Assembly: GCF_041415945.1 (NCBI RefSeq)
Contig: NZ_JBGCUS010000001.1
Location: 1,426,001-1,490,000, forward strand
Reading direction: 5' to 3'
DNA length: 64,000 nucleotides
DNA from: Ancylobacter sp. IITR112
GTDB taxonomy: Bacteria > Pseudomonadota > Alphaproteobacteria > Rhizobiales > Xanthobacteraceae
Part shown: in pieces, positions 1-64,000 of the stretch
Layout of the letters: every line of letters starts with the position of its first letter
Numbering within the stretch: position 1 is the first letter of the stretch
The notes under the pieces: model-generated
Seen by the model: the letters and a program-made list of their open reading frames with translations, nothing else
Database searches by the model: none
What the model was told of the DNA's origin: nothing
Made by a program: the position numbers and the translations under genes

Positions 1-1290
1 ATTTTCGACCTGCCATGGATGCCGCTTTATCTCGGCGTGCTGTTCCTGTTCCACCCGGTGTTCGGGCTGATCGGCCTCGCCGGCATCGTTGTGCTCTGCG
101 CCTTCATGCTGGTGACCGACATCGCCACCCGCGCGCCGACCCGCATCGCCGCCCGCCGCTCCTCCACCCGTAACGGGCTGGCGGAATCCTATTGCCGCAA
201 TATCGAGACCATCGCCGCGATGGGGCTGACCGCAACCATGCGGGCGCGCTGGTTCGAGGCGCATGCCGCCTATCTCGGTGACAACCAGCACGCGGTGAAT
301 GTGGCGAGCGACCTGTCCGCGCTGAGCAAGGTGTTCCGCTTCCTGCTGCAGTCGCTGATGCTGGCGGCCGGGGCCTGGCTGGTCATCGAAGGCGAGGCCT
401 CGTCCGGCGCGATGATCGCTTCCTCCATCCTGTCCTCGCGGGCGCTGGCGCCGGTGGAACTCGCCATTTCCAACTGGCGCGGCTTCATCGCTGCCCGCCA
501 GTCCTATGACCGGCTGTCGGCGCTCTCCGCCGAATTCCCGCCCTCGCCCCCCACCATGCCGCTGCCAGCACCCACGGCGCGGCTCGATGTCGCCGGGCTC
601 GCCGTCGCTCCGCCGGGCCAGAGCCGCCCGACCATTGCCGGCCTCGCTTTCGCAGTGGAGGCGGGCAGCGCCGTCGGTGTCATCGGCCCGAGCGGCTCGG
701 GCAAGTCGACGCTCGCGCGCGGGCTGGTCGGCGCCTGGCCCAGCTCCAAGGGCAGCGTCCGCCTCGACAGCGCGGCGATCGAGCAATGGGACCGTGACGC
801 GCTCGGCGCCCATATCGGCTATCTCCCGCAGGACATCGAGCTGTTCGACGGCACGGTGGCGGAGAACATCGCCCGTTTCCGTGGCGATGCCGCGCCCGCC
901 GACATCATCGCCGCCGCCCAGCGCGCGGGGGTGCATGAGCTGATCCTGCGTCTGCCGAATGGCTACGACACGCGCCTGGGCGAGGGCGGTGTCGCGCTCT
1001 CCGGCGGCGAGCGCCAGCGCGTGGCGCTGGCCCGGGCGCTCTATGGTGAACCCTTCCTCATCGTGCTCGACGAGCCGAACTCCAATCTCGACGCCGATGG
1101 CGAAGCCGCGCTGACGCGGGCGATCATGTGGGCGCGCGAGGCCCGGCGGGTCGTGATCGTCGTCGCCCACCGGCCGAGTGCTCTGGCGGCGGTCGACCTG
1201 GTGCTGATGATGAACGCCGGCCAGCAACAGGCCTTCGGTCCGAAGGAGCAGGTTCTTGGCAAGGTACTCAAGACCCCGGTGGCGGCATGA
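1..1290 (+). CDS. Type I secretion ABC transporter (permease/ATPase), 5' end outside window
   Basis: Inner-membrane ATPase of a type I secretion system of the PrtD/HlyB class; it would pair with the HlyD-like adaptor that follows and an outer-membrane TolC-type channel not seen here. The open frame runs from base 1, so the N-terminal membrane part is missing. The visible part starts in the transmembrane domain and then has a full nucleotide-binding domain: Walker A GPSGSGKST near nt 684-710, signature LSGGERQR near 997, Walker B LIVLDEP near 1057, and a switch histidine in VAHRPS near 1168. Its stop overlaps the next start as ATGA, so the two genes are translationally coupled. The likely cargo is the RTX protein at 3927. 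Confidence 0.93.
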   Translation: MFDLPWMPLYLGVLFLFHPVFGLIGLAGIVVLCAFMLVTDIATRAPTRIAARRSSTRNGLAESYCRNIETIAAMGLTATMRARWFEAHAAYLGDNQHAVNVASDLSALSKVFRFLLQSLMLAAGAWLVIEGEASSGAMIASSILSSRALAPVELAISNWRGFIAARQSYDRLSALSAEFPPSPPTMPLPAPTARLDVAGLAVAPPGQSRPTIAGLAFAVEAGSAVGVIGPSGSGKSTLARGLVGAWPSSKGSVRLDSAAIEQWDRDALGAHIGYLPQDIELFDGTVAENIARFRGDAAPADIIAAAQRAGVHELILRLPNGYDTRLGEGGVALSGGERQRVALARALYGEPFLIVLDEPNSNLDADGEAALTRAIMWAREARRVVIVVAHRPSALAAVDLVLMMNAGQQQAFGPKEQVLGKVLKTPVAA

Positions 1291-2648
1291 TCGACACATT
1301 TCTCGACCGCCTGCGCGCCGGGCTCGCGCAGCTTGCGCGTCTCTTCCCCGCAGCCAGCGCCGCCGATGACGGCGTCGACCGGCATTTGCGGCTCGCCCTG
1401 ATCGTCGCGGTCTTTCTCGTGGTCGGCTGCGGCGGCTGGGCGGCAACCGCGGCGCTGAACGGGGCGGTGCTGGCCGCGGGCACGCTGGTGGTGGAAAGCC
1501 ACGCCAAGCGCGTTCAGCACCCCGAAGGCGGCGTGGTCGGCGACATCCTCGTGCGCAACGGCCAGAAGGTGGAAGCGTCCGACGTGCTGCTGCGCCTCGA
1601 CGATACCGTCACCCGCGCCAATCTCGCGGTGGTCGACACCCAATTGGTGGAACTGGCCGCGCGCCGCGCCCGGCTGGAGGCGGAACGCGATTCGCGCCCG
1701 TCCGTCGACGCCCCCGTCGGCCTGCCGGCCGGCCTTTCCGGCGAAAACGCCGCCCGGGCTATCGAGGGCGAGGTGAGCCTGTTCAACTCCCGCCGTGCCG
1801 CGCGGGAAGGGCAGGTGGCGCAGATGCGCGCGCGCATCGACCAACTCGCCGACGAGGCCGAGGGCCTTGCCGCCCAGATCGCCGCCAAGAGCGCGGAACT
1901 GGACTATATCGCCGAGGAGATCGCCGGCGCGACCGAACTGCATGGCAAGGGCCTGACGCCGCTGACCCGGCTGCGCTCGCTGCAGCGGGAAAAGGTTCGC
2001 ATCGAGGGCGAGCGCGGCCAACTCCAGGCCGAGCTTGCGCGCTCGCGCGGGCGAACCAGCGAGACGGAACTGCAGATCATCCAGATCGACCAGGACATGC
2101 GCGCCGAGGTGATCCAGGAACTGCGCGAGATCGAGGCGAAATGGGCCGAGCTGCAGGAGCGCCGCATCGCTGCGCAGGACAAGCTGACCCGGGTGGAACT
2201 GCTCGCGCCGATCGCCGGGGTGGTGCATGAACTCGCCACCCACACGGTCGGCGGGGTGATCGCGCCCGGCGAAACCGCCATGCTGATCGTGCCCGAGCAT
2301 GACCGACTGGTGGTCGAGATCCATGTCAACCCGGCCGATATCGACCAGGTGGCGATCGGCCAAGAAGCGATGGTGAGGCTTTCCGCCTTCAGCCAGAAGA
2401 CCACGCCGGAACTGGCGGGAACGGTGGCGCGCATCGCCGCCGACCTGACAAAGGACGAGAAGACCGGCAGCAGCTTCTATGTCGCGCAGGTGGTGCTGCC
2501 GGCGGAGCAACTCGCCCGGCTGGGCGGGCTGCAGCTCATGCCCGGCATGCCGGCCGAGGTGCATCTGCGCACCGGCGAGCGCACGGCGCTGAGCTATCTC
2601 GTCAAGCCGTTGCGGGACCAGATCGCCCGGGCGATGCGGGAGGAGTGA
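1287..2648 (+). CDS. HlyD-family type I secretion periplasmic adaptor
   Basis: Membrane-fusion protein linking the ABC exporter to the outer-membrane channel. The 453-residue protein has a short cytoplasmic N-terminus, one membrane segment near residues 34-54, a beta/lipoyl half-motif (VQHPEGGVVGDILVRNGQ), a long alpha-helical hairpin near 120-320, and the second lipoyl half followed by a beta-barrel (APIAGVVHELATHTVGGV). Length and order match PrtE/HlyD adaptors. The start at 1287 gives a 4-bp overlap with the ATPase gene. The last 47 bp overlap, tail to tail, the 3' end of the opposite-strand lysR gene. Confidence 0.93.
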   Translation: MIDTFLDRLRAGLAQLARLFPAASAADDGVDRHLRLALIVAVFLVVGCGGWAATAALNGAVLAAGTLVVESHAKRVQHPEGGVVGDILVRNGQKVEASDVLLRLDDTVTRANLAVVDTQLVELAARRARLEAERDSRPSVDAPVGLPAGLSGENAARAIEGEVSLFNSRRAAREGQVAQMRARIDQLADEAEGLAAQIAAKSAELDYIAEEIAGATELHGKGLTPLTRLRSLQREKVRIEGERGQLQAELARSRGRTSETELQIIQIDQDMRAEVIQELREIEAKWAELQERRIAAQDKLTRVELLAPIAGVVHELATHTVGGVIAPGETAMLIVPEHDRLVVEIHVNPADIDQVAIGQEAMVRLSAFSQKTTPELAGTVARIAADLTKDEKTGSSFYVAQVVLPAEQLARLGGLQLMPGMPAEVHLRTGERTALSYLVKPLRDQIARAMREE

Positions 2649-3504
2649 AGGTCGCGAGGGCGCAGGCGAAGAACTCCGTCACGATGGGCAGCCGGCGCCT
2701 CTCGTCGAGACAGACGAGATATTCGTCGATGGCGATCGGCGCGTCGCGCAGCGGCAGGAAGCGCAGCCGCGAGTCGAAGCCGAATTCGAGATCGGCCACC
2801 ACACCGGCACCGAAGCCCGCCGCCACCGCCTCGCGCACGCCCTCGCGGGTCGACACTTCCAGCACCGGCCCGAGCGCGATGTCCTGAAGCGCCAGATTCT
2901 GCTCGAACACCTCGCGGGTGCGCGAGCCACGTTCGCGCAGGACGAAGGCGCAGCCGCTGAGATCGGCAAGGCACAGATCGGTGCGCGCGGTCCAGGGGTG
3001 GCGTTCGGGCAGGAAGACCCCGATCCTCATCGAGGAGAGCGGGCGCACATGCAGCCGCGGGTCGGTGGGAAACTGCGCGGTGATGCCGATATCGGCGCGG
3101 TATTCCAGCAATTGCTCGATCACGCTGTCGGAATTCTGCACGATCAGCGAGAACACCAGCTTGGGTCGCCGCTGCTTCAGCGCCTGCAGGATCGGCAGCG
3201 AGTGGACGACGCCGTCGGCGGCGATGCGCAGCCGGCCGCCCTCATTGGTGCGGCTCTTGAGCAGGGTACGCGCTTCCGCCAGCGCAGCGAACAGGCGCGA
3301 GGTCACCTTGTAGAGCGCCTCCCCGTCCGGGGTCAGGACGACGCCGCGCGCCTTGCGCTCGAACAGCGCCATGCCGGAAGCCGCCTCCAACTGCCGCACC
3401 TGTCCCGACAGGGTGGACTGGCTGACCGCCATGCTGCGCGCGGCCTGCGAATAGCTGCCGGCCGCGGCGACGAAATGGAAGGCGCGAAGCTGGGTAACCG
3501 ACAT
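2602..3504 (-). CDS. LysR-family transcriptional regulator
   Basis: DNA-binding regulator of 300 residues. The N-terminal winged helix-turn-helix (residues about 2-60, with SYSQAARSMAVSQSTLSGQV) is the LysR type, followed by a substrate-binding domain. The start at 3504 is chosen because it begins the HTH directly; an upstream in-frame extension is arginine- and proline-rich and looks non-coding. It is divergent from the RTX gene at 3927 across 422 bp and convergent with hlyD. LysR proteins often control the divergent gene, so control of the RTX/T1SS locus is a reasonable inference, but the effector is unknown. Confidence 0.9.
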   Translation of the reverse strand: MSVTQLRAFHFVAAAGSYSQAARSMAVSQSTLSGQVRQLEAASGMALFERKARGVVLTPDGEALYKVTSRLFAALAEARTLLKSRTNEGGRLRIAADGVVHSLPILQALKQRRPKLVFSLIVQNSDSVIEQLLEYRADIGITAQFPTDPRLHVRPLSSMRIGVFLPERHPWTARTDLCLADLSGCAFVLRERGSRTREVFEQNLALQDIALGPVLEVSTREGVREAVAAGFGAGVVADLEFGFDSRLRFLPLRDAPIAIDEYLVCLDERRRLPIVTEFFACALATFTPPASPGRSGPATA

Positions 3505-3926
3505 GCGATCACCCGCATCGCACGGACGACAGGCCATCATCCGCCACCCGCGGCGGCGCCTGGGCCCGCTCACGAACGGCGGTCGGAGAAAGCTGTGTGG
3601 GCAAGGAGTCGGCAGGGCACTCATACATGATGGAAGACAGTTTAGCGGCTGCTCAAATGCCGAATTATGACAGGTTTAGTGTTACCTCTCGCTTGCTCGG
3701 AATTAAGCTTTGTGCGCGCCGCGCCCTCACGATGGATCACCATGTCGATTCTCTCCATAGGGGGCATTGTTATTTGCGATGGATGCGGGGCCCCGGGTTT
3801 TAAGAACCTGTCATGTGCCGAACTTACTGCTGCCGGCCATCCGCTGAAAGCACGCTTTCGGCATGAGCGAGCCGCGCGGCGGCGAATGCTGGCCTGAAGG
3901 CTAGCCGGCAAACAGGAATGAGGCAC
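3505..3926. promoter_or_regulatory. Divergent promoter region, lysR / RTX gene
   Basis: A 422-bp non-coding stretch between two divergent genes. The part from about 3630 to 3790 is clearly less GC-rich than its surroundings, as expected for promoters. I see no convincing -35/-10 pair or repeated LysR box that I would commit to. The start codon choice of the RTX gene (3927) is supported by a purine-rich GAGG just upstream. Confidence 0.5.
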
Positions 3927-6900
3927 ATGGCCACCATCACCAATCCCATTCTCGATTTCATGGCGAAGCGTGGATCGGAAGACCGCGTGATTGATCTGAA
4001 CGAGGTCTTCTCCGGCGAGGGCCTCACCTTCACGATCGAAAGCAGCGATCCCTCGGTGGCAAATGTGACCATCGCCGATGGCAAGCTCACCATAGATTTC
4101 CTGGAAACGCTCAGCTACACCGACCTGACGATCACCGCGACCGATGCCAGCGGCTCCAGCGTCAGCGACAATGTGCGGGTGCGGGTGACCGGCGAGAACG
4201 CCTACACCATCGCAGTGCTGCCCGACACGCAGGACTACACCAATGCGGCCGGCGTCGAGACCTTCAAGGGCATGACCCAGTGGCTGGTCGACAACAAGGA
4301 CAGCCTCAATATCGCCTTCGTCACCCATGTCGGCGACATCACCACCGAGAACAGCCCGACCCATTGGGCCTATGCCAAGGAAGCGCTCAGCATCCTCGAT
4401 GGCGAGATTCCCTATGGGCTGACACTCGGCAACCATGACGGCGTGTCCGGCAGCTTCGAGGCGAGCCGGATCAACGACTATTTCTCGGTCGACGACCTGA
4501 AGGAGGCCAATGGCGAGAATTTCGGCGGCACCTATGACCAGGAAGCCGAGCTGGCCAACAACACCTATTCCACCTTCACCGCGCCCGACGGCACCAAATG
4601 GCTGGTGCTGAACCTGGAATTCGGCGCGCGCGAGGACGTGCTGCGCTGGGCGGGCGAGGTGATCGAGGACAATCTCGACCACCGCGTCATCCTCACCACC
4701 CATTCCTACATGACCTGGGCCGGGCGCCACGACGCCACCGGCGCGCCGCTCTATGACGAGGGCACCGGCTATGATTACGGGCTGGGCAATTCGCCGGAAA
4801 GCGCCACCGACGGCGAGACGATGTACCGCGAACTGGTGCAGAAATATCCGAACGTCACCTTCACCTTCTCCGGCCACATCTTCGGCGACGCCGCCGAGAC
4901 GCTGGTCAGCTACGACCAGTTCGGCAACCCCGTCTACCAGATGATGGTGAACTACCAGAACGGCGTGTCGAGCGAGATCACCAGCGATGCCGGCTTGGGT
5001 TCCGGCAGCGCGGGCGGCAATGGCGCCATCCGGCTCGTCACCATCGACCCCGACAATAACGCGGTCTACACCTCGACCTATTTCTCGGCGCTGGACGATT
5101 ATATGGACAGCGTCCGCGGCGATGGCGAACTCGACCGCGACGGCCTGACCGGCCCCTATCGCGGCCATGAGGAAACCATCACCGGCGTCGATCTCGGCAC
5201 CCCCGATGTTCCCGCCATCGCCAAGGCCGGCAACGACCAGTTCGTCACCGCCGCAAGCGGGGAGGAGAAGGCGCAGGTCACGCTCGACGGCGACTGGACG
5301 CTCAACCCGAACAATGACACCGGCCTGAGCTATGTCTGGACCGACCGCGACGGCAATGTCCTCGCCACCACGGCGACCCCGACGCTCGAACTCGGCGCCG
5401 GCCATCACGCCCTGACGCTGACGGTTACCGACAGCGCTGGCCATGTCTCGACAGACGATGTGCTGATCGTCGTCTCCAACGACAACACGCTGCTGGTCGA
5501 CAATTTCAATGACGGCGATGCCGAAGGCTGGACCCGCCCCGGCACGCCGGAGGGCTTCTCCAACGGCACCACCGCCGAATTCGGCATCGCCGATCTGCCG
5601 GGCGCGGCCCCGGTGGCGGAGGATTTCGCCCGGGTTCCCAAGGCTTCCTCGGCCCAGGGCCTTAAGCTCACGGCCGATTTCGACACCGCCAGCGGCACGC
5701 TGCTCGGCTCCTATTCCGTTGTGATGGACATCTATGTCCCGGCTGAGGGCGCCGGCACCTACACTGCGCTGATGCAGATCGACGGCGGCGGCTCGAATAC
5801 CGATGCCGAGCTGTTCCTCAAGAAGAGCGGCGACGTTGCCGGGCTTGGCACCAACAGCGACTACAAGGGCAGCTTTACCTATGACGCCTGGCACCGCGTG
5901 GCCGTGACCTACAGCCAGAACGGCGACGGAACCATCGCGCTGTCGAAATATATCGACGGCGTGTTGGCCGGAACCCAGACGGTGAGCGGCGACCGCTACA
6001 AGCTCGATCCGGAAAAGGGCCTCGTGCTGTTCGCCGATGATGACGGCGAGACCAACGAGCTTTTTGTCTCCAGCGTCCTGGTCACCGACAAGGTGTTCAC
6101 CGCGGCGGAAATCGCCGAACTCGGTGGCACCAAGGCCGGCGGCATCGTCGCCACCGCGCCGAGCGCCAATTCCGTGCAGTTCGATTTCAACGCCAGCAGC
6201 GCGGCTCCGACCTTCGGCGCCGGCACGCTGACGGCGCAGGGCGATCTCGCCGTCAGCTACGACTCGGTCCAGAATTTCGACGTTCCGGAGATACCCGCCG
6301 CCAGCGGCAGCGCCTCCGATGTTACCTATATCCCGAAGCTCGCCAGCAGCCAGGGCCTGCTGCTGACCCCGACTTCGGCGCTGCCGGCCGGTACCCTCGT
6401 GTCGAGCTACACGCTGGTCTATGACGTGCTGATCCCCTCGGAAGGCGCCAGCGGCTACACCTCCTTCCTGCAGACCGACCTCACCAACACCAGTGACGGC
6501 GACCTGTTCGTGCGCAGCAGCGACGACGGCACTGGCGGCCTCGGCATTGGCGGCGTCTACACCGGCGCGTTCAAATATGACGAATGGCAGCGCGTGGTGT
6601 TCAAGATCGAGGACACCGGCGACAACGTCACCATCTCGAAATATATCGACGGCGTGAAGGTCGGCACCCAGTCGATGGATGATGACCGCTACACGATCGA
6701 CATGAGCAAGGGCGTTCTGCTTTTCACCGACGAGGATGGCGAAACCTCGAACCTCTATGTTTCGCACTTCCTGTTCACCGACAAGGTCTACACCGACGAG
6801 GAAATCGCCGAACTTGGCGGGGTGAAAGCGGGCGGCATCGTCAGCGAGGCGCCGACCGATTTTTCGGTTCAGATCGACTTCAGCACCCCCGCCATGGCGG

Positions 6901-9900
6901 ATGACTTCGGCAATGCCCAGGTGGCGGCCACCACGATCGGCGCCGGCGTCGGCGGCTTCATCGTCAAGGGCACGGTGAATTCGCGCGACACGGTCGCGGA
7001 GGGGCAGGACGCGCTGGAAGGGCGCGTCTTCGAGCAGTCCGACAGCGCCAACAATCTCATGCTCTGGGGCGAGCCGGCGGCGAAGTCCTGGTCGAACTAC
7101 GAATTCGAGGCGACGCTCAAGACCACTGACAATGACGGCATCGGCGTCGTCTTCTATTATCAGGACGAGCAGAACCATTATAAGGTCGTGCTCGACGCCG
7201 AGACCAACACGCGCTCGCTGGTCAAGGTTTCCGGCGGCACCGAGACGGTGCTCGCCACCGAGCATGCCGGCACGCCGTGGAGCCGCGATTTCCACCTGAA
7301 GGTGGCGGTGGTGGATGGCGAGATCAACGTCTTCCTCGACGGCCACAGCATGTTCGGCACGGTGGTGGACCCCGCTCCGCTCTCCGGCGGCACGGTCGGC
7401 CTCTACTCCAACAACCAGCGCAGCTCGCAATTCGACAATGTGGCGGTCAACAAGGTGGCGCTGACCGCCCATGCCGGCGACGACGTGCGGGTGCTCGACC
7501 TTGATGCTGACGGTCTGGTGACGGTGGCGCTCGACGCGGAAGGCACCTACGGCCTCTCCGACATCGTCAGCTATGTCTGGACCGATGCCGAGGGCAATGT
7601 GATCGGCCAGGGCAAGACGGCGCAGGCCACGCTCGGCACGGGACAGCAGACGCTGAAGCTGACAGTGACCGACAGCAACGGCAAGACCGCGACCGATACC
7701 GTGCAGGTCGACGCCGTCGCTGACGGCAAGGTGCTGCTGGCGGAAGATTTCGGCTCCGCCGCCTCGCTGGAGCGGTGGACCATCGTCGATGAGGGCGAAT
7801 CCGGCGGCATCGGCCCGGACGGCACCGCCTCGCAGTGGGAACTGCAGGACGGCAAGTTCGTCCAGCTCACCGACATCAAGAGCCGCCAGCTCACCTGGAA
7901 CGGGGCGTCCAATTCCGATCCTTGGAAGACCGGCTGGAGCCCGCTCGGCGACGGCGTCAACGTGCTGCGCAAAGGCACCTATGCGCTCTATAACGACCCT
8001 GCGGCGAAGGAGTGGAGCGACTACGCCGTCGAGGCCACCATCGAGACGCCGGACAATGGCGCGCTCGGCCTGCTGTTCTACTACGAAGACGAGAACAATT
8101 ATTACAAGCTCGAACTCGACGCCAATGGCGACTATGACCGCAACCCGAGCAACGGCGCGGGCAGCCTGTTCCAGCTCATCCAGGTCAAGGACGGCGTCGA
8201 GAAGTATCTGAACCAGTTCCCGGCCAAATACACGCCCGGCGAGGCGTTCGACCTGCGCGTCGAGGTGAAGGACGGGAAGATCCAGGCCAGTGTCGACGGC
8301 CAGGCGCTGTTTGCCTATGCCATCGAGGACCATGCTCAGACCAAGGGTACGGTTGGCCTGTTCTCCTGGGACAGCGCGGGTGTCTCCTTCGACAATGTGA
8401 CGGTGGTGTCGCTGGCGGATGTAGGGCCGGGCGAGCCCGGCGACAACAGCGCCCCCGATGCCGCCGCCGACACCGGCTTCACCGCGACCGGCGGCGAGGC
8501 GCTGATCCTCAGCGCGGCGCTGCTGCTGGCCAATGACAGCGATGCCGATGCCGACCCCCTCGCCATCGTCGCAGTTGGCAATGCGGTGGGCGGTACGGCC
8601 ACTCTCGACGATGCGGGCAATGTGCTGTTCATCCCGGCGGCCGGCTTCTCGGGAAGCGCCTCCTTCACCTACACGGTCTCGGACGGCAAGGGAGGGACGG
8701 ATACGGCGACGGTCGCCATTTCGGTCGCGGCGCGCCCGAACGGCACCCCGTCGGCGGAAGATGACCGGCTCTACGCCCTGCAGGACAAGCCGGTGACGGC
8801 CTCTCTCGCCAGCCTGCTCGCCAATGACGCCGATCCGGAAAGCGACACGCTGTCGATCGTCTCGGTTCAGGAGGCGAGCCACGGCACCGTCGCCCTGGTC
8901 GACGGCAAGGTGGTGTTCACCCCGGCGGCCGGCTTCACCGGCGATGCTTCGTTCACCTACACGGTCTCGGACGGCAAGGGCGGGACGGACACGGCGACGG
9001 TGACCGTCGCGGTGCGCGCCCAGCCCAACCGGGCGCCGGTGGCCGCCAATGACAGCGGCTTCTCCACCAAAGCGGGGATGGCCGCGACTCTGGCGGCGGC
9101 GCTGCTGCTCGCCAATGACACCGACGCCGATGCCGACACGCTCAGCATCCAGTCGGTCGCGTCGGGAACGGGCGGCACGGTGGCCCTCGTCGATGGCAAG
9201 GTGGTGTTCACCCCGGCGGAAGGCTTCACCGGCGAGGCGACGTTCAGCTACACCGTCAGCGACGGCAATGGCGGCACCTCCACCGCGACCGTGTCGGTGA
9301 CAGTCGAGCCGGCCGGCGGGTCCTCCGACCCGCATGACGGCTGGACGCTCGGCACCGCCGGCGACGACCAGCTCCGCGGAAACCTGATGCAGGCCAACAA
9401 GATCTTCGGCGATGCCGGCGACGATGTCATCCGGGGCGGCATGCGTGCCGACCAGCTCGATGGCGGTGACGGAGACGACACGCTGCAGGGCGGGTTCGGC
9501 GACGACATCCTCAAGGGCGATGCCGGCAATGACACGCTGCAGGGCGGGCTCGGCAATGACACGCTGGATGGCGGCGAGGGCGACGACGCGCTCTATGGCG
9601 GCATCGGCAACGACACGCTGAAGGGGGGGGTCGGCGACGACCTGCTCAAGGGCGGGCTGGGCAACGACACGCTGGACGGCGGCGAAGGCGACGACGATCT
9701 CGATGGCGGGCTCGGCAATGACCGGCTGATCGGCGGGGCCGGCGACGACGTGCTGCGCGGCGGCCTCGGCAACGACACTTTCGTGTTCGCGGCCAATTCC
9801 GGCAATGACGCGATCGTCGACTTCCGCCCGGGGCAGGACATGATCGAGTTCATCGGCCTCGACTTCGACACGTTCGACGACGTTCTCGCCGCGATGGTCG

Positions 9901-10010
9901 ACACCGAGGACGGCGTGGTGATCCAGCTCGACGACAGCGGCGACCACAATGTGCTGCTCGAAGGTGTCACCAAGGCGCGGCTCGACGCGGATGACTTCTC
10001 CATCCTCTGA
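3927..10010 (+). CDS. Giant secreted RTX protein with metallophosphoesterase domain
   Basis: A 2027-residue, acidic, cysteine-poor protein with no Sec signal, as expected for type I export. From the N-terminus: a short beta domain; a calcineurin-like metallophosphoesterase with PDTQD near residue 99, GDIT near 136, GNHD near 168 and SGHIFGD near 315; a PKD-like domain; two similar LamG-like domains (about 530-980); two similar glucanase-like LamG domains separated by a PKD-like domain (about 1000-1500); three cadherin-like tandem-95 repeats (about 1505-1795); about nine GGxGxDxLxGG calcium-binding RTX nonapeptide blocks (about 1808-1950); and a short C-terminal secretion tail. It probably acts outside the cell as a calcium-folded phosphoesterase or adhesin. 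The natural substrate cannot be read from the sequence. Confidence 0.9.
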   Translation: MATITNPILDFMAKRGSEDRVIDLNEVFSGEGLTFTIESSDPSVANVTIADGKLTIDFLETLSYTDLTITATDASGSSVSDNVRVRVTGENAYTIAVLPDTQDYTNAAGVETFKGMTQWLVDNKDSLNIAFVTHVGDITTENSPTHWAYAKEALSILDGEIPYGLTLGNHDGVSGSFEASRINDYFSVDDLKEANGENFGGTYDQEAELANNTYSTFTAPDGTKWLVLNLEFGAREDVLRWAGEVIEDNLDHRVILTTHSYMTWAGRHDATGAPLYDEGTGYDYGLGNSPESATDGETMYRELVQKYPNVTFTFSGHIFGDAAETLVSYDQFGNPVYQMMVNYQNGVSSEITSDAGLGSGSAGGNGAIRLVTIDPDNNAVYTSTYFSALDDYMDSVRGDGELDRDGLTGPYRGHEETITGVDLGTPDVPAIAKAGNDQFVTAASGEEKAQVTLDGDWTLNPNNDTGLSYVWTDRDGNVLATTATPTLELGAGHHALTLTVTDSAGHVSTDDVLIVVSNDNTLLVDNFNDGDAEGWTRPGTPEGFSNGTTAEFGIADLPGAAPVAEDFARVPKASSAQGLKLTADFDTASGTLLGSYSVVMDIYVPAEGAGTYTALMQIDGGGSNTDAELFLKKSGDVAGLGTNSDYKGSFTYDAWHRVAVTYSQNGDGTIALSKYIDGVLAGTQTVSGDRYKLDPEKGLVLFADDDGETNELFVSSVLVTDKVFTAAEIAELGGTKAGGIVATAPSANSVQFDFNASSAAPTFGAGTLTAQGDLAVSYDSVQNFDVPEIPAASGSASDVTYIPKLASSQGLLLTPTSALPAGTLVSSYTLVYDVLIPSEGASGYTSFLQTDLTNTSDGDLFVRSSDDGTGGLGIGGVYTGAFKYDEWQRVVFKIEDTGDNVTISKYIDGVKVGTQSMDDDRYTIDMSKGVLLFTDEDGETSNLYVSHFLFTDKVYTDEEIAELGGVKAGGIVSEAPTDFSVQIDFSTPAMADDFGNAQVAATTIGAGVGGFIVKGTVNSRDTVAEGQDALEGRVFEQSDSANNLMLWGEPAAKSWSNYEFEATLKTTDNDGIGVVFYYQDEQNHYKVVLDAETNTRSLVKVSGGTETVLATEHAGTPWSRDFHLKVAVVDGEINVFLDGHSMFGTVVDPAPLSGGTVGLYSNNQRSSQFDNVAVNKVALTAHAGDDVRVLDLDADGLVTVALDAEGTYGLSDIVSYVWTDAEGNVIGQGKTAQATLGTGQQTLKLTVTDSNGKTATDTVQVDAVADGKVLLAEDFGSAASLERWTIVDEGESGGIGPDGTASQWELQDGKFVQLTDIKSRQLTWNGASNSDPWKTGWSPLGDGVNVLRKGTYALYNDPAAKEWSDYAVEATIETPDNGALGLLFYYEDENNYYKLELDANGDYDRNPSNGAGSLFQLIQVKDGVEKYLNQFPAKYTPGEAFDLRVEVKDGKIQASVDGQALFAYAIEDHAQTKGTVGLFSWDSAGVSFDNVTVVSLADVGPGEPGDNSAPDAAADTGFTATGGEALILSAALLLANDSDADADPLAIVAVGNAVGGTATLDDAGNVLFIPAAGFSGSASFTYTVSDGKGGTDTATVAISVAARPNGTPSAEDDRLYALQDKPVTASLASLLANDADPESDTLSIVSVQEASHGTVALVDGKVVFTPAAGFTGDASFTYTVSDGKGGTDTATVTVAVRAQPNRAPVAANDSGFSTKAGMAATLAAALLLANDTDADADTLSIQSVASGTGGTVALVDGKVVFTPAEGFTGEATFSYTVSDGNGGTSTATVSVTVEPAGGSSDPHDGWTLGTAGDDQLRGNLMQANKIFGDAGDDVIRGGMRADQLDGGDGDDTLQGGFGDDILKGDAGNDTLQGGLGNDTLDGGEGDDALYGGIGNDTLKGGVGDDLLKGGLGNDTLDGGEGDDDLDGGLGNDRLIGGAGDDVLRGGLGNDTFVFAANSGNDAIVDFRPGQDMIEFIGLDFDTFDDVLAAMVDTEDGVVIQLDDSGDHNVLLEGVTKARLDADDFSIL

Positions 10011-10020
10011 GCGACGCTTA

Positions 10021-10048
10021 CCGGACTAGGCTGCCCGGACTAGGCTGC
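10021..10048. repeat. 13-bp direct repeat downstream of the RTX gene
   Basis: CCGGACTAGGCTG occurs twice back to back just before the terminator. No function is evident. Confidence 0.6.
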
Positions 10049-10058
10049 AACCAGAAGC

Positions 10059-10084
10059 AAAGGCCGCCCGCGAGGGCGGCCTTT
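10059..10084 (+). terminator. Rho-independent-type terminator after RTX gene
   Basis: A perfect 11-bp inverted repeat, AAAGGCCGCCC and its complement, around a GCGA loop. A-tracts and T-tracts flank the stem, so it could work in both directions. Confidence 0.85.
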
Positions 10085-10595
10085 GTGCATCGGCGCGACT
10101 TTTCCCGCCGGCCAGAGGCTGCTGTGGCCAAAAGAGAAACGGCGCCAGCCCACTCATGCCGGTCCCGTCCTTTCGTGCTCAGGATGCCGGCGCGCGCGTC
10201 AGCGGTTCCGGGACCTCGGTCCACAGCCCGGCGATGCCGCCATCGGTGGCGATGGTTTTGCGGGAGACATTGGGCGGCGGGCGTCCCGACTCGGCCGGAC
10301 GCTGCTGTTCCCCAACGTGATGGAATAGTGCCGTGGATCGGCTAGCTCCCGCCGAACGGGGAACGCCGCCGTGACGGGAGGGCCGGGCAGGCCAGCCGAA
10401 TGCGGTTCGGTCAGGTCGGCCAACGCGAAACGGCGCGGGTGCGGTGCCGGTCCGCAAAGCCTAGATGCACTCGCCGAGCGACGCGGGTGAAGACAATCAG
10501 CGCGTCGCGGCCATCCACGGCTCAGGTCGATGCTGGAAAGGTCCGTGCTTGCCGAGCAGAACACCCCGCAAGGTGTTCGCGGTTTTGTACGGAAG
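10085..10595. other. Stretch without a convincing gene
   Basis: About 510 bp between the terminator and tRNA-Glu. Short open frames exist on both strands but none has a recognisable domain, ribosome-binding site or clean start. One minus-strand frame ending near 10179 might be a decayed gene end, but the evidence is too weak to call. Confidence 0.4.
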
Positions 10596-10670
10596 TGGCG
10601 CGCCCTAGGGGAGTCGAACCCCTCTCTCCACCGTGAAAGGGTGGCGTCCTAACCGATAGACGAAGGGCGC
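10596..10670 (-). tRNA. tRNA-Glu (anticodon TTC), CCA encoded
   Basis: Read on the minus strand it begins GCGCCCTTCGTCTATCGG, has the anticodon arm CCTTTCACGG with TTC, a T-arm with GGTTCGACTCC, and acceptor 3' strand AGGGCGC. A discriminator G and an encoded CCA follow. All four arms pair. Total length is 75 nt. Confidence 0.97.
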
Positions 10671-10870
10671 GCAGGCGGGTGCCTTATAGGGTGACGCGCG
10701 GCGGCGCGCAAGATGGGGGTGACTGCATCATCCACAGGCCCGCGTGCCGCCCGAGCCAATCTCCCTTTTCCCACCCAGCCCACACCAATCCGCCCATCCA
10801 CAGCGCGCGGAGGAGGGAAGGGCCGCCCGGTGCCGAGGCGCGGGCGCCCCGGCTTCCGACGAGGGATTTC

Positions 10871-11293
10871 TCACCACTTGCCGGTGTTCGGCATGGAGGC
10901 CCAGGGCTCCAGCGCCGGCAGCGCCTCGCCCTTCTGCAGCAACTCGATCGAGATGTTGTCGGGTGAGCGGACAAAGGCCATGCGCCCGTCGCGCGGCGGG
11001 CGATTGATGGTCACGCCGCCTTCCTGCAGCTTCTGGCAGGCGGCGTAGATATCGTCGACCTCAAAGGCGAGATGGCCGAAATTGCGGCCTTCACCATAGG
11101 TTTCCGGATCCCAGTTGTAGGTCAATTCCACCTCGGCGACGCCCTCCTGCCCGGGCGCGGCCAGAAAGATGAGGGTGAACCGGCCCTGCGGCGATTCCTT
11201 GCGTCGGACCTCGGTGAGGCCCAGCTTGTTGCAGTAGAAATCCAGCGAGGCGTCGATGTCGGTGACGCGCACCATGGTGTGAAGGTACTTCAT
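10871..11293 (-). CDS. gloA: Lactoylglutathione lyase (glyoxalase I)
   Basis: Converts the methylglyoxal-glutathione hemithioacetal to S-lactoylglutathione in the cytoplasm. The 140-residue protein begins [10 protein letters not shown], almost the E. coli GlxI start, and keeps the four metal-binding positions: His5, Glu56 (in VELTYNW), His74 (in FGHLAFEV) and a Glu in SIELLQ. The glutamate/histidine pattern fits the nickel-type bacterial enzyme. The start at 11293 is the first codon that gives the family N-terminus. It is divergent from the sirtuin gene. Confidence 0.95.
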
Positions 11294-11347
11294 GAATCCT
11301 CTCGAAGGCTGCCGCCGCGTGGGCTGCGGATCGGGTGAGCGAAACAT

Positions 11348-12115
11348 ATGACCGCAGGCGATGACATCAAGGCGGCGGCACAGGCGCTCCGTCCCGTGCT
11401 GGAGGGAATGCGGGCCGGCGTCGCCTTCACCGGCGCCGGGATTTCCACCGAATGCGGCATTCCCGATTTTCGCTCGCCCGGCGGGCTGTGGAGCCGCAAC
11501 CGGCCGATCGACTTCCAGGCATTCCTGGAGCGGCGGGAGATGCGCGACGAGGCGTGGCGGCGGCGTTTCGCCATGGAGGCTGCTTTTGCCGGCGCGCGGC
11601 CGGGGCGGGGCCACCGGGCGCTGGCGCGGCTGCTGGGCGAGGGGCGGCTGCAGGCCATCGTCACGCAGAACATTGACGGCCTGCATCAAGCCTCCGGCGT
11701 GCCCGAGGCGCGGCTGGTCGAACTGCATGGCAACACGACCTACGCCACCTGCCTCGGCTGCGGCCTGCGCTATGAACTCGACTGGGTGCGCGCCCGCTTC
11801 GCGGCGGAGCAGGAGAGGGCGCCGGACTGCCCCGCCTGCGACGGGCCGATCAAGACCGCGACCGTTTCCTTCGGCCAGCCCATGCCGATGGAGGCGATGA
11901 GCCGGGCGCGGGCACTGAGCGGTGCCTGCGACGTGTTTCTCGCCGTCGGCTCCTCGCTGGTGGTGTGGCCCGCTGCCGGCTTTCCCGTGCAGGCCAAGCG
12001 CGCCGGGGCCACGCTCGTCATCATCAACCGCGAGTCGACCGAACTCGACGACATCGCCGATCTGGTGGTCCGGTGCGACATTGGCGACGTGCTCGAGGCG
12101 GCGCTGTCACGCTGA
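11348..12115 (+). CDS. cobB: NAD-dependent protein deacylase (sirtuin, SIR2 family)
   Basis: Removes acyl groups from lysines using NAD. The 255-residue protein has the Rossmann-fold motifs [15 protein letters not shown] (NAD pocket), [12 protein letters not shown] and the catalytic ELHGN histidine. Two zinc-binding pairs (CLGCG and CPACD) and the C-terminal [11 protein letters not shown] complete the fold. Length and order are those of class U/III bacterial sirtuins. It is divergent from gloA by 54 bp and not obviously part of an operon. Confidence 0.93.
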
Positions 12116-12237
12116 GGCGGAATCGCGCGCCGAATCGATTTCGGTGTTTTCGTGGCAGCGGCGGGTGCTATGCTTGGGGCTCGGAATCATGATTTCGCCG
12201 GCTGGGGCGAATGGGCTTTCCTGGAGGTAGGCAGCCG

Positions 12238-12840
12238 ATGGTGTCGGACGGGTCTCTGCCGCGTACGGGAACGAACTCTCGCGAGGACGCCGATCGCGAC
12301 GCCAGCGAGAGCAAGCGCCAGGAAGGCAAGGTTGTCCTCATCGCTGGCGCCATAAAATGGTTCGACCTATCCAAGGGCTACGGCTTCGTGGTTCCCGACG
12401 ACGGCAGCGGCGATGTGATGCTGCACGTCACCTGCCTGCGGCGCGGGGGCTTCAACACGGCACAGGAAGGCGCGCGCGTGGTGTGCGAGGTGGTGGCGCG
12501 CGAGCGCGGCTTCCAGGCGCTGCGGGTGCTCTCCATGGACGAGACGACCGCCCTGCATCATTCGCAGCTACCGCGGGCGCGCACCCATGTGACGGTTCAG
12601 CCGGTCGGGGGGTTCGAGCGGGCCTGGGTGAAATGGTTCAACCGGCTGCGCGGCTTCGGCTTTCTCTCGCGCGGCGAGGGCACCGAGGACATTTTCGTGC
12701 ATATGGAGACGCTGCGCCGCCACGGCCTTGCCGAGCTGCGCCCCGGCCAGATGGTGCTGGTGCGGTTCGGGCCGGGACCCAAGGGCCTTATGGCCGCCGA
12801 AGTGCGGCCGGATGGTGCCGCCACCCCCTCGTCTCACTAG
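12238..12840 (+). CDS. Two-domain cold-shock protein
   Basis: A 200-residue protein with two cold-shock (OB-fold, nucleic-acid-binding) domains. The first has IKWFDLSKGYGFV near residue 40. The second has VKWFNRLRGFGFL followed by EDIFVH near residue 135. The RNP1-like aromatics are kept in both. Duplicated CSD proteins are usual in Hyphomicrobiales. The start at 12238 is preceded by GGAGG at 12221; an in-frame ATG at 12211 is possible but has no ribosome-binding site. The DUF192 gene follows after 26 bp. Confidence 0.9.
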   Translation: MVSDGSLPRTGTNSREDADRDASESKRQEGKVVLIAGAIKWFDLSKGYGFVVPDDGSGDVMLHVTCLRRGGFNTAQEGARVVCEVVARERGFQALRVLSMDETTALHHSQLPRARTHVTVQPVGGFERAWVKWFNRLRGFGFLSRGEGTEDIFVHMETLRRHGLAELRPGQMVLVRFGPGPKGLMAAEVRPDGAATPSSH

Positions 12841-12866
12841 GGAAGGCGCCCCGGCGTCGTTGACCG

Positions 12867-13364
12867 ATGATCTCTGTGCGTTTGAGCCACGCTCTTCTTC
12901 TCGCGTGCCGACCGCTGCGCGCGCTGGCCGCCGCCCTGGCCCTCGCCGGCCTTCTGTTCGCCAGCCTGCTGCCGGCGGGCGCGACGGTCGAGAAGCTGAC
13001 GATCCTCACCAAGGGTGGGCCGCTCGGCATCACCATTGAAATGGCGGTGACGCCGGCGGAGCGGGCCAAGGGCCTGATGTACCGCACCGAACTGGCCCCC
13101 GATGCCGGCATGCTGTTCGATTTCGGAGTCGAGCAGCCGATCTATATGTGGATGAAGAATACCTATATCCCGCTCGACATGCTGTTCATCCGCGCGGATG
13201 GGCGCATCGCCAGCATCGCCACCGACACGGTGCCGTTGTCGACGGAGACAATTTCCTCGGGGATGCCGGTCAAGGCCGTGCTTGAGTTGCCCGCCGGCAC
13301 GGTGCGCGCCAAGGGAATCGCGGTGGGCGACCGAATTGAGCACCGGCTGTTCCGCGGGGGCTAG
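12867..13364 (+). CDS. DUF192 family exported protein
   Basis: A 165-residue protein with an N-terminal signal peptide or anchor (hydrophobic residues about 17-38) and a DUF192 domain (AKGLMYRTELAPDAGMLF, MWMKNTYIPLDMLFI). Function is not established for the family; it acts in the periplasm or membrane. It is the last chromosomal gene before the prophage attachment site. Confidence 0.88.
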   Translation: MISVRLSHALLLACRPLRALAAALALAGLLFASLLPAGATVEKLTILTKGGPLGITIEMAVTPAERAKGLMYRTELAPDAGMLFDFGVEQPIYMWMKNTYIPLDMLFIRADGRIASIATDTVPLSTETISSGMPVKAVLELPAGTVRAKGIAVGDRIEHRLFRGG

Positions 13365-13455
13365 AGCCCGTTCCAGTCCCGGTTGCCTGGGATGAGTCGG
13401 GATCCGGCGCGGGCGGTACGCGGCTTAGCAGCGGCATTGCCATCATCAAGAGGGC

Positions 13456-13478
13456 TGGTCGGGGCAGCAGGATTCGAA
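13456..13478 (-). other. Prophage left attachment site: 3' end of a tRNA-Pro gene
   Basis: Read on the minus strand, these 23 bases are the T-loop, the T-arm 3' strand CCTGC, an acceptor strand ending GCCCCG, discriminator A, and CCA. G72 with A73 next to CCA is typical of tRNA-Pro. On the prophage side the T-arm 5' strand does not pair, so only the tRNA 3' end is present. This is what remains at one end when a phage inserts into a tRNA 3' end. Confidence 0.85.
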
Positions 13479-13569
13479 ACTCCCTCAAGCCCTTGATCTG
13501 GCTCCCTGCCGTTCTGACGTTCGATCACCGGCCTTCTCCCTCGCGCGGCAGGGGCGCCGCGGCGTTCTG

Positions 13570-14805
13570 CTACTCGCCCTTGGCCTCGGTCGGCCGGCTG
13601 CTGGCGCGGATGCGCGCGACCTCGGCCGTCTGCTTCTCGGTCTTGCGGATGTAGCGCGGCGTTGTCGCCAGATTGGAATGGGTGAGGTGCGCGGCGATGG
13701 CCCGGATATCGGCGCCGGCCTCGAAGGCCTCGGTGGCGCCGCCGGCGCGGCTGTCCATGGACCATACCGAGTCCGGGATGCCGGCCGCGCGCGCGATCTG
13801 CCGGAACCATTTGCGATAGCTGCGCTCGCGCACCGGAAGGCCATGCTCACCCTTGACGATGGCGCCGGTGCGCTCGTCATGCGGCACGGATTCGAGCAGC
13901 GGGAAGAGCAGGGGATAGGACTGCAGGTCGAAGACCGTTCGGGCCTTGGTCTTCGAGGTTCGCAGGCGGAGGCGCCAGCCCGGAAGGTTGTCCCAGCGGA
14001 AGGCGCCGGTCCATGTCTCGTCGCCATGGTGGACGGCGCCGGAGGCCTCCAGGTTCGCCGGCCCCCACTCGCCGATGATGTCCTTCTGCCGCAGCATCAG
14101 TTCAAACTGCGCGGCGACGCCGATCGCCATGTCGCGCTCGCCAAGCTCAAGCGCCCTGGCGATGAAGGCGACGGCCTGGCCGAGGCTCATTTCCTCTTCG
14201 CGCGCGCCCGGCCTCTGAAAGCGGAGGTTTTTCAGCCGCTCGGCCAGGGCGCCGCATTCGTCATAGCCGAGCGCGTGACCGAAGCGCAGAAGCTGGCGCA
14301 ACATGGAGACGGCATCATGGGCGCGCTTGGGGCGGGGCGGCTTGCCCTCTTCGGCCGGCGAGCCCCAATTGCGAAACCAGCGCTTGATGTCGAGTACGGT
14401 GACGCCGGGAACCACGCGCGCGCCCACCGTCGCCTCGATGACCTTGAGGCTGTCGACATAGCTCTTGCGGGTGTTCGCCTTCACCTCGTGGAAGGAACTG
14501 TCCGGGTGCTCCTGAAAGAGCCGGGAGAGGCTGAGAATGGTGCCGTCATAGACGGTGAGGGGGCGCTCATTGCCGGCGAAGGTGGCGATCCACTCGCGCA
14601 GCCGTTCCGTGTGGTCGCGGCAGGCGGCGGCGATCTGCTCTTCGCTCAAGCCTTCGGCAAGGCGCACCGTGCGGTCAGGATAGCCCTTGCAGTCGCGGCA
14701 GACCTGGGAGGCTACCCAATAAGCCGTGCGGCGCCCGTCAGTGCGCGTCCGCCATTTTAGGCCCGGAGCGTCGCTTCTTGGGGGCATCCCAGTTTTCTTC
14801 GCCAT
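13570..14805 (-). CDS. int: Prophage integrase (tyrosine recombinase)
   Basis: Site-specific recombinase for integration and excision at tRNA-Pro. It is a 411-residue protein with a catalytic domain in the C-terminal half. Visible residues are an Arg in FELMLRQKDI, a Lys in RTSKTKAR, DSRAGGATEA (HxxR position with Ser instead of His), an His in AHLTHSNLATT and the nucleophile Tyr in TPRYIRKT. The N-terminus has a CxxC (QVCRDCKG), an unusual addition. The start at 14805 overlaps the previous gene by 68 bp; a start at 14787 is possible. It lies 92 bp from the attachment site, as expected. Confidence 0.92.
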   Translation of the reverse strand: MAKKTGMPPRSDAPGLKWRTRTDGRRTAYWVASQVCRDCKGYPDRTVRLAEGLSEEQIAAACRDHTERLREWIATFAGNERPLTVYDGTILSLSRLFQEHPDSSFHEVKANTRKSYVDSLKVIEATVGARVVPGVTVLDIKRWFRNWGSPAEEGKPPRPKRAHDAVSMLRQLLRFGHALGYDECGALAERLKNLRFQRPGAREEEMSLGQAVAFIARALELGERDMAIGVAAQFELMLRQKDIIGEWGPANLEASGAVHHGDETWTGAFRWDNLPGWRLRLRTSKTKARTVFDLQSYPLLFPLLESVPHDERTGAIVKGEHGLPVRERSYRKWFRQIARAAGIPDSVWSMDSRAGGATEAFEAGADIRAIAAHLTHSNLATTPRYIRKTEKQTAEVARIRASSRPTEAKGE

Positions 14806-15049
14806 CCTCGGCCATTCCAACGGTTGTAGTCTTGCCCAGACCGTTGCTCGCGTCCAGCCATGTGCGGACAGCGGGGTAATAACGCCCGCCGAATTGCGTG
14901 TTGGCACGTGGGAAGCCCTTGGCCTCCAGCGCCCTCAGGATCGAGCGGAAGCGGTCCAGGCCGATGTGTGGCGCCACGATCTCGCGCAACTGCCGGTCAT
15001 TGAGAAACAGCGGCGGCGCAGCGCGGAGGGCGGAAGGGTCTTCCGTCAT
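14738..15049 (-). CDS. Small DNA-binding protein upstream of int, candidate excisionase
   Basis: A 103-residue protein. The N-terminal half (LFLNDRQLREIVAPHIG) resembles the short winged-helix DUF4224/Xis-type proteins placed next to phage integrases, and the C-terminus is basic. It starts with an ATGA overlap and runs directly into int. A role in excision is inferred from position and the HTH-like segment. Confidence 0.65.
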   Translation of the reverse strand: MTEDPSALRAAPPLFLNDRQLREIVAPHIGLDRFRSILRALEAKGFPRANTQFGGRYYPAVRTWLDASNGLGKTTTVGMAEDGEENWDAPKKRRSGPKMADAH

Positions 15050-15510
15050 GGCTCCCGATCCTTCGGCACCGAGGGTTCCGCGACATCCCCATAGCGATAC
15101 GTATCGGCCTTGCCGCCCGTCTCCTCGCCGGTGTCAAGATCGACGACGGGCGAGCCTTCCAGGCAGGCCGCGTGGCAAATGCCCTCGCTGATATCGGTGG
15201 CGCAGATGTCGTCCGGCTTGAGCGGTTCGGCGCAGATCGGGCAGAGGTCGGCGTCCTCTTTGCCGCCGCTCGATGACCGCTGCGCGTCTTCGGAGGCTAT
15301 GCGACTAGCTTCGATTTCGAGGCATGCCCGCAGCGTCTCATCGCCCACGAGGCATGTGTCCCAAACGTGGACGCCGCCGCCGATCTCATCGCTCCAATAA
15401 CTATGCCCGCCGACGCCGTTTGGCTGGCGGTAGATCGTGTAACCGGAGGGGGTGCGACCAACCTCCTGCAAATCATTAGGTTGTGCGCTCTCTTTGCTGG
15501 CGGTGCTCAT
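15046..15510 (-). CDS. Hypothetical phage protein with zinc-binding cluster
   Basis: A 154-residue protein. A CPICAEPL...CATDISEGICHAAC segment (residues about 99-128) has the cysteine and histidine spacing of a small zinc ribbon or RING-like fold. The N-terminal part has no recognised family. ATGA overlaps join it to both neighbours, so it is part of the leftward early operon. No function assigned. Confidence 0.75.
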   Translation of the reverse strand: MSTASKESAQPNDLQEVGRTPSGYTIYRQPNGVGGHSYWSDEIGGGVHVWDTCLVGDETLRACLEIEASRIASEDAQRSSSGGKEDADLCPICAEPLKPDDICATDISEGICHAACLEGSPVVDLDTGEETGGKADTYRYGDVAEPSVPKDREP

Positions 15511-15713
15511 GTCAGCACCGCCCAAATGAGCCATGCGACCAGCGAAGCAATGGTGGCGCAGGCGAAGTTAATGAAACCGACGATGGCTGGCCCCATGTCG
15601 GGAAAGTAGCCATTCGGCTCGGCCGGCGGGATTCTCCATATGGCGGCTGCGAACAGCACCACGTTGATGGCCAGCGGAACAGCCCACCAGCCGAGGTCAA
15701 ACGAGACCGTCAT
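15507..15713 (-). CDS. Small two-helix membrane protein
   Basis: 68 residues with two hydrophobic segments (about 9-25 and 44-66) separated by a proline-rich turn. ATGA overlaps at both ends support translation. Function unknown; superinfection exclusion or membrane remodelling are possible but unsupported. Confidence 0.7.
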   Translation of the reverse strand: MTVSFDLGWWAVPLAINVVLFAAAIWRIPPAEPNGYFPDMGPAIVGFINFACATIASLVAWLIWAVLT

Positions 15714-15856
15714 GCTCTCTCTCCATGGGGGGCGGCCCGCAGCGCGGCGATCGCGCTGTCGAGAAGGCCGATGTGCTGCACGTCTGTCGCGACCATGCAG
15801 ACCGCGAGGAAGATCAGCAGGACGATGGTGATGGGGCGGGAGGGATTGCCGCTCAT
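15710..15856 (-). CDS. Small membrane peptide
   Basis: 48 residues with one hydrophobic segment near the N-terminus (ITIVLLIFLAVCMVA). It starts by ATGA overlap with the previous gene, and its TGA overlaps the ATG of the next. This coupling is the main reason for calling such a short frame. Confidence 0.7.
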   Translation of the reverse strand: MSGNPSRPITIVLLIFLAVCMVATDVQHIGLLDSAIAALRAAPHGERA

Positions 15857-16119
15857 AGCTGCGCCTGAAGCTCGGCGACCCGCTCCTGGCGCACCTTGAT
15901 TTCCGCTTCCAGGCGGCGGATTTCCTCGTGCTCCGTGCGGGACTTGTATTCGGCCGCGACACCAGCGCAGTTGAGCAGATCGGCGGCGAGCGCCTGCGCC
16001 TGCACCACGGTGAGCAGGTCGATATCTTCGGCCTGGGGCTTGCCGCCGGCGGGATCGAGATGGGAGCGCCGCAGCCGGATCATGCCGCGGCTATGTTCAG
16101 CCTTGACGTTGCCCATCAT
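15853..16119 (-). CDS. Hypothetical phage protein with C-terminal coiled coil
   Basis: 88 residues; the C-terminal third (EEIRRLEAEIKVRQERVAEL) has the heptad pattern of a coiled coil. It follows the clamp gene with an overlapping stop and start. Function unknown. Confidence 0.72.
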   Translation of the reverse strand: MMGNVKAEHSRGMIRLRRSHLDPAGGKPQAEDIDLLTVVQAQALAADLLNCAGVAAEYKSRTEHEEIRRLEAEIKVRQERVAELQAQL

Positions 16120-17327
16120 GCCGCCTCTCCCGCCGCCATGGCCGCACCCTGATGCGGGCGGCGGCGCAGGGTTTGCGGGGCGGCGACGGCGACGAGATCC
16201 GCATCGTCCAGATTGCGGAAGCGCACCGGCTTGTCTTCGCCCGCGCACCATATCTCGACATGGCCACGGCCGACGGCTTCGACGGCCTTGAGAATGAAGC
16301 CGGAGCGGATGCCGACGCGGCCGGCGCCGGCGCGGGATTCGATCTCGATCGCCTCGGTGCCGTAAATGCCATCGGCGTGATCGTCGAGCCAGAGCGAGAG
16401 GTCGCCCTCTTCGGTCCACTCGATGGCGACGGCGCGCTCATCATTGCCGGCCATATCCGCCAGCCGCTTGACGGCGGCGGAAAACGCCCCGGCTTCCACC
16501 GTCACCCGCGCGCCTTCCAGCGGCGGCACGACGCGCTCATAGGGCGGATAACGGTTTTCCAGCAGCCGGGTGGCGTAGCTCACTTTCACGCCGCCGCCGG
16601 CACCGCGCACGGCCAGCACATTTTCCCCGGCCTCCAGCTCAAGCGCGACTTCGCCGAGCCGGAGCAGATGCGCCACGCTTTCCAGCGGCACCATGAGCCC
16701 GCGCGCCCGGCCGGGGCTGTGGCCGTCGGCCTCCAGCTTTTTCGGCAGATCCTGCGCGCCTTCCGGCGCCTCGATGCTGGCGGCGAGCAGCACATAGCCG
16801 CTGCCGGCGACACCCCAGAGCAGGGCATCATCCTCCGAGGTGTGGAGATAGACGCCTTCGAGATAGGTGCGGTCCTTCATTCCCTTGGCGGCGGCGGGCC
16901 GGGTGAGGTCGAACAGGCGCCGCACCTCCTCCGGCATAAGCATGAAACGCGCGACCTTGCCGGTGGGAACGAACGTCGACGGGAAATCCATGGCGGGCAG
17001 CACATGCGGCTGATAGCGGCTGCGCCCGGCCTTGACGGTGGCGAGCGCGTCGCCCGCGTCTATGCTGACCTGCGCGCCTTCCGGGAAATTGCCGGTCATG
17101 CGCAGCAGCACATCGGCCGCGATGCAGGCGGCGCCCTGGCGCTCCACCTCTGCGGAGATCTCGGCCTCGGCATAGGCGTCATTGTCCGTCGCGGCGATGA
17201 AAAGCCGGTTGCCTTCCGTGCGCAGCCGCACGGTGGCGAGCATGGGGATCTTCGCCTTGCTATCGGCCAGGTGGCACACGGCCTTGAGGGCGGCGAGCAG
17301 GTGGGTGCGCTCGGCAATCAGCTTCAT
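16116..17327 (-). CDS. Phage-encoded DNA polymerase III beta (sliding clamp) homologue
   Basis: A 403-residue protein that aligns by eye over its length with bacterial DnaN. It starts MKLIAERTHLLAALKAV with the DnaN-type LLARLDNPIKV region replaced by CHLADSKAKIPML. TEGNRLFIAATDNDAYAEAEI lies in domain I, LLENRYPPYERVVP (the FPDYRRVLP position) between domains II and III, and repeated clamp folds follow. It should form a ring on DNA and hold a polymerase. No phage DNA polymerase is seen, so it would recruit the host enzyme or compete with host DnaN. It sits in the leftward early operon by ATGA overlap. Confidence 0.85.
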   Translation of the reverse strand: MKLIAERTHLLAALKAVCHLADSKAKIPMLATVRLRTEGNRLFIAATDNDAYAEAEISAEVERQGAACIAADVLLRMTGNFPEGAQVSIDAGDALATVKAGRSRYQPHVLPAMDFPSTFVPTGKVARFMLMPEEVRRLFDLTRPAAAKGMKDRTYLEGVYLHTSEDDALLWGVAGSGYVLLAASIEAPEGAQDLPKKLEADGHSPGRARGLMVPLESVAHLLRLGEVALELEAGENVLAVRGAGGGVKVSYATRLLENRYPPYERVVPPLEGARVTVEAGAFSAAVKRLADMAGNDERAVAIEWTEEGDLSLWLDDHADGIYGTEAIEIESRAGAGRVGIRSGFILKAVEAVGRGHVEIWCAGEDKPVRFRNLDDADLVAVAAPQTLRRRPHQGAAMAAGEAA

Positions 17328-17762
17328 GGGAGCCTCACAGGAGAGTGGCGGCGGATGGTGCGGGCTTCGGCTATGGCGAGCGTGTACTGGTCGCGGCAGG
17401 CGGCTTCGCTCTGCCATTTCGGGCGCGTGAGAAGGGAGAGGCGGTGCAGCGCTTCGGACGTTTCGCCGGCGCGGGCGAGATCCCACGCCTCGCCGATGAT
17501 CGTCTCGACGATGGGGGGGGCATTTGATCTCGATGGCGTACCATGCGCGCCGATCCTCGAAGTCGACGCTATCGGTCGCGTCGTCGATGTCGGTGAGCAA
17601 GGCCCGCCAATCGACGGCGACCCCGGCGCGTAGGTCGGCCTCCGCCTCGCCGAGCCGGAAGCCGAGATATTCCTCGAATGCCTGCTGAACATTAAGCTTC
17701 ACCCACGGGGCGAGGTGGCTATCATGGTCCTCGTCGGTATCGACTACGGTGGGCTTGCCCAT
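17324..17762 (-). pseudogene. Hypothetical early gene broken by a frameshift in a C8 tract
   Basis: The first 80 or so codons read MGKPTVVDTDEDHDSHLAPW and on to AWYAIEIKCP. The frame then changes at a run of eight G on the plus strand (17513-17520), and a second frame (IVETIIGEAWDLARAGETSE and on) continues to 17324, ending in an ATGA overlap with the clamp gene. Together they would give about 145 residues. The clean junction and downstream coupling suggest that the gene was intact, and that the shift is either a sequencing error, a recent mutation or slippage. Family unknown. Confidence 0.7.
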
Positions 17763-17763
17763 C

Positions 17764-18198
17764 TCATCCCTCCATCGTCTGGCCGAGCGGGGTGCGCTCG
17801 AAAGGGATCATGCCCAGCGCCTGCATGTAGAGATCGACAATCGCCTCATGCTCGGCGCGCTGGTCGGCATCCTCTTTCCGCATGCGCAGGATGGCGCGCA
17901 GGGCTTTGGTATCGAAGCCCGTGCCCTTGGCCTCGGCGAAGACATCCTTGATGTCGTCGGCGATGGTCTTCTTTTCCTCCTCCAGCCGCTCGATGCGCTC
18001 GATGAAGGATTTCAGCTGTTCCTTGGCGAAGCCGGCGGCGGTATCGGACAGGGACGCCTCTTCGGGCTGGTCGTTCGGCAGTTCCGCCGCCTGCTCCAGC
18101 GCCGCCGTGGTTTCGCTCGCCTTGGTGGATTTGCGCGGGCGGGGCGGCTCGCTGCCCCAGCGCTCGACGGGAGACTTGGCTGCGGGGGATTTGGCCAT
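17764..18198 (-). CDS. GapR-like nucleoid-associated protein (DUF2312)
   Basis: 144 residues. The C-terminal 80 ([20 protein letters not shown], then [20 protein letters not shown]) are unmistakable DUF2312/GapR. GapR of Caulobacter clamps overtwisted AT-rich DNA and affects replication. About 60 residues of low-complexity, charged N-terminus are extra compared with the chromosomal family. A phage copy may organise phage DNA or disturb host replication; this is inference. It is in the leftward early operon. Confidence 0.9.
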
Positions 18199-18200
18199 TC

Positions 18201-18314
18201 TCACCTCCCCGCGCTGGCGGCGAGCAGCAGGCCGGCGGCGCCGCTGAGGGCGATGCCCCACAGCGCCCAGGCGAGGCGGGCGGAGGGCGAGAGACGGCGC
18301 AGGCGGGCGAGCAT
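18201..18314 (-). CDS. Tiny membrane peptide
   Basis: 37 residues with a basic N-terminus ([16 protein letters not shown]) and one hydrophobic segment. A strong GAGGAGG lies 6 bp before the ATG. It ends just before the GapR-like gene. Confidence 0.6.
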
Positions 18315-18331
18315 GGGAGCCTCCTCCTCGC

Positions 18332-18454
18332 TCAGGACAGGATGCCGACCCAGACGAGGCCGACGGCGATGGGGGCGAGCACGGCGACAAGTCGCCCGAC
18401 CTCACACAGAGCGAGGCCGATATCGCGGGCGGTGATGGGCGAGGGCTGGTGCAT
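18332..18454 (-). CDS. Tiny membrane peptide
   Basis: 40 residues, [20 protein letters not shown] and then a hydrophobic segment ending ILS. It lies in line with the leftward early genes. Supported only by position, frame and hydrophobicity. Confidence 0.5.
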
Positions 18455-18628
18455 GGGGTGCCTCACTCGCAGCCGGGGCCGACGGCGCCGGGAGGTGCCG
18501 TCTCTCCGGCTGTCAGGCGCAATGCGCTGGGAGAAAGAGCCGGGGCGCGTGGGGGCTCAGGTATGAAACACGCGCCCCGGCGAGTGCCCGGCGGCCACGA
18601 GGAAACCGCCGGACGCCTGGGAGGAAGC

Positions 18629-19051
18629 TCAGGAAAGGGTGCGGGAGGCGCGGGCGCGCACGCGATCCAGCGCGTCGGGCAGCGTCTCGACCAGCGAGGG
18701 CTTGGACCAGCCAAGGGTGAGCAGATCAGCCTCTTCGACGCTGCCCTGCCGGGCGAGGATGGCCTCGACATCGCCGGCGAGGCGTTCGACCGTGTCGGTA
18801 TAGGCCTCGGCCCGCACGGCGGCGGACACGCGGTCGCAAATGGCGGCGAACTCGGAAGGCCAAGCTGCAAAAGCCGCCGAAATGCTTTCAATCGCGGCCT
18901 TCATTTCGCCTGACAAGGCAGAGCCAGAAACGAGACCTGCTCGGACAGCTTCGGCACGAGCGCGCAGTTCATCGGAAACTGCATCGCAAATGGCGCCGGC
19001 CTCATGGAGCGGCAGCGCGAGGGTGGGCAGGGGAGAGAACGGGCGGTGCAT
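18629..19051 (-). CDS. Hypothetical first gene of the leftward early operon
   Basis: 140 residues, mostly helical, rich in Ala, Glu and Arg, with no recognised domain. Two operator copies lie 38-89 bp upstream, so it is the promoter-proximal gene of the operon that ends with int. The 174 bp between this gene and the next small gene hold no convincing frame. Confidence 0.7.
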   Translation of the reverse strand: MHRPFSPLPTLALPLHEAGAICDAVSDELRARAEAVRAGLVSGSALSGEMKAAIESISAAFAAWPSEFAAICDRVSAAVRAEAYTDTVERLAGDVEAILARQGSVEEADLLTLGWSKPSLVETLPDALDRVRARASRTLS

Positions 19052-19088
19052 CGGAGGGTACTCCCATCGGTGAGATGATGGGACGTAG

Positions 19089-19140
19089 TGATAGCTTAGC
19101 TAACAATCCGCCGCAACGGAAAATGTGAGTTTAGCTATCA
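19089..19140. promoter_or_regulatory. Left operator pair (OL-like) for the leftward early operon
   Basis: Two inverted copies of a 16-bp motif: GTTAGCTAAGCTATCA on the minus strand (19089-19104) and GTGAGTTTAGCTATCA on the plus strand (19125-19140), 36 bp apart centre to centre. A partial copy, GCAGCTATCA, follows at 19163. The same motif flanks cro, so this is probably where the repressor at 19759 blocks leftward transcription. Confidence 0.75.
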
Positions 19141-19263
19141 GTGCAGCTTGGGATGAACCAGTGCAGCTATCATTCGGCCGCAAAAGTGGGGAGAATCACT
19201 TGATGCCGCCGAGGTTTACAGGCTCGCTGTCAGATGCCCAACGCACCCTAGCCGGGGGGCTTC

Positions 19264-19734
19264 CTATTGCTCGACCGCCGCTTCGGGTGCCGCGATGGGC
19301 GGAGGAGGCCCGCCTGCCGCGAAGATTTCGGAGCACATAGAGGACGACCATTCACCCCACGGGTCTTCCGTCGGCATGATTTCCGAAATCAGCCCATTTG
19401 GCTGGGCGATGATCTGTACCGCGCATTTGCGAACAACTGTCGACGCTGGATAGTAGGTTGTTCTGGCGCTTGGGGTCGAAAAGCGGCCGCCGCCATAGAC
19501 AGTCGTGTGGGCGGTTGCCGGCATGTGGTACACGTTCGCCTTCGACTGCCAAGTGTAGAGCACGCGGCCATCTGGAAGGTCTTGCGTGCTGCGCGGCGGT
19601 CCGTACTTCATTATGAAGGAATCGAATGGCTGGCCGACCCACTGAGAGGTCATTGTCTGCTTTGCCTGGTCGGTGGTGCACCCTGCTAAAGCAAGCGCGC
19701 CAGCGGCAGCCGCTAGCCAGCGACAAAGTCTCAT
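19264..19734 (-). CDS. Lipoprotein co-directional with the repressor
   Basis: 156 residues with a lipoprotein signal peptide and lipobox LAGC (Cys19). The mature part starts TTDQAKQTMTSQWVGQPFDS, a pattern common in small envelope lipoproteins, and ends proline- and alanine-rich. It lies 24 bp after the cI-like gene on the same strand and would be made in the lysogen. This placement is typical of lysogenic-conversion or superinfection-exclusion genes, but the family function is not known. Confidence 0.85.
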   Translation of the reverse strand: MRLCRWLAAAAGALALAGCTTDQAKQTMTSQWVGQPFDSFIMKYGPPRSTQDLPDGRVLYTWQSKANVYHMPATAHTTVYGGGRFSTPSARTTYYPASTVVRKCAVQIIAQPNGLISEIMPTEDPWGEWSSSMCSEIFAAGGPPPPIAAPEAAVEQ

Positions 19735-19758
19735 GATGCAGCCTCCCCAGACCTAGGG

Positions 19759-20112
19759 TCAGGCTGCCTTGCCGCCCTTGGGTCCGTCAACCTGCTGTTG
19801 CAGAAACCGCATGTAGTCGAGCGCCTTTTCCCGCTCTGCCGGCTTGAGAGCCTCCCATATCGACCACGGCGCGCCCACCTGTGTGGGGTCGCGCATGATC
19901 AAGTCCGCCGGCTCGCAGTGCATCGCGCCAGCCAGGGCCTCCAGCATGGGCTGGGTATAGCCTGTCTCACCGCGCTCAAGCTGCGAGATTGCGCCGTGGG
20001 TGACGCCCACGATTTCGGCCAGCTGCTCCTGCGTCAATCCGCGGTGCTTCCGCCACTGCCGGATGAAGTGGCGCGGCTTGGGCGGTTTGAAGTTGGTGCG
20101 GACTTTAGCCAT
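19759..20112 (-). CDS. cI-type phage repressor (XRE family)
   Basis: 117 residues. A helix-turn-helix (QLAEIVGVTHGAISQLERGE) occupies residues about 28-55; no LexA-like autocleavage Ser/Lys domain follows, so induction cannot be by RecA-stimulated self-cleavage in the usual way. The start at 20112 omits an upstream stretch that would overlap an operator. Divergent from cro with an operator pair between them. Confidence 0.85.
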   Translation of the reverse strand: MAKVRTNFKPPKPRHFIRQWRKHRGLTQEQLAEIVGVTHGAISQLERGETGYTQPMLEALAGAMHCEPADLIMRDPTQVGAPWSIWEALKPAEREKALDYMRFLQQQVDGPKGGKAA

Positions 20113-20145
20113 GCGCACATTGTGCGCCCGGGTGTGCGACGCGCC

Positions 20146-20196
20146 AGACAGATGAACTAACACGAGGCTTGTGCCGGAATGTTAGTTTGGCTATCA
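20146..20196. promoter_or_regulatory. Right operator pair (OR-like) between repressor and cro
   Basis: Two inverted copies of the 16-bp motif: GTTAGTTCATCTGTCT on the minus strand (20146-20161) and GTTAGTTTGGCTATCA on the plus strand (20181-20196), 35 bp apart. The second copy ends 8 bp before the cro start. Consensus with the left pair is GTTAGYTnnnCTATCA. Confidence 0.78.
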
Positions 20197-20204
20197 AAGT
20201 GGGC

Positions 20205-20447
20205 ATGTCTCATCTGCTCGAAATCCTCCCCAAGCGGCGCGGCATCGTTTCCGAGATCGCTCGCGCGTGCGGCATCACCCACGGTGCCGTCTCACAGTGG
20301 CGGAAGGTTCCCGCCGAGCGGGTGCTGGACGTGGAGCGCATCACCGGCGTGCCGCGTCATGCGCTGCGGCCTGACCTTTACCCGCCGCCCACTCTGCCGC
20401 CGGCGGCTTCCCCCGAAAATGCCAATCACCCGGAGGTGTTGGGATGA
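20205..20447 (+). CDS. Cro-like / YdaS-type helix-turn-helix protein
   Basis: 80 residues. The HTH is IVSEIARACGITHGAVSQWR, near the N-terminus; its recognition segment (THGAVSQW) closely resembles THGAISQL of the divergent repressor, so the two probably read the same operators. First gene of the rightward early operon. The start at 20205 places the operator just outside the coding region. Confidence 0.82.
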   Translation: MSHLLEILPKRRGIVSEIARACGITHGAVSQWRKVPAERVLDVERITGVPRHALRPDLYPPPTLPPAASPENANHPEVLG

Positions 20448-20992
20448 TGGACCGTGACGAGTGGGATGATCCCGATTTCAGGAAGTTCATGGAGGCTATG
20501 CCGCCGTCGCGGCCACTGCCGCGCCCGGCGGATTTTGCCGCCATTCGCGGTATGCAAGCCTATTTCCCTTCGGCCGAAGCCTGCGCGTCTGGCGTCGTCA
20601 CCTTGCCGATGAAATCGGCCATCGGCTTGCGGAGCGAATCGACGAATGCAGAGGAAACGCCTGCGCGCTTTCCGGCATCGAGCCACTCCTCGCTCTCGAA
20701 GGTAAGCCAAAGCCTCATGGCGCCGAGCCAGCCCGGCGCGTCGCCGGTCCTCTCCGCTGCGTCTTGGGCCATGTATTTCAGGCAGAGCATCGCCGCTGCC
20801 ATCTGCGCCTGCAGGACCACGATCTCGCGGTTCGGCTTGTTCGTCTCTGACATCGCTGTTCGCTCCGTGCGCGTGTCTCGCGCGGGGATGAAAGGGGATG
20901 GCGCGGTTGCAGCGCGCCATCCCCGCCATACTGACACACCCGCCCCGGTTGCGTCCCCCGATACCCACAGCAAAGGGGGCGAGGCGCCATGA
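20444..20992 (+). CDS. Doubtful rightward early gene overlapping an opposite-strand gene
   Basis: 182 codons. It has ATGA overlaps with both the cro gene and the gene at 20989, and its first 40 residues (MMDRDEWDDPDFRKFMEAMP and on) look protein-like. From about 20560 on it is antisense to a better-looking minus-strand frame and becomes Ser/Ala/Arg-rich shadow-like sequence. Possibly only the 5' part descends from a real gene. Confidence 0.35.
   Translation: MMDRDEWDDPDFRKFMEAMPPSRPLPRPADFAAIRGMQAYFPSAEACASGVVTLPMKSAIGLRSESTNAEETPARFPASSHSSLSKVSQSLMAPSQPGASPVLSAASWAMYFRQSIAAAICACRTTISRFGLFVSDIAVRSVRVSRAGMKGDGAVAARHPRHTDTPAPVASPDTHSKGGEAP
20560..20853 (-). CDS. Hypothetical protein on the opposite strand in the early region
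   Basis: 97 residues, MSETNKPNREIVVLQAQMAA and on, with normal amino-acid composition and amphipathic helices. It opposes the rightward operon, which is unusual for this region. Family unknown. Competes with the plus-strand frame at 20444 for the same DNA; I favour this one. Confidence 0.6.
   Translation of the reverse strand: MSETNKPNREIVVLQAQMAAAMLCLKYMAQDAAERTGDAPGWLGAMRLWLTFESEEWLDAGKRAGVSSAFVDSLRKPMADFIGKVTTPDAQASAEGK
20894..20924. repeat. Perfect 12-bp inverted repeat
   Basis: GGGGATGGCGCG and its exact complement around a 7-base loop, in the gap between the minus-strand gene and the gene at 20989. There is no T-tract, so it is either an operator or a weak terminator. Confidence 0.65.
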
Positions 20993-21279
20993 CCGGCCTT
21001 TGCGCCTTTCGCGCCGGCCAGATGGTCGAGTGCGTGGATGACGGCTGGGTGGGGAAGGGGGGGGTAGCCCCGCCGATCCCGCTGCCGGTTTCCGGCTGCG
21101 TCTACACCATTGCCGATCTCACGCTGTTTCGGGGCGGGGTGTTCCTGCATCTGGAGCCGTTCGGCCCGGAAATCTGGTTTCTCTCCGCCCATTTCCGCCC
21201 CGTGCGACCCACCACCATCGAGCCCCTGCGCGCGCTGCTGGCGCCGCTGGGCGCGCGTGAACGGGAGAGTGCCCCATGA
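20989..21279 (+). CDS. Small hypothetical phage protein
   Basis: 96 residues, beta-rich, with PLPVSGCVYTIADL in the middle. It reads like an SH3- or tudor-like small barrel, although that is only an impression. Overlaps the next gene by ATGA. Function unknown. Confidence 0.75.
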   Translation: MTGLCAFRAGQMVECVDDGWVGKGGVAPPIPLPVSGCVYTIADLTLFRGGVFLHLEPFGPEIWFLSAHFRPVRPTTIEPLRALLAPLGARERESAP

Positions 21280-21773
21280 GCAAGCGCCTTCTCCCCGGGA
21301 GCGCGCATGACGCGCTCGACAAGATGTTTGACAGCATCGGCCGCTCGCATGGCTCGGCCGCTTCCGAGGGCATCTATATCGCCGCCAGCCTGCTGGACGT
21401 TTCGCACTGGACGCTGCGGGCGCAGCTGAACCCGGACAAGACGGGTTCTGAAATCTCCTATGCCCGGGTGGTGCAGTTCACCCGCGCCTTTGGCTGCACC
21501 GACGCGGCCGAGCACCTGGCGCTGTGCGCGGGCGGCGTGTTTGTGCCGCTGCCGCGCGAGGGCGACGCGGTTGCCGAGCTGACGGCCGAGGCCATGCGGG
21601 AGATGGGCGAGGCCGTGGCGCGCATCTTCGCCAGCACCAGTCCGCTTTCCGAAGGCGGCGCGGCGATCACGGCCAATGAGGCACGGGCGGCGCTGCCGGA
21701 GGTGCATGAGGCGCTGGCGGCGCTGAGCAACCTCTATTCCCGCCTGCGGGAAAAAGCGGAGGGGGCGCTATGA
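21276..21773 (+). CDS. CII/CP76-type phage regulatory protein
   Basis: 165 residues. The N-terminal 90 resemble the Phage_CP76 family (AASLLDVSHWTLRAQLNPDK, with a helix-turn-helix). Members act as phage transcription activators in the CII position. The C-terminal half is a helical region. Its location after cro in the rightward operon supports a CII-like role in the lysis-lysogeny decision. Confidence 0.78.
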   Translation: MSKRLLPGSAHDALDKMFDSIGRSHGSAASEGIYIAASLLDVSHWTLRAQLNPDKTGSEISYARVVQFTRAFGCTDAAEHLALCAGGVFVPLPREGDAVAELTAEAMREMGEAVARIFASTSPLSEGGAAITANEARAALPEVHEALAALSNLYSRLREKAEGAL

Positions 21774-22297
21774 GCCGCCACCCCACAATGAACGCCAAGA
21801 CCCGCACCGAGGCGCTAGCGCGGCACATGGCCGGGCTGCGGCTGGAGCGCGAGGCGGAATGCCGGCTGGCCGAGGTGGCGGGCGTGAGCCTGCGGCTGTG
21901 GCGCCGCGCCGCCTGCGCGCACCCGGTGGCGGCCGACGCGCATATGGCGATCTGCGCCGTGCTGTTTCTCGACCCCGTGACGCTGAAGGCTTCCACGGCG
22001 CCCCGCCCGGCCGGGCCAGTGTGCTGGGCGACGCTGGGCGCCGGGGTGCGGGTGACGCGCGAGATGCGCGGGCAGGGCGTGCGCGAGGCGGCGAAGGCGG
22101 CCGGGGTGAGCGCCGCCACGGTTTCCCGCTGCGAGAACGGGCATGCGCTTTCCTTCGACGGGCTGGCGCGGCTGGCCCGCTACATCGGCCTGCATCCGCG
22201 CAGCTGCGGCGCCCCGGAAAAGCCGGGCGCTGTGCCCCGCTCCACGGGAAACACCCACTGTAACAGCTTGAATTTGCAGGAGGCGGGCCATGATTGA
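21770..22297 (+). CDS. XRE-family helix-turn-helix protein
   Basis: 175 residues. A C-terminal HTH (AAKAAGVSAATVSRCENGHA, residues about 105-125) is clear; the N-terminal half also resembles a degenerate HTH (RLAEVAGVSLRLWRRAA). So it may be a duplicated DNA-binding protein. Function in phage regulation or replication not known. Confidence 0.72.
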   Translation: MSRHPTMNAKTRTEALARHMAGLRLEREAECRLAEVAGVSLRLWRRAACAHPVAADAHMAICAVLFLDPVTLKASTAPRPAGPVCWATLGAGVRVTREMRGQGVREAAKAAGVSAATVSRCENGHALSFDGLARLARYIGLHPRSCGAPEKPGAVPRSTGNTHCNSLNLQEAGHD

Positions 22298-23504
22298 GAT
22301 GGGCGACGCGCTACCACCGGGCGTGACCGACGCCGCCGGGCTGATGCGCCACTACAAGGAACTGCGTGCCCGCATGCTGGCGGGAAAGCTGCGTCCGCGC
22401 CTTGCGGCGCTACGGCCGGCGCCTTCACCCGAGGCTGCGCCCATGCTGGAGGCGGAGCCGGTAGCGGCGGAAGGCGGATTGCCCCTTAACCCCAGCCTGA
22501 CCTTCCCACGGTTCCATGCCGGGGCAGGCAACCGCCTGCCGCTGGCGATGGCGCAGCGTGTGGCGGATGCCGTTGATGACGGCCCCGCCTTCAACCCGCT
22601 GGTGCTGCATGGCGGCGCGGGGCTGGGCAAGACGCACCTGTTGCAGGCGATCGTCGCCACGGCGCGCGAGGCGGGGCGCCGGGCGCTCTACCTTTCCGCC
22701 GAGGCGTTTCTGCTGCGGGCGCTGGGCGCGGGCGATGGCGGCCATTTCCTGCAAACGCTGGACGGGGTGGTGCTGCTGGCGATCGACGATGCGCAGGGGC
22801 TGCGCAGCCGGGCGGCGCAGGCGGCGCTGCTGCGGGTGATGCAGCACTGCGCCGAGGCCGGGCGCCAGATGGTGCTGGCGATGGACACGCCGCCGGGCGA
22901 CTTCGCCACGGGCGATGAGCGGCTGGCCTCTCGCCTGTGCGGCGGGCTGGCGCTGGAGGTGGAGCCGCCCGACCTTGAGGCGCGCCGAGCGATGGCGGAG
23001 ATGTGCGCCGCCGAGATGGCGGAAGGCGCGCCCGGCTTTGCCGTGCCGGGTGAGGTGCTGGCCTATATTGCGCAAAGCTGCCCCGGCGGCGGGCGGCAGC
23101 TGGACGGCGCGATGAACCGGCTGCTGGCGTTCAGCGGCATGGGCACGGCGCCGGTGACGATGGAGACGGCTGAGACGGCGATGCGCGGGCTGACGCGCTG
23201 CGCCCCGCCGCCGGTGCGGGTGGACAGCGTGATCCGCGCCGTGGCGCGGCACTACAAGGTGACCCCGGCCGATATTCTCTCGCAGCGGCGCACGGCCAAT
23301 GTGGTGAAGCCGCGCCAGATCGCGATGTATCTGGCGAAGACGCTCACCCTGCGCTCGCTGCCCGAAGTGGGGCGGCGCTTCGCCGGGCGCGACCACACGA
23401 CCGTGCTGTACGCGGTGCGGAAGATCGAGAGGCTGATCGCCGCCGACGCCGCGCTGGCCGCCGAGGTGGCGGGCCTTACCGCCGCGATACGGGAGGGGCG
23501 GTGA
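22290..23504 (+). CDS. DnaA homologue with domain IV (phage replication initiator or mimic)
   Basis: 404 residues. AAA+ domain: Walker A GGAGLGKTHL near residue 108, Walker B LLAIDDAQ near 163, box VII SRL arginine near 210. Then DnaA domain IV (IRAVARHYKVTPADIL) ending in the DnaA-box-binding signature GRDHTTVLYA near residue 366. Domain I, which binds DnaB, is replaced by a short unrelated N-terminus. The protein could bind DnaA boxes on phage or host DNA. Hda-type regulators lack domain IV, so it is not a simple Hda. Sits mid-operon with overlaps to both neighbours. Confidence 0.88.
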   Translation: MIEMGDALPPGVTDAAGLMRHYKELRARMLAGKLRPRLAALRPAPSPEAAPMLEAEPVAAEGGLPLNPSLTFPRFHAGAGNRLPLAMAQRVADAVDDGPAFNPLVLHGGAGLGKTHLLQAIVATAREAGRRALYLSAEAFLLRALGAGDGGHFLQTLDGVVLLAIDDAQGLRSRAAQAALLRVMQHCAEAGRQMVLAMDTPPGDFATGDERLASRLCGGLALEVEPPDLEARRAMAEMCAAEMAEGAPGFAVPGEVLAYIAQSCPGGGRQLDGAMNRLLAFSGMGTAPVTMETAETAMRGLTRCAPPPVRVDSVIRAVARHYKVTPADILSQRRTANVVKPRQIAMYLAKTLTLRSLPEVGRRFAGRDHTTVLYAVRKIERLIAADAALAAEVAGLTAAIREGR

Positions 23505-23845
23505 TGGTGCCGTTTTCCTTCGACAGCCTGCCGCCCCGGCTGGCGGCCCTGACGACGATCTGCCCCGCCAAGGGCTGCTGGGTGTGGCAGGGCGCCGACA
23601 GCGGCAGCGGGCGCGGCGGCGGCTATGGCCGCGTGAAGTGGCAGGGCGTGACGCAGGCCGTGCACAAGGTGGTGTGGCACATCGCCGGCGGGCGCCCGCT
23701 GCGGAAGGGCGAGCAGCTGGACCATGAGTGCCGGGTGCGCCGCTGCTGCAACCCGGCGCATCTGCGCTCGATGTTCCAGCCGCGCAACATGAAGCTGGCG
23801 CATGCCCGCCGCCGCGCGGACTTCACGGCGGAGGCGGTGCGGTGA
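23504..23845 (+). CDS. HNH endonuclease
   Basis: 113 residues, HNH_3-like: HKVVWHIAGG, then QLDHECRVRRCCNPAHL with the catalytic His-Asn-His arrangement and zinc cysteines. A GTG three bases upstream is an alternative start. It may be a homing-type or DNA-processing nuclease of the early operon; it is distinct from the HNH protein next to cos. Confidence 0.82.
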   Translation: MVPFSFDSLPPRLAALTTICPAKGCWVWQGADSGSGRGGGYGRVKWQGVTQAVHKVVWHIAGGRPLRKGEQLDHECRVRRCCNPAHLRSMFQPRNMKLAHARRRADFTAEAVR

Positions 23846-25317
23846 GTGATATCGTCATTATCGACGGGCGCGTGGTCAACGATATCGTCATTCTCGACGG
23901 GCGCGTCTCGATCCTGCTGGGCGATGTGCGCGCGCGGCTGGCGGCGATGGAGCCGGACAGCGTCGATTGCGTCGTCACCTCGCCACCCTATTGGGGGCTG
24001 CGCGACTATGGCGTGGATGGGCAGATCGGTCTTGAGCGGACGCTGGGCGAGCACCTCGAGGTGATGCTCGACGTGTTTCGCTTAATGCGGCGGGCGCTGA
24101 AGCCGACGGGCACGCTGTGGGTGAACTATGGCGACTGCTACGCCACCAGCCCGAACGGGCGCAGCGCGGCGGACTGCAAGGCGGCGGGCACGGATGACCG
24201 GACCTTTCGGGACAAGCCGTTCTCGACCATTGGGCCGATCTATGCGCCGGGCTACGAGAAAACGGCCCGGGTCGGGGCGAGTGAGAATCTCGGATCGACC
24301 GCTGCCGCTCATGGTGGGCGGGTTATGGCTGGCGGGTATCTGAAGCCCAAAGACCTCTGCATGGTGCCGAACCGGCTCGCCATCGCCCTACAGGAAGATG
24401 GCTGGTGGGTGCGCTCGGAAATCATCTGGGCGAAGCCGAACCCCATGCCGGAGAGCATCCGCGACCGGCCCGCGACCGCGCATGAGAAGGTGTTTCTGCT
24501 CTCCAAGAGCGGATCGCCGACATGCTGGAAGCACCGCGACGGCCGATGGGCCTTCACTCCGCCGGCGCCTGACTATCGCTGGATCGAGAAGGAAAGCGGC
24601 GTCGAGGTTGATGCCCCGCAGGAGGGCGAGGGCTGGCGCCGGGTGAATCTCTGGTCAGCTTACGATTACTACTACGACGCCGAGGCGGTGCGGCAGGGGC
24701 GGGCCTCCAACGAAGACGCCGCAGTGTTTCGCGGCGGCTCCTATGTCGGTGGTGAGCCGGGCGCGCGGGCCGTTCGCGGCAACAAGCAGGCGCAAACTGC
24801 CGCCTCCGCCGCCGCGGCGGGCGCCTCCAGCGGGCGGCGCATGGCCGGCTTCAATGACCGGTGGGACACCAAGGAAAAGCTGCGCGCGGCCGATATCGCC
24901 GGGCCGCGCCATGCCGGCCATATCAACCACACCGGCATAGAGGCCACGCCCCGCGGCGAGGGCCGCAACCTGCGCAACTATGAGCCGGCGCCGCTGGGCG
25001 TGTGGCCGGTGGCGACGCGGCCCTTTTCCGACGCGCATTTCGCGACCTTCCCGCCCGAACTGGCGGAGCGCTGCATTCTGGCCGGCTGCCCCAAGGGTGG
25101 GCTGGTGCTCGATCCTTTCGGCGGCGCCGGCACCACGGGGCTGGTGGCCGCGCGGCATGGCCGGCGGGCGGTGCTGATCGAACTCAACCCGGAATATGCC
25201 GACATCGCCCGCCGGCGGATCGAGCGCGAGTGGCGCGTGCCGCAGGCGGCGGCGCCCGCGGCGCCGATGACCGAAGGGCTGTTCGCTTCCCTGATGATGA
25301 AGGACGCCGCCGAATGA
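23842..25317 (+). CDS. DNA methyltransferase (N4-cytosine/N6-adenine, site-specific)
   Basis: 491 residues. Catalytic motif TSPPYW near residue 46 and the AdoMet motif DPFGGAGTTG near 424, so the order is that of beta-class amino-methyltransferases. About 370 residues lie between, including the target-recognition region. No restriction gene is nearby, so it probably protects phage DNA. The N-terminus contains a tandem duplication, DIVIIDGRV then DIVILDGRV, from a 33-bp direct repeat. Start is GTG at 23842, overlapping the previous stop. Confidence 0.9.
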   Translation: MSDIVIIDGRVVNDIVILDGRVSILLGDVRARLAAMEPDSVDCVVTSPPYWGLRDYGVDGQIGLERTLGEHLEVMLDVFRLMRRALKPTGTLWVNYGDCYATSPNGRSAADCKAAGTDDRTFRDKPFSTIGPIYAPGYEKTARVGASENLGSTAAAHGGRVMAGGYLKPKDLCMVPNRLAIALQEDGWWVRSEIIWAKPNPMPESIRDRPATAHEKVFLLSKSGSPTCWKHRDGRWAFTPPAPDYRWIEKESGVEVDAPQEGEGWRRVNLWSAYDYYYDAEAVRQGRASNEDAAVFRGGSYVGGEPGARAVRGNKQAQTAASAAAAGASSGRRMAGFNDRWDTKEKLRAADIAGPRHAGHINHTGIEATPRGEGRNLRNYEPAPLGVWPVATRPFSDAHFATFPPELAERCILAGCPKGGLVLDPFGGAGTTGLVAARHGRRAVLIELNPEYADIARRRIEREWRVPQAAAPAAPMTEGLFASLMMKDAAE

Positions 25318-25646
25318 CGCGCGAAACACTTCCCGTGCGGCGCTTTGCCGAGAGCATGAGCTTCACGCTCGGCAATATCTTCTATGTCGTCACGCTCGGT
25401 TACTACGATGACGGGCGCGTGGGCGAAGTGTTCGTCGGCGGGCCGAAGAGCGGTTCCGACGCCGAGACCAATGCCCGCGACGCGGCGGCGATCCTCTCCA
25501 TTGCCATGCAGCACGGCGTGCCCCCGGCCGCCTTCGCGACCGCCGTACAGCGCGACGGCGACGGCGCACCGCTGGGGCCGATTGGCGCCGTGGTCGACCA
25601 CCTCGCCGCGACGGCGGCGCCTGCGGGCGGGGAGGGGGCGGAGTGA
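25314..25646 (+). CDS. TSCPD-like domain protein
   Basis: 110 residues. The segment FYVVTLGYYDDGRVGEVFVG, then GSDAETNARDAAAILSIAMQ and HGV, resembles the TSCPD domain at the C-terminus of B12-dependent ribonucleotide reductases, which also exists as small stand-alone phage proteins. The cysteine pair used in the reductase is absent. A role in nucleotide supply is possible but not shown. Confidence 0.65.
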   Translation: MTRETLPVRRFAESMSFTLGNIFYVVTLGYYDDGRVGEVFVGGPKSGSDAETNARDAAAILSIAMQHGVPPAAFATAVQRDGDGAPLGPIGAVVDHLAATAAPAGGEGAE

Positions 25647-27436
25647 CCTTTCCCCTTGTCACCGTCTGTTCCGGCATCGGCGCGGCCGAGCTTGGCTTCG
25701 CGCCGCACGGCATCGAGGCGGTGCTGGCCTCCGAGATCGAGCCCTTTCCGCGCGCGGTGCTGGAGCATCGCTTCCGGGCGCAGGATGCGCGCGGCCGCCG
25801 CACCGGGCCGGGCCCGGCGTTGTGGGGCGATTTCACCGCGCTGCGCGTGCGGCACCTTCGCCGGCTCGGCATCGCCCTGCCGCGCGTGGCGGCGGGCGGC
25901 ACGCCCTGCCAGAGTTTCTCCGTCGCCGGCAAGCGGGGCTCGCTCTCCGACCCGCGCGGCAACCTTTCCCTCTCTTTCGTGAGGCTTGCCCATGCCCTCG
26001 CCAATGCGCTTGCGGGGCGCCAGCGCGCCACCTATGACGACGGACCTGTTTTCCTCGCTGTGTGGGAAAACGTCCCCGGCGTACTTTCCACCCGCGACAA
26101 TGCCTTCGGCTGTTTCCTGGCGGCGCTTGTCGGGGGAGATGCTGCCCTGGAGCCCCCCGGCGCCGTGTGGGGGCCGTGCCCCGTCTTCGACCGGCGCAGC
26201 CATGACGTCGGCTTCGCCTTTGGCTGGCAATCGTGCCGGTGGCCCCGTGAAGGTATGGTTGAGGGGCCACTCGCACGGGCGGCTTGGCGGGTTCTCGACG
26301 CTCAACACTTCGGCGTGCCCCAACGACGCGAGCGTGTCTTCGTTGTCATCGGTTTTGGAGCGGGGGCCGATCCCGCCGAAGTACTTCTTGAGTGGGAAAG
26401 CCTGCGCCGGGATCCTGCGGCGGGTGAGCGCGCGGGGGAAGACCCTGCCGGCACGCTTGGCGGCGGCGCTCGAAGCCGTGGCGGCTATTCCACCGACGAC
26501 ATCCCTCTCGTCGGAGAGGCCTATGGGGGGGGTAACACTACAGGCGCCATCGACGTTGCCGCCTGCCTGACGGCCAAGGGGCAGCGTGTCGACTTCGAGG
26601 TCGAAACCTTCATCGCCCACACGTTGCGTGGCGAGGGCTTCGACGCCAGCGAGGATGGTACGGGGCGCGGTACGCCGCTGGTGCCGGTGGCGTGGGGCAT
26701 AGACAGCGACTGTATCGACCGGTCAGGCGAGGGGGCGGATGGTCGCGCTGCATCGCGGTCGGGGCTTGGAATTGTCGAGGAAATGGCGCCTGCATTGCGC
26801 GCCAAGCGGCCGGGCGCGGTCGCTTACGACGCCATCGCCTTCAATGCGCGGCAGGATACCGATGTCTATGGCGATGTCGCCGGCACGCTCGATGTCGGCT
26901 CGCCGCAGGCGCAGGCCATCGCGTTCGACACCACGCAGATCACCAGCCGGGCGAACCGCAGCCATCCGCAGCCGGGCGACCCCTGCCATCCGCTGGCAGC
27001 GGGCGCACACCCCCCGGCTATCGCCTTTTCGTCGAAGGACCACGGCGCCGATGCCGGTGAGATCGCGCCGACGCTGCGGGCGATGAATCATGCCGGCTCG
27101 CACGCCAATGCGGGCGGTCAGGTGGCTATTGCATTTCAGCAGTCGCAATCCGTCTTTCGCCAGAACACCACGCACGCCACGCTCGACGCCAAGATGGGCT
27201 CGCGGCGCATGAATGGCGTCATGGGATCGTTCGGCGTGCGGCGCCTGACGCCGCGGGAATGCGAGCGGCTGCAGGACCTGCCCGACGACCACACGCTCAT
27301 TCCCTGGCGGGGGCGCCCGGCCGAGGAATGCCCGGACGGCCCGCGCTACCGCGCCTGCGGCAACGCCATGAATCGGCGGGTGATGGACTGGATCGGCCGC
27401 CGCCTCGCGGCCCAGCTGCGGGGAGAGGCAGTATGA
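25643..27436 (+). CDS. C5-cytosine DNA methyltransferase
   Basis: 597 residues. Motif I (VTVCSGIGAAELGF), motif IV GTPCQSFS with the catalytic Cys near residue 89, motif VI ENV near 141, motif VIII QRRERVFVV, and motif X near the C-terminus (YRACGNAMNRRVM). About 270 residues between motifs VIII and IX-X form a long target-recognition region. Together with the amino-methyltransferase it gives the phage two base modifications. GTG start overlapping the previous stop. Confidence 0.92.
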   Translation: MTFPLVTVCSGIGAAELGFAPHGIEAVLASEIEPFPRAVLEHRFRAQDARGRRTGPGPALWGDFTALRVRHLRRLGIALPRVAAGGTPCQSFSVAGKRGSLSDPRGNLSLSFVRLAHALANALAGRQRATYDDGPVFLAVWENVPGVLSTRDNAFGCFLAALVGGDAALEPPGAVWGPCPVFDRRSHDVGFAFGWQSCRWPREGMVEGPLARAAWRVLDAQHFGVPQRRERVFVVIGFGAGADPAEVLLEWESLRRDPAAGERAGEDPAGTLGGGARSRGGYSTDDIPLVGEAYGGGNTTGAIDVAACLTAKGQRVDFEVETFIAHTLRGEGFDASEDGTGRGTPLVPVAWGIDSDCIDRSGEGADGRAASRSGLGIVEEMAPALRAKRPGAVAYDAIAFNARQDTDVYGDVAGTLDVGSPQAQAIAFDTTQITSRANRSHPQPGDPCHPLAAGAHPPAIAFSSKDHGADAGEIAPTLRAMNHAGSHANAGGQVAIAFQQSQSVFRQNTTHATLDAKMGSRRMNGVMGSFGVRRLTPRECERLQDLPDDHTLIPWRGRPAEECPDGPRYRACGNAMNRRVMDWIGRRLAAQLRGEAV

Positions 27437-28485
27437 GCGTCGAGGCCATCACCTGGGCGAACAAGCAGCGCGCGGGCTCTCCCGGCGCCAAGCTGGTGCT
27501 GCTGGCGCTCGCCAACTACGCGGACGAGGACGGCTACTGCTACCCCTCGCAGGCGACGCTGGCGACCGTGACCGAGATGTCGCGCGACAGCATTGCCCGC
27601 CACATGAAGGCGCTGGAAGCGCTGGGCCTGCTGGCGCGCGAGGGGCGCTTCGACAAGACAGGGCGGCGCACCACCGACATGGTGCGGCTGCTCGTCTCCC
27701 CGCAGGGTACCCCGCAATTTGCGGGGGTGGGTACCCCCGCAGGAGAGGGGGGTGCACCCCCGCAAAAACAGGGGGTACGTACCCCGCACGGTGCGGGGGA
27801 CTTGAACCTAAAGAAAGAACCTTCAGATGAACCTTCCCCCCAAGCCCCCCAGGGGGCCGGGGCGGGGATTTCAAATTCCGATGGGGAAGGGGAACAGGGG
27901 ACGGCACCGGCGTTGCCGGACACCCAGGCCGATGCGCTGTGGGAGATGTTTGATCCCGATCCCGCTGCCAGCAAGGCCAAGTTCCTGCGGGCATGGGCTC
28001 GGCTTGCGCCGGTGGACCGGGCGCAGGCTCTCGCCCTTGCCTCGCGCTTCCTCGACCATTGCCGGGCCGTGAAGCGGCGGATCTGCGATCCCTCCACGTA
28101 CCTCTCCGAACGGCGCTGGGAGCGCTTCGCCTCACTGCCGGCATCGGCTCCGGCTGCCGAGGCGGTTGCCGCGCGGCCGGTGGAGGCGGACCCGGTGAGC
28201 CGGGCCGTGCAGTGGGCGATGAGCGGGAAGACGGATGAACGCTGGGTGTTCGTGCCGGCCGGCAGCGCGGACTGGCAGGCCTGGCAGGAGGCCTTCGCGG
28301 CGACCGGCAACGCGCACCGGCTCACCTATGGCCGCTTCCTGACCCGGCTGCCGGATGGGTCCATGGCGCGCCTGCCGGGGCGGAGCTTCCCCATGCGCCG
28401 CCCGCCCATGCCCGGCGCCGACCCGCCGGGCGAGGCGGCGGCCAACAGCGACGACATGGCGGAATTTGCGAATAGCGGCGGGTGA
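27433..28485 (+). CDS. Phage replication initiator with winged helix (lambda O-like organisation)
   Basis: 350 residues. N-terminal winged helix (CYPSQATLATVTEMSRDSIA) typical of phage replication proteins, a proline- and glycine-rich linker encoded by repeated GC-rich DNA, and a C-terminal helical domain (residues about 170-350) without a recognised family. The linker repeats (GTP, GVGTPAG and GVRTP motifs) come from DNA iterons. This resembles lambda O, where the origin lies inside the initiator gene. Last but one gene of the early operon. Confidence 0.75.
   Translation: MSVEAITWANKQRAGSPGAKLVLLALANYADEDGYCYPSQATLATVTEMSRDSIARHMKALEALGLLAREGRFDKTGRRTTDMVRLLVSPQGTPQFAGVGTPAGEGGAPPQKQGVRTPHGAGDLNLKKEPSDEPSPQAPQGAGAGISNSDGEGEQGTAPALPDTQADALWEMFDPDPAASKAKFLRAWARLAPVDRAQALALASRFLDHCRAVKRRICDPSTYLSERRWERFASLPASAPAAEAVAARPVEADPVSRAVQWAMSGKTDERWVFVPAGSADWQAWQEAFAATGNAHRLTYGRFLTRLPDGSMARLPGRSFPMRRPPMPGADPPGEAAANSDDMAEFANSGG
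27705..27798. repeat. Iteron cluster inside the replication gene, candidate phage origin
   Basis: Four spaced copies of a core GGTACCCC(C)GCA (27706, 27730, 27752 as GGTGCACCCCCGCA, 27774 as GGTACGTACCCCGCA) plus the inverted arms TGCGGGG (27720, 27792). Immediately after, 27800-27835 is an A-rich stretch that is unusual here. Iterons followed by an AT-rich unwinding region are the lambda ori plan. Confidence 0.65.
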
Positions 28486-28496
28486 GGGAGAGGGCG

Positions 28497-29090
28497 ATGA
28501 GCCAGACTGGACGTAACCGGGACACGACGCGGGCGCGCTATGCCTGCGGTAAACTCAAGTCGAAGCCGGAATTCGCCTCGCCCGCCATGGTGCGGCGCAT
28601 ACTGATCGAGGCCAAGCGCGGCGCAGCCGATCCTGCGCTCGGATCGACGCTCGGCCAGATGCGGCTGCTCGACCAGATCGACAGCCGGCAGATGAGCGCG
28701 GGGATGCGCTATGCCGAGCTTTGCGCCAGCTATGACCGGATGAAGGGACTTCCCCGCCGCTCGGCCGCAAGCCCTTCCTATCAGGAAGGGTTGCGGCGGA
28801 CGGGCGGGCACGATGCCGAGGATGAGGGCATCGTGGCCGAGCTTCTGCGGAACGGCGGCGATGTGCGCGAGCTTGCGAAGCGGAATGCGCGCATGCGAGC
28901 GCTGGTGCGAGTCGTCATCTCTCATGACGCTGCGCAGAAGGCGCTTCTGAGCTGCGGGGAGCGCCCGTGGCGGCTGGTGCGTGAGGTGGCTGTTTACGAC
29001 AACGCCATCTCTGCATGGGACCGTCCACACCTTGTTCGTGGCCTGCAGGCGCTTCTGGATCATTTCGACTTGACGGCGTTTCGGAAGTGA
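28497..29090 (+). CDS. Hypothetical last gene of the rightward early operon
   Basis: 197 residues, helical, basic; no recognised family. GGGAGAGGGCG lies just before the ATG at 28497; an alternative GTG at 28482 overlaps the previous stop. Its place at the early-late boundary, before a terminator and cos, is where late regulators (Q-like) are often found. That role is a guess from position. Confidence 0.7.
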   Translation: MSQTGRNRDTTRARYACGKLKSKPEFASPAMVRRILIEAKRGAADPALGSTLGQMRLLDQIDSRQMSAGMRYAELCASYDRMKGLPRRSAASPSYQEGLRRTGGHDAEDEGIVAELLRNGGDVRELAKRNARMRALVRVVISHDAAQKALLSCGERPWRLVREVAVYDNAISAWDRPHLVRGLQALLDHFDLTAFRK

Positions 29091-29122
29091 TATTCCTTCC
29101 GAAATAGAAGCTGACCTTCTTG

Positions 29123-29160
29123 CGCCCGGCCCCATTCATTTGCGGCCGGGCGTTGTCGTT
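29123..29160 (+). terminator. Terminator at the early-late boundary
   Basis: A 9-bp perfect stem CGCCCGGCC with its complement at 29144-29152, followed by TTGTCGTTT. It separates the early operon from the HNH-cos-terminase region. Confidence 0.65.
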
Positions 29161-29173
29161 TCCGGAGCCTGCC

Positions 29174-29587
29174 ATGCCCACGCGCCCGCCGAGCTACAGG
29201 CCGGAAGGGCAACGCGGGCAGGGTGTTTCGCCCCGGCAGGCCTATGACAGCCGGCGCGGTTCCTCGCGAGAGCGGGGCTATACGGCGGAGTGGGACAAGG
29301 CGCGCAAGGCGTTCCTTGCCATGGACGACAATTGCCTGTGCCTGGGGTGCAGGGCTGTCGGCCTCTATGTGCCGGCGACGGTGGTGGACCATGTGGAGCC
29401 GCACCGGGGCGACATGGCACTCTTCTGGCGCGCTGATATGTGGCAGCCGTGCTGCCAGTGGCACCATGCCACGATCAAGCAGCAGCTTGAGGCGATGCGG
29501 GATCGCGGTCAGATCGCGGCGAGCGCGCTCTGGCTCGACAGCCCGGAGGCCGTGCGACTGACGCGGATGCTCATGCCTTCGGCGTGA
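29174..29587 (+). CDS. HNH endonuclease adjacent to cos and terminase
   Basis: 137 residues. HNH motif: VDHVEPHRGD, then WQPCCQWHHATIK; a CxxC pair (CLCLGC) precedes it. Proteins of this type next to the terminase genes, such as HK97 gp74, are needed for cos cleavage in cos phages. The ATG at 29174 is the first start giving the family N-terminus. Confidence 0.85.
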   Translation: MPTRPPSYRPEGQRGQGVSPRQAYDSRRGSSRERGYTAEWDKARKAFLAMDDNCLCLGCRAVGLYVPATVVDHVEPHRGDMALFWRADMWQPCCQWHHATIKQQLEAMRDRGQIAASALWLDSPEAVRLTRMLMPSA

Positions 29588-29612
29588 GCTCGATGCGCGA
29601 AGTATTGTGATC

Positions 29613-29625
29613 TATCAATGGCTTA
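29613..29625 (+). promoter_or_regulatory. IHF-type site next to cos
   Basis: TATCAATGGCTTA matches the IHF consensus WATCARnnnnTTR at every defined position. IHF bends DNA at lambda cos, and the site sits 27 bp before the cos block. Confidence 0.6.
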
Positions 29626-29651
29626 GTAGGTTGTAAGCCAAATCGTGCGGC

Positions 29652-29746
29652 GGGGAGGGGGAGGGTAAAACTCTCCGCCCCCTCGCCTCCGTACCGGCGC
29701 CCAATAGGGAGTTTTTGGGCGCGGAATTCTGGCGGGAGGTTTTTTT
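29652..29746. other. Prophage cos (packaging) site
   Basis: A non-coding block just before terS, with a G-rich left part, CTCTCC, the core CCGTACCGGCGCCCAATAG, a GAGTTTTT segment, GGCGCG and AATTC, and ends with a T-run. Very similar blocks occur only at two other places in this window, one in each satellite. Position between an HNH nuclease and terS fits a cos site. The exact nick positions cannot be read. Confidence 0.75.
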
Positions 29747-29781
29747 AAGCCCCTGCCGCACATCAGAAAATCGAGGTTGAG

Positions 29782-30081
29782 ATGGCGAAGCGAGGCAGGC
29801 GCGGCGATCCTGTCGCGCAGGAACGAAAGGGGCACCCCGGCCGGCGGCGGAAGTCGGTGCGGGCGATGGTTGCCGAAGCGGATCGCATCGCCGGGCTGCT
29901 CGCCCAGGCGCCGGCCGAGAATGGCGAGGCGCTGGCGCCGCCGGTGCTGCTGCAAGATCCGGTCTATGCCCCGGCGCTCAAGGTGTGGCGCGACCTGGCG
30001 CCGGAGCTGCGCCGGACCAATCGGCTCGGCTCGGTGCATCGCGATCAGTTCGCGATGTTCTGCGTGTACTTCGGGGAGTGA
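29782..30081 (+). pseudogene. terS: Terminase small subunit, 5' half (split by satellite A)
   Basis: Ninety-nine codons of a P27-family small terminase: MAKRGRRGDPVAQERKGHPG, then DPVYAPALKVWRDLAPELR, then RDQFAMFCVYFGE and a premature stop inside the satellite. The family normally continues from CVYFGEW. The missing half is at 39161. Joined at the shared core TTCGGGGA the protein would have 217 residues. TerS binds cos and loads TerL. Confidence 0.9.
30070..30077. other. Satellite A left attachment core
   Basis: TTCGGGGA, identical to 39163-39170. It lies within codons 97-99 of terS (Phe-Gly-Glu). Confidence 0.75.
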
Positions 30082-30109
30082 GTGAACGTACGCCAGTTTT
30101 GATATTATA

Positions 30110-30157
30110 GATCAAAGGCTTAACCCGCTTCCGACCCTATCGGAGGCGGGTTTTTTG
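30110..30157 (+). terminator. IHF-like site and terminator at satellite A left end
   Basis: GATCAAAGGCTTA (30110-30122) matches the IHF consensus except for its first base. It runs into a strong hairpin, CCGCTTCCGA with its near-complement, closing with GCGGG and six T. The T-run lies on the plus strand, so it stops phage transcription entering the satellite. Confidence 0.85.
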
Positions 30158-30164
30158 TTGCAGC

Positions 30165-30245
30165 GGACGTGACAAGAATTTCAACGGGTTAGCCAGATTT
30201 AGCCGGTGCTAGCCGCAACTGTACGCGACATGGGCGCGACAAGAA
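30165..30245 (+). promoter_or_regulatory. Satellite A left arm sites and 10-bp-phased TAGCC iterons
   Basis: GGACGTGACAAGAA (30165) and GGGCGCGACAAGAA (30232) match each other and GGCGCGACAAGAA at the right end (39105): probable integrase arm sites. Between them TAGCC occurs at 30190, 30200 and 30210, exactly one helical turn apart, a likely site for the Xis-like protein encoded next. Confidence 0.65.
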
Positions 30246-30257
30246 AGGAACCGCAAC

Positions 30258-30494
30258 ATGGTCGATGGCTCCGACGCTACCGATCTGCTGTACGGCGTGG
30301 AGGCCATTTCAAAGTGCCTCAATATGACGACCGCGCAGGTCTACCATCTCCACGCCCGAGGCCAGATACCGACGTTCAAGATCGGCAAGAAGGTGTGCTC
30401 GCGGCGTGCCTCTCTTTCCACCTGGCTTGCTGAGCAGGAGGCTAAGGCCAAAGCGCCTTCCATTGCCGGGCCGGAGGTGGGCAACAGAAAATGA
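30258..30494 (+). CDS. AlpA/excisionase-like DNA-binding protein (satellite A)
   Basis: 78 residues with a MerR/AlpA-type winged helix: ISKCLNMTTAQVYHLHARGQ, then IPTFKIGKKVCSRRASLSTW. It is clearly homologous to the first gene of satellite B (IPTFKLGAKVCARRASLDSW). Proteins of this kind are excision factors or operon activators in P4-like satellites. Overlaps the next gene by ATGA. Confidence 0.82.
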   Translation: MVDGSDATDLLYGVEAISKCLNMTTAQVYHLHARGQIPTFKIGKKVCSRRASLSTWLAEQEAKAKAPSIAGPEVGNRK

Positions 30495-31306
30495 GCCCGC
30501 GTTACAGTATTATTCCCGGAGAGGCTGTATATAATACAGCTTTGACGGATTTCGCCTTGAGAGTTCTCTGCGTAATAGGCTCTCATACCAATAATAATGG
30601 CTGGTGCATTATTCGGCGGGATACATTGGCTAAGCGATTGGGCGCCGCGCCGCGCTCTATCGCTCGCTCTCTACGGCAGCTTGAGGCCGAAGGCTACGTT
30701 TCGGTCCAACCGCGCTTCTCCGAACGGGGCACGCAGTTGGCAAATCGCTACCGCGTTCACATCCCTGATCGAGCACCGCAGGATGACAATGCCGGCGATG
30801 ACGAAGACGACTTCGAGGGTGCCGGGGAGGGGGACCAGCCGGCCCCTCATAGGGAGACCAGCCGGACACACCTTCTTCCTTCGGAAGATAACGACCTCTT
30901 TTTAGAACGACCACTGTCTTACGACAGTAGCGCACCCAGCACTTCGGCGACGGCTCCGGTGTATCCGAAGGGGCCTTCGAAGCAGAAGGGGATATGCGCA
31001 GTGCACACGCCCTTTGATGAACTGGCGAACGTGCTGGACGCCGAGCGGGCGCGTGCCGTGATCGACCATCGCCAACGCATGCGCGCCCCGCTCACGCCGC
31101 ACGCCGCCCGGCTACTGGCCGGCAAGCTCGCCGAGGCCCCCGACCCGAACGCCGCTGCCGACCAGATGCTGTTGCGAGGATGGCGAGGCTTCGATGTGAA
31201 GTGGCCGGCCGCATCCCCCCAGCAAGGCCAGAGCCGGCCCGTCTCACTTGGTGAGCATGCGCTGCGGCGCCTCGCCGATCTTCGCAAAGGTGACGCCGAT
31301 GAGTGA
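30491..31306 (+). CDS. Winged-helix replication-type protein (satellite A)
   Basis: 271 residues. N-terminal winged helix (IIRRDTLAKRLGAAPRSIAR), a long acidic linker (DDNAGDDEDDFEGAGEGD) and a C-terminal helical domain. Its codons are less GC-rich at the 5' end than the surrounding genes. Satellite B has a shorter gene in the same place. Probably a satellite replication or control protein. Confidence 0.72.
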   Translation: MSPRYSIIPGEAVYNTALTDFALRVLCVIGSHTNNNGWCIIRRDTLAKRLGAAPRSIARSLRQLEAEGYVSVQPRFSERGTQLANRYRVHIPDRAPQDDNAGDDEDDFEGAGEGDQPAPHRETSRTHLLPSEDNDLFLERPLSYDSSAPSTSATAPVYPKGPSKQKGICAVHTPFDELANVLDAERARAVIDHRQRMRAPLTPHAARLLAGKLAEAPDPNAAADQMLLRGWRGFDVKWPAASPQQGQSRPVSLGEHALRRLADLRKGDADE

Positions 31307-31781
31307 CCTGGTGCCCGATCCGCCGCGCATGGCGGCGTTGAAAGACCTGCTGGAGGCCCTGGCCAAGCTCGGCGCTTTGCCTCGCCGTTCGATGACCGAT
31401 GTTCGCATCGAGGAAGCCGTGTTCATGCTCGCGCTCAAGGATGAGCAGGGCGGGCGCGTGGTGGTCGCAGCCGAAGACCTGCACAAGGCGACGCAGCGGA
31501 TCATATCGGGCGCCCTTGGCCACGGCTTCCATCCCTCGCCCCCGGAACTGAGGCGGGTATGCGATCAGGTCAAGGATGAGCGAGTGACCGAGCAGAGCCG
31601 TCGCATCCGTGAGCAACGGATGATGCGGGAGATGGAGGAGCGCAGGCTGGGCCGGGTCACTCACAGCGCGGAAGAGCGCGAGCGGGTGAGAGCCAAGGCC
31701 GAGGCAACGATGCGGGCGCTTGATGCGGCTGCCATCCATCCCCGGCTTCGGCCGAAGAGCACGGGGAAGGGGGAGGGTTAA
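31299..31781 (+). CDS. Hypothetical satellite A protein ending in cos
   Basis: 160 residues, strongly helical in the C-terminal half (QSRRIREQRMMREMEERRLG). Overlaps the previous gene. Its last codons run into the start of the cos block (31763). No family recognised. Confidence 0.72.
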   Translation: MSDLVPDPPRMAALKDLLEALAKLGALPRRSMTDVRIEEAVFMLALKDEQGGRVVVAAEDLHKATQRIISGALGHGFHPSPPELRRVCDQVKDERVTEQSRRIREQRMMREMEERRLGRVTHSAEERERVRAKAEATMRALDAAAIHPRLRPKSTGKGEG

Positions 31782-31858
31782 ACTCTCCCGCCTCTCGCCT
31801 CCGTACCGGCGCCCAATAGCGAGTTTTTCGGCGCGTAATTCGCGGTATGGTTTTTTTT
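31763..31858. other. cos copy in satellite A
   Basis: Contains CCGTACCGGCGCCCAATAG at 31801-31819, identical to the prophage cos, with the same flanks: G-rich left part, AAACTCTCC, GAGTTTTT, GGCGCG, AATTC and a final T-run. AATCAGCGCCTTA at 31868-31880 matches the IHF consensus perfectly. Presence outside any packaging gene suggests that it lets the satellite be cut and packaged by phage terminase. The next 227 bp hold no convincing gene. Confidence 0.75.
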
Positions 31859-32107
31859 CAATAGACAAATCAGCGCCTTAAGTCGGCGCGGCGTGTTTCG
31901 CCATGAGCATGAGAGTTGCCAATCTGCCGGTCTCGCGGTAGGAGTTGGGGGCTTGTCTGTGGTCGCGGCTGATGGCTTCGACTTTCTGACGGCCTTCCGA
32001 ACGGCAACGCTGATGGCGAAGCGCGCTTGGGCCAATGCATCCGGTTCAACCCCGATGCGGTGCCTCTGCTCGTTTCAGCGCCCGCATCCGCTCCGAAGGT
32101 CTTCCCC

Positions 32108-33538
32108 ATGAAGAACATTGTTACCGATCGTCAGGCGCTGGAAATGCGCCGTCATTCGGCTTCCATCCTGCAGAAGCTCGGGCTTCGGCACGACGCCAAC
32201 TTCGAGCCGCACACGCTCGACTGGTCGGCGCTGAACGACTGCCAGAACCAGGTGATGCGCGCCGCCCGTCTCAACCTCGACCGCATGGACGGCGCCAGCG
32301 AGAGCGACGGCCCCGGCCTGGAGCAGGCGCATGAGGGGTTCATGGCCCTCTATGACGCCTGCGAGCGCGAGAAGGACTGGCGCGGCAAGTTGGGAAGCCG
32401 TGAGGCGCGCGCCGAAGGCGGCAACCCCTTCCGCCCGACGCCCGGCGACTGCGAGGCGCGCGGAGTTGAGGATGGTGAAAGCTATGAGTATGGCGGCGGT
32501 CCGGGAGCGTCCGGCCCCTCCGATGTGACGCGCGCCCTCCGGCTGAATGAGAGCTTCGGCGGCGCCCTGCGGAGCCTTCGCGGCGGCGGCGCCGCCGGCC
32601 GCGGCTTCAATGAATATCGGGGTCTCACCCCCGGCGGGTTCCTCCGCGCCATGGTGCGGGGACCGCAGAGTGCCGTCGAGCGGCGCGCCCTTGCCGAGAG
32701 CACGGATTCGGCCGGCGGCTATACCGTGCCCGATGTCATCATGGCACCGATGATCGACCGTATGCGGGCGGCCTCGGTGGTGATGCGGGCGGGCGCCCTG
32801 ACGATCCCGATCACGTCCGACAATGCGTCGTTTGCCAAGGTCGCGACTGACCCGGTGCCTGCCTGGCGCGCCGAGAATGAGGCGGCGGCTGAGAGTGACC
32901 CGACGTTCGCCAAGGTACCCTTTGCGCCAAAGTCCCTCATGGTCATTGTGCGCATTTCCCGCGAGCTGTTGGATGACAGTATCAACATCGGGACGGCGCT
33001 GCCCAATGTGATTGCGCAAGCCATGGCGACCGAACTGGACCGGGTGGCGCTGATGGGCAGCGGATCGGGGAGTCAGCCGCGCGGCGTTGCTAACTTCGCG
33101 GGGCTGACCGCGAGCGGCTATTCGGCGCTGGAGCTGGCAAATTATGTGCCGCTGGTGCGGATGCGGACGGCCTTGCGCACGGCTAACAGCGACGCCACGG
33201 CGTTCATCATGTCGCCACGCGACGAGGGCGCCCTGGCCGAAAAGCTCGACGGTGAAGGCAATCCGCTCATCATCCCGCCCGCGATCGCGAGCACGCCCCG
33301 GCTGGCAACGACCTCGATCCCGACCAATCTCGGGGGTGGCGCCAATCAGTCGCTTATTCTGGCGGGTGATTGGTCGCGCCTGATGGTCGGCATTCGCAGC
33401 GAGCTGCGTATCGAAATCCTTAAGGAGCGGTACGCCGACTATCACCAGTATGCCTTCGTGGCGCACCTGCGGGCCGACATCGCCGCCGAGCACGAAGCGG
33501 CCTTCTGCAAGATCCCCGCCGTCACGCTGCCGGCGTAG
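32108..33538 (+). CDS. HK97-type major capsid protein carried by satellite A
   Basis: 476 residues. The C-terminal 280 are an HK97-fold capsid (ESTDSAGGYTVPDVIMAPMI, then KSLMVIVRISRELLDDSINI, then ALMGSGSGSQPRGV). The N-terminal 200 are a scaffold-like, charged region. It differs from the prophage capsid, being of another subfamily, and has no portal or protease of its own. It could form a different shell around satellite DNA using the phage portal. The prophage capsid gene is broken, so this is the only complete one in the window. Confidence 0.9.
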   Translation: MKNIVTDRQALEMRRHSASILQKLGLRHDANFEPHTLDWSALNDCQNQVMRAARLNLDRMDGASESDGPGLEQAHEGFMALYDACEREKDWRGKLGSREARAEGGNPFRPTPGDCEARGVEDGESYEYGGGPGASGPSDVTRALRLNESFGGALRSLRGGGAAGRGFNEYRGLTPGGFLRAMVRGPQSAVERRALAESTDSAGGYTVPDVIMAPMIDRMRAASVVMRAGALTIPITSDNASFAKVATDPVPAWRAENEAAAESDPTFAKVPFAPKSLMVIVRISRELLDDSINIGTALPNVIAQAMATELDRVALMGSGSGSQPRGVANFAGLTASGYSALELANYVPLVRMRTALRTANSDATAFIMSPRDEGALAEKLDGEGNPLIIPPAIASTPRLATTSIPTNLGGGANQSLILAGDWSRLMVGIRSELRIEILKERYADYHQYAFVAHLRADIAAEHEAAFCKIPAVTLPA

Positions 33539-33544
33539 CAGTCT

Positions 33545-33576
33545 CCGTGGCCGCTCGCTGGCGCTGGCGGCCACGG
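33545..33576 (+). terminator. Stem-loop after satellite A capsid gene
   Basis: Perfect 10-bp inverted repeat CCGTGGCCGC / GCGGCCACGG with a 12-base loop. No T-run; an attenuator or processing site is as likely as a terminator. Confidence 0.5.
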
Positions 33577-33702
33577 TTGAGGGGTTCAGTTCCCCCCTCG
33601 GGACAAGTCGGCGAGTGTCCCCAACAACCCCGACAGCCGGCGGCCTCTCATCCAAAGTGGCGCGGCCGGCAACCTCTTTCTAGCACCAGCGGAGGCTCGC
33701 CT

Positions 33703-35484
33703 ATGGCGAAAGGACAAGTCGTCGGCGCCCTGCGCGTCAGTCTCGGCCTCGATAGCGCCGAGTTCGAGAACAGTCTGGCGCAGTCGGGCAAGCAGGCCAA
33801 GACCTTCGCGAGGGAAGCCGAGGCCAGCATGGGGGCGGCGGCGAAAGGCTTTCAGGCAGCTGCCGCCGGCATCCGTGCCGGCATTGCCGGCCTGACCTTC
33901 GCGGCGGTGACGGCCTCGATCAACGGATCGGTCAACGCCCTCGCCGAACTGGACGATCAGGCCAAGCGCTCCGGCCTCTCCCTCCGGTCCTTTCAGGAAT
34001 GGAAGTTCGTTGCGGAGAGCAACCGCATCGGCATCGATGCCATGGTGGATGGCTTCAAAGAACTGAACCTGCGGGCGGACGAGTTCATCACCACGGGCGG
34101 CGGCAGCGCAGCGGAGGCTTTCCAGCGGCTGGGCTTCAGCGCGACAGACCTTGCCGAGCGGATCAAAGACCCTTCCGAGATGATGCTGGAGATCATCCGG
34201 CGCCTCGGCGACATCGACAAGGCGGCACAGATTCGCATCTTCGATGAGCTTCTCGGCGGCTCCGGCGGCGAGCAGTTCGTGCAGCTCATCACACAGGGCG
34301 AAAGGGGCCTGCGGCAGACGATCCAGCAAGCGCACGAGCTGGGGAACGTGCTGGGTGATGACGTGGTGAAGGAGGCGGCGAACATCCGAAAGGAGTTTGA
34401 CCAGATCGCCAATACCATCAGCATCAACCTGCAAGGCGCCGTGGTGAAGCTGGTCAAGACGCTTCGCGACATGCCGAGCGCGATGGCAAACGCGGTGCAG
34501 GTTGTCGCCGATGCGCCGAAATCGGCGCTCGCCTCGCTCGATGGCGAGATCGCCGGCATGCGCAAGCAACTCACCCAGCATGAAGCGACGCGCAACTACG
34601 CCATCATGGGCGACCTTAAGAACCGTATCGTTGAGGCTGAGCGCCAGCGTGACGCACTCGCCGAACTGGTACGCGAGGGCAATCGCAGCTGGGGCTCGGC
34701 TTCGACAATGCCGGCCACGGCGCCGCTGCCGCCGACCAAGCCGGCCGAGTGGTCTCCCATCACCCCGCCGGCCAAGGGCGGCGGCGGTGGCGGGAGCAGC
34801 GAACAGGATCAGGCGGCGGCGCAACTCGCTTCCCGCATCGAGGGCCTGAAAATGGCTCTTTCCACCGAACGCGAGCTTGAACTCGCCGCCCATGAGCAGC
34901 GGCAGGCGGACCTTCTTGCCTCTTTCGAGGCCGGCAGGATGGCGCGCGAGGAATACAACCAGTGGACCGAGCGGGAGCAAGCGGCGCATGCCGAGCGCAT
35001 GAGCGCCATCGCGGAAAACCAAGCTGCCGCAGAAAGACAGAAGCTGCAGGACACGTTCAGCTTCACGGCGGACACCTTCGGCAGCCTGGCGACGCTGGCA
35101 CAGACCTTCGGCGAAAAGGGGTTCGCAGCGGCCAAGGCGTTCGGTATCGCCGAAGCGGTCATCAACACAGCGGTAGGCGTCACTAAGGCGCTGGAGCTGC
35201 CCTTCCCGGTGAACATGGCCGCAGCGGCTTCCGTTGCCGCTGCCGGCGCGGCGCAGATTGCCACCATTGCGGCGGCCCGCCCTGGCGGATCCAGCCGGCC
35301 GAGCGTGCCCTATACCGCCGTCGCCAATGCGGCACCGCCGGGTTCGACGGACAATGCCAGCCGGGCGCCGGCGTACGTCAATATCACCGGATCGAAGGTT
35401 ACATGGAATCGCGATGAAGTAATCGAGCTTCTCGGCGAAATTCAGGGGCTGATTGATGACGGATACACCCTCAAATTCTCCTAG
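33703..35484 (+). CDS. Tape-measure protein carried by satellite A
   Basis: 593 residues, a close homologue of the prophage tape measure at 48711 (585 residues). Shared blocks include AQIRIFDELLGGSGGEQFVQ and EWKFVAE, and both end with the same alanine-rich region followed by ARPGGSSRPSVPY. The length is almost the same, so a tail built on it should have about the same length. The middle part differs strongly, which could alter binding to chaperone, tail tube or DNA. Confidence 0.85.
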   Translation: MAKGQVVGALRVSLGLDSAEFENSLAQSGKQAKTFAREAEASMGAAAKGFQAAAAGIRAGIAGLTFAAVTASINGSVNALAELDDQAKRSGLSLRSFQEWKFVAESNRIGIDAMVDGFKELNLRADEFITTGGGSAAEAFQRLGFSATDLAERIKDPSEMMLEIIRRLGDIDKAAQIRIFDELLGGSGGEQFVQLITQGERGLRQTIQQAHELGNVLGDDVVKEAANIRKEFDQIANTISINLQGAVVKLVKTLRDMPSAMANAVQVVADAPKSALASLDGEIAGMRKQLTQHEATRNYAIMGDLKNRIVEAERQRDALAELVREGNRSWGSASTMPATAPLPPTKPAEWSPITPPAKGGGGGGSSEQDQAAAQLASRIEGLKMALSTERELELAAHEQRQADLLASFEAGRMAREEYNQWTEREQAAHAERMSAIAENQAAAERQKLQDTFSFTADTFGSLATLAQTFGEKGFAAAKAFGIAEAVINTAVGVTKALELPFPVNMAAAASVAAAGAAQIATIAAARPGGSSRPSVPYTAVANAAPPGSTDNASRAPAYVNITGSKVTWNRDEVIELLGEIQGLIDDGYTLKFS

Positions 35485-35558
35485 ATTCTGATCGTCGGCA
35501 AATATCTGCCGTATGCATCAGTGTTATGCGAAAACATGTCTCAATGAAGGAAAATGCT

Positions 35559-35945
35559 ATGACTTCGAAGTACAAGCCGACTGCTATTCTTCACGTGGAC
35601 GAAAAGTTCTATTCGCTTGTTCTTTCAATCAATGCCTTGTGCAGCCTGGAAACTATAACTGGCCGCCCTGCGGGCAGCATGGTGATGGAGTTGATTGACG
35701 CAGCTGCCAAGCCGCAGACGATCAGCGTGAAGATGCTGCGCACGATGCTGTGGGCGGCGCTGCGCGAGTATCATCCCGAGATCGATGAAGATGGCGCCGG
35801 TCAGATTGCGACGGACGCAGGCGCGTTCAACGTGCTGGCGGCGGTTATGGAGGCGGCGGCAGCGGCTTTCCCCGCGCCCAATATCGTCAATAAGAGCGCG
35901 GCTGAGGTGGTCGCGGAGGTGTCGGAGGCTATTCCGGCGGCGTAG
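35559..35945 (+). CDS. Tail-assembly chaperone homologue (GTA gp10-like) in satellite A
   Basis: 128 residues. Homologous to the prophage protein at 48034 (SINALCSLETITGRPAGSMV against SINAMCALEAKLGRPMGAIM, then LRTMLWAALREYHPEIDEDG). The downstream reading frame that follows the prophage copy is missing here. AAGGA lies 8 bases before the start. Together with the tape measure it forms a minimal tail-assembly set. Confidence 0.78.
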   Translation: MTSKYKPTAILHVDEKFYSLVLSINALCSLETITGRPAGSMVMELIDAAAKPQTISVKMLRTMLWAALREYHPEIDEDGAGQIATDAGAFNVLAAVMEAAAAAFPAPNIVNKSAAEVVAEVSEAIPAA

Positions 35946-35991
35946 CGGCTGCGGGTCATGTGGGTGCGATTGTCTCGCGCCGCGCGAGCGT

Positions 35992-36030
35992 CCCTCCAAG
36001 GATGCGCTGAATAGGCACGCCCTTGGAGGG
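35992..36030. terminator. Bidirectional stem between tail chaperone and brnA
   Basis: CCCTCCAAGG and CCTTGGAGGG, perfect over 10 bp and extended by GCGT/ACGC. Placed between convergent genes. Confidence 0.6.
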
Positions 36031-36056
36031 AGACGCGAAACAGGTCACGGCGGGCC

Positions 36057-36365
36057 TCATCCGTTCGCCGCCTTCTCCAGCGCCTCGGCCATCCGGCTGC
36101 GCCAATCCTTGCCGCTCGCCTTGAACCTCTCCACCGTGGCGGGATCGAGCCGTAGGGTGACAGCCTCCTTCGGGCTTTCCACCTTCGGCCGTCCGCGCGC
36201 GCGCTTGATGCTCGCCATCAGGTCCGGGAACGCCTCGGCGAACGGCTTGGCCTGCGCCATCTGTTCGTCGGTAAGCTCCGGGTTGTCGGCATCGGTGGCG
36301 ATGCCCCGTTGAATGACCGCCTCTTCCTCGTCGGAGAGCGGGTGCGTGTGCTTGGTGCCGGTCAT
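36057..36365 (-). CDS. brnA: BrnA-type antitoxin (satellite A)
   Basis: 102 residues. C-terminal ribbon-helix-helix: PKEAVTLRLDPATVERFKAS, then GKDWRSRMAEALEKA. It lies 14 bp after the toxin gene. BrnA neutralises BrnT and represses the operon. The satellite B copy is related but longer. Confidence 0.85.
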   Translation of the reverse strand: MTGTKHTHPLSDEEEAVIQRGIATDADNPELTDEQMAQAKPFAEAFPDLMASIKRARGRPKVESPKEAVTLRLDPATVERFKASGKDWRSRMAEALEKAANG

Positions 36366-36379
36366 GGACCCTCCTTGGT

Positions 36380-36634
36380 CTACGGCTGGAGACGACTTCT
36401 CTCTTTCCGGGTAGCCCGGCGCATGGAGATGACGGAAAGCGCCTCCGAGCCGAGGGGCTTGAAGACGACGGCGACAATGATCCGGCCGTGAAGCTCGCCG
36501 ACTGCCACATAGCGGCCATCCCGCGAGGGGACGACGACCGAGCTGGCGAAGAAATCGAGATCGAGGGCGGCGAAGTCCATGCCGTGCTTGGCAAGGTTCG
36601 CTTGGCGCTTCGGCTCGTCCCACGTGATCATCAT
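36380..36634 (-). CDS. brnT: BrnT-type ribonuclease toxin (satellite A)
   Basis: 84 residues, start MMITWDEPKRQANLAKHGMD, then FKPLGSEALSVISMRRATRK: the full BrnT signature, including the EALSVISMRRA block. Toxin first, antitoxin second is the usual brnTA order. As an addiction module it would punish loss of the element. Confidence 0.9.
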   Translation of the reverse strand: MMITWDEPKRQANLAKHGMDFAALDLDFFASSVVVPSRDGRYVAVGELHGRIIVAVVFKPLGSEALSVISMRRATRKERSRLQP

Positions 36635-36643
36635 GAGAATATA

Positions 36644-36685
36644 CGTACACGGAAAATAAGAGCCGGTCAATCTTATCTGTGTACG
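36644..36685 (-). promoter_or_regulatory. brnTA operator/promoter (satellite A)
   Basis: Inverted repeat CGTACAC..ATAAGA with TCTTAT..GTGTACG, in an AT-rich window 10 bp upstream of the toxin start. BrnA proteins bind such palindromes. Confidence 0.6.
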
Positions 36686-36690
36686 AAAAA

Positions 36691-36887
36691 TATGCGCGCC
36701 GGTTCGCGTCCCTCTTGGCGAGAGGGGCGAAGCAGCGCATAAATGGGATTGGGTGTGAGAGCCCGGACGAAAGATAGACCACGGATCGGCTTGGCGGCTG
36801 ATCGGTGGCGACGCAGGTAGCCCTTTGGCGAGGGCTTGCTGCAACTGGCGGCACCTTGGCGGGTGCGCCGACCTGGCCATCTTGGCC
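36691..36887 (+). ncRNA. Hairpin array A with TTGGCG loops, candidate structured RNA
   Basis: Five consecutive stem-loops: 36691-36741 (TATGCGC/GCGCATA outer, CCCTCT/AGAGGG inner), 36779-36808, 36813-36842 (GCCCT/AGGGC), 36847-36869 (GCACC/GGGTG) and 36875-36887. The loops are TTGGCG or nearly so. The stems have no shared sequence. With the rest of 36635-37022 it forms the long leader in front of the gene at 37023; no protein frame fits. Confidence 0.45.
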
Positions 36888-37022
36888 GGGAGCGGTGCTC
36901 TATGTCCAGAGGGTTCGCCCTTAAAAGTGCGCCGGCTTGTCTCTTTCGCAAGCTCTCACCTCCCGGCTGCTGGCCCGATGCCAGCGACGGCTGTGAGAGG
37001 CCGAACGAAAGAGACCAATCCC

Positions 37023-37643
37023 ATGTACATCGGAGAAGACTACGGAGGGCCGTTCCCGCCCCCGCCTGCCGACCGGCTGGAGACCCGCCGGGAGCTTTCG
37101 CGCATCATCGAGTCGGCGCTGTCCATGCTCGATGCCCTCGACACTATAGACCCCGACCGCGAGCCGGATGGCGATGAGCTTGATGCCAGCTGGCCGGAGG
37201 AATCTGGCCCGTGCATTTCAGGCCGGGCTGTGCCGCAGGAAGACGACGAGCCTTCGCTCGGCTGGCACGCCATCGGCGGCGGGTGCTGGCGCTTCGATGA
37301 TGGCAGCGACCGTGAATGGGACGCGCTGGACGAGCCGGACGGCTACGACAGCGACAGGGAGCCCGCTCTGGCGGCGCCAGAGAGTTTTCCCCGCATCTGC
37401 TACGGCGGGCCTCTCGCCGCCGCCTACGGCTTCTCTGACCGGCTGCGGGGCGCTTCTGGCGGCGATCAATCGCGATGGGCTATCGGCTGCGCCAATGACC
37501 GCGAGGAAGACGCTGGCGACGATGCCGAGGCCGAGAACGAGCACGGCGGCGATATCCTCGACCAGCCGCACGATGACGACGACAGCGGCATCGCCGACCG
37601 TGACGGCCTGTGGGAGCAGGCGCAGCGCGAGGTGTGGGCATGA
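37023..37643 (+). CDS. Acidic conserved satellite protein (copy A)
   Basis: 206 residues, extremely acidic, with DDDD and EEDAGDDAEAENEH runs; starts MYIGEDYGGPFPPPPADRLE. About 95 % identical by eye to the satellite B protein at 59754. The similarity begins sharply three bases before the ATG. Acidic satellite proteins can act as DNA mimics, but no family is recognised. Confidence 0.82.
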   Translation: MYIGEDYGGPFPPPPADRLETRRELSRIIESALSMLDALDTIDPDREPDGDELDASWPEESGPCISGRAVPQEDDEPSLGWHAIGGGCWRFDDGSDREWDALDEPDGYDSDREPALAAPESFPRICYGGPLAAAYGFSDRLRGASGGDQSRWAIGCANDREEDAGDDAEAENEHGGDILDQPHDDDDSGIADRDGLWEQAQREVWA

Positions 37644-37876
37644 CGGCGCCAGCCTTGACGCATCTGCGCGAGATCCATCTGCCGGCGCTGGACGCGGCCC
37701 GCTTCTGCCTCGCGGCGCGGCTAATGGTGGAAGGCTTGAGGGATGAGCTAAGCCCGCCCCATTCCGACGCGCTGCAAGCCGTGCTGTTCCACGCCTGCGA
37801 CAGGCTGGAGCAGATAGACCGGCAGATTGAGCGCTGGTGCGCAAGCCTCCCCGAGGCCGGCAGCGCCGCGAACTGA
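37640..37876 (+). CDS. Small conserved satellite protein (copy A)
   Basis: 78 residues, helical, MTAPALTHLREIHLPALDAA and on. ATGA overlap with the acidic gene; nearly identical to 60371-60607. Function unknown. Confidence 0.8.
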   Translation: MTAPALTHLREIHLPALDAARFCLAARLMVEGLRDELSPPHSDALQAVLFHACDRLEQIDRQIERWCASLPEAGSAAN

Positions 37877-37883
37877 CACCCTC

Positions 37884-37913
37884 GCCGGCCGCGCCCGGTG
37901 AGGTGCGGCCGGC
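37884..37913 (+). terminator. Stem-loop before satellite A integrase
   Basis: GCCGGCCGC and GCGGCCGGC, perfect 9-bp stem, then TTCCCCTC. The same stem precedes the satellite B integrase. It may attenuate int expression. Confidence 0.5.
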
Positions 37914-37940
37914 TTCCCCTCATATTCAGGAGTTGAAGCT

Positions 37941-39095
37941 ATGGCGAGCGTGGCAAAGCGCGAGTGGACCCACAAAGGCGAGACGAAAACGGCGTGGGTG
38001 GTGCGCTACACCGACCAAGGCGGAAAGCGCCGCATGAAGACATTCGATAAAAAGCGGGATGCCGACCAGTATCGAAACAAGGTGGAGACGGAAGTTGAGC
38101 GCGGGGAGCATATCATTCCAAGCCGCGCGACAACCGTAAGGGCGGCCTGCGATGCGTTTATAAAGCAGGTGGAGGTTAGGCACTCATGCGGAGAGGTTAG
38201 TGCCGGGTGGCTGTCCATCGTTCGAAATGTCATCAATGTTCATATCGTTCCGGCATTGGGCGCAAGGCAGCTGGCGACCTTGACGATTGACGATATTCAG
38301 GCACTCCACAAACGATTTCTTGATAGGCAGTCGCCGCTTACAGCCAAGCAAAACATGATGATACTTGGTCAGATTGAACGCTTCGCGGTTCGGCGTAAAT
38401 TAACCATGAAGATGCCTATAAAAGATTATAGCGCCGACATAGGCCCCACAACGTACAAGCCTATACGTACATTCAACATCGAACACGCGAAAGAAATACT
38501 TAGACTTTCGGCTATAAAGCGGAAAGGGTGCCAAGAGAGATCATATATGTTTACGCGTTGTATGGTCGAAATCGCCATTTTCTGCGGCCTCCGGTGGGGG
38601 GAAATCCAGGCGCTGACCGTCTCCAGCTTCGATTTCGATCAGGGCTTTATAAAGGTTCGTCAGAGCCTTACGCGCTATGACATTCTCAAGTCGCCGAAGA
38701 CTCCTTCCGGGGTGAGAGATGTGCCAATGCCTGCCCGCGTTGCCGATCTCGTGAAGGTGTGGATAGACCGGTTCTACTTGGAGAACGAGAGGGGTCTACT
38801 TTTCCGAACTCGCACCGGCACGCCCTATTATTGTTCCCATTTCCACACTTGGAACTGGCGCCCGCTTCTTGTGGACGCTGGTTTGCCATCTAACGGGGAT
38901 GGTTTCCACCATTTCCACGCCCTGCGGCACTTTGCGGCTAGCATGATGATCGAGGCGGGCCTCGCCATCACCGATGTCGCCTCGATCTTAGGGCATCGCA
39001 AGTTTGACATGACGCTGCAGGTCTATGCGCACCCCATCGTTGGCATCGGGCGGCGCCATCAGGCAGCCGAGCAAATCGCCGAGGTTCTAGCCTAG
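37941..39095 (+). CDS. Satellite A integrase (tyrosine recombinase, terS-specific)
   Basis: 384 residues. N-terminal arm-binding region (MASVAKREWTHKGETKTAWV) is the same as in the satellite B integrase for 35 or so residues; the rest differs. Catalytic residues: Arg in FCGLRWGEIQAL, HALRHFAASMM, GHRKFDMTLQVY with the nucleophile Tyr. The sequence after about codon 45 is distinctly less GC-rich than the start. It lies 67 bp from the right core in terS. Confidence 0.93.
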   Translation: MASVAKREWTHKGETKTAWVVRYTDQGGKRRMKTFDKKRDADQYRNKVETEVERGEHIIPSRATTVRAACDAFIKQVEVRHSCGEVSAGWLSIVRNVINVHIVPALGARQLATLTIDDIQALHKRFLDRQSPLTAKQNMMILGQIERFAVRRKLTMKMPIKDYSADIGPTTYKPIRTFNIEHAKEILRLSAIKRKGCQERSYMFTRCMVEIAIFCGLRWGEIQALTVSSFDFDQGFIKVRQSLTRYDILKSPKTPSGVRDVPMPARVADLVKVWIDRFYLENERGLLFRTRTGTPYYCSHFHTWNWRPLLVDAGLPSNGDGFHHFHALRHFAASMMIEAGLAITDVASILGHRKFDMTLQVYAHPIVGIGRRHQAAEQIAEVLA

Positions 39096-39104
39096 GTGGC
39101 TCGC

Positions 39105-39117
39105 GGCGCGACAAGAA
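39105..39117 (+). promoter_or_regulatory. Satellite A right arm site
   Basis: GGCGCGACAAGAA, identical to the left site at 30233. Confidence 0.6.
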
Positions 39118-39160
39118 CGCAACAACGCCGCCTAAGTACTTGAAAAACAAAGGCCCGATT

Positions 39161-39528
39161 ATTTCGGGGAATGGCTCTCGGCCTGCGACGACATCCGCCG
39201 CAACGGCATCTTCCAGCTGGTCGAGACGGTGTCGGGTTCGATGATGGAGCGCACGCGCCCCATCGTCGCCTTCCGCGAGATCGCCTTCGGCAATGTGCGC
39301 AAGCTCTCGGCCGAATTCGGCCTGACGCCGCGCGAGGAATATTCGCTGTTTCGCGACCAGGCCGACGCTGTGGCGAAAAACCCCGGTCTGTTCGGCGGGA
39401 TCGCGCCGGCGAGCCGCAATCCGACGACGGCCGGACCCGACGAGGCAGCCGAAGATGAACCAGCTGCGGGGCGGCTCATCGGCAGCCTGTCGTCGCTGGA
39501 TTCGCTGCCGCCCGGCGGGCACTGCTGA
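39161..39528 (+). pseudogene. terS: Terminase small subunit, 3' half
   Basis: Reads YFGEWLSACDDIRRNGIFQL and on through LSAEFGLTPREEYSLF, the C-terminal half of P27-family TerS. It has no start of its own; the frame follows directly from the 5' half at 30078 if satellite A is removed. It contains the region thought to contact TerL. Confidence 0.9.
39163..39170. other. Satellite A right attachment core
   Basis: TTCGGGGA, matching 30070-30077; flanking TA, T and TG also match with single differences. Confidence 0.75.
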
Positions 39529-39542
39529 TCTGATCGCTGGCC

Positions 39543-41306
39543 ATGGGTGAAACATCGGCGGCGGCCATCAAGGCTGCGGCCGGCAGCGCGCTGTGGCCGG
39601 AACCGGATTGGCTCAAGCAGGTCGCCGATCAGGAGGTCTATGAGTGGGCACGGCGGGCGTGGCGTCGTGCCGCCAGCCTGCCGGGCGCATGGTTCGATCA
39701 CGCCAAGGCGGCCAAGGTCGTCGAGCTTTGGCCGTCATGGTTCAAGCTCACGGATGACCGCTTCCACGGCGCGCCGTTCCGGCTGCAGATGTGGCAGGAC
39801 ATCATCGTCCGGCTGCTGGTCGGCTGGAAGGTGCCGACCGATGTCATTGACCCATGGACCGGCAAGGCCAAGGTCGATCATGTGCGGGTGTTCCGTCGGC
39901 TGCTGCTGTGGATCCCGCGAAAGAACGGCAAGAGCGAATTCCTCGCGGCGCTGGCGCTGCTGTTCTTCGCCATAGAGGGGGTGCATGGCGGACAGGGGTT
40001 CGTGTTCGCCCGTGATGAAAGCCAGGCGAAGGTCGTGCTTCGCAAGATGAAGGCGATGATCGCCTGCAATGAGGAACTGAAGGCGGACAGCCAGCCGCAG
40101 GCCAAGTCGATCTATCTCAAGCCGACGGCGTCGCTGTTCGAGCTGCTGTCGGGCGCCGAGGAAGGCAAGCACGGCAAGTCACCGACCGTGAGCGTCGGCG
40201 ACGAGATGCATGAATGGCGCAGTCGCGAGGTTGAGACCACGCTGCGGCAGGGTATGGGAACGCGCCTGCAGCCGATCGAGCTTTACGCCTCGACGGCTGG
40301 TCGCAAGACCAGCCTCACGGGTGTCGAGCTGTGGGATGAGAGCCTCGGCATCTTCGAGGGGAGGATCGACGATCCGCGCACGCTGGTGGTGCTTTTCGCC
40401 GCCGGCCCGGAGGATGACTGGCAGGACGAAGGGGTATGGAGGAAGGCAAACCCGAATATCGGGTTGTCGCCGACCTGGGATTTCCTGCGCAGCGAACGCG
40501 CCAAGGCCGTCGACAACCCGCGGGCGGAAGCACATTTCCGCTGCTACCACCTCAATCAGTGGGTGGATGGGGCTGTCCGCTGGCTCAATATGAAGAAATG
40601 GGACGCCTGCGCCCGCGATCGTGACGCCTGGCGCAGCTTCCCGGCGCGGCTCAAGGGGCGGCCCTGTTTCGGTGGCTTTGACGTTTCGTCGACGCAGGAC
40701 ATCACATCTCTGGTGTGGCTGTTTCCACCCTTCGAGGATGATCCGGCGTGGCACATGCTCAGCCGTTTCTGGGTGCCGGAAATGACGCTCGCCATGCGGG
40801 TGAAGAATGACCGGGTGCCCTATGACAAATGGCTGAAGGCCGGCGCGATCGAGACGACGCCGGGCGACTATGTCGACCAGAACTTCGTCAAGAAGGCGCT
40901 GCTCGACGGCATGGCGGATTTCGACGTGCAGCGGATCGGTTTCGACCCGTGGAATGCGGCCAAGCTCGCGGCCGATCTACAGGCCGAGGGGGTGGACGCT
41001 GAAGCTCTCGTGGAAGTCCGGCAGGGTATCCAAAGCCTTGGCGAGCCAAGCAAACACTTTGAGCGGCTGGTCTATGCCGGGCTGCTCGACCATGGTGGGC
41101 ATCCGGTCATGCGCTGGATGGCCTCGAATGCCGTCGTCCGTTTCGACGAGAACATGAATTTCGCGCCGGCCAAGAAACGGTCGGCGGAAAAGATCGACGG
41201 CATCGCCGCCGCCGTGAATGCCTGCAGCCAGGCTTTCGCTTCGGATGACGAGGCGCCGCCGGTCTCCCCCTGGGATAACCCCGATTTCCGTCTGGTGGCC
41301 TCATGA
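39543..41306 (+). CDS. terL: Terminase large subunit
   Basis: 587 residues, Terminase_1 (HK97 gp2-like) family. ATPase: Walker A PRKNGKSEF near residue 125, Walker B SVGDEMHEW near 218. Nuclease: GGFDVSSTQD near 377 and DGIAAAVNA near the C-terminus. Cuts cos and pumps DNA into the head. Follows terS by 14 bp; overlaps the portal gene by ATGA. Confidence 0.95.
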   Translation: MGETSAAAIKAAAGSALWPEPDWLKQVADQEVYEWARRAWRRAASLPGAWFDHAKAAKVVELWPSWFKLTDDRFHGAPFRLQMWQDIIVRLLVGWKVPTDVIDPWTGKAKVDHVRVFRRLLLWIPRKNGKSEFLAALALLFFAIEGVHGGQGFVFARDESQAKVVLRKMKAMIACNEELKADSQPQAKSIYLKPTASLFELLSGAEEGKHGKSPTVSVGDEMHEWRSREVETTLRQGMGTRLQPIELYASTAGRKTSLTGVELWDESLGIFEGRIDDPRTLVVLFAAGPEDDWQDEGVWRKANPNIGLSPTWDFLRSERAKAVDNPRAEAHFRCYHLNQWVDGAVRWLNMKKWDACARDRDAWRSFPARLKGRPCFGGFDVSSTQDITSLVWLFPPFEDDPAWHMLSRFWVPEMTLAMRVKNDRVPYDKWLKAGAIETTPGDYVDQNFVKKALLDGMADFDVQRIGFDPWNAAKLAADLQAEGVDAEALVEVRQGIQSLGEPSKHFERLVYAGLLDHGGHPVMRWMASNAVVRFDENMNFAPAKKRSAEKIDGIAAAVNACSQAFASDDEAPPVSPWDNPDFRLVAS

Positions 41307-42571
41307 AACTGTCCCGCTTCTGGCGACCGGCCGAGGCCCGCGCCGCGTCGATCGAGAACCCGACGGTGCCGGTCAGTTCCGAGAGCTTTCTTTCGTTCTT
41401 TGGCGTGGGGACTGCCGGCAATCTGCCGCCGGTGACGATCGACGCGGCACTGCGCGTCACCCCTGTGAGCGCTGCCGTGTCGTTTCTGTCGCGCACCTTG
41501 GCGGTGCTGCCGCTGCACGCCTATCGCCGCGTGGGTGATGGCGCGCAGCGGGAAAACGGTCCGATCGAGGCGCTGCTGGCGGCGCCTAACGCTGAGATGG
41601 GCTCCTACAAGCTGCGGCAATATATGTGGCAGCAATTCTTCACCGGCGGGCGCGGGCTGATCTGGATCGAGCGGCAGGGTGATGCGTTCGAAAATCTCTG
41701 GGCATTGAACCCGTCGCGCGTCGCGATCCGCCGGCGTGGCATGCGGCTGTTCTACGTGGTCGACGGCGAGGAATACCCTTCCACGGATGTGATCGACCTT
41801 CCCTTTATGCTCCGCGCCGACCAGACGCAGCATTACGGGCCGATCCAGCTGGCGAGCAAGGCGATCCAGCTGGCGCTGGCGATGAACGACTATGGCAGCG
41901 GGTTCTTTGCCGGCGGCGGCGTGCCCCCGCTGGCGCTGAAGGGGCCGTTGCCGCAGGGCGCCGCCGCGCTAAAGCGGGCGCAGGACGATGTGATGCGCTC
42001 GATCAAGGATGCGCGGGAGGGCGACAAGCCGATCGTCAACATTCCGGCGGGGCATGACCTGGTGCCGATCGGGCTCGACCCGGAAAAGGGGCAGATGACC
42101 GAAGCACGGCGCTTCCAGATCGAGGAGATTGCCCGCGCCTATCAACTGCCGCCGATGTTCCTGCAGGAGCTTTCCAAGCTCTCCTTCAACAATGCCGAGC
42201 AGCAGGATCTGCATCTGGTGAAGCATCTGATCGGCCAGCACGCAAAGGCGCTGGAAGATGAGATGAATCTGAAACTGTTCGGACGGGAGCGGCGCGATCT
42301 CTATGTCGAGCATAATCTCGACGGGCTGCAGCGCGGCGATTTCCGCAGCCGGATCGAAGGCCTCGCCCGCGCCATCCAGACGGCGCAGATCACGCCGAAT
42401 GAGGCGCGCCGGCTGGATAACCGCCCGCCCGATCCGAACCCGGCGGCGGACCAGCTGCTCGTGCAGGGCGCGACCGTCGTGCTCGGTACCGGTCCTTTCG
42501 CGCCGCCGCCCGCTTCGTCACCCACCGATCCGCAGGATGGACAGCCCGATGCCCCGCAAGCCCAGCAGTGA
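41303..42571 (+). CDS. Portal protein (HK97 family)
   Basis: 422 residues. Portal features: LPLHAYRRVGDG, MKxLRQ-type SYKLRQYMWQQFF and the clip/wing FNNAEQQDLHLVKHLIGQHA. The C-terminus is low-complexity and proline-rich. It forms the 12-mer DNA gate. Overlaps the protease start by 23 bp. Confidence 0.94.
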   Translation: MKLSRFWRPAEARAASIENPTVPVSSESFLSFFGVGTAGNLPPVTIDAALRVTPVSAAVSFLSRTLAVLPLHAYRRVGDGAQRENGPIEALLAAPNAEMGSYKLRQYMWQQFFTGGRGLIWIERQGDAFENLWALNPSRVAIRRRGMRLFYVVDGEEYPSTDVIDLPFMLRADQTQHYGPIQLASKAIQLALAMNDYGSGFFAGGGVPPLALKGPLPQGAAALKRAQDDVMRSIKDAREGDKPIVNIPAGHDLVPIGLDPEKGQMTEARRFQIEEIARAYQLPPMFLQELSKLSFNNAEQQDLHLVKHLIGQHAKALEDEMNLKLFGRERRDLYVEHNLDGLQRGDFRSRIEGLARAIQTAQITPNEARRLDNRPPDPNPAADQLLVQGATVVLGTGPFAPPPASSPTDPQDGQPDAPQAQQ

Positions 42572-42956
42572 GGCGGCTGACGCCGAGAAGCGCTCTGTCG
42601 TCAGCCCCGTTGAATTCCGCGCGAGTGGCGATCTCGTTACCGTGGCCGGCTACGCCGCCGTGTTCGGCGATACGGTCGATATCGGGGGCTATTTTCGCGA
42701 GGTGATCGCCCGCGGCGCCTTCACCGAGACACTGAAATCTGCCGATGTGCGGGCCTATTTCGACCATGACCCGGGGCGCGTGCTCGGGCGCAAATCGGCC
42801 GGCACGCTCCGGCTCAGTGAAGACAGCAAGGGGCTCGCCGTCGAGATCGACCTTCCCGACACCAGCGATGGCCGCGACGTGCAGGCGCTGATCAAGCGCG
42901 GCGACATCTCCGGCATGTCGTTCGGCTTCGTGGTGACGCGGCAGGAATGGGATTGA
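42549..42956 (+). pseudogene. HK97-type prohead protease, truncated by IS element
   Basis: 135 residues. Catalytic His in AYFDHDPGRVLG and Ser in GMSFGF are present. The coding sequence ends in the first bases of the IS (GAT then TGA), so the C-terminal third normally found is missing. Probably inactive or unstable. Confidence 0.88.
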
Positions 42957-43014
42957 CGTTGCCCCCTGAAATGACCCCGCTCAGAAGCTAGGATCCGTCG
43001 AGAGGAGACGGACG

Positions 43015-43281
43015 ATGCGCAAGAGCCGGTTCAGCGAGGAACAGATCATCGGGATCCTGAAGGAGCACCAGGCCGGAATCCCGGTCGTGGACCTCTGCCG
43101 GAAGCACGGGATCAGCGACGCGACCTTCTACACGTGGCGCACGAAGTACGGCGGGATGGAGGTGTCCGACGCCCGCAACCTTAAGGCGCTCGAGGAGGAA
43201 AACCGGAAGCTGAAGAAGCTTCTGGCCGAGTCGATGCTCGACGTAGCCACTCTCCGCGAGGCTCTTGGAAAAAACTTCTGA
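43015..43281 (+). CDS. IS3-family OrfA (helix-turn-helix)
   Basis: 88 residues: [23 protein letters not shown] around [16 protein letters not shown] and a leucine zipper ([16 protein letters not shown]). A canonical -1 slippery heptamer AAAAAAC at 43269-43275 near its end would fuse it to OrfB. Confidence 0.95.
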
Positions 43282-43304
43282 CGCCCAGTTCCCGGAGGAA
43301 GGTC

Positions 43305-44126
43305 GTGACCTGGGCGATCGAGGAGAAGGGCTACTCGCAGCGGCGTGCGTGCGGCCTCATCGGCATCGAGCCGAAGACCTATCGCTACGCCTCGACGCGA
43401 GGCGACGATACCGCGCTCCGCCAGCGCCTTCGTGAGCTGGCGAGCTTGCGTCGGCGGTTCGGCTATCGGCGTCTGCTGATCCTGCTTCGGCGAGAGGGCA
43501 AGGAGATCAACCACAAGAAGCTCTTCAGGCTCTACCGCGAGGAGCGGCTGTCGGTGCGCCGTCGCGGCGGACGCAAGCGAGCGCTTGGCACGCGAGCGCC
43601 GATGACCTTGCCGCAGGCACCCAACCAGCGATGGAGCCTGGACTTCGTCTCCGATGTGCTCGCGGACGGACGCCGGTTCCGCGTGCTGGTGATCGTCGAC
43701 GACTTCACCCGGGAGTGCCTGGCGCTCGTGGCCGACACGTCGCTGTCGAGCCACCGGGTCGTACGGGAGCTGGACGCCATCATCCAACGTCGTGGCAAGC
43801 CGCTCATGGTCGTCAGCGACAACGGCACCGAACTGACCTCGCACGCGGTCCTGCGTTGGCAGCAGGACACAGGTGTCGAGTGGCACTACATCGCTCCCGG
43901 CAAGCCGGTTCAGAACGCCTTCGTCGAGAGCCTGAACGGCCGCTTCCGCGACGAATGTCTGAACGAGCACCTGTTCCAGGGCTTGCCGATGGCACGTCGG
44001 ATCATCGAAGCTTGGCGGATCGACTACAACGGCCACCGGCCTCACACGAGCCTCGGCGGCCTTACCCCAAACGAGTTCGCAGCCCGGTCCAGGCAGGACC
44101 ACAACCAGAACGGATTCTGGTTATGA
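43305..44126 (+). CDS. IS3-family OrfB transposase (DDE)
   Basis: 273 residues. DDE residues are in [17 protein letters not shown] and [16 protein letters not shown], followed by the K/R of the family. Intact. Made mainly as an OrfAB fusion by frameshifting. Confidence 0.95.
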
Positions 44127-44152
44127 ACGAGGGCATTCAGGGGGCAACGTCA

Positions 44153-45159
44153 AAGGTGACGGCGCTGGCGCCAGCCTTTCCTACCGTCACGTTTTCGCCA
44201 AGGTGATCTGCGGTGCGCGGCCGGAAGAGCTGACCGGCGAAGAGCGCCAGGTGCTGATGACCGGCCGCGCCGAATTCCGCACCCAGACGGCGGGCACCAA
44301 CTCCGCCGGCGGCTTCACGGTGCCGACCGAGCTGCTGTCGCAGATCGAGATCTCGATGAAGGCCACGGGGCCGATGTATGACGGCAGTGTCATCCAGGAA
44401 GTGGTGACCGCCAGCGGCAACCCGATGAAGCTGCCGACCGTCGATGATACGTCGAAGATCGCCGCCGCTCATACTGAAGGCGCGGCGCTCACCGATGACG
44501 GCGGCGAGGATGTCACCTTTGGCCAGAAGAGCCTCGACGCCTATTCCTTCGACACGGAATTCATCCGCTGGTCGTGGGAACTCGACACGGACAGCATCTT
44601 CGCCATGGAGGTGCTGCTCGGCCATCTGCTCGGCGAGCGCCTTGGCCGCACCGCCAACACCCAGTTGACGACCGGCAGCGGTTCCTCGGCGCCCAATGGC
44701 ATTGTCACCGCTTCCGCGCTGGGCGTGACGGCTGCTGCGACGGCGGCGATCACCGCCGATGAACTGATCGACCTCGAACATTCCGTCGATCCGGCCTATC
44801 GCGGCGCGGCAAGCGTGGGCTTCATGTTCCACGATTCGACGCTGAAGGCGATCCGCAAGCTCAAGGATGGCGACGGCAATTATCTCTGGAGCAAGGGCGA
44901 TTTCCAGGCAGGTGTGCCGTCGACCATCAACGGGCGCCGCTATTACGTCAACCAGGCCATGGACCATCTGGGCGCCGCCAAGAAGGTCGTGCTGTTCGGC
45001 GATCTCAAGAAGTACTGGGTGCGCAAGGTCGGCCAGCCGGTCATCGGCGTGCTGCGTGAGCGGTTCTGGCCGGATCTTGGCATCGCCGGCCTTATCCGTT
45101 TCGACGGCGAGGCGGCGAACACCGCCGCAATCAAGCACCTGATCACCGCCGCGTCCTGA
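44153..45159 (+). pseudogene. Prophage major capsid protein, 5'-truncated
   Basis: Open frame without a natural start after the IS: SLSYRHVFAKVICGARPEEL, then TAGTNSAGGFTVPTELLSQI and on to IRFDGEAANTAAIKHLITAA. This is the HK97 fold; the delta/scaffold domain and any start codon are lost, probably together with the end of the protease gene. A GTG at 44203 could start a short product but would not make a normal capsid. Confidence 0.88.
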
Positions 45160-45175
45160 CGCGGGGCCTGTCTGC

Positions 45176-45204
45176 GGCGGCGGCTTCAAGTCGCCGCCCT
45201 TTTC
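45176..45204 (+). terminator. Stem-loop after capsid gene
   Basis: GGCGGCGG..CAAGTCGCCGCC followed by CTTTTC. Could reduce expression of genes downstream of the capsid. Confidence 0.5.
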
Positions 45205-45218
45205 ATGAGGGATTGGCC

Positions 45219-45410
45219 ATGAAGATCAGGATGAAGCAGAGCATTTCCGGTGCTGATTTCAGCCTTTCGCCGGGAGACGAGACCGAGCGCTTCAGCGACG
45301 ATGAAGCCGGCCGGCTGATTGCCGCCGGAGTTGCCGAGGCCGTGGTTGCGTCGACCGCGCCGAAGCGCGAGCGCACCACCAAGAAGCGGCCAGCGGAGAC
45401 GCGCGGCTGA
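45219..45410 (+). CDS. Small hypothetical head protein
   Basis: 63 residues; DEAGRLIAAGVAEAVV then a lysine-rich tail. Similar small proteins lie between capsid and connector genes in many alphaproteobacterial phages. GAGGGATT is upstream. Overlaps the next gene by TGATG. Confidence 0.75.
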   Translation: MKIRMKQSISGADFSLSPGDETERFSDDEAGRLIAAGVAEAVVASTAPKRERTTKKRPAETRG

Positions 45411-45961
45411 TGTGGTACCCGGCATCTGTCGTCACGCCGGCCGAGGCCGAGCCGGTGACGCTGGCGCAGGCGCGCACCCAGTGCCATGTGCTTTCCAGCG
45501 AAACTCATTTCGACGCGCTGCTGACGCAGTTGATCGCCGATGCCCGCGACGTGGTGGAACAGCGGTGCGGCATCCGCATTGCCGGGCAGACGGTCGTCGC
45601 CCGCTGCGACGGGTTCGCCGACTTTGTCCGGTTGCCGGTGGCGCCGGTGCAGTCTGTGGTGACCGTGGCCTATGTCGACACGGCTGGTGACGATCAGGAT
45701 CTCGACGCGGGCGCCTATGATCTGCGGGCGGATGGGCTTGAAGCCGCTATCGTGCCAGCTTTCGGCCAGTCATGGCCGGCGATCCGCCCGGGATCGCGCA
45801 TCAGCGTGACGATGGTTGCCGGTTTTGACGATGTGCCGCCGAGCCTGACGCAGGCCATGCTGCTGCATATCGCCGAGGCCTTCCGCACGGCCGAGCCGGT
45901 CAAGGTCGATGGCTGGACGACATTTGACAGCCGGCTAGTCAACTTCATGCGGGGCGCGTGA
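45410..45961 (+). CDS. Head-tail connector protein (gp6-like)
   Basis: 183 residues, phage gp6/phiE125 gp8 type: TLAQARTQCHVLSSETHFDA, LIADARDVVEQRCGIRI, then TMVAGFDDVPPSLTQAMLLH. Forms a ring under the portal. Overlaps its neighbours. Confidence 0.88.
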   Translation: MWYPASVVTPAEAEPVTLAQARTQCHVLSSETHFDALLTQLIADARDVVEQRCGIRIAGQTVVARCDGFADFVRLPVAPVQSVVTVAYVDTAGDDQDLDAGAYDLRADGLEAAIVPAFGQSWPAIRPGSRISVTMVAGFDDVPPSLTQAMLLHIAEAFRTAEPVKVDGWTTFDSRLVNFMRGA

Positions 45962-46296
45962 TGTCGAGCGCGCTCTATAACCGCCTGATCAGCCTGACGC
46001 CGCCCGGCACGGAGACCGGCCGTGACGCTTTCAATGCACCGATTGTTGCCCCCGGCACGCCGGTGCAGACGCTCGCCGAATACCGCGCGCTGTCCGATGC
46101 GGAGAAGATGGAGTCGGGCGAGGTGATGGCGTCCACGAGCGCGCGCTTCCGCGTGCGCTGGTCGCCGACACTGGCCGCCATCACCCCGCGCTGGGGACTG
46201 AATTTCGAGGGGCGCGCTTTCGACATCTCCGGGCTGAAAGAACTTGGTCATCGCGACCAGATCGAGATCACCGCCTCGGCGAGGGCCGAAAGATGA
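45961..46296 (+). CDS. Head closure / head-tail adaptor (SPP1 gp16-like)
   Basis: 111 residues, beta-rich, with the family pattern TFGEVMASTSARFRVRW-like segment and FEGRAFDISGLKELGHRDQI near the end. Second connector ring. Confidence 0.85.
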   Translation: MSSALYNRLISLTPPGTETGRDAFNAPIVAPGTPVQTLAEYRALSDAEKMESGEVMASTSARFRVRWSPTLAAITPRWGLNFEGRAFDISGLKELGHRDQIEITASARAER

Positions 46297-46306
46297 GTGC
46301 TCTCTG

Positions 46307-46900
46307 ATGGTCGGCAAGCTCAAGGTCTCGGTGCAGGGCCTGAAGGAACTCGACGCCGCGCTGGGCGAGCTCTCAAAAGCGACGGCGAAGGGTGTAATGC
46401 GGCGCGCGCTGCTGAAGGCGGCGCAGCCGATGGTGGACCGGGCGGCGGCGCTGGCGCCGAAGGACAAGGGCGACCTGTCCGCCTCGATCATCGCGGCGAC
46501 GAAAAACAGCGTCGAGGGCGATGCGGGCAAGCGCGCCTTCGGCGAGACGCTGCGAGCGGGCGGCAGCAAGGCCGAAGCGCGCGCGGCGCTGCGCAGCGCG
46601 CGGCGCGAGGCGGGGGTGGGCGCGTCTTTTGTCGAGGTATCCGTCGGCCCGGCCAAGGCCAAGACCAAGCGCGCGGCGATCAAGGCCGTGGTGCAGGAAT
46701 TCGGGTCGGTGAAACAGCCGCCGCATGCCTATATGCGCCCCGCTTTCGCGGCGACGCGCGACCAGGTGCTCGGCCAGATCAAGACCGAACTCACCAGCGA
46801 GATCGACAAGGCGGCCCGGCGGGCGGCGGCGCGTGCGCTGAAGCCGAAGCGCGCGCGGACCAAGCGGGCACCGAAGACCGGAACGGCGGGAGCAGCGTGA
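46307..46900 (+). CDS. HK97 gp10-like tail-terminator/adaptor protein
   Basis: 197 residues. N-terminal VQGLKELDAALGELSKATAK, then PKDKGDLSASIIAATKN and QEFGSVKQPPHAYMRPAF are the HK97 gp10 signature. A long, alanine-, arginine- and lysine-rich C-terminus is extra. Confidence 0.88.
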   Translation: MVGKLKVSVQGLKELDAALGELSKATAKGVMRRALLKAAQPMVDRAAALAPKDKGDLSASIIAATKNSVEGDAGKRAFGETLRAGGSKAEARAALRSARREAGVGASFVEVSVGPAKAKTKRAAIKAVVQEFGSVKQPPHAYMRPAFAATRDQVLGQIKTELTSEIDKAARRAAARALKPKRARTKRAPKTGTAGAA

Positions 46901-47319
46901 TGGAAGAGGCGCTTGTGTCCCTGCTGCTCGCCGATGCCCCTCTGACGGCGCTGGTGGGCGACCGGATCAACTGGAATGTCTTTCCGCAGGGCATCGCCTC
47001 GCCGGCGATCCGCCTTGCCCGCATCGGCGGCGCTGTCGGCCTGCATATGCAGGGTGTGGACGGGCTCGACGGCGCGCTGGTGCAGATCGACGTGCGCGCC
47101 CGGGCGCCGGAGGGCAATGACGCCGCCGGCATGGCGCCGGCAATGGCGACGGCGCGGGCGGTGACGGCGCGCCTCGCCGGCTATCGCGGCACACATGGGG
47201 GCATCGCCTTTCAGGGCATCTTCCTGACCGCGCAGCGCGTGAGCGCCGACAAGATCGAGAGCGAGGTGTTTCACCTCGTCTCGCTGGACTTCGACATCTG
47301 GTCGCGCGTCGCGGCCTGA
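46900..47319 (+). CDS. Tail completion protein (DUF3168)
   Basis: 139 residues: LLADAPLTALVGDRINWNVF then FDIWSR at the end, as in DUF3168. Closes the tail tube. Overlaps the previous stop. Confidence 0.87.
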   Translation: MEEALVSLLLADAPLTALVGDRINWNVFPQGIASPAIRLARIGGAVGLHMQGVDGLDGALVQIDVRARAPEGNDAAGMAPAMATARAVTARLAGYRGTHGGIAFQGIFLTAQRVSADKIESEVFHLVSLDFDIWSRVAA

Positions 47320-47347
47320 CCCTTCCCTTCACATTGGAGTTGCGACC

Positions 47348-48028
47348 ATGGACGAGCCCGGCATCGGCTACGGCAGTCTTTTCGAGATCTCGACCGATGG
47401 CGGCTCGACCTGGGCGTCGCCCGGTGAAGTCACCTCGCTCACGCCGCCCGCCTTCGCGGTGGATGCGATCGACGTGACGCATATGCAGTCGGCCAATGGT
47501 ACGCGGGAGTTCATCCCCGGCCTGATGGACCCGGGCGAAGCCTCCATCGAAATGAACTTCCTGCCTGGCGGCGCGGGCGAGGCGCTGATCCTGAGCGTGC
47601 TGCGCACCAAGGTGAAGGCCCGATGCACCTTCCCGGCCGGCGAGACTGTGACTTTTGATGCCATCATCACCGGCTATGCGCCAACAGCGCCGATGGACGA
47701 CAAGATGACCGCCACGCTCACGGTCAAGGTGAGCGGCGTGGTGGTGAATGACGCCGCCGCCGCGCCCGTGAACCTCATCAAGCCGGCGATCTCCGGTGTG
47801 GCGCAGGTCGGGCAGGTGCTGACCGCCTATCCCGGCGAGTGGAGCGGCGCGCCGAGCTTCGCCTATGCCTGGAAGAATGAGGGCGTCGCCCTCTCTGGCG
47901 CGACCAGCCAGACCTATACGCTGCAGGCGAGCGATAGCGGCGACACCATCACCGTCACCGTCACCGCCACCAATTCGGAAGGCAGCGCCTCGGCCACCAG
48001 CGCCGGCCTTGCCGATATCGCCGCGTGA
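47348..48028 (+). CDS. Major tail tube protein with C-terminal Ig-like domain
   Basis: 226 residues. Tail tube fold (residues 1-140, with SANGTREFIPGLMDPGEASI) plus an Ig-like/PKD domain (QVLTAYPGEWSGAPSFAYAW) like the lambda gpV C-terminal domain. GGAGTTGC is upstream of the ATG. Confidence 0.9.
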   Translation: MDEPGIGYGSLFEISTDGGSTWASPGEVTSLTPPAFAVDAIDVTHMQSANGTREFIPGLMDPGEASIEMNFLPGGAGEALILSVLRTKVKARCTFPAGETVTFDAIITGYAPTAPMDDKMTATLTVKVSGVVVNDAAAAPVNLIKPAISGVAQVGQVLTAYPGEWSGAPSFAYAWKNEGVALSGATSQTYTLQASDSGDTITVTVTATNSEGSASATSAGLADIAA

Positions 48029-48033
48029 TCCCC

Positions 48034-48396
48034 ATGATGGCGAACCCGCATCGCGGCCAGGTGCCGCTCGTCGCCGGCGCGGCGACCTATACGCTTTCCA
48101 TGTCCATCAACGCCATGTGCGCACTGGAGGCAAAGCTCGGCCGGCCGATGGGCGCCATCATGACCGATATTCTGGCCATGCATGGCGACCCGGCGCGCAT
48201 GTCGCTCACCCTGCTGCGCGCGGTGTTGTGGGCGGCGCTGCAAGACCATCACGCGGTGGATGAGGCCGGGGCCGGTGACATCCTGGGTGAGGCCGGCCTG
48301 CCGGCGGCGCTCGGCGGCGTGACGCAGGCCTTCACGCTGGCCTTCCCCGCGAAGAAAGCGGGGGCGGAGGCCCGCCCTCCGGTGGCGGCGGGCTGA
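48034..48396 (+). CDS. Tail assembly chaperone, first frame (GTA gp10-like)
   Basis: 120 residues: GAATYTLSMSINAMCALEAK, LLRAVLWAALQDHH. A GTG at 48025 overlapping the previous stop is an alternative start. It ends close to a second frame that lacks its own ATG for 90 bases, the arrangement of lambda G/GT. Confidence 0.83.
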   Translation: MMANPHRGQVPLVAGAATYTLSMSINAMCALEAKLGRPMGAIMTDILAMHGDPARMSLTLLRAVLWAALQDHHAVDEAGAGDILGEAGLPAALGGVTQAFTLAFPAKKAGAEARPPVAAG

Positions 48397-48707
48397 TCGA
48401 CCCCGGCCCGCTTCTGTCCGGCTGGATAGAGCTTGGCCTCGACCCGTCGCTGTTCTGGGGCCTGACCCTGCGCGAAATCACGCTGATGATGGAAGGCGCG
48501 GCCGAGCGTGAACGCCGCGCCTACAATGACCGGGCCGGCCTCGCATGGACCGGCGCCGCGCTGGCGCGGGCCAAGCGCCTACCGAAACTGAAGACCCTGC
48601 TCATCCCCGGGCGCCGCGCGGCGCCGCGCCCCCAGACGGCACAAGAGCAGTTGGCGATCTTCCGCCAATGGGCGGCGGTGACGGCAAGCCCCGCACGGAA
48701 AAGGTGA
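48381..48707 (+). CDS. Tail assembly chaperone, second frame
   Basis: The protein-like part begins upstream of the first ATG (48486): IDPGPLLSGWIELGLDPSLF, then WGLTLREITLMMEGAAERE, typical of the small protein after GTA gp10. The frame is -1 relative to the first gene and open back through GGGGG at 48360-48364, so it may be made as a -1 frameshift fusion. The start given is only the limit of the clear frame. Confidence 0.65.
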   Translation, partial: GGGGLIDPGPLLSGWIELGLDPSLFWGLTLREITLMMEGAAERERRAYNDRAGLAWTGAALARAKRLPKLKTLLIPGRRAAPRPQTAQEQLAIFRQWAAVTASPARKR

Positions 48708-48710
48708 GAC

Positions 48711-50468
48711 ATGGCGAAGGGACTGGTTGTCGGCAGCCTGCGGGCCATGCTCGGCCTTGACACGGCCGAATTCGACGATGGTGTCGAGCGGGTCAATCGC
48801 GGCGCGAAGGGGCTCGCCGCCAATCTGCGCAACGGGCTGGCGAGCGCGGCCAATGTTGTCTCTTCCGCCGCGCTGGGCATGGGCGCGGCACTCGCCGGCA
48901 TCGGCTTTGCCGGGGTGGCGGTGGCCGTGCGCGATGCGACCGCGCAAATTGCGTCACTTGGCGACGAGGCCAAGCGCGCCGGTCTGTCGATCACCGCCTT
49001 TCAGGAATGGAAGTTCGTCGCCGAACAGAACCGTATCGGCCTCGACGCGATGGTCGACGGGTTCAAGGAGCTGAACCTGCGGGCCGATGAGTTCATCGTC
49101 ACCGGCGGCGGCAGCGCGGCGGACGCCTTTCAGCGGCTCGGCTACAGCGCCGAAGACCTGAAGGAAAAGCTGCAAAATCCATCCGAACTGATGCTGGAGA
49201 TTATCGACCGGCTTGGCCGGCTCGATAAAGCCGCCCAGATCCGCATCTTCGACGAACTGCTTGGCGGCTCCGGCGGCGAGCAGTTTGTGCAGTTGATCGA
49301 CCAGGGCACCGCCGGCATCCGCACCACAATAGACCGAGCGCACGAGCTGGGCCGCGTGCTCGACGATGACGTGATCAAGAATGCGTCGGAGATCGATAAG
49401 AAGTTTCAGGAAATCGCTGCGACGATAAACAACGGCGTCAAGGCCGCCGTTGTCGGCGTCGTTGTGAGTCTCGACCAAATGCTGAACCGGCTCGACAAGG
49501 TCGGGCAACAGAAGGACGATACAATAAAGGCTCGTCTGGATGAGACAGATCGGGAGCTTAACCAGCTTCAAGGTCTCGCCGATTCCTACGCGCCGGACTC
49601 TTGGCAGAAGGATGCTTTCCTTTCCCAGTTCGGCCCCCGGCTGGAGGCGCTGAAGGCAGAGAAATTCGAGCTCGAAACGGTTCTCAATCTCCGCAAGGCT
49701 TTTGCCGCTGTGGACCTTGGCGGCAACCTTCCGCCTGTTGGGTCCACCTCTCCTCCCGCCGCGCCGCAATCGCCCGGCAATATCTCTGCGCCCGTCGAAG
49801 ACCCGATGACGGACCAACTTTCTGCTCGGGTGGAAAGCCTGCGCCAATCGCTGATGACCGAGGTAGAGCTGGAAGAACAGAGCTACGCGCAGCGCATGGA
49901 GATGCTCACGGCCTTCTATCAGGGCCGGGAGGGGATGGAAGCCGAGTGGCGCGACATCTCGCAGCGGGCGCAGCAGGAATATGCCGACAACATGAACGCC
50001 ATCGCCGAGCGGCAGGCGGCGCGAGACCAGCAAATCCGCGACATGACCTGGCGCGGTGTTTCCGACACCCTCGGCTCACTGTCCGATCTCGCGGCGACCT
50101 TCGGCGAAAAAGGCTTCCTGGCTTCCAAGGCGTTCGGCATCGGGCAGGCGGTGGTGAATACCGCCGTGGGCGTGACCGAGGCGCTGAAACTGCCGGTGCC
50201 GGCCAACTTCGCGGCGGCTGCCGCCGTGGCAGCCGCTGGTGCGGCGCAGATCGCCAGCATCGCCGCCGCCCGGCCCGGCGGCTCCAGCCGGCCGAGCGTG
50301 CCCTATTCCTCCGTCGCCACAGCCGCACCGGCCGGGTCGACGGACAGCGCCAGCCGGGCGCCGGCCTATGTCGAGATCAAAGGCGACGTGTTCTCGCGCC
50401 AGGCGGTGATCGAGCTGATGTCGCAGATCAGCGACCTGATGGGCGACGGCTATGAACTCAAGTATTGA
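48711..50468 (+). CDS. Prophage tape-measure protein (lambda GpH-like)
   Basis: 585 residues. N-terminal MAKGLVVGSLRAMLGLDTAE is a common start of this family, with hydrophobic segment about 45-70, then RIFDELLGGSGGEQFVQLID, and a C-terminal Ala-rich membrane-like segment. Length sets the tail length. Closely related to the satellite A gene at 33703. Confidence 0.88.
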   Translation: MAKGLVVGSLRAMLGLDTAEFDDGVERVNRGAKGLAANLRNGLASAANVVSSAALGMGAALAGIGFAGVAVAVRDATAQIASLGDEAKRAGLSITAFQEWKFVAEQNRIGLDAMVDGFKELNLRADEFIVTGGGSAADAFQRLGYSAEDLKEKLQNPSELMLEIIDRLGRLDKAAQIRIFDELLGGSGGEQFVQLIDQGTAGIRTTIDRAHELGRVLDDDVIKNASEIDKKFQEIAATINNGVKAAVVGVVVSLDQMLNRLDKVGQQKDDTIKARLDETDRELNQLQGLADSYAPDSWQKDAFLSQFGPRLEALKAEKFELETVLNLRKAFAAVDLGGNLPPVGSTSPPAAPQSPGNISAPVEDPMTDQLSARVESLRQSLMTEVELEEQSYAQRMEMLTAFYQGREGMEAEWRDISQRAQQEYADNMNAIAERQAARDQQIRDMTWRGVSDTLGSLSDLAATFGEKGFLASKAFGIGQAVVNTAVGVTEALKLPVPANFAAAAAVAAAGAAQIASIAAARPGGSSRPSVPYSSVATAAPAGSTDSASRAPAYVEIKGDVFSRQAVIELMSQISDLMGDGYELKY

Positions 50469-50483
50469 TCGGGGCTGCTGATC

Positions 50484-51320
50484 ATGGCGCTTGTTCTTTC
50501 TTATGCGCTGGTGCTGGCCGATCCGCTCGACAGCACCGACGCCAGCGCCCCCGTGCTCGGCTGGCACAGTGTGGTGCAGGCGGGCGGCATCCTTGCCGAG
50601 TATGAGGCGGCGGGATACCCCGCCAGCAACCTTGCCACGCCTTCGACAGCGGAAGGCTGGCGCTCCACCAGCGCGGCCGAGCAGACCGTGACCTTCGCCA
50701 TTCCGGGGGGCGAGGGCGTGGATTATGTCGGGATCGAGCGGCACAATCTTGGCTCGATCGGCTGCAACCTCTCGCTCGAAATTCCGGACCCGGAAGATGA
50801 GGGCGAGTGGATCGAGCTTGCGGCGCCGCTGGTGCCGGCTGGCGACGCGCCGCTGATGTTGCGCTTCCCGCTCACCTATACCGGCGGAGCGCTGCGCTTT
50901 CGCCTGGCGATGCCGGACGGCGCCGTGCCGCCGGAAATCGCCGTGGTCTATATCGGCCGGCTGACGCGCATTCCGCGCGGCATCCAGCCCGGTGCGGTGC
51001 CGATCCGCTATGCCGGCTCCACCGACATTGTGACCGGCTTTGCCGAGAGTGGGGATTATCTCGGCCGCATCGTCACCCGCCGCGCGCTCACCACCAGCGT
51101 GAGCTTCCGCTACCTGCCGGATAGCTGGTTTCGCGCGAACATGGACGGCTTCGCCCGCGCCTCGATGGAGCGACCGTTTTTCTTCTGCGTCCTGCCGGCG
51201 CTCTACCCCGGCGATGTCGGTTATGGCGTGCTCAAGGGCGACCTGCGGCCCGAACAGGAAATGACCGGCGAAGGGGTGATGGTGCACATTACCCTGCAGA
51301 TCGACGCGGTGGCGCTATGA
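50484..51320 (+). CDS. Tail protein of unknown family
   Basis: 278 residues, beta-rich, SVVQAGGILAEYEAAGYPAS and DYVGIERHNLGSIGCNLSLE. It lies in the distal-tail position. No family recognised. Confidence 0.8.
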   Translation: MALVLSYALVLADPLDSTDASAPVLGWHSVVQAGGILAEYEAAGYPASNLATPSTAEGWRSTSAAEQTVTFAIPGGEGVDYVGIERHNLGSIGCNLSLEIPDPEDEGEWIELAAPLVPAGDAPLMLRFPLTYTGGALRFRLAMPDGAVPPEIAVVYIGRLTRIPRGIQPGAVPIRYAGSTDIVTGFAESGDYLGRIVTRRALTTSVSFRYLPDSWFRANMDGFARASMERPFFFCVLPALYPGDVGYGVLKGDLRPEQEMTGEGVMVHITLQIDAVAL

Positions 51321-52702
51321 GGGTGCTGACCTTTGTCGAGATCGACCTTGAGATCTGTTCGCTCACCTATGGCGCCGCACCGTGCACCGCGACGCTCACC
51401 GGCGGCTCGCCGACCGGCACCCGCAAGTGCTTCAATAGCCGGCGAACCTGCCAGGACCGGGTGAACTACGCGGCAGCGGCCGAGCCGCTGACGCTGCGCT
51501 TTGCCTTCGGCACGGCGGACCTCGCGGCAAGCGGGATCGAGGCGATTGGCTGCCTCGACGATGTGAGCGTGACGCCAGCGGTGATTTCGCTCGGCAAGGA
51601 TCTGGGGCAGCGGGCCAGCGCTTCCGTCCGCTTCAAGGATTTCCGCTGGGGCGACAGCAAGCTCGGCTTCGACCCCTACCGTACCGAGCGAGATTATGAC
51701 CCCTTCGCCACCGGGACGTTCTTCGGCAAGCTGCGGGCGCGCCAGCCTTACCTGCGCCAGCGGGCTTTGCGAGTGATACGGGGCGAGCTTGGCCAGAGCC
51801 TCGACCAGATGGAGGTGCGCCATTTCCTGATCGAGAGCTTCGAGGGCCCGTCGCTTGATGGTGCCTTCACCATCACCGCCAAGGATACGCTCAAGCTGTT
51901 GAGCGGCGACCGGGCGCAGGCGCCCAAGCCCTCTAACGGCTTCCTGCTGGCGGATATCTCAGAAAGCGCGACCACGGCGACGCTGGCGCCTTCCGGCGCG
52001 GGCAACGCCGAATATCCCGCCAGCGGCTTTGTCTGCATTGGCGGCAAGGAGGTGTGCGGCTTCGTCCGGGACAATGACGTGCTGACCCTGACGCGGGCGC
52101 AGCGCGGCACCAGCGCGCAGGCGCATGAGGCGCAGGACCGCGTGCAGCTGTGCCTCGACTATGTCGGCAAGACCCCGGCCTTCATCATCCGCGACCTGAT
52201 GGTGAGTTATGCCGAGGTGCCGGACAGCTATATCCCCCTCGCCGAATGGGAAGAGGAGTGCGAGACACATCTGCGCCGGGTGTATTCGCGCAACGTGCCG
52301 GAGCCCAACGATGTAGAGGATCTGGTCGCCGGGCTGATCGAGCAGGCCGGGCTGGCGGTGTGGGATGACGATGCCGCCCGCAAGCTGCGGCTACAGGTGC
52401 TGCGGGCGATCCCGTCGAATTCCGAGGTGATCGACGACAGCGTGATGATGGCGGGCACGCTGCGGGTGCGCGAACAGCCGAAAGAGCGCATTTCGCAGGC
52501 ATGGACCTATTTCGGCCTGCGCGATCCGACGCAAAAGCCGGACGATGCCGACAATTACCGCAGCGCGGCGCTCACCATCGACGCCGACGCGCAGGCGGAT
52601 TATGGCACGCCGGCCTATCGCAAGATCCATGGCAGCTGGATTTCCGCCTTCGCCCGGGTGGTGGCGCAGCGGGTCAACAATATCCTAATTAACCCGACAT
52701 GA
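51317..52702 (+). pseudogene. Tail-tip/hub protein, 5' part (split by satellite B)
   Basis: About 456 phage codons, beta-rich, VRFKDFRWGDSKLGFDPYRT, then WTYFGLRDPTQKPDDADNYR and VAQRVNNI, then a few codons of satellite and a stop. The continuation is at 62006. The fused protein would have about 743 residues, a usual size for a tail-tip protein of GTA-like phages. Confidence 0.85.
52680..52686. other. Satellite B left attachment core
   Basis: ATATCCT, as at 62004-62010. Confidence 0.7.
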
Positions 52703-52728
52703 CACACTGAGAAGAATAACCGCATAAT

Positions 52729-52775
52729 TATCAAACACTTAACCCGCCCCGGAAGGCATCCGAGGCGGGTTTTTT
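52729..52775 (+). terminator. IHF site and terminator at satellite B left end
   Basis: TATCAAACACTTA (52729-52741) fits the IHF consensus perfectly and runs into AACCCGCC..GGCGGGTTTTTT, a strong stem with a six-T tail on the plus strand. Same order as in satellite A. Confidence 0.87.
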
Positions 52776-52789
52776 GTTGCCTACGCGTG

Positions 52790-52861
52790 GCAAGGCAAAG
52801 CCTTGCAAATCCACGAAAGGACGCATGCGTCCGGCGGCGCCGCGCGACAACGGCGCGACAA
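52790..52861 (+). promoter_or_regulatory. Satellite B left palindromes and arm sites
   Basis: Palindromes GCAAGGCaaaGCCTTGC (52790-52806) and GGACGCATGCGTCC (52819-52832), then CGCGCGACAA (52841) and GGCGCGACAA (52852), 11 bp apart. The last two match the arm sites of satellite A. The palindromes may be operator sites for the Xis-like protein. Confidence 0.65.
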
Positions 52862-52877
52862 CAGTGAGGCGTTTCAA

Positions 52878-53099
52878 ATGAGCGAAAAAGAGGATGCCGG
52901 GGTAATCCATGGCTATGAGGCCATCGGGGAGTACCTGGGCTTGTCGGCCCGGCAGGCGAAGCATTTTGCCGGTAAGGGAGACATTCCAACATTCAAGCTG
53001 GGGGCCAAGGTCTGCGCTCGTCGCGCCTCTCTCGACTCATGGCTTGCCGATTTGGAAGCCAAGGCCAGCGCTCCCCACACCGATGGGGGCGGCAAATGA
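52878..53099 (+). CDS. AlpA/excisionase-like DNA-binding protein (satellite B)
   Basis: 73 residues, winged helix: YLGLSARQAKHFAGKGDIPT, then LGAKVCARRASLDSWLADLE. Homologue of the first gene of satellite A. Start at 52878 chosen because upstream codons overlap the arm sites. ATGA overlap with the next gene. Confidence 0.82.
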   Translation: MSEKEDAGVIHGYEAIGEYLGLSARQAKHFAGKGDIPTFKLGAKVCARRASLDSWLADLEAKASAPHTDGGGK

Positions 53100-53518
53100 A
53101 CGTTCCCGGATTTGCCTATCTGCCGACTGCGGCGGCGATGGATGCGCGGCTCAGCCCGATGGCGGTGCGCGTGCTGCTGCTGGTCGCCACCATGATGGAC
53201 GGCGGCTTCGTCTGCGAGCCTGCGGTTGGCGAGATCGCCACCCGTGCCGGCATCACCCGCAAGTCCGCCCGCCGGGCGCTGGGTGACCTGATCGCGCTCG
53301 GGTATCTGTCGGTTGCCGAGCGCTTCCGCGACGATGGTTGCCGCCTCACCAACGCCTTCGCCATCGGCCGGCGCTGGTATGAGGCGGACGATGCGGGTTT
53401 CCTGCCCTATGGCGAGCCGCAGGGGCACCAGCCGGGCTTGCCGTTCCCGCCCGGGTGCCGGCTTGTCTATGACGATGCTGGACGGCTGGTGGATTCGTCC
53501 TGGCAGGCGCCAGAGTGA
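53096..53518 (+). CDS. Winged-helix protein (satellite B)
   Basis: 140 residues. HTH: EPAVGEIATRAGITRKSARR. Counterpart of the winged-helix gene in satellite A, without the long linker. Probably replication or control. Confidence 0.75.
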   Translation: MNVPGFAYLPTAAAMDARLSPMAVRVLLLVATMMDGGFVCEPAVGEIATRAGITRKSARRALGDLIALGYLSVAERFRDDGCRLTNAFAIGRRWYEADDAGFLPYGEPQGHQPGLPFPPGCRLVYDDAGRLVDSSWQAPE

Positions 53519-53534
53519 GGCGGGAGCGCTTCCC

Positions 53535-54185
53535 GTGTCGCGCGCTGCGCCGCCCCGCCTGCCGGATGTTTCACCGGACGCGGGATGGGCTTCGCTGGCC
53601 TATGCGGCAGCGGATGCGGGCCTTTGCTCGCCCTTCGATGCGCTGGCCCTTCACCACGCCGCGTTGCCGTTTCCTGACGCCTCCGAACTCGCCGCGCTGC
53701 GGGCCGCAGGCATAACCGACGCCACGCTGCGGCTTGCCCGCTGCGCCCCGAAGGCGGCCACGGTGCGGATGATGCCTGGAGGGCGCTTTGACTTTCGCCA
53801 CGATGGCAGGCGGGCGCTCGTCATTCCCGCCTACGGGTTCGGTGGCGACTTCATCGACATGGTGGCGTGGTTTCCGGCTCGCCCCGACAAGCCCGCCAGC
53901 CTCGAAGGGCGCGCCGTGCTGCTGGGCGAGGATCTGATTGAAGACGCCGCCACCTTCTTCGACGGGGCGCCCTGCAGCGTCTTCCGCGACGTGCTGGGCT
54001 GGCTGAAGGCTGGCGGGCGCGGCCTTGTCGTCATCGACCGGGCGCGCGTCTGGCGGCGGCTGATGGGCATAGGCGGCCCAATCTGCGGCGAGGATGCCGA
54101 CCACGCCCGCCAGCTTCTCGACATCGTAACGCCGCCGCGCTCCTGCCGCGTGCTGGCGCCTCTGGAGCAAGAACATGACGCATGA
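53535..54185 (+). CDS. Primase-associated hypothetical protein (satellite B)
   Basis: 216 residues from a GTG start with GGGAG 8 bp upstream. Conserved-looking segments RALVIPAYGFGGDFIDMVAW and EDLIEDAATFFDGAP suggest a nucleotide- or DNA-processing fold near TOPRIM/P4 primase N-terminal regions, but I cannot identify the family. Overlaps the primase-helicase gene by 11 bp, so they probably work together. Confidence 0.65.
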   Translation: MSRAAPPRLPDVSPDAGWASLAYAAADAGLCSPFDALALHHAALPFPDASELAALRAAGITDATLRLARCAPKAATVRMMPGGRFDFRHDGRRALVIPAYGFGGDFIDMVAWFPARPDKPASLEGRAVLLGEDLIEDAATFFDGAPCSVFRDVLGWLKAGGRGLVVIDRARVWRRLMGIGGPICGEDADHARQLLDIVTPPRSCRVLAPLEQEHDA

Positions 54186-55698
54186 CAAAGACAGGTACAT
54201 CGAGGTTGGCGGGGATGACGCGCCGCACGATGCGGGCCGCAAGGGAAAGGCCAAGGCCAAGCTGAAGGCGGACGACACGCCTCGCGAGCCGCGCGCCATG
54301 GGATATTCGGTGGATGCGATGAACCGGGAATGGTGCGTCGTGCTCATGCGGTCGCGGCTCGTGATCATCCGCGAGGCTGGCGACGGGCCGCTGGGTCGAT
54401 GCGTCAATGTGCTGGGAATGGATGCGTTCCGGGCTTGGAGCCTCAACAAGGTCACTGAGAAAAAGGACCGGGACGGAAAGATAACGGTGGAGACGTGGGC
54501 GGATGCATGGCTTCGCTCGCCAATGCGGCGCGAGTATACCGGCATCGAGTTCCGGCCCGGCGACGATGCCAAAACAACGCCGGGATACATGAATATGTGG
54601 CGTGGCTTCACTGTGGCGCCCGTGTTCAAGAAGAACGGCTATGCCATCTTCCGCGATCACCTGTTCAACAATGTCTGCGAGGGTGACGAGCACCTGTTTC
54701 GCTGGGTCTTCGGCTGGCTGGCGCACCTGGTGCAGAAGCCGCGCGAGCGGATCGGCACCGCCCTCGTGCTCCGGGGTACCATGGGCGCCGGCAAGAGCAA
54801 GATGGGCGAGGTTGTCGGCTCGCTGATCGGCCCGCACTATTTCGCCGTTGATGATCCTCGTTATGTCATTGACCGGTTCAACGCCCATCTTGTCGGGTGC
54901 CTTCTGCTGCAAGCCGAAGAAGCGTTCTGGGCGGGCGATAAGGTCGCGGAAGGTCGCCTGAAAGGACTGGTGACCTCTCATGTGCAGATGATCGAGGAAA
55001 AGGGTGTCGATGCGATCGCGGTAGATAACTACGTGCGCATCATGATCACCTCGAATGAGGACTGGGTTGTTCCGGCCGGCATGAAGGAACGCCGCTGGTG
55101 CGTTCTCGACGTGAACCCACGCTGTGCGCAGAACAACGAATACTTCAGGGAAATGGACGAGCAGCTTGACGCCGGCGGGCGCGAGGCGCTGCTGTTCGAC
55201 CTGCTTCACTTCGACCTGTCGGGCATCGATCTGCGGCGCATCCCGCGCACGTCGGGCCTGCTTGAGCAGAAGCTGCATTCCCTCGATAGCGTGACCAGCT
55301 GGTGGTATCACCGGCTCGAAAGCGGCGCCCCGACCAAGGGACTTGACCGCTGGCCCGAAGCACTGCCCGTCGATACGCTGTTCCAAGATTACATTGAAAC
55401 ATCGGAGCGGATCGGCATTCGTCGCCGGGCCGAAATGACTTCATTCGGCATCAAGATGCGGCGCCTTGTGCCTGGGCTGACCGCCGAGCGCCGGACGTGG
55501 GAGATCCACTCCGGCACGTTCAAGCGGTGCCGCTGCTATGTGCTGCCCGATCTGGCGTCGTGCCGCGCCGCGCTTGAGGAAATGCTTGAGCAGGCTATCG
55601 TATGGACGCGCGACGCTGATGCTGAGGATGAGGCCGATCAACCGTCCGAAGGGGACGGCCCGGCGCAGGGAGTAGACGACGGAAGCGGCGAGGGTTAG
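54175..55698 (+). CDS. Primase-helicase with SF3/DUF5906-type ATPase (satellite B)
   Basis: 507 residues. ATPase core: Walker A RGTMGAGKSKMGE near residue 200, Walker B LLLQAEEAF, and sensor MITSNEDWVVPAGMKERRWC as in DUF5906/SF3-like phage and satellite helicases. N-terminal 190 residues may bind DNA or prime; the C-terminus is acidic. Similar to the alpha protein idea of P4: one protein that starts satellite replication. Confidence 0.83.
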   Translation: MTHDKDRYIEVGGDDAPHDAGRKGKAKAKLKADDTPREPRAMGYSVDAMNREWCVVLMRSRLVIIREAGDGPLGRCVNVLGMDAFRAWSLNKVTEKKDRDGKITVETWADAWLRSPMRREYTGIEFRPGDDAKTTPGYMNMWRGFTVAPVFKKNGYAIFRDHLFNNVCEGDEHLFRWVFGWLAHLVQKPRERIGTALVLRGTMGAGKSKMGEVVGSLIGPHYFAVDDPRYVIDRFNAHLVGCLLLQAEEAFWAGDKVAEGRLKGLVTSHVQMIEEKGVDAIAVDNYVRIMITSNEDWVVPAGMKERRWCVLDVNPRCAQNNEYFREMDEQLDAGGREALLFDLLHFDLSGIDLRRIPRTSGLLEQKLHSLDSVTSWWYHRLESGAPTKGLDRWPEALPVDTLFQDYIETSERIGIRRRAEMTSFGIKMRRLVPGLTAERRTWEIHSGTFKRCRCYVLPDLASCRAALEEMLEQAIVWTRDADAEDEADQPSEGDGPAQGVDDGSGEG

Positions 55699-56118
55699 CG
55701 TGCCTCTACCGTTGGTGCTGCTCTGCGCCCGTTGCGTTGGCGTACCTGTCACACGTTCGGCCACCTCTTAAATGCAGGTTGCCACCTAATCACCCCGACA
55801 TTTCAATAGCTTGGCATACCTCCACACCTCGGGGTCACGCGCGGGATCGCGCACGCGCGCGCCCCTCTTCTTATATTTCTTAGTTATATCAAGCGGTTAA
55901 GGTAAGGGGCCTTCGGGTTGGTGGGAGCAGCGCCGCGCATCGCCGTGTTCGGTTCATCTTGCCATCAGTCGGGCGGCGGCCCGGTTAACAGGGCCGGGCG
56001 CACGGGCGCCGTCGGTGCTGGATGCTTGAGGCATGGCACATGCCTGCGTCGTGGCGCGAGCGCGTCGGGGGTGGGGGGTGTCAAAAGTCTGGAAGGCGCG
56101 TTGCCCGCAGACCCGCGT

Positions 56119-56141
56119 CCCTCGCATTGAGGGATTTTTTT
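56119..56141 (+). terminator. Terminator after satellite B replication genes
   Basis: CCCTC-gcatt-GAGGG followed by seven T after one A. Confidence 0.8.
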
Positions 56142-56198
56142 CCGGTCGAGCGAGAATTCAGGGGCACGACGCCGCAAGCGTTCAATTAAAACGTTTTA

Positions 56199-56211
56199 AA
56201 TCAATGGGTTA
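56199..56211 (+). promoter_or_regulatory. IHF-type site before satellite B cos
   Basis: AATCAATGGGTTA; full match to the consensus. It lies 58 bp before cos, a similar place to the prophage site. Confidence 0.6.
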
Positions 56212-56268
56212 GATATAGTCTGGCCCATGGCAAGCCTATTTATTTCCCTATTGTGAGCTGATGGCCAA

Positions 56269-56361
56269 GGGGAGGGGTGGGTCAAAACTCTCCAGCCTTC
56301 GCCGCCGTACCGGCGCCCAAGAGCGAGTTTTTCGGCGCGTAATTCCGCCGGTAGTTTTTTT
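56269..56361. other. cos copy in satellite B
   Basis: Core CCGTACCGGCGCCCAAGAG at 56305-56323, one base different from the prophage and satellite A copies, with AAAACTCTCC before and GAGTTTTTCGGCGCGTAATTC-type sequence after, then a T-run. After it, 56362-56670 holds no convincing gene; a 65-codon frame at 56492 is poor. Confidence 0.75.
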
Positions 56362-56670
56362 CGACGCAACACCAATGACTTAGGAACTCGCGGCGGCTTC
56401 CGTTGCCGTCCCGCGATGCTGCTGCCGTGCGCCCACTGCGGCGCCGGCCTCGCCCTTCGCTTCCTTTCCAGTCCACTACGGAGGCTCGTCCATGAGATCG
56501 AGCGGTTTCCCCCGTCGTCACGCCGACGATCTCGGGAGCGATGACCTAAGCGCATCACGCGGGCGACTGCCGCACGTCCCGGTTCCCCTTGGCCTTGCGG
56601 TGCGGTTGGTAATGGCACGCCTGGCAATGCGCATGCAGAAGCGCCCCGAAGCGCCTACCTCACCAGCCCG

Positions 56671-57595
56671 GCATCCCCGCCGGCCCTGATGCGGCGCCGG
56701 CAGGTTCGGGGCGCCGCTCGCCACCGGATCGCCGGCCCGCTCGCCAGCGGGCGCCGTGGGCGGGCGTTCTGGCCTTGGCGCGACCTCGGCAGGGGGCACG
56801 CCGCTCATCTGCCGCCAGCGGCCCGCTCTGCGGCTGGGCTCGCCGGATCGCCCCGGCATCCTCGCCGGCCCTGACGCCGCGCCGCAGGTTCGGGGCGCCG
56901 CTCGCCATCGGATCGCCGGCCCGGCTCGCCAGCGGGCGCCGTGGGCGGGCGTTCTGGCCTTGGCGCGACCTCGGCACCGGGCACGCCGCTCATCTGCCGC
57001 CAGCGGCCCGCTCTGCGGCTGGGCTCGCCGGATCGCCCCGGCATCCTCGCCGGCCCTGACGCCGCGCCGCAGGTTCGGGGCGCCGCTCGCCATCGGATCG
57101 CCGGCCCGGCTCGCCAGCGGGCGCCGTGGGCGGGCGTTCTGGCCTTGGCGCGATCTCGGCACCGGGCGCGCCGCACCTTCGCCGCCAGCGGCCCGCCCTG
57201 CGGCTGGGCTCGCCGGATCGGCCCGGCATCCTCGCCGGCCCTGACGCCGCGCCGCAGGTTCGGGGCGCCGCTCGCCCTCGGATCGCCAGCCGGGCGCGCC
57301 AGCGGGCGCCGTGGGCGGGCGTTCTGGCCTTGGCGCGACCTCGGCACCGGGCACGCCGCACCGTCGCCGCCAGCGGCCCGCCCTGCGGCTGGGCTCGCCG
57401 GATCGCCCCGGCATCCTCGCCGGCCCTGACGCCGCGCCGCAGGTTCGGGGCGCCCCTCGCCATCGGATTGCCGGCCCGGCTCGCCAGCGGGCGCCGTGGG
57501 CGGGCGTTCTGGCCTTGGCACGGCTTCGGCACCGGGCGTGCCGTCCGTCGCAATCAGCGGCCCGCCCTGCGGCTCGGTGCGGCCGGTTAGGTCTT
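56671..57595. repeat. Five tandem 185-bp repeats (satellite B)
   Basis: GCATCCTCGCCGGCCCTGA recurs at 56671 (variant), 56856, 57041, 57226 and 57411, exactly 185 bp apart; the units are almost identical, the first and last most divergent. They are rich in short inverted elements (GGCGCC, CCAGCGG, GGGCGGGCG). A partial copy follows at 58497. Because 185 is not a multiple of three, the open frames across it repeat in different phases and are not a protein. Function unknown: replication, structure, or amplified dispersed repeats. Confidence 0.95.
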
Positions 57596-57718
57596 GACTA
57601 CACCGCCAATCATTTCCCTCGGCCGAGAGGGTGCAGCGCCCGAGCAAAAGCTCGTCCAGGCGCTTTTCGTTGTGCGTCCTGCTTCGGCCGGCCGGGCGCG
57701 TTCTTCGGAGGATTTGGG

Positions 57719-58477
57719 ATGAATTCAGGGACCGATACGGGCCTTGCCGCCATCGACATCAGCGGTGTGGATGCCCAGCCGCTCACCATGTCCACGCTGG
57801 AAATTGCGGACCTGCTCGACAAGCGGCACGATCATGTCATGCGCGACGCGCGCAAGATGTTGGCAGAGCTCCACGGGGGCGACCGTCTCCCCAACTTTGG
57901 GGGCGTGGTGGAGCGCCCTAACCCCAGTGGCGGCGCTCCAATCAAGTCGCCTGTTCTACGCCTTCCCAAGCGGGAAACGCTTATCCTCGTTTCCGGCTAT
58001 CGCCTCGATCTGCGCGCCCGCATCATTGATCGCTGGCTTGAACTGGAAGCCGCCGCGGCGCCGCCATCCGCCGCCTTCGACCCGTCCGATCCGCTGGTAG
58101 TGCTTGCTGTGGTCGATCACATGCGCCGGCAGGTGACGGAACGCGACGCGATCATCGCCGGACAGGCCGAGAAGGTCCGCCACCTGGCGCGGCTTGAGGG
58201 CGCGGAAGGCAGCATGTGCCTGCGCGACGCGGCGAAGACGCTCAACGTGCGGCCTACGGAGCTGATATCCTTCCTCTCGATGCGGCGATGGATCTACAAG
58301 CGGCCGGGCAACGCCAGCTGGATCGGCTATCAGGACAAGATTCAGTCCGGCTTTCTCGATCACATCGATTTCCTGTATCGCGACGACGACGGGCGCGACC
58401 GCGTGGCGAGCCGCGTCCACGTGACCGCGAAGGGGCTGGCGCGCATCGCGGAGATATTGAGCGGCCCGGTTCGCTGA
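57719..58477 (+). CDS. Rha/KilA-type phage antirepressor-like protein (satellite B)
   Basis: 252 residues. N-terminal Rha domain (MSTLEIADLLDKRHDHVMRD, then RETLILVSGYRLDLRARIID) and a C-terminal antirepressor KilAC region (LRDAAKTLNVRPTELISFLS, then VTAKGLARIAE). GGAGGA lies upstream. Rha and Ant proteins counteract phage repressors, and a satellite that makes one could derepress the resident prophage. Confidence 0.83.
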   Translation: MNSGTDTGLAAIDISGVDAQPLTMSTLEIADLLDKRHDHVMRDARKMLAELHGGDRLPNFGGVVERPNPSGGAPIKSPVLRLPKRETLILVSGYRLDLRARIIDRWLELEAAAAPPSAAFDPSDPLVVLAVVDHMRRQVTERDAIIAGQAEKVRHLARLEGAEGSMCLRDAAKTLNVRPTELISFLSMRRWIYKRPGNASWIGYQDKIQSGFLDHIDFLYRDDDGRDRVASRVHVTAKGLARIAEILSGPVR

Positions 58478-58496
58478 TCGTGCGCCGCGCGGGCTT

Positions 58497-58625
58497 ATGC
58501 GGCGCCGCTCGCCAGCGGGCGCCGTGGGCGGGCGTTCCGGTCTTCGGGCGGCCAGCGTCAGGATGCGCCATCCGCCGCCACCAGCGGCCCGCCCTGCGGA
58601 TGGGCGCGCCGGATTGCCGTTCTGG
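58497..58625. repeat. Diverged single copy of the 185-bp repeat
   Basis: GCGGCGCCGCTCGCCAGCGG, then GCGGGCGTTC, then CAGCGGCCCGCCCTGCGG: partial match to the tandem unit, between the Rha gene and brnA. Confidence 0.75.
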
Positions 58626-58638
58626 CCATCACCAGCTC

Positions 58639-59064
58639 CTACAGCCCCCGCGCTTTGCGCAGGTCATCGTTCATGCGCGCCTGCCATCCTTGCCCGGTGC
58701 GCCTGTATTCCTCGATCACATCGGAATCGAGCCGCAGCGAAAGCAGGCGCTTGGGCGTTTCTGACTTCGGACGGCCGCGCCCCCGCCGGATGGTCTCGGC
58801 AAGCTCCGGCAGCGCCTCGGCAAGAGGGCGGGCCTGTGCCAGTTCCTCGTCTGTGCGGGGTCGTTCGGTCTCGGGATCGGGGCCGATAAGCTCGCCGGTC
58901 ATCGTGTCAATCCACCAGCCGTCCGCGTCCTGGCGCGCGCCTCCGGCGGCAATGATCGCCTGCATTTCAGTGTTGTAGGCTTCCCACCGGCGCATCATTT
59001 CGGCGGCATCCTCGGGGGTGTCTCCAAGATCGCGGGTGATGAAGCTGGGCCATGCCTTAGTCAT
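58639..59064 (-). CDS. brnA: BrnA-type antitoxin (satellite B)
   Basis: 141 residues with C-terminal ribbon-helix-helix (PKRLLSLRLDSDVIEEYRRT, then GQGWQARMNDDLRKAR). An N-terminal extension of some 40 residues is not found in copy A. Overlaps the toxin gene by 8 bp. Confidence 0.83.
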   Translation of the reverse strand: MTKAWPSFITRDLGDTPEDAAEMMRRWEAYNTEMQAIIAAGGARQDADGWWIDTMTGELIGPDPETERPRTDEELAQARPLAEALPELAETIRRGRGRPKSETPKRLLSLRLDSDVIEEYRRTGQGWQARMNDDLRKARGL

Positions 59065-59311
59065 GCAAGAGGCTCCTTTCCTTCCTGTCGGCGCGGCGCA
59101 TGGAGATGACCGAAAGCGCCTCGGTGCCGAGCGGGGCGAACACCACGGCAATGATGACCGCGCCGTTGTGCTCGCCGATGGCGAGTTGGCGACCGTCCTT
59201 CGCGGGGACGATGACAGCGGCGGCGAAGAACTCGAGCGACAGCGCGGCGAAGTCGAAGCCGTGCTTGTCGATGTTCGCCAGCCGCTTGGGCTCGTCCCAT
59301 GTGATGATCAT
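59057..59311 (-). CDS. brnT: BrnT-type ribonuclease toxin (satellite B)
   Basis: 84 residues, MIITWDEPKRLANIDKHGFD then GTEALSVISMRRADRKERSL; same fold and length as copy A but diverged, so cross-neutralisation is uncertain. The start at 59311 matches copy A. Confidence 0.9.
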   Translation of the reverse strand: MIITWDEPKRLANIDKHGFDFAALSLEFFAAAVIVPAKDGRQLAIGEHNGAVIIAVVFAPLGTEALSVISMRRADRKERSLLHD

Positions 59312-59320
59312 GTGGATATT

Positions 59321-59368
59321 CGTAGCTACGAAAATAAGATGCGTCAATAAACGTAGCTACAAAAATAA
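59321..59368 (-). promoter_or_regulatory. brnTA operator (satellite B)
   Basis: CGTAGCTACGAAAATAA and CGTAGCTACAAAAATAA, direct repeats 31 bp apart; each CGTAGCTACG is palindromic. Different from the copy A operator. Confidence 0.65.
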
Positions 59369-59377
59369 CGCGCGCGG

Positions 59378-59628
59378 GTTCGCCACCATCTTGCCGGATG
59401 GTGCGAACTGGCGCATGAATTGAAATGGAGCCTGGAAACTCCCGAGATGGTCCCTTGCCGGGGATAGCATCTCAGCCGCGATAGGCGTGCGCTGCGACCT
59501 TGCCGGGTCTGTGCGTCGCCGAAATTTGACGCGCCCTGCCGTGGGCGTGACCGGCTCACTATGCCGGGAGTGCCACGGCGCAGGCAACTGAAAAGTTGCT
59601 TGGGATAAAACAGCCTTCGGGTGAAGGC
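59378..59628 (+). ncRNA. Hairpin array B with TTGCCG loops, candidate structured RNA
   Basis: Stem-loops at 59378-59408 (CACCATC/GATGGTG), 59444-59473 (GAGATG/CATCTC with inner CCC/GGG), 59484-59520 (GGCG/CGCC and GACC/GGTC), 59532-59547 (CGCCC/GGGCG), 59584-59599 and 59613-59628. The first three have the loop TTGCCG. Same position and style as array A, with no alignable primary sequence in the stems. The remaining part up to 59753 has no gene. Confidence 0.45.
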
Positions 59629-59753
59629 CGTGGCGCACGTTCTCGCGGACGTGTTTCCAGACTCCCGGTGCCAGCCTGTCGCTGGCGTGGGTGCCCCCAA
59701 CTGGGTGGCATCCCCGGCCCTGGAAAGCCGGTTCTAGACCGCGAGCAGAACCC

Positions 59754-60374
59754 ATGTACATCGGAGAAGACTACGGAGGGCCGTTCCCGCCCCCGCTTGC
59801 CGACCGGCTGAATACCCGCCGGGAGCTTTCGCGCATCATCGAGTCGGCGCTGTCCATGCTCGATGCCCTCGACACTATCGACGCCGACCGCGAGCCGGAT
59901 GGTGACGAGCTTGATGCCAGCTGGCCGGAGCAATCTGGCCCGTGCATTTCGGGGCGGGCCGTGTCGCAGGAAGACGACGAGCCTTCGCTCGGCTGGCACG
60001 CCATCGGCGGCGGGTGCTGGTTCTTCGATGATGGCAGCGACCGCGAGTGGGACGCCTCTGACGATCCAGACGGCTATGACAGCGATAGGGAGCCCGCTCT
60101 GGCCGCGCCGGAGAGTTTTCCCCGCATCTGCTACGGCGGGCCGCTCCCTGCCGCCTACGGCTTCTCTGACCGGCTGCGGGGCGCTTCCGGCGGCGATCAA
60201 TCGCGATGGGCTATCGGCTGCGCCAATGACCGCGAGGAAGACGCGGGCGACGATGCCGAGGCTGAGAACGAGCACGGCGGCGATATCCTCGACCAGCCGC
60301 ACGACGACGACGACAGCGGCATCGCCGACCATGACGGCCTGTGGGAGCAGGCGCAGCGGGGGGTGTCGACATGA
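59754..60374 (+). CDS. Acidic conserved satellite protein (copy B)
   Basis: 206 residues, MYIGEDYGGPFPPPLADRLN and on. Differs from copy A by scattered substitutions with no indels. The reading frame is kept and changes look mostly conservative, so the gene is probably under selection. Function unknown. Confidence 0.82.
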   Translation: MYIGEDYGGPFPPPLADRLNTRRELSRIIESALSMLDALDTIDADREPDGDELDASWPEQSGPCISGRAVSQEDDEPSLGWHAIGGGCWFFDDGSDREWDASDDPDGYDSDREPALAAPESFPRICYGGPLPAAYGFSDRLRGASGGDQSRWAIGCANDREEDAGDDAEAENEHGGDILDQPHDDDDSGIADHDGLWEQAQRGVST

Positions 60375-60607
60375 CGGCGTCAGCCTTGACGCATCTGCGC
60401 GAGATCCATCTGCCGGCGTTGGACGCGGCCCGCTTCTGCCTCGCGGCGCGGCTGATGGTGGACGGCTTGAGGGATGAGCTAAGCCCACCTCATTCCGACG
60501 CTCTGCAAGCCGTGCTGTTCCATGCCTGCGACAGGCTGGAGCAGATAGACCGGCAGATTGAGCACTGGTGCGCAAGCCTCGCCGAGGCCGGCAGCGCCGC
60601 GAACTGA
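60371..60607 (+). CDS. Small conserved satellite protein (copy B)
   Basis: 78 residues, nearly identical to 37640-37876. ATGA overlap with the acidic gene. Confidence 0.8.
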   Translation: MTASALTHLREIHLPALDAARFCLAARLMVDGLRDELSPPHSDALQAVLFHACDRLEQIDRQIEHWCASLAEAGSAAN

Positions 60608-60614
60608 CACCCTC

Positions 60615-60644
60615 GCCGGCCGCGCCCGGTGAGGTGCGGCCGGC
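60615..60644 (+). terminator. Stem-loop before satellite B integrase
   Basis: GCCGGCCGC and GCGGCCGGC, the same as before the satellite A integrase. Confidence 0.5.
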
Positions 60645-60671
60645 TTCCCCTCATATTCAGGAGTTGAAGCT

Positions 60672-61982
60672 ATGGCGAGCGTGGCAAAGCGCGAGTGGAC
60701 CCACAAGGGCGAGACGAAAACGGCCTGGGTGGTGCGCTACACCGACCAAGGCGGCAAGCGCCGCATGAAGACATTCGAGAAGAAAAAGGATGCCGATCGC
60801 TTCAGGTCAACCGTTGAAACGGAAATCGAGAACGGCACGCACGTCGCTGACCGAGCGTCAAAGACGGTTAAGGAAGCAGCGGAGGGGTATCTTCTCGATT
60901 GTGAGCGGCGCTGGAAAGTGGCTGACCGAATGGCCGGCGGAACTCTCCACGGACATATCTCGCGGGTAAATAACCATATAATTCCAAATATCGGACATAT
61001 GAAGATAAAAGATGTTACGAGTGATAGAGTGCAATTTTTGATTGACGATCTGTCAAAGCATCTTGCTAAAGCAACGATCTCAAATGTGATGGTTACTTTG
61101 ATCGGAATTATCCGATTTTCGATAAAGCGCCGATGGATCACAAGGAATGTTCTTCGTGATGATCCGGTGCAATTACCTCAGTCTAATCGCAAAAGGAGGG
61201 TGGCCCCGAGTAAAGCGGAAATTAGCACGCTATTGGAGGCGTCATCGCGGAGGCTGCAAGGGGGCTTTTTGGCCTCTGCGGTGAACCGGTATGCCATTGT
61301 ACGACTGGGCGTGTTCGGGGGGCTGAGGCTTGGCGAGATGTGTGCGCTTCGGTGGGAGGACATTGATATCCGTCGCGGCGTTATTCATGTCCGACACTCC
61401 CGATCCCGGTACGATGGAAGGAAGTGCCCCAAGTCGCGCGCGGGCGTGCGCTCGGTGCCATTGACGTACCCTGTATATGAAGCGCTTTGCCGCGTCGCTC
61501 GATTGTGGCGGATAAATGAGTTTGTCGACAAAGAGGCAAGTGACGGGGGGCGATCAAGTAAACCTAGCGCTCTGAGAAAACGCAAGCTGGACCTCTACGA
61601 GGCTGGAAAGGCGTTTTCGGTGTTCGGACCAGATAGCTTTATGGACATGTCAGGCGATGTGCTGCGAACGGCTAGGGGAACGCCTGCGAGGACCAACATA
61701 TCGGATGAATGGCGGAGAATGATGGAAGATGCCAATTTGGTCGATGGGGACCGTGTGCGCTTTACCATCCACTCTCTGCGCCATGCAGCTGCGAGCCTCT
61801 TGATTGAGGCTGGCCTGCCCGCAATGAACCTGAAGACAGTAATAGGGCACGCTTCGGTCACGACGACCTACAATGTTTATGGCCATCTATTCCCGGAAGA
61901 TGAGCGCACCTCTAGGGCCGCTCATGGGATTGCGGCCGCCTTTGGCGCGACAAGGGCGCTACAAGAAGGCGTAAGCCGCTGA
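60672..61982 (+). CDS. Satellite B integrase (tyrosine recombinase, tail-tip-specific)
   Basis: 436 residues. First 35 or so residues equal the satellite A integrase, then no similarity beyond the family. Catalytic: Arg in VFGGLRLGEMCALRW, HSLRHAAASLLIEAG and GHASVTTTYNVYGH with Tyr. Longer than A by an insert around residues 270-330. Middle part less GC-rich, suggesting another origin than the N-terminus. Two arm sites lie in its last codons (61944-61967). Confidence 0.93.
   Translation: MASVAKREWTHKGETKTAWVVRYTDQGGKRRMKTFEKKKDADRFRSTVETEIENGTHVADRASKTVKEAAEGYLLDCERRWKVADRMAGGTLHGHISRVNNHIIPNIGHMKIKDVTSDRVQFLIDDLSKHLAKATISNVMVTLIGIIRFSIKRRWITRNVLRDDPVQLPQSNRKRRVAPSKAEISTLLEASSRRLQGGFLASAVNRYAIVRLGVFGGLRLGEMCALRWEDIDIRRGVIHVRHSRSRYDGRKCPKSRAGVRSVPLTYPVYEALCRVARLWRINEFVDKEASDGGRSSKPSALRKRKLDLYEAGKAFSVFGPDSFMDMSGDVLRTARGTPARTNISDEWRRMMEDANLVDGDRVRFTIHSLRHAAASLLIEAGLPAMNLKTVIGHASVTTTYNVYGHLFPEDERTSRAAHGIAAAFGATRALQEGVSR
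61944..61967 (+). promoter_or_regulatory. Satellite B right arm sites
   Basis: GGCGCGACAAG (61944) and GGCGCTACAAGAA (61955), 11 bp apart, inside the 3' end of the integrase gene. Same spacing as the left pair. Confidence 0.6.
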
Positions 61983-62003
61983 AAACAAACAGATAGGTTA
62001 AGT

Positions 62004-62010
62004 ATATCCT
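62004..62010. other. Satellite B right attachment core
   Basis: ATATCCT, as at 52680-52686. The downstream bases continue the tail-tip reading frame. Confidence 0.7.
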
Positions 62011-62872
62011 GCTCGGCCGGTTTCGGGACGCGCCGCGGCGCTTCAGCTTCTCCATCCTGCGCGGCGGACGCCTGACGCCGCTGGAAGGGCGGGGCTATTT
62101 CCTGGCCTCGCGCATCTTGCAGACAGACACGGGCGAGGCCGACCTTGTGCCGGTGCAGGTGGTGAGCATCAACCCGACGCCGACCTTCTATGAGGTGGAA
62201 GCGGAGGAGATGCGTGGCACCATCCTCGACGATGACGACCTGACAAACCGCGTGCTCAACATCGACGCCAATGACTTCAACCTCAACCTGCGCACGATCC
62301 ACGATTACAGCTATCCGGAGCCGGTGAGCGGCGACAGTGTGACCTTCGTCATCGAGGCCGGGGTGGTGGTGGGCTCAACCTCCACCACGCTGCCGGCGAT
62401 CGAGTTGGGCGACTGGCCTTCCTACACGGTGCCGAAGATCGTGCTGCGCGGGCGCATACAGGGCGCGGGCGGCAATGGCGGATGGCTTTTCGACCTGTTC
62501 GGCCGGCCCGGCGGGCCGGCGCTGAAGCTTGCCCAGCCGGCGGAACTCCAATTCGAGGGCGGCGGTGTGTGGGGGGGCGGCGGCGGCGGCGTCGCCTATG
62601 TCAGCGGCAACACGGTGTTCGGTGGCGGCGGCGGCCAGGGCGCCATTGGCGGCAAGGGCGGCCCCGGCAATGGGAATGGCGCGCCCGGCACCTCCGAGGC
62701 GCCGGGCGTCGGATTCGGCACGGCGGGGCGCGGCGGCGGGCCGGGACAGGCCGGGCGGCCGAGTACCAGCAGCGGCTTCGCCACGGGCGGCGCTGCGGGG
62801 GTTGCGATCGACGGCGTGAGCCATCTCACCCTTTCAGGCACAGCGGATATCCGCGGTGCGCAGATCAACTGA
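62006..62872 (+). pseudogene. Tail-tip/hub protein, 3' part
   Basis: 288 codons in frame with the 5' part: LLGRFRDAPRRFSFSILRGG, then VQVVSINPTPTFYEVEAEEM, ending in a glycine-rich domain (GGGGGGVAYVSGN and on) found at the end of many phage tip proteins. It has no start of its own. Confidence 0.87.
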
Positions 62873-62891
62873 CGCTCAACAGGAGACGACC

Positions 62892-63152
62892 ATGGCCGAC
62901 TCGTTCGCCACCCATGCCGCGACGCCGACCGCGCCGGCGCGCAGGGCTTTCGACATCACGCCCAGTGACAGCACCGACCTCGCCGAGGTGCCGAAGGCGC
63001 TTTACGTCAATGGCGCCGGCACGATCAAGGTGACGATGGTGGCCGGCGGCACCGTGACATTCACCGTGGCCAGCCCCGGCCCGCTGGATATCGGCCCGGC
63101 CCGCGTGTGGGCCACGGGCACGACCGCCACCGGCATCATCGGCCTGCTGTGA
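62892..63152 (+). CDS. Spike base protein (RCAP_Rcc01079-like)
   Basis: 86 residues: PARRAFDITPSDSTDLAEVP, then ALYVNGAGTIKV. Matches the small spike-base proteins of GTA-like tails. AGGAGACGACC precedes the ATG. Confidence 0.85.
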   Translation: MADSFATHAATPTAPARRAFDITPSDSTDLAEVPKALYVNGAGTIKVTMVAGGTVTFTVASPGPLDIGPARVWATGTTATGIIGLL

Positions 63153-63180
63153 CCGCCATTTCCGCGCACGAGGACGGACC

Positions 63181-64000
63181 ATGACCCTTTACCGCTGGCA
63201 GGCGACGATCACTGACGAGGCCGGCAATGTGATGCCCGGGGCGCAGGTGACGGTGCGCAATGAGGCGACGGGCCTGCTGGCAAGCCTTTTCGCCGACAAG
63301 GAGGGCGCCGAGCCGCTGGACAATCCTTTCACCATAGACCCCGATGGCGACGGCGGGGTGGCGTTCTATGTGGCGGCGGGCTTTTACGAGATCACGGCTA
63401 CGCTCGGCACGCTGATCGCCGCCGCGCAGGATGCCAATGTCGGCAGTATGAACGCGGCGGACTATGACCCCGATGGCGTCGAGGCGGATGTCTTCAATTC
63501 CGCCAATACCCGCTATGACAACGCCACGTCCGGCCTTGATGCGGAGAATGTGCAGGCGGCACTCGACGAGCTGGCGGAAAAAGTGACCTTCACCGGCGCG
63601 CTGCTGACGGTGGCGGCGGGTTCTCCGCTGCCGACCGAAGATGTCGGGCCGCTCTACCATGTCGATTATGCCGACACGATGACCTGGCAGGTCTATGACG
63701 CCAATGGCGCGGCCTATGAGGGCTATGCCAGCGACGGGATCGGCGACATCGTCAAGCTCGGCCGGTCCACGCCCCGGCGCGGCACGCTGAAGGCCAATGG
63801 CGCGGATATCAGCACCACCACCTATGCCGCGCTCTATGGCTGGGCGCTGCATCATGGGCTGGTGGAGACCAGCGGCGTGTGGGCGGCGGGCACTTTCCGC
63901 TTCCGCGAAGCATCGGGAGGCACCTTCCGGCTGCCGGACCTGCGCGGCGAGTTCGATCGCGCCTGGGATGACGGGCGCGGGGTGGACAGCGGCCGGGCGC
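63181..64000 (+). CDS. Tail fibre/collar protein, 3' end outside window
   Basis: 273 codons, open to the window end. N-terminal beta domain (YRWQATITDEAGNVMPGAQV), a middle with NTRYDNATSGLDAENVQAAL, and a tail-collar domain (TLKANGADISTTTYAALYGW, then GTFRLPDLRGEFDRAWDDGR). Probably the receptor-binding fibre. Confidence 0.88.
   Translation, partial: MTLYRWQATITDEAGNVMPGAQVTVRNEATGLLASLFADKEGAEPLDNPFTIDPDGDGGVAFYVAAGFYEITATLGTLIAAAQDANVGSMNAADYDPDGVEADVFNSANTRYDNATSGLDAENVQAALDELAEKVTFTGALLTVAAGSPLPTEDVGPLYHVDYADTMTWQVYDANGAAYEGYASDGIGDIVKLGRSTPRRGTLKANGADISTTTYAALYGWALHHGLVETSGVWAAGTFRFREASGGTFRLPDLRGEFDRAWDDGRGVDSGRA

What the first reader, a model, noticed from the sequence alone, without database searches (positions are those of the whole stretch)
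30070..62010. Two related satellite-like elements nested inside late genes of one prophage
Satellite A splits terS (cores TTCGGGGA at 30070 and 39163) and satellite B splits a tail-tip gene (cores ATATCCT at 52680 and 62004). In each case joining the outer halves gives one continuous, family-typical protein. Both have the same plan of terminator, arm sites, Xis-like gene, cos, brnTA, hairpin array, acidic gene and integrase. Known satellites (P4, PICI, PLE) usually sit in the chromosome. Here the satellite sits in the helper genes that it needs, so satellite excision and phage maturation would be linked.
Basis: partly seen in the sequence, partly recalled or inferred. Interest (0 to 1): 0.95.

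Follow-up and report, generated by a model that had tools for sequence, protein, structure and literature searches.

The report
Two satellites embedded in one prophage
Two small virus-parasitising DNA elements sit inside late genes of one bacterial virus lying dormant in a chromosome, each with a copy of that virus's likely packaging signal; the arrangement is known from gut bacteria, but here it looks like a separate lineage with different enzymes and a mirrored layout.

Summary
Element A (9,093 bp) splits terS and element B (9,324 bp) splits a tail-tip/fiber gene of one prophage. Searched separately, the terS halves abut in 57 of 57 loci that match both; the tail gene is whole in both relatives found. 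A ~95-bp cos-like block beside the helper's terS recurs in A (88%) and B (82%) and nowhere else in the 4.99-Mb genome. A carries its own capsid, tape-measure and tail-chaperone genes; B a primase-helicase and an antirepressor.

Integrase relatives split terL, portal, protease, protease-capsid and capsid genes of other prophages, most with a cos block matching their host phage or its close kin.

The principle is published: helper-embedded PICIs in Enterobacterales, even two in one helper (PMC10111431). This lineage differs: unrelated integrase clade, integrase at the 3' end, other arm sites, a terminator inside the left end, and integrases sharing the N-terminal part but not the rest. Verdict: new variant of a known kind, probably convergent. 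The helper's head genes here are damaged, so activity in this strain is doubtful; excision and packaging are inferred.

The parts
13453..13478 (.). Left att repeat (26 bp) of the helper prophage; second copy at 71028 in window numbering, beyond the window, at a tRNA-Pro gene
13570..14667 (-). Helper prophage integrase
29652..29746 (+). Cos-like block of the helper, between the HNH gene and terS
29866..30081 (+). terS, left part (start codon chosen by my gene caller; last residues read into element A)
30070..39162 (+). Element A, 9,093 bp, between two copies of TTCGGGGA (30070, 39163)
30122..30160 (+). Terminator-like hairpin just inside the left end of A
30258..30494 (+). HTH_17 gene of A, excisionase-like (E 8e-5, below Pfam cut-off)
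30491..31306 (+). Replication-initiator-like HTH_36 protein of A
31764..31857 (+). Cos-like block of A, 87.5% identical to the helper's
32108..33538 (+). Major capsid protein of A (Pfam Phage_capsid)
33703..35484 (+). Tape-measure-like protein of A, 50% identical to the helper's at 48711-50468
   Evidence: (below cut-off)
35544..35945 (+). GTA-gp10-like tail chaperone of A (below Pfam cut-off; 41% to the helper's at 48034)
36057..36634 (-). BrnT toxin / BrnA antitoxin pair of A
37023..37643 (+). Acidic gene of A, 95% identical to that of B
37941..39095 (+). Tyrosine integrase of A; first ~125 bp nearly identical to that of B, the rest diverged
39166..39528 (+). terS, right part
39543..41306 (+). 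Helper terL
42953..44153 (+). Insertion sequence (18-bp inverted ends; IS3-type by recall) between a protease lacking ~67 C-terminal residues and a capsid protein lacking ~100 N-terminal residues
51323..52690 (+). Tail-tip/fiber gene, left part
52680..62003 (+). Element B, 9,324 bp, between two copies of ATATCCT (52680, 62004)
52741..52779 (+). Terminator-like hairpin just inside the left end of B
52878..53099 (+). HTH_17 gene of B (below Pfam cut-off)
54175..55698 (+). DUF5906 / phage DNA-primase-like protein of B
56269..56361 (+). Cos-like block of B, 82% identical to the helper's
56667..57574 (.). 185-bp tandem repeat, 4.9 copies, in B
57719..58477 (+). Rha/KilAC antirepressor-like protein of B
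58639..59311 (-). BrnT/BrnA pair of B
59754..60374 (+). Acidic gene of B
60672..61982 (+). Tyrosine integrase of B
62012..62872 (+). Tail-tip/fiber gene, right part

Best explanation
A and B are helper-embedded phage satellites of an alphaproteobacterial lineage. Shown from sequence: each sits at a 7-8-bp core inside a late gene of one prophage, has an HTH_17 gene at its left and a tyrosine integrase at its right end, carries a block like that prophage's cos, and has relatives in other late genes of other prophages. Inferred: on induction the integrase with the HTH_17 factor excises the satellite and so restores terS or the tail gene; the helper's TerS-TerL package satellite DNA at the shared block; in A and most relatives the satellite's own capsid protein, with tape-measure protein in most, shapes its particle; the left-end terminator stops helper late transcription until excision, holding back the genes downstream as well as the split one. 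Satellites change target when the core-binding/catalytic part of the integrase is exchanged while its arm-binding start and the neighbouring cassette stay.
For: terS halves abut in 57 of 57 loci matching both; tail gene whole in 2 of 2 relatives. Cos-like block at exactly three places in the genome: helper, A, B. In a 10 x 9 satellite-helper matrix the own helper is best for 7 of 10. Late genes split around the element in 11 of 87 integrase loci, 9 distinct, three more by a looser test. HTH_17 gene in 10 of 10, terminator at the left in 10 of 10 and at the right in 0 of 10. Capsid proteins in 9 of 10, all but B. A, B and L012: 95-97% identical DNA into the first 125-182 bp of the integrase, then a sharp drop.
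Against: No excision, circle or particle was seen; all action is inferred. The helper here has damaged head genes. Cos matching fails for L136, is weak for L103, and for L010 and L169 each other's (closely related) helper scores higher; L148, L169 and L170 share other short stretches with their helpers too. No relative has the exact core of A or B. 25 of 59 integrase loci show no late-gene fragment, and 0 of 6 more distant class members do, two on short contigs. One relative lies in a conjugative plasmid. The exchange of integrase parts is read from three sequences.
Confidence: 0.85

Rival explanations
1. Same origin, but here both satellites are stranded: the resident helper can no longer build heads, so A and B persist as passengers (perhaps kept by brnTA) until another suitable phage enters.
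For: Protease and capsid genes damaged at the insertion sequence; brnTA in both elements; the cos-like block occurs nowhere else and the only other TerL in the genome is 23% identical. The 2023 paper reports that many HE-PICI helpers look truncated.
Against: The integrases and most satellite genes are open; A has its own capsid gene. It concerns present activity, not origin, and is compatible with the main explanation.
Confidence: 0.6
2. The elements are remnants of other prophages or genomic islands that landed in late genes without any dependence on this phage.
For: A's capsid and tape-measure genes are phage genes; one relative lies in a conjugative plasmid and more distant integrases are not beside late genes.
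Against: Small, constant layout with no terminase or portal found in A's ten scanned proteins, matching cos-like blocks and repeated insertion in late genes.
Confidence: 0.05
3. They are members of the published enterobacterial HE-PICI clade, spread by horizontal transfer.
For: Same habit: late-gene sites, co-orientation, HTH_17-type factor, shared cos.
Against: 11capE's integrase matches B at E 0.004 and A not at E<=1; its best match among ours is L100 at 1.7e-7, weaker than to P4 (3e-15). It groups with P4 in the tree, 99/99, though on long branches. Integrase at the other end; motif TGTATTGC in 0 of 10.
Confidence: 0.04

Closest known systems
HE-PICI, helper-embedded PICI (type 11capE in prophage 50icd, E. 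coli NRG857c; PMC10111431)
   Same: [quoted passage not shown] one published helper also has two.
   Different: Unrelated integrase clade; integrase at the 3' end instead of the 5' end; other, 11-bp-spaced arm-like repeats and no TGTATTGC motif; terminator just inside the left end; tape-measure genes; sites in terS and a tail-tip/fiber gene; Alphaproteobacteria, where the paper's main text reports none.
Gram-negative PICIs in chromosomal sites and P4
   Same: ~10-kb size, integrase, AlpA-like factor, dependence on helper packaging (recalled and PMC10111431).
   Different: Sit in a prophage late gene; integrases not close to P4's.
Capsid-forming PICIs (cf-PICI; recalled)
   Same: Satellite-encoded capsid protein.
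   Different: No portal, terminase or protease among A's ten scanned proteins; tail-ruler genes instead.

Membership tests
[quoted passage not shown]
   A in terS, B in tail gene; relatives in other late genes
HE-PICI | Key genes co-oriented with the split late gene | tested here: met
   HTH_17, structural or primase genes and integrase on the + strand with terS and tail gene; only brnTA is on the - strand
HE-PICI | Integrase belongs to the 11capE clade | tested here: not met
HE-PICI | Order integrase-AlpA-Bro-primase-late, integrase at the 5' end | tested here: not met
   Integrase at the 3' end, HTH_17 at the 5' end in A and B; 11capE layout seen
HE-PICI | Doubled attP motif with TGTATTGC | tested here: not met
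   0 of 10 satellites' end sequences; a different 11-bp-spaced repeat lies 42-57 bp before the right core in 7 of 9 and after the left core as a pair in 4 of 9
HE-PICI | Cos region shared with the helper | tested here: met
   A and B with this helper; 7 of 10 satellites best with own helper
HE-PICI | Excision observed on helper induction | not testable with these tools
   needs an experiment
cf-PICI | Own set of capsid, portal, protease and terminase genes (recalled) | tested here: not met
   Only a capsid protein among A's ten Pfam-scanned proteins; none of these among B's ten
P4-like satellite | P4-type integrase | tested here: not met
   A against P4 integrase only E 0.007, 21% over 149 aa; separate in the tree

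The most novel reading that the evidence does not exclude
Helper embedding evolved a second time, independently of the enterobacterial HE-PICIs, in an alphaproteobacterial integrase clade that moves between late genes (terS, terL, portal, protease, capsid, tail) by exchanging the core-binding/catalytic part of its integrase while keeping the arm-binding start, arm sites and accessory cassette; the left-end terminator makes the integrated satellite a transcriptional lock on all late genes downstream. A bolder, weaker addition: A (structural genes, no primase) and B (primase, no structural genes) in one helper divide labour.
Probability: 0.6. Interest if true: 0.72.

Novelty: new variant of a known kind. 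Interest (0 to 1): 0.62.

Why it matters
It suggests that living inside the helper's late genes is a repeatable strategy and not an enterobacterial oddity. Near-identical cassettes with different integrase cores (A, B, L012) are natural material for asking how tyrosine integrases change target. Matching cos-like blocks can tie a satellite to its phage from sequence alone, which would help to find helpers for satellites in metagenomes.

Tried and rejected
Chance or assembly artefact: rejected; halves of split genes abut in relatives and the layout recurs in independent records; the window lies in a 4.56-Mb contig. Late-gene tropism of the wider integrase family: not supported; of 7 of 385 class genomes with a match at E<=1e-60, one is this genome, and the six others show no recognised late gene, two of them on contigs of 4.5 and 5.9 kb (two further fetched stretches, L217 and L218, were not analysed). 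Integrase A at E<=1e-40: 3 of 297 order genomes, own included. Acidic gene: 1 of 149 family genomes, the own one. A's capsid protein in viral contigs: nothing confirmed. Integrase B among phage records: best 27% identity. One search's left-half test returned nothing because I used an option the program lacks; repeated. There L010's hit falls on the satellite's own capsid gene and is discounted; one search is used for L010. The 59 loci leave out 9 records that I judged duplicates, the window's own copies and loci with integrase matches weaker than 1e-15; L159 and L160 have identical integrases. Of the 34 positives, 4 have no named gene class and 8 rest on three homologs or fewer. Terminators come from my own scan, whose only control is the right ends. 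Att repeats of relatives (7-11 bp) are read from a listing without chance control, and L103's core is unclear. In one search the HTH_17 query set held L148's own sequence; its kinship to A's and B's is. Novelty searches. Of PMC10111431 I read parts 1-5 of 8 of the text (abstract to mid-results), the discussion and a term search, no supplement or figure; other papers only as listings.
Full report
What is there. The window is part of a 4.56-Mb contig of a 4.99-Mb genome. Two same-order genomes have contigs of 35,850 and 23,605 bases, the lengths of named Hansschlegelia and Faunimonas contigs, so I infer a Hyphomicrobiales (Rhizobiales) host; the order name is recalled. A prophage lies between a 26-bp repeat at 13453 and its copy at 71028 in window numbering, at a tRNA-Pro gene: about 57.6 kb, or about 39.2 kb without the two elements.

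Element A, 9,093 bp, lies between copies of TTCGGGGA in terS; element B, 9,324 bp, between copies of ATATCCT in a tail-tip/fiber gene. Searched separately, the terS halves both matched in 57 loci and abut in all 57 with the same overlap. Thirteen other loci matched one half only; in three a weak second match abuts, the others are unresolved. The tail gene is uninterrupted in both relatives found, one of them DNA-alignable across the site. The exact cores were not seen in relatives.

Gene content. A: HTH_17, replication-initiator-like protein, cos-like block, major capsid, tape-measure, tail chaperone, BrnT/BrnA, acidic gene, integrase. B: HTH_17, HTH_36 protein, DUF5906 primase-like protein, cos-like block, 185-bp repeats, Rha/KilAC antirepressor, BrnT/BrnA, acidic gene, integrase. 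HTH_17, tape-measure and chaperone matches of A lie below Pfam's cut-offs; the last two rest mainly on 50% and 41% identity to the helper's genes. A and B share 94.6% identical DNA over 1,046 bp, from the acidic gene into the first ~125 bp of the integrase; as proteins the integrases are 34% identical. A relative of A in L012 (96.8% over 2,051 bp) has a third integrase with the same start and sits in terL. Identity in 60-nt steps falls from 97 and 87-97% to 53-75 and then 41-48%. I read this as exchange of the part that recognises the core.

Packaging signal. The helper's gap between HNH gene and terS has a ~95-bp block that recurs in A and B and nowhere else in the genome at E<=0.01. For eight relatives I fetched the helper's terminase region. 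In the 10 x 9 matrix the own helper is best for 7 of 10 satellites (A, B, L011, L012, L148, L103, L170); L010 and L169 each score higher with the other's helper (71.6 against 69.8, 86.9 against 71.6 bits), and those two helpers are close kin; L136 has no convincing match and L103's is weak (41 bits). Leaving that pair aside, off-diagonal scores reach at most 45.5 bits. L148, L169 and L170 also share other short stretches with their helpers. This is the best evidence that the surrounding phage is the helper.

The family. Integrase searches gave 33 genome and 53 viral loci, some overlapping earlier ones. Both halves of a late gene around the element: 11 of 87 loci, 9 distinct, and three more, L100, L102 and L134, by a looser test. 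Sites, by Pfam of uninterrupted homologs or similarity to them, are terL, portal, protease, protease-capsid fusion and capsid, besides terS and tail gene here. A late-gene fragment lacking its beginning follows the integrase in 34 of 59 loci, four without named class and eight resting on three homologs or fewer; 25 of 59 show none, some because the contig ends there. Of ten satellites looked at closely (A, B and eight relatives chosen because both halves were found) all have the HTH_17 gene near the left end and a terminator-like hairpin beginning about 50-65 nt after the left core where the core is clear, none at the right. The acidic gene is found in 8 of 10 (motif in 7; L103 by similarity). 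Capsid proteins occur in 9 of 10, all but B; tape-measure proteins in A, L010, L012, L148, L169 and L170, not detected in L011 and L136, and L103 has a long gene at that place. Satellite capsid and tape-measure proteins are not always closest to those of their own helper; A, L169 and L170 are the clearest cases for tape measure or capsid.

How it probably works. Shown: sites, cores, gene content, cos matching. Inferred from tyrosine-recombinase and satellite biology: HTH_17 acts as excision factor; excision restores the split gene; the helper's terminase packages at the shared block; own capsid and tape-measure proteins shape the particle. The terminator would silence late genes downstream of the insertion; in the circular form it would follow the integrase gene.

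State in this strain. An insertion sequence at 42953-44153 (IS3-type by recall of its two reading frames, not scanned) separates a protease lacking about 67 C-terminal residues from a capsid protein lacking about 100 N-terminal ones, judged against L093. The helper is probably head-defective. The 2023 paper notes that many HE-PICI helpers look truncated.

Known or new. [quoted passage not shown] Its main text does not contain 'Alphaproteobacteria', 'tape measure' or 'tail tip' and says that integrase matches had phage surroundings only among the Enterobacterales. The present clade is separate: 11capE's integrase matches B at E 0.004, A not at E<=1, L100 at 1.7e-7 and P4 at 3e-15, and groups with P4 in the tree (long branches, so only the exclusion is claimed). 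Targets are coherent in some subclades (four protease-capsid; three terL) and mixed in one (two terL with one portal); A's place is unresolved. More distant class members are not beside late genes, and one relative lies in an Ancylobacter plasmid beside conjugation genes, like the off-target cases of the paper. I therefore file it as a new variant, probably convergent, of helper-embedded satellites, not as a member of the HE-PICI clade.

Noticed in passing
42953-44153: Insertion sequence with 18-bp inverted ends; the flanking protease and capsid genes have lost adjoining parts, so more than a simple insertion happened.
   Followed up: partly
56667-57574: 185-bp tandem repeat, 4.9 copies at 94% match, in the non-coding middle of element B next to its cos-like block; role unknown, perhaps replication.
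   Followed up: no
L197:4025-14221: Ancylobacter pratisalsi plasmid pLGM holds a satellite of this kind (HTH, antirepressor, capsid, protease, tape-measure-like gene, integrase) near conjugation genes, not in a prophage.
   Followed up: partly
L012:13049-16490: After the split terL the contig shows only small genes and then genes whose starts equal those at window 71363-72764 beyond this prophage: a much reduced helper at what looks like the same chromosomal site.
   Followed up: no
L196:1305-14901: Azospirillum brasilense replicon: phage portal-like gene upstream and an HTH_17-plus-integrase element downstream; the split gene was not identified.
   Followed up: partly
25643-27436 and 23842-25317: Two long prophage genes that look like DNA methyltransferases by their sequence; not scanned.
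   Followed up: no
3927-10010: A 2,027-aa open reading frame outside the prophage, not examined.
   Followed up: no
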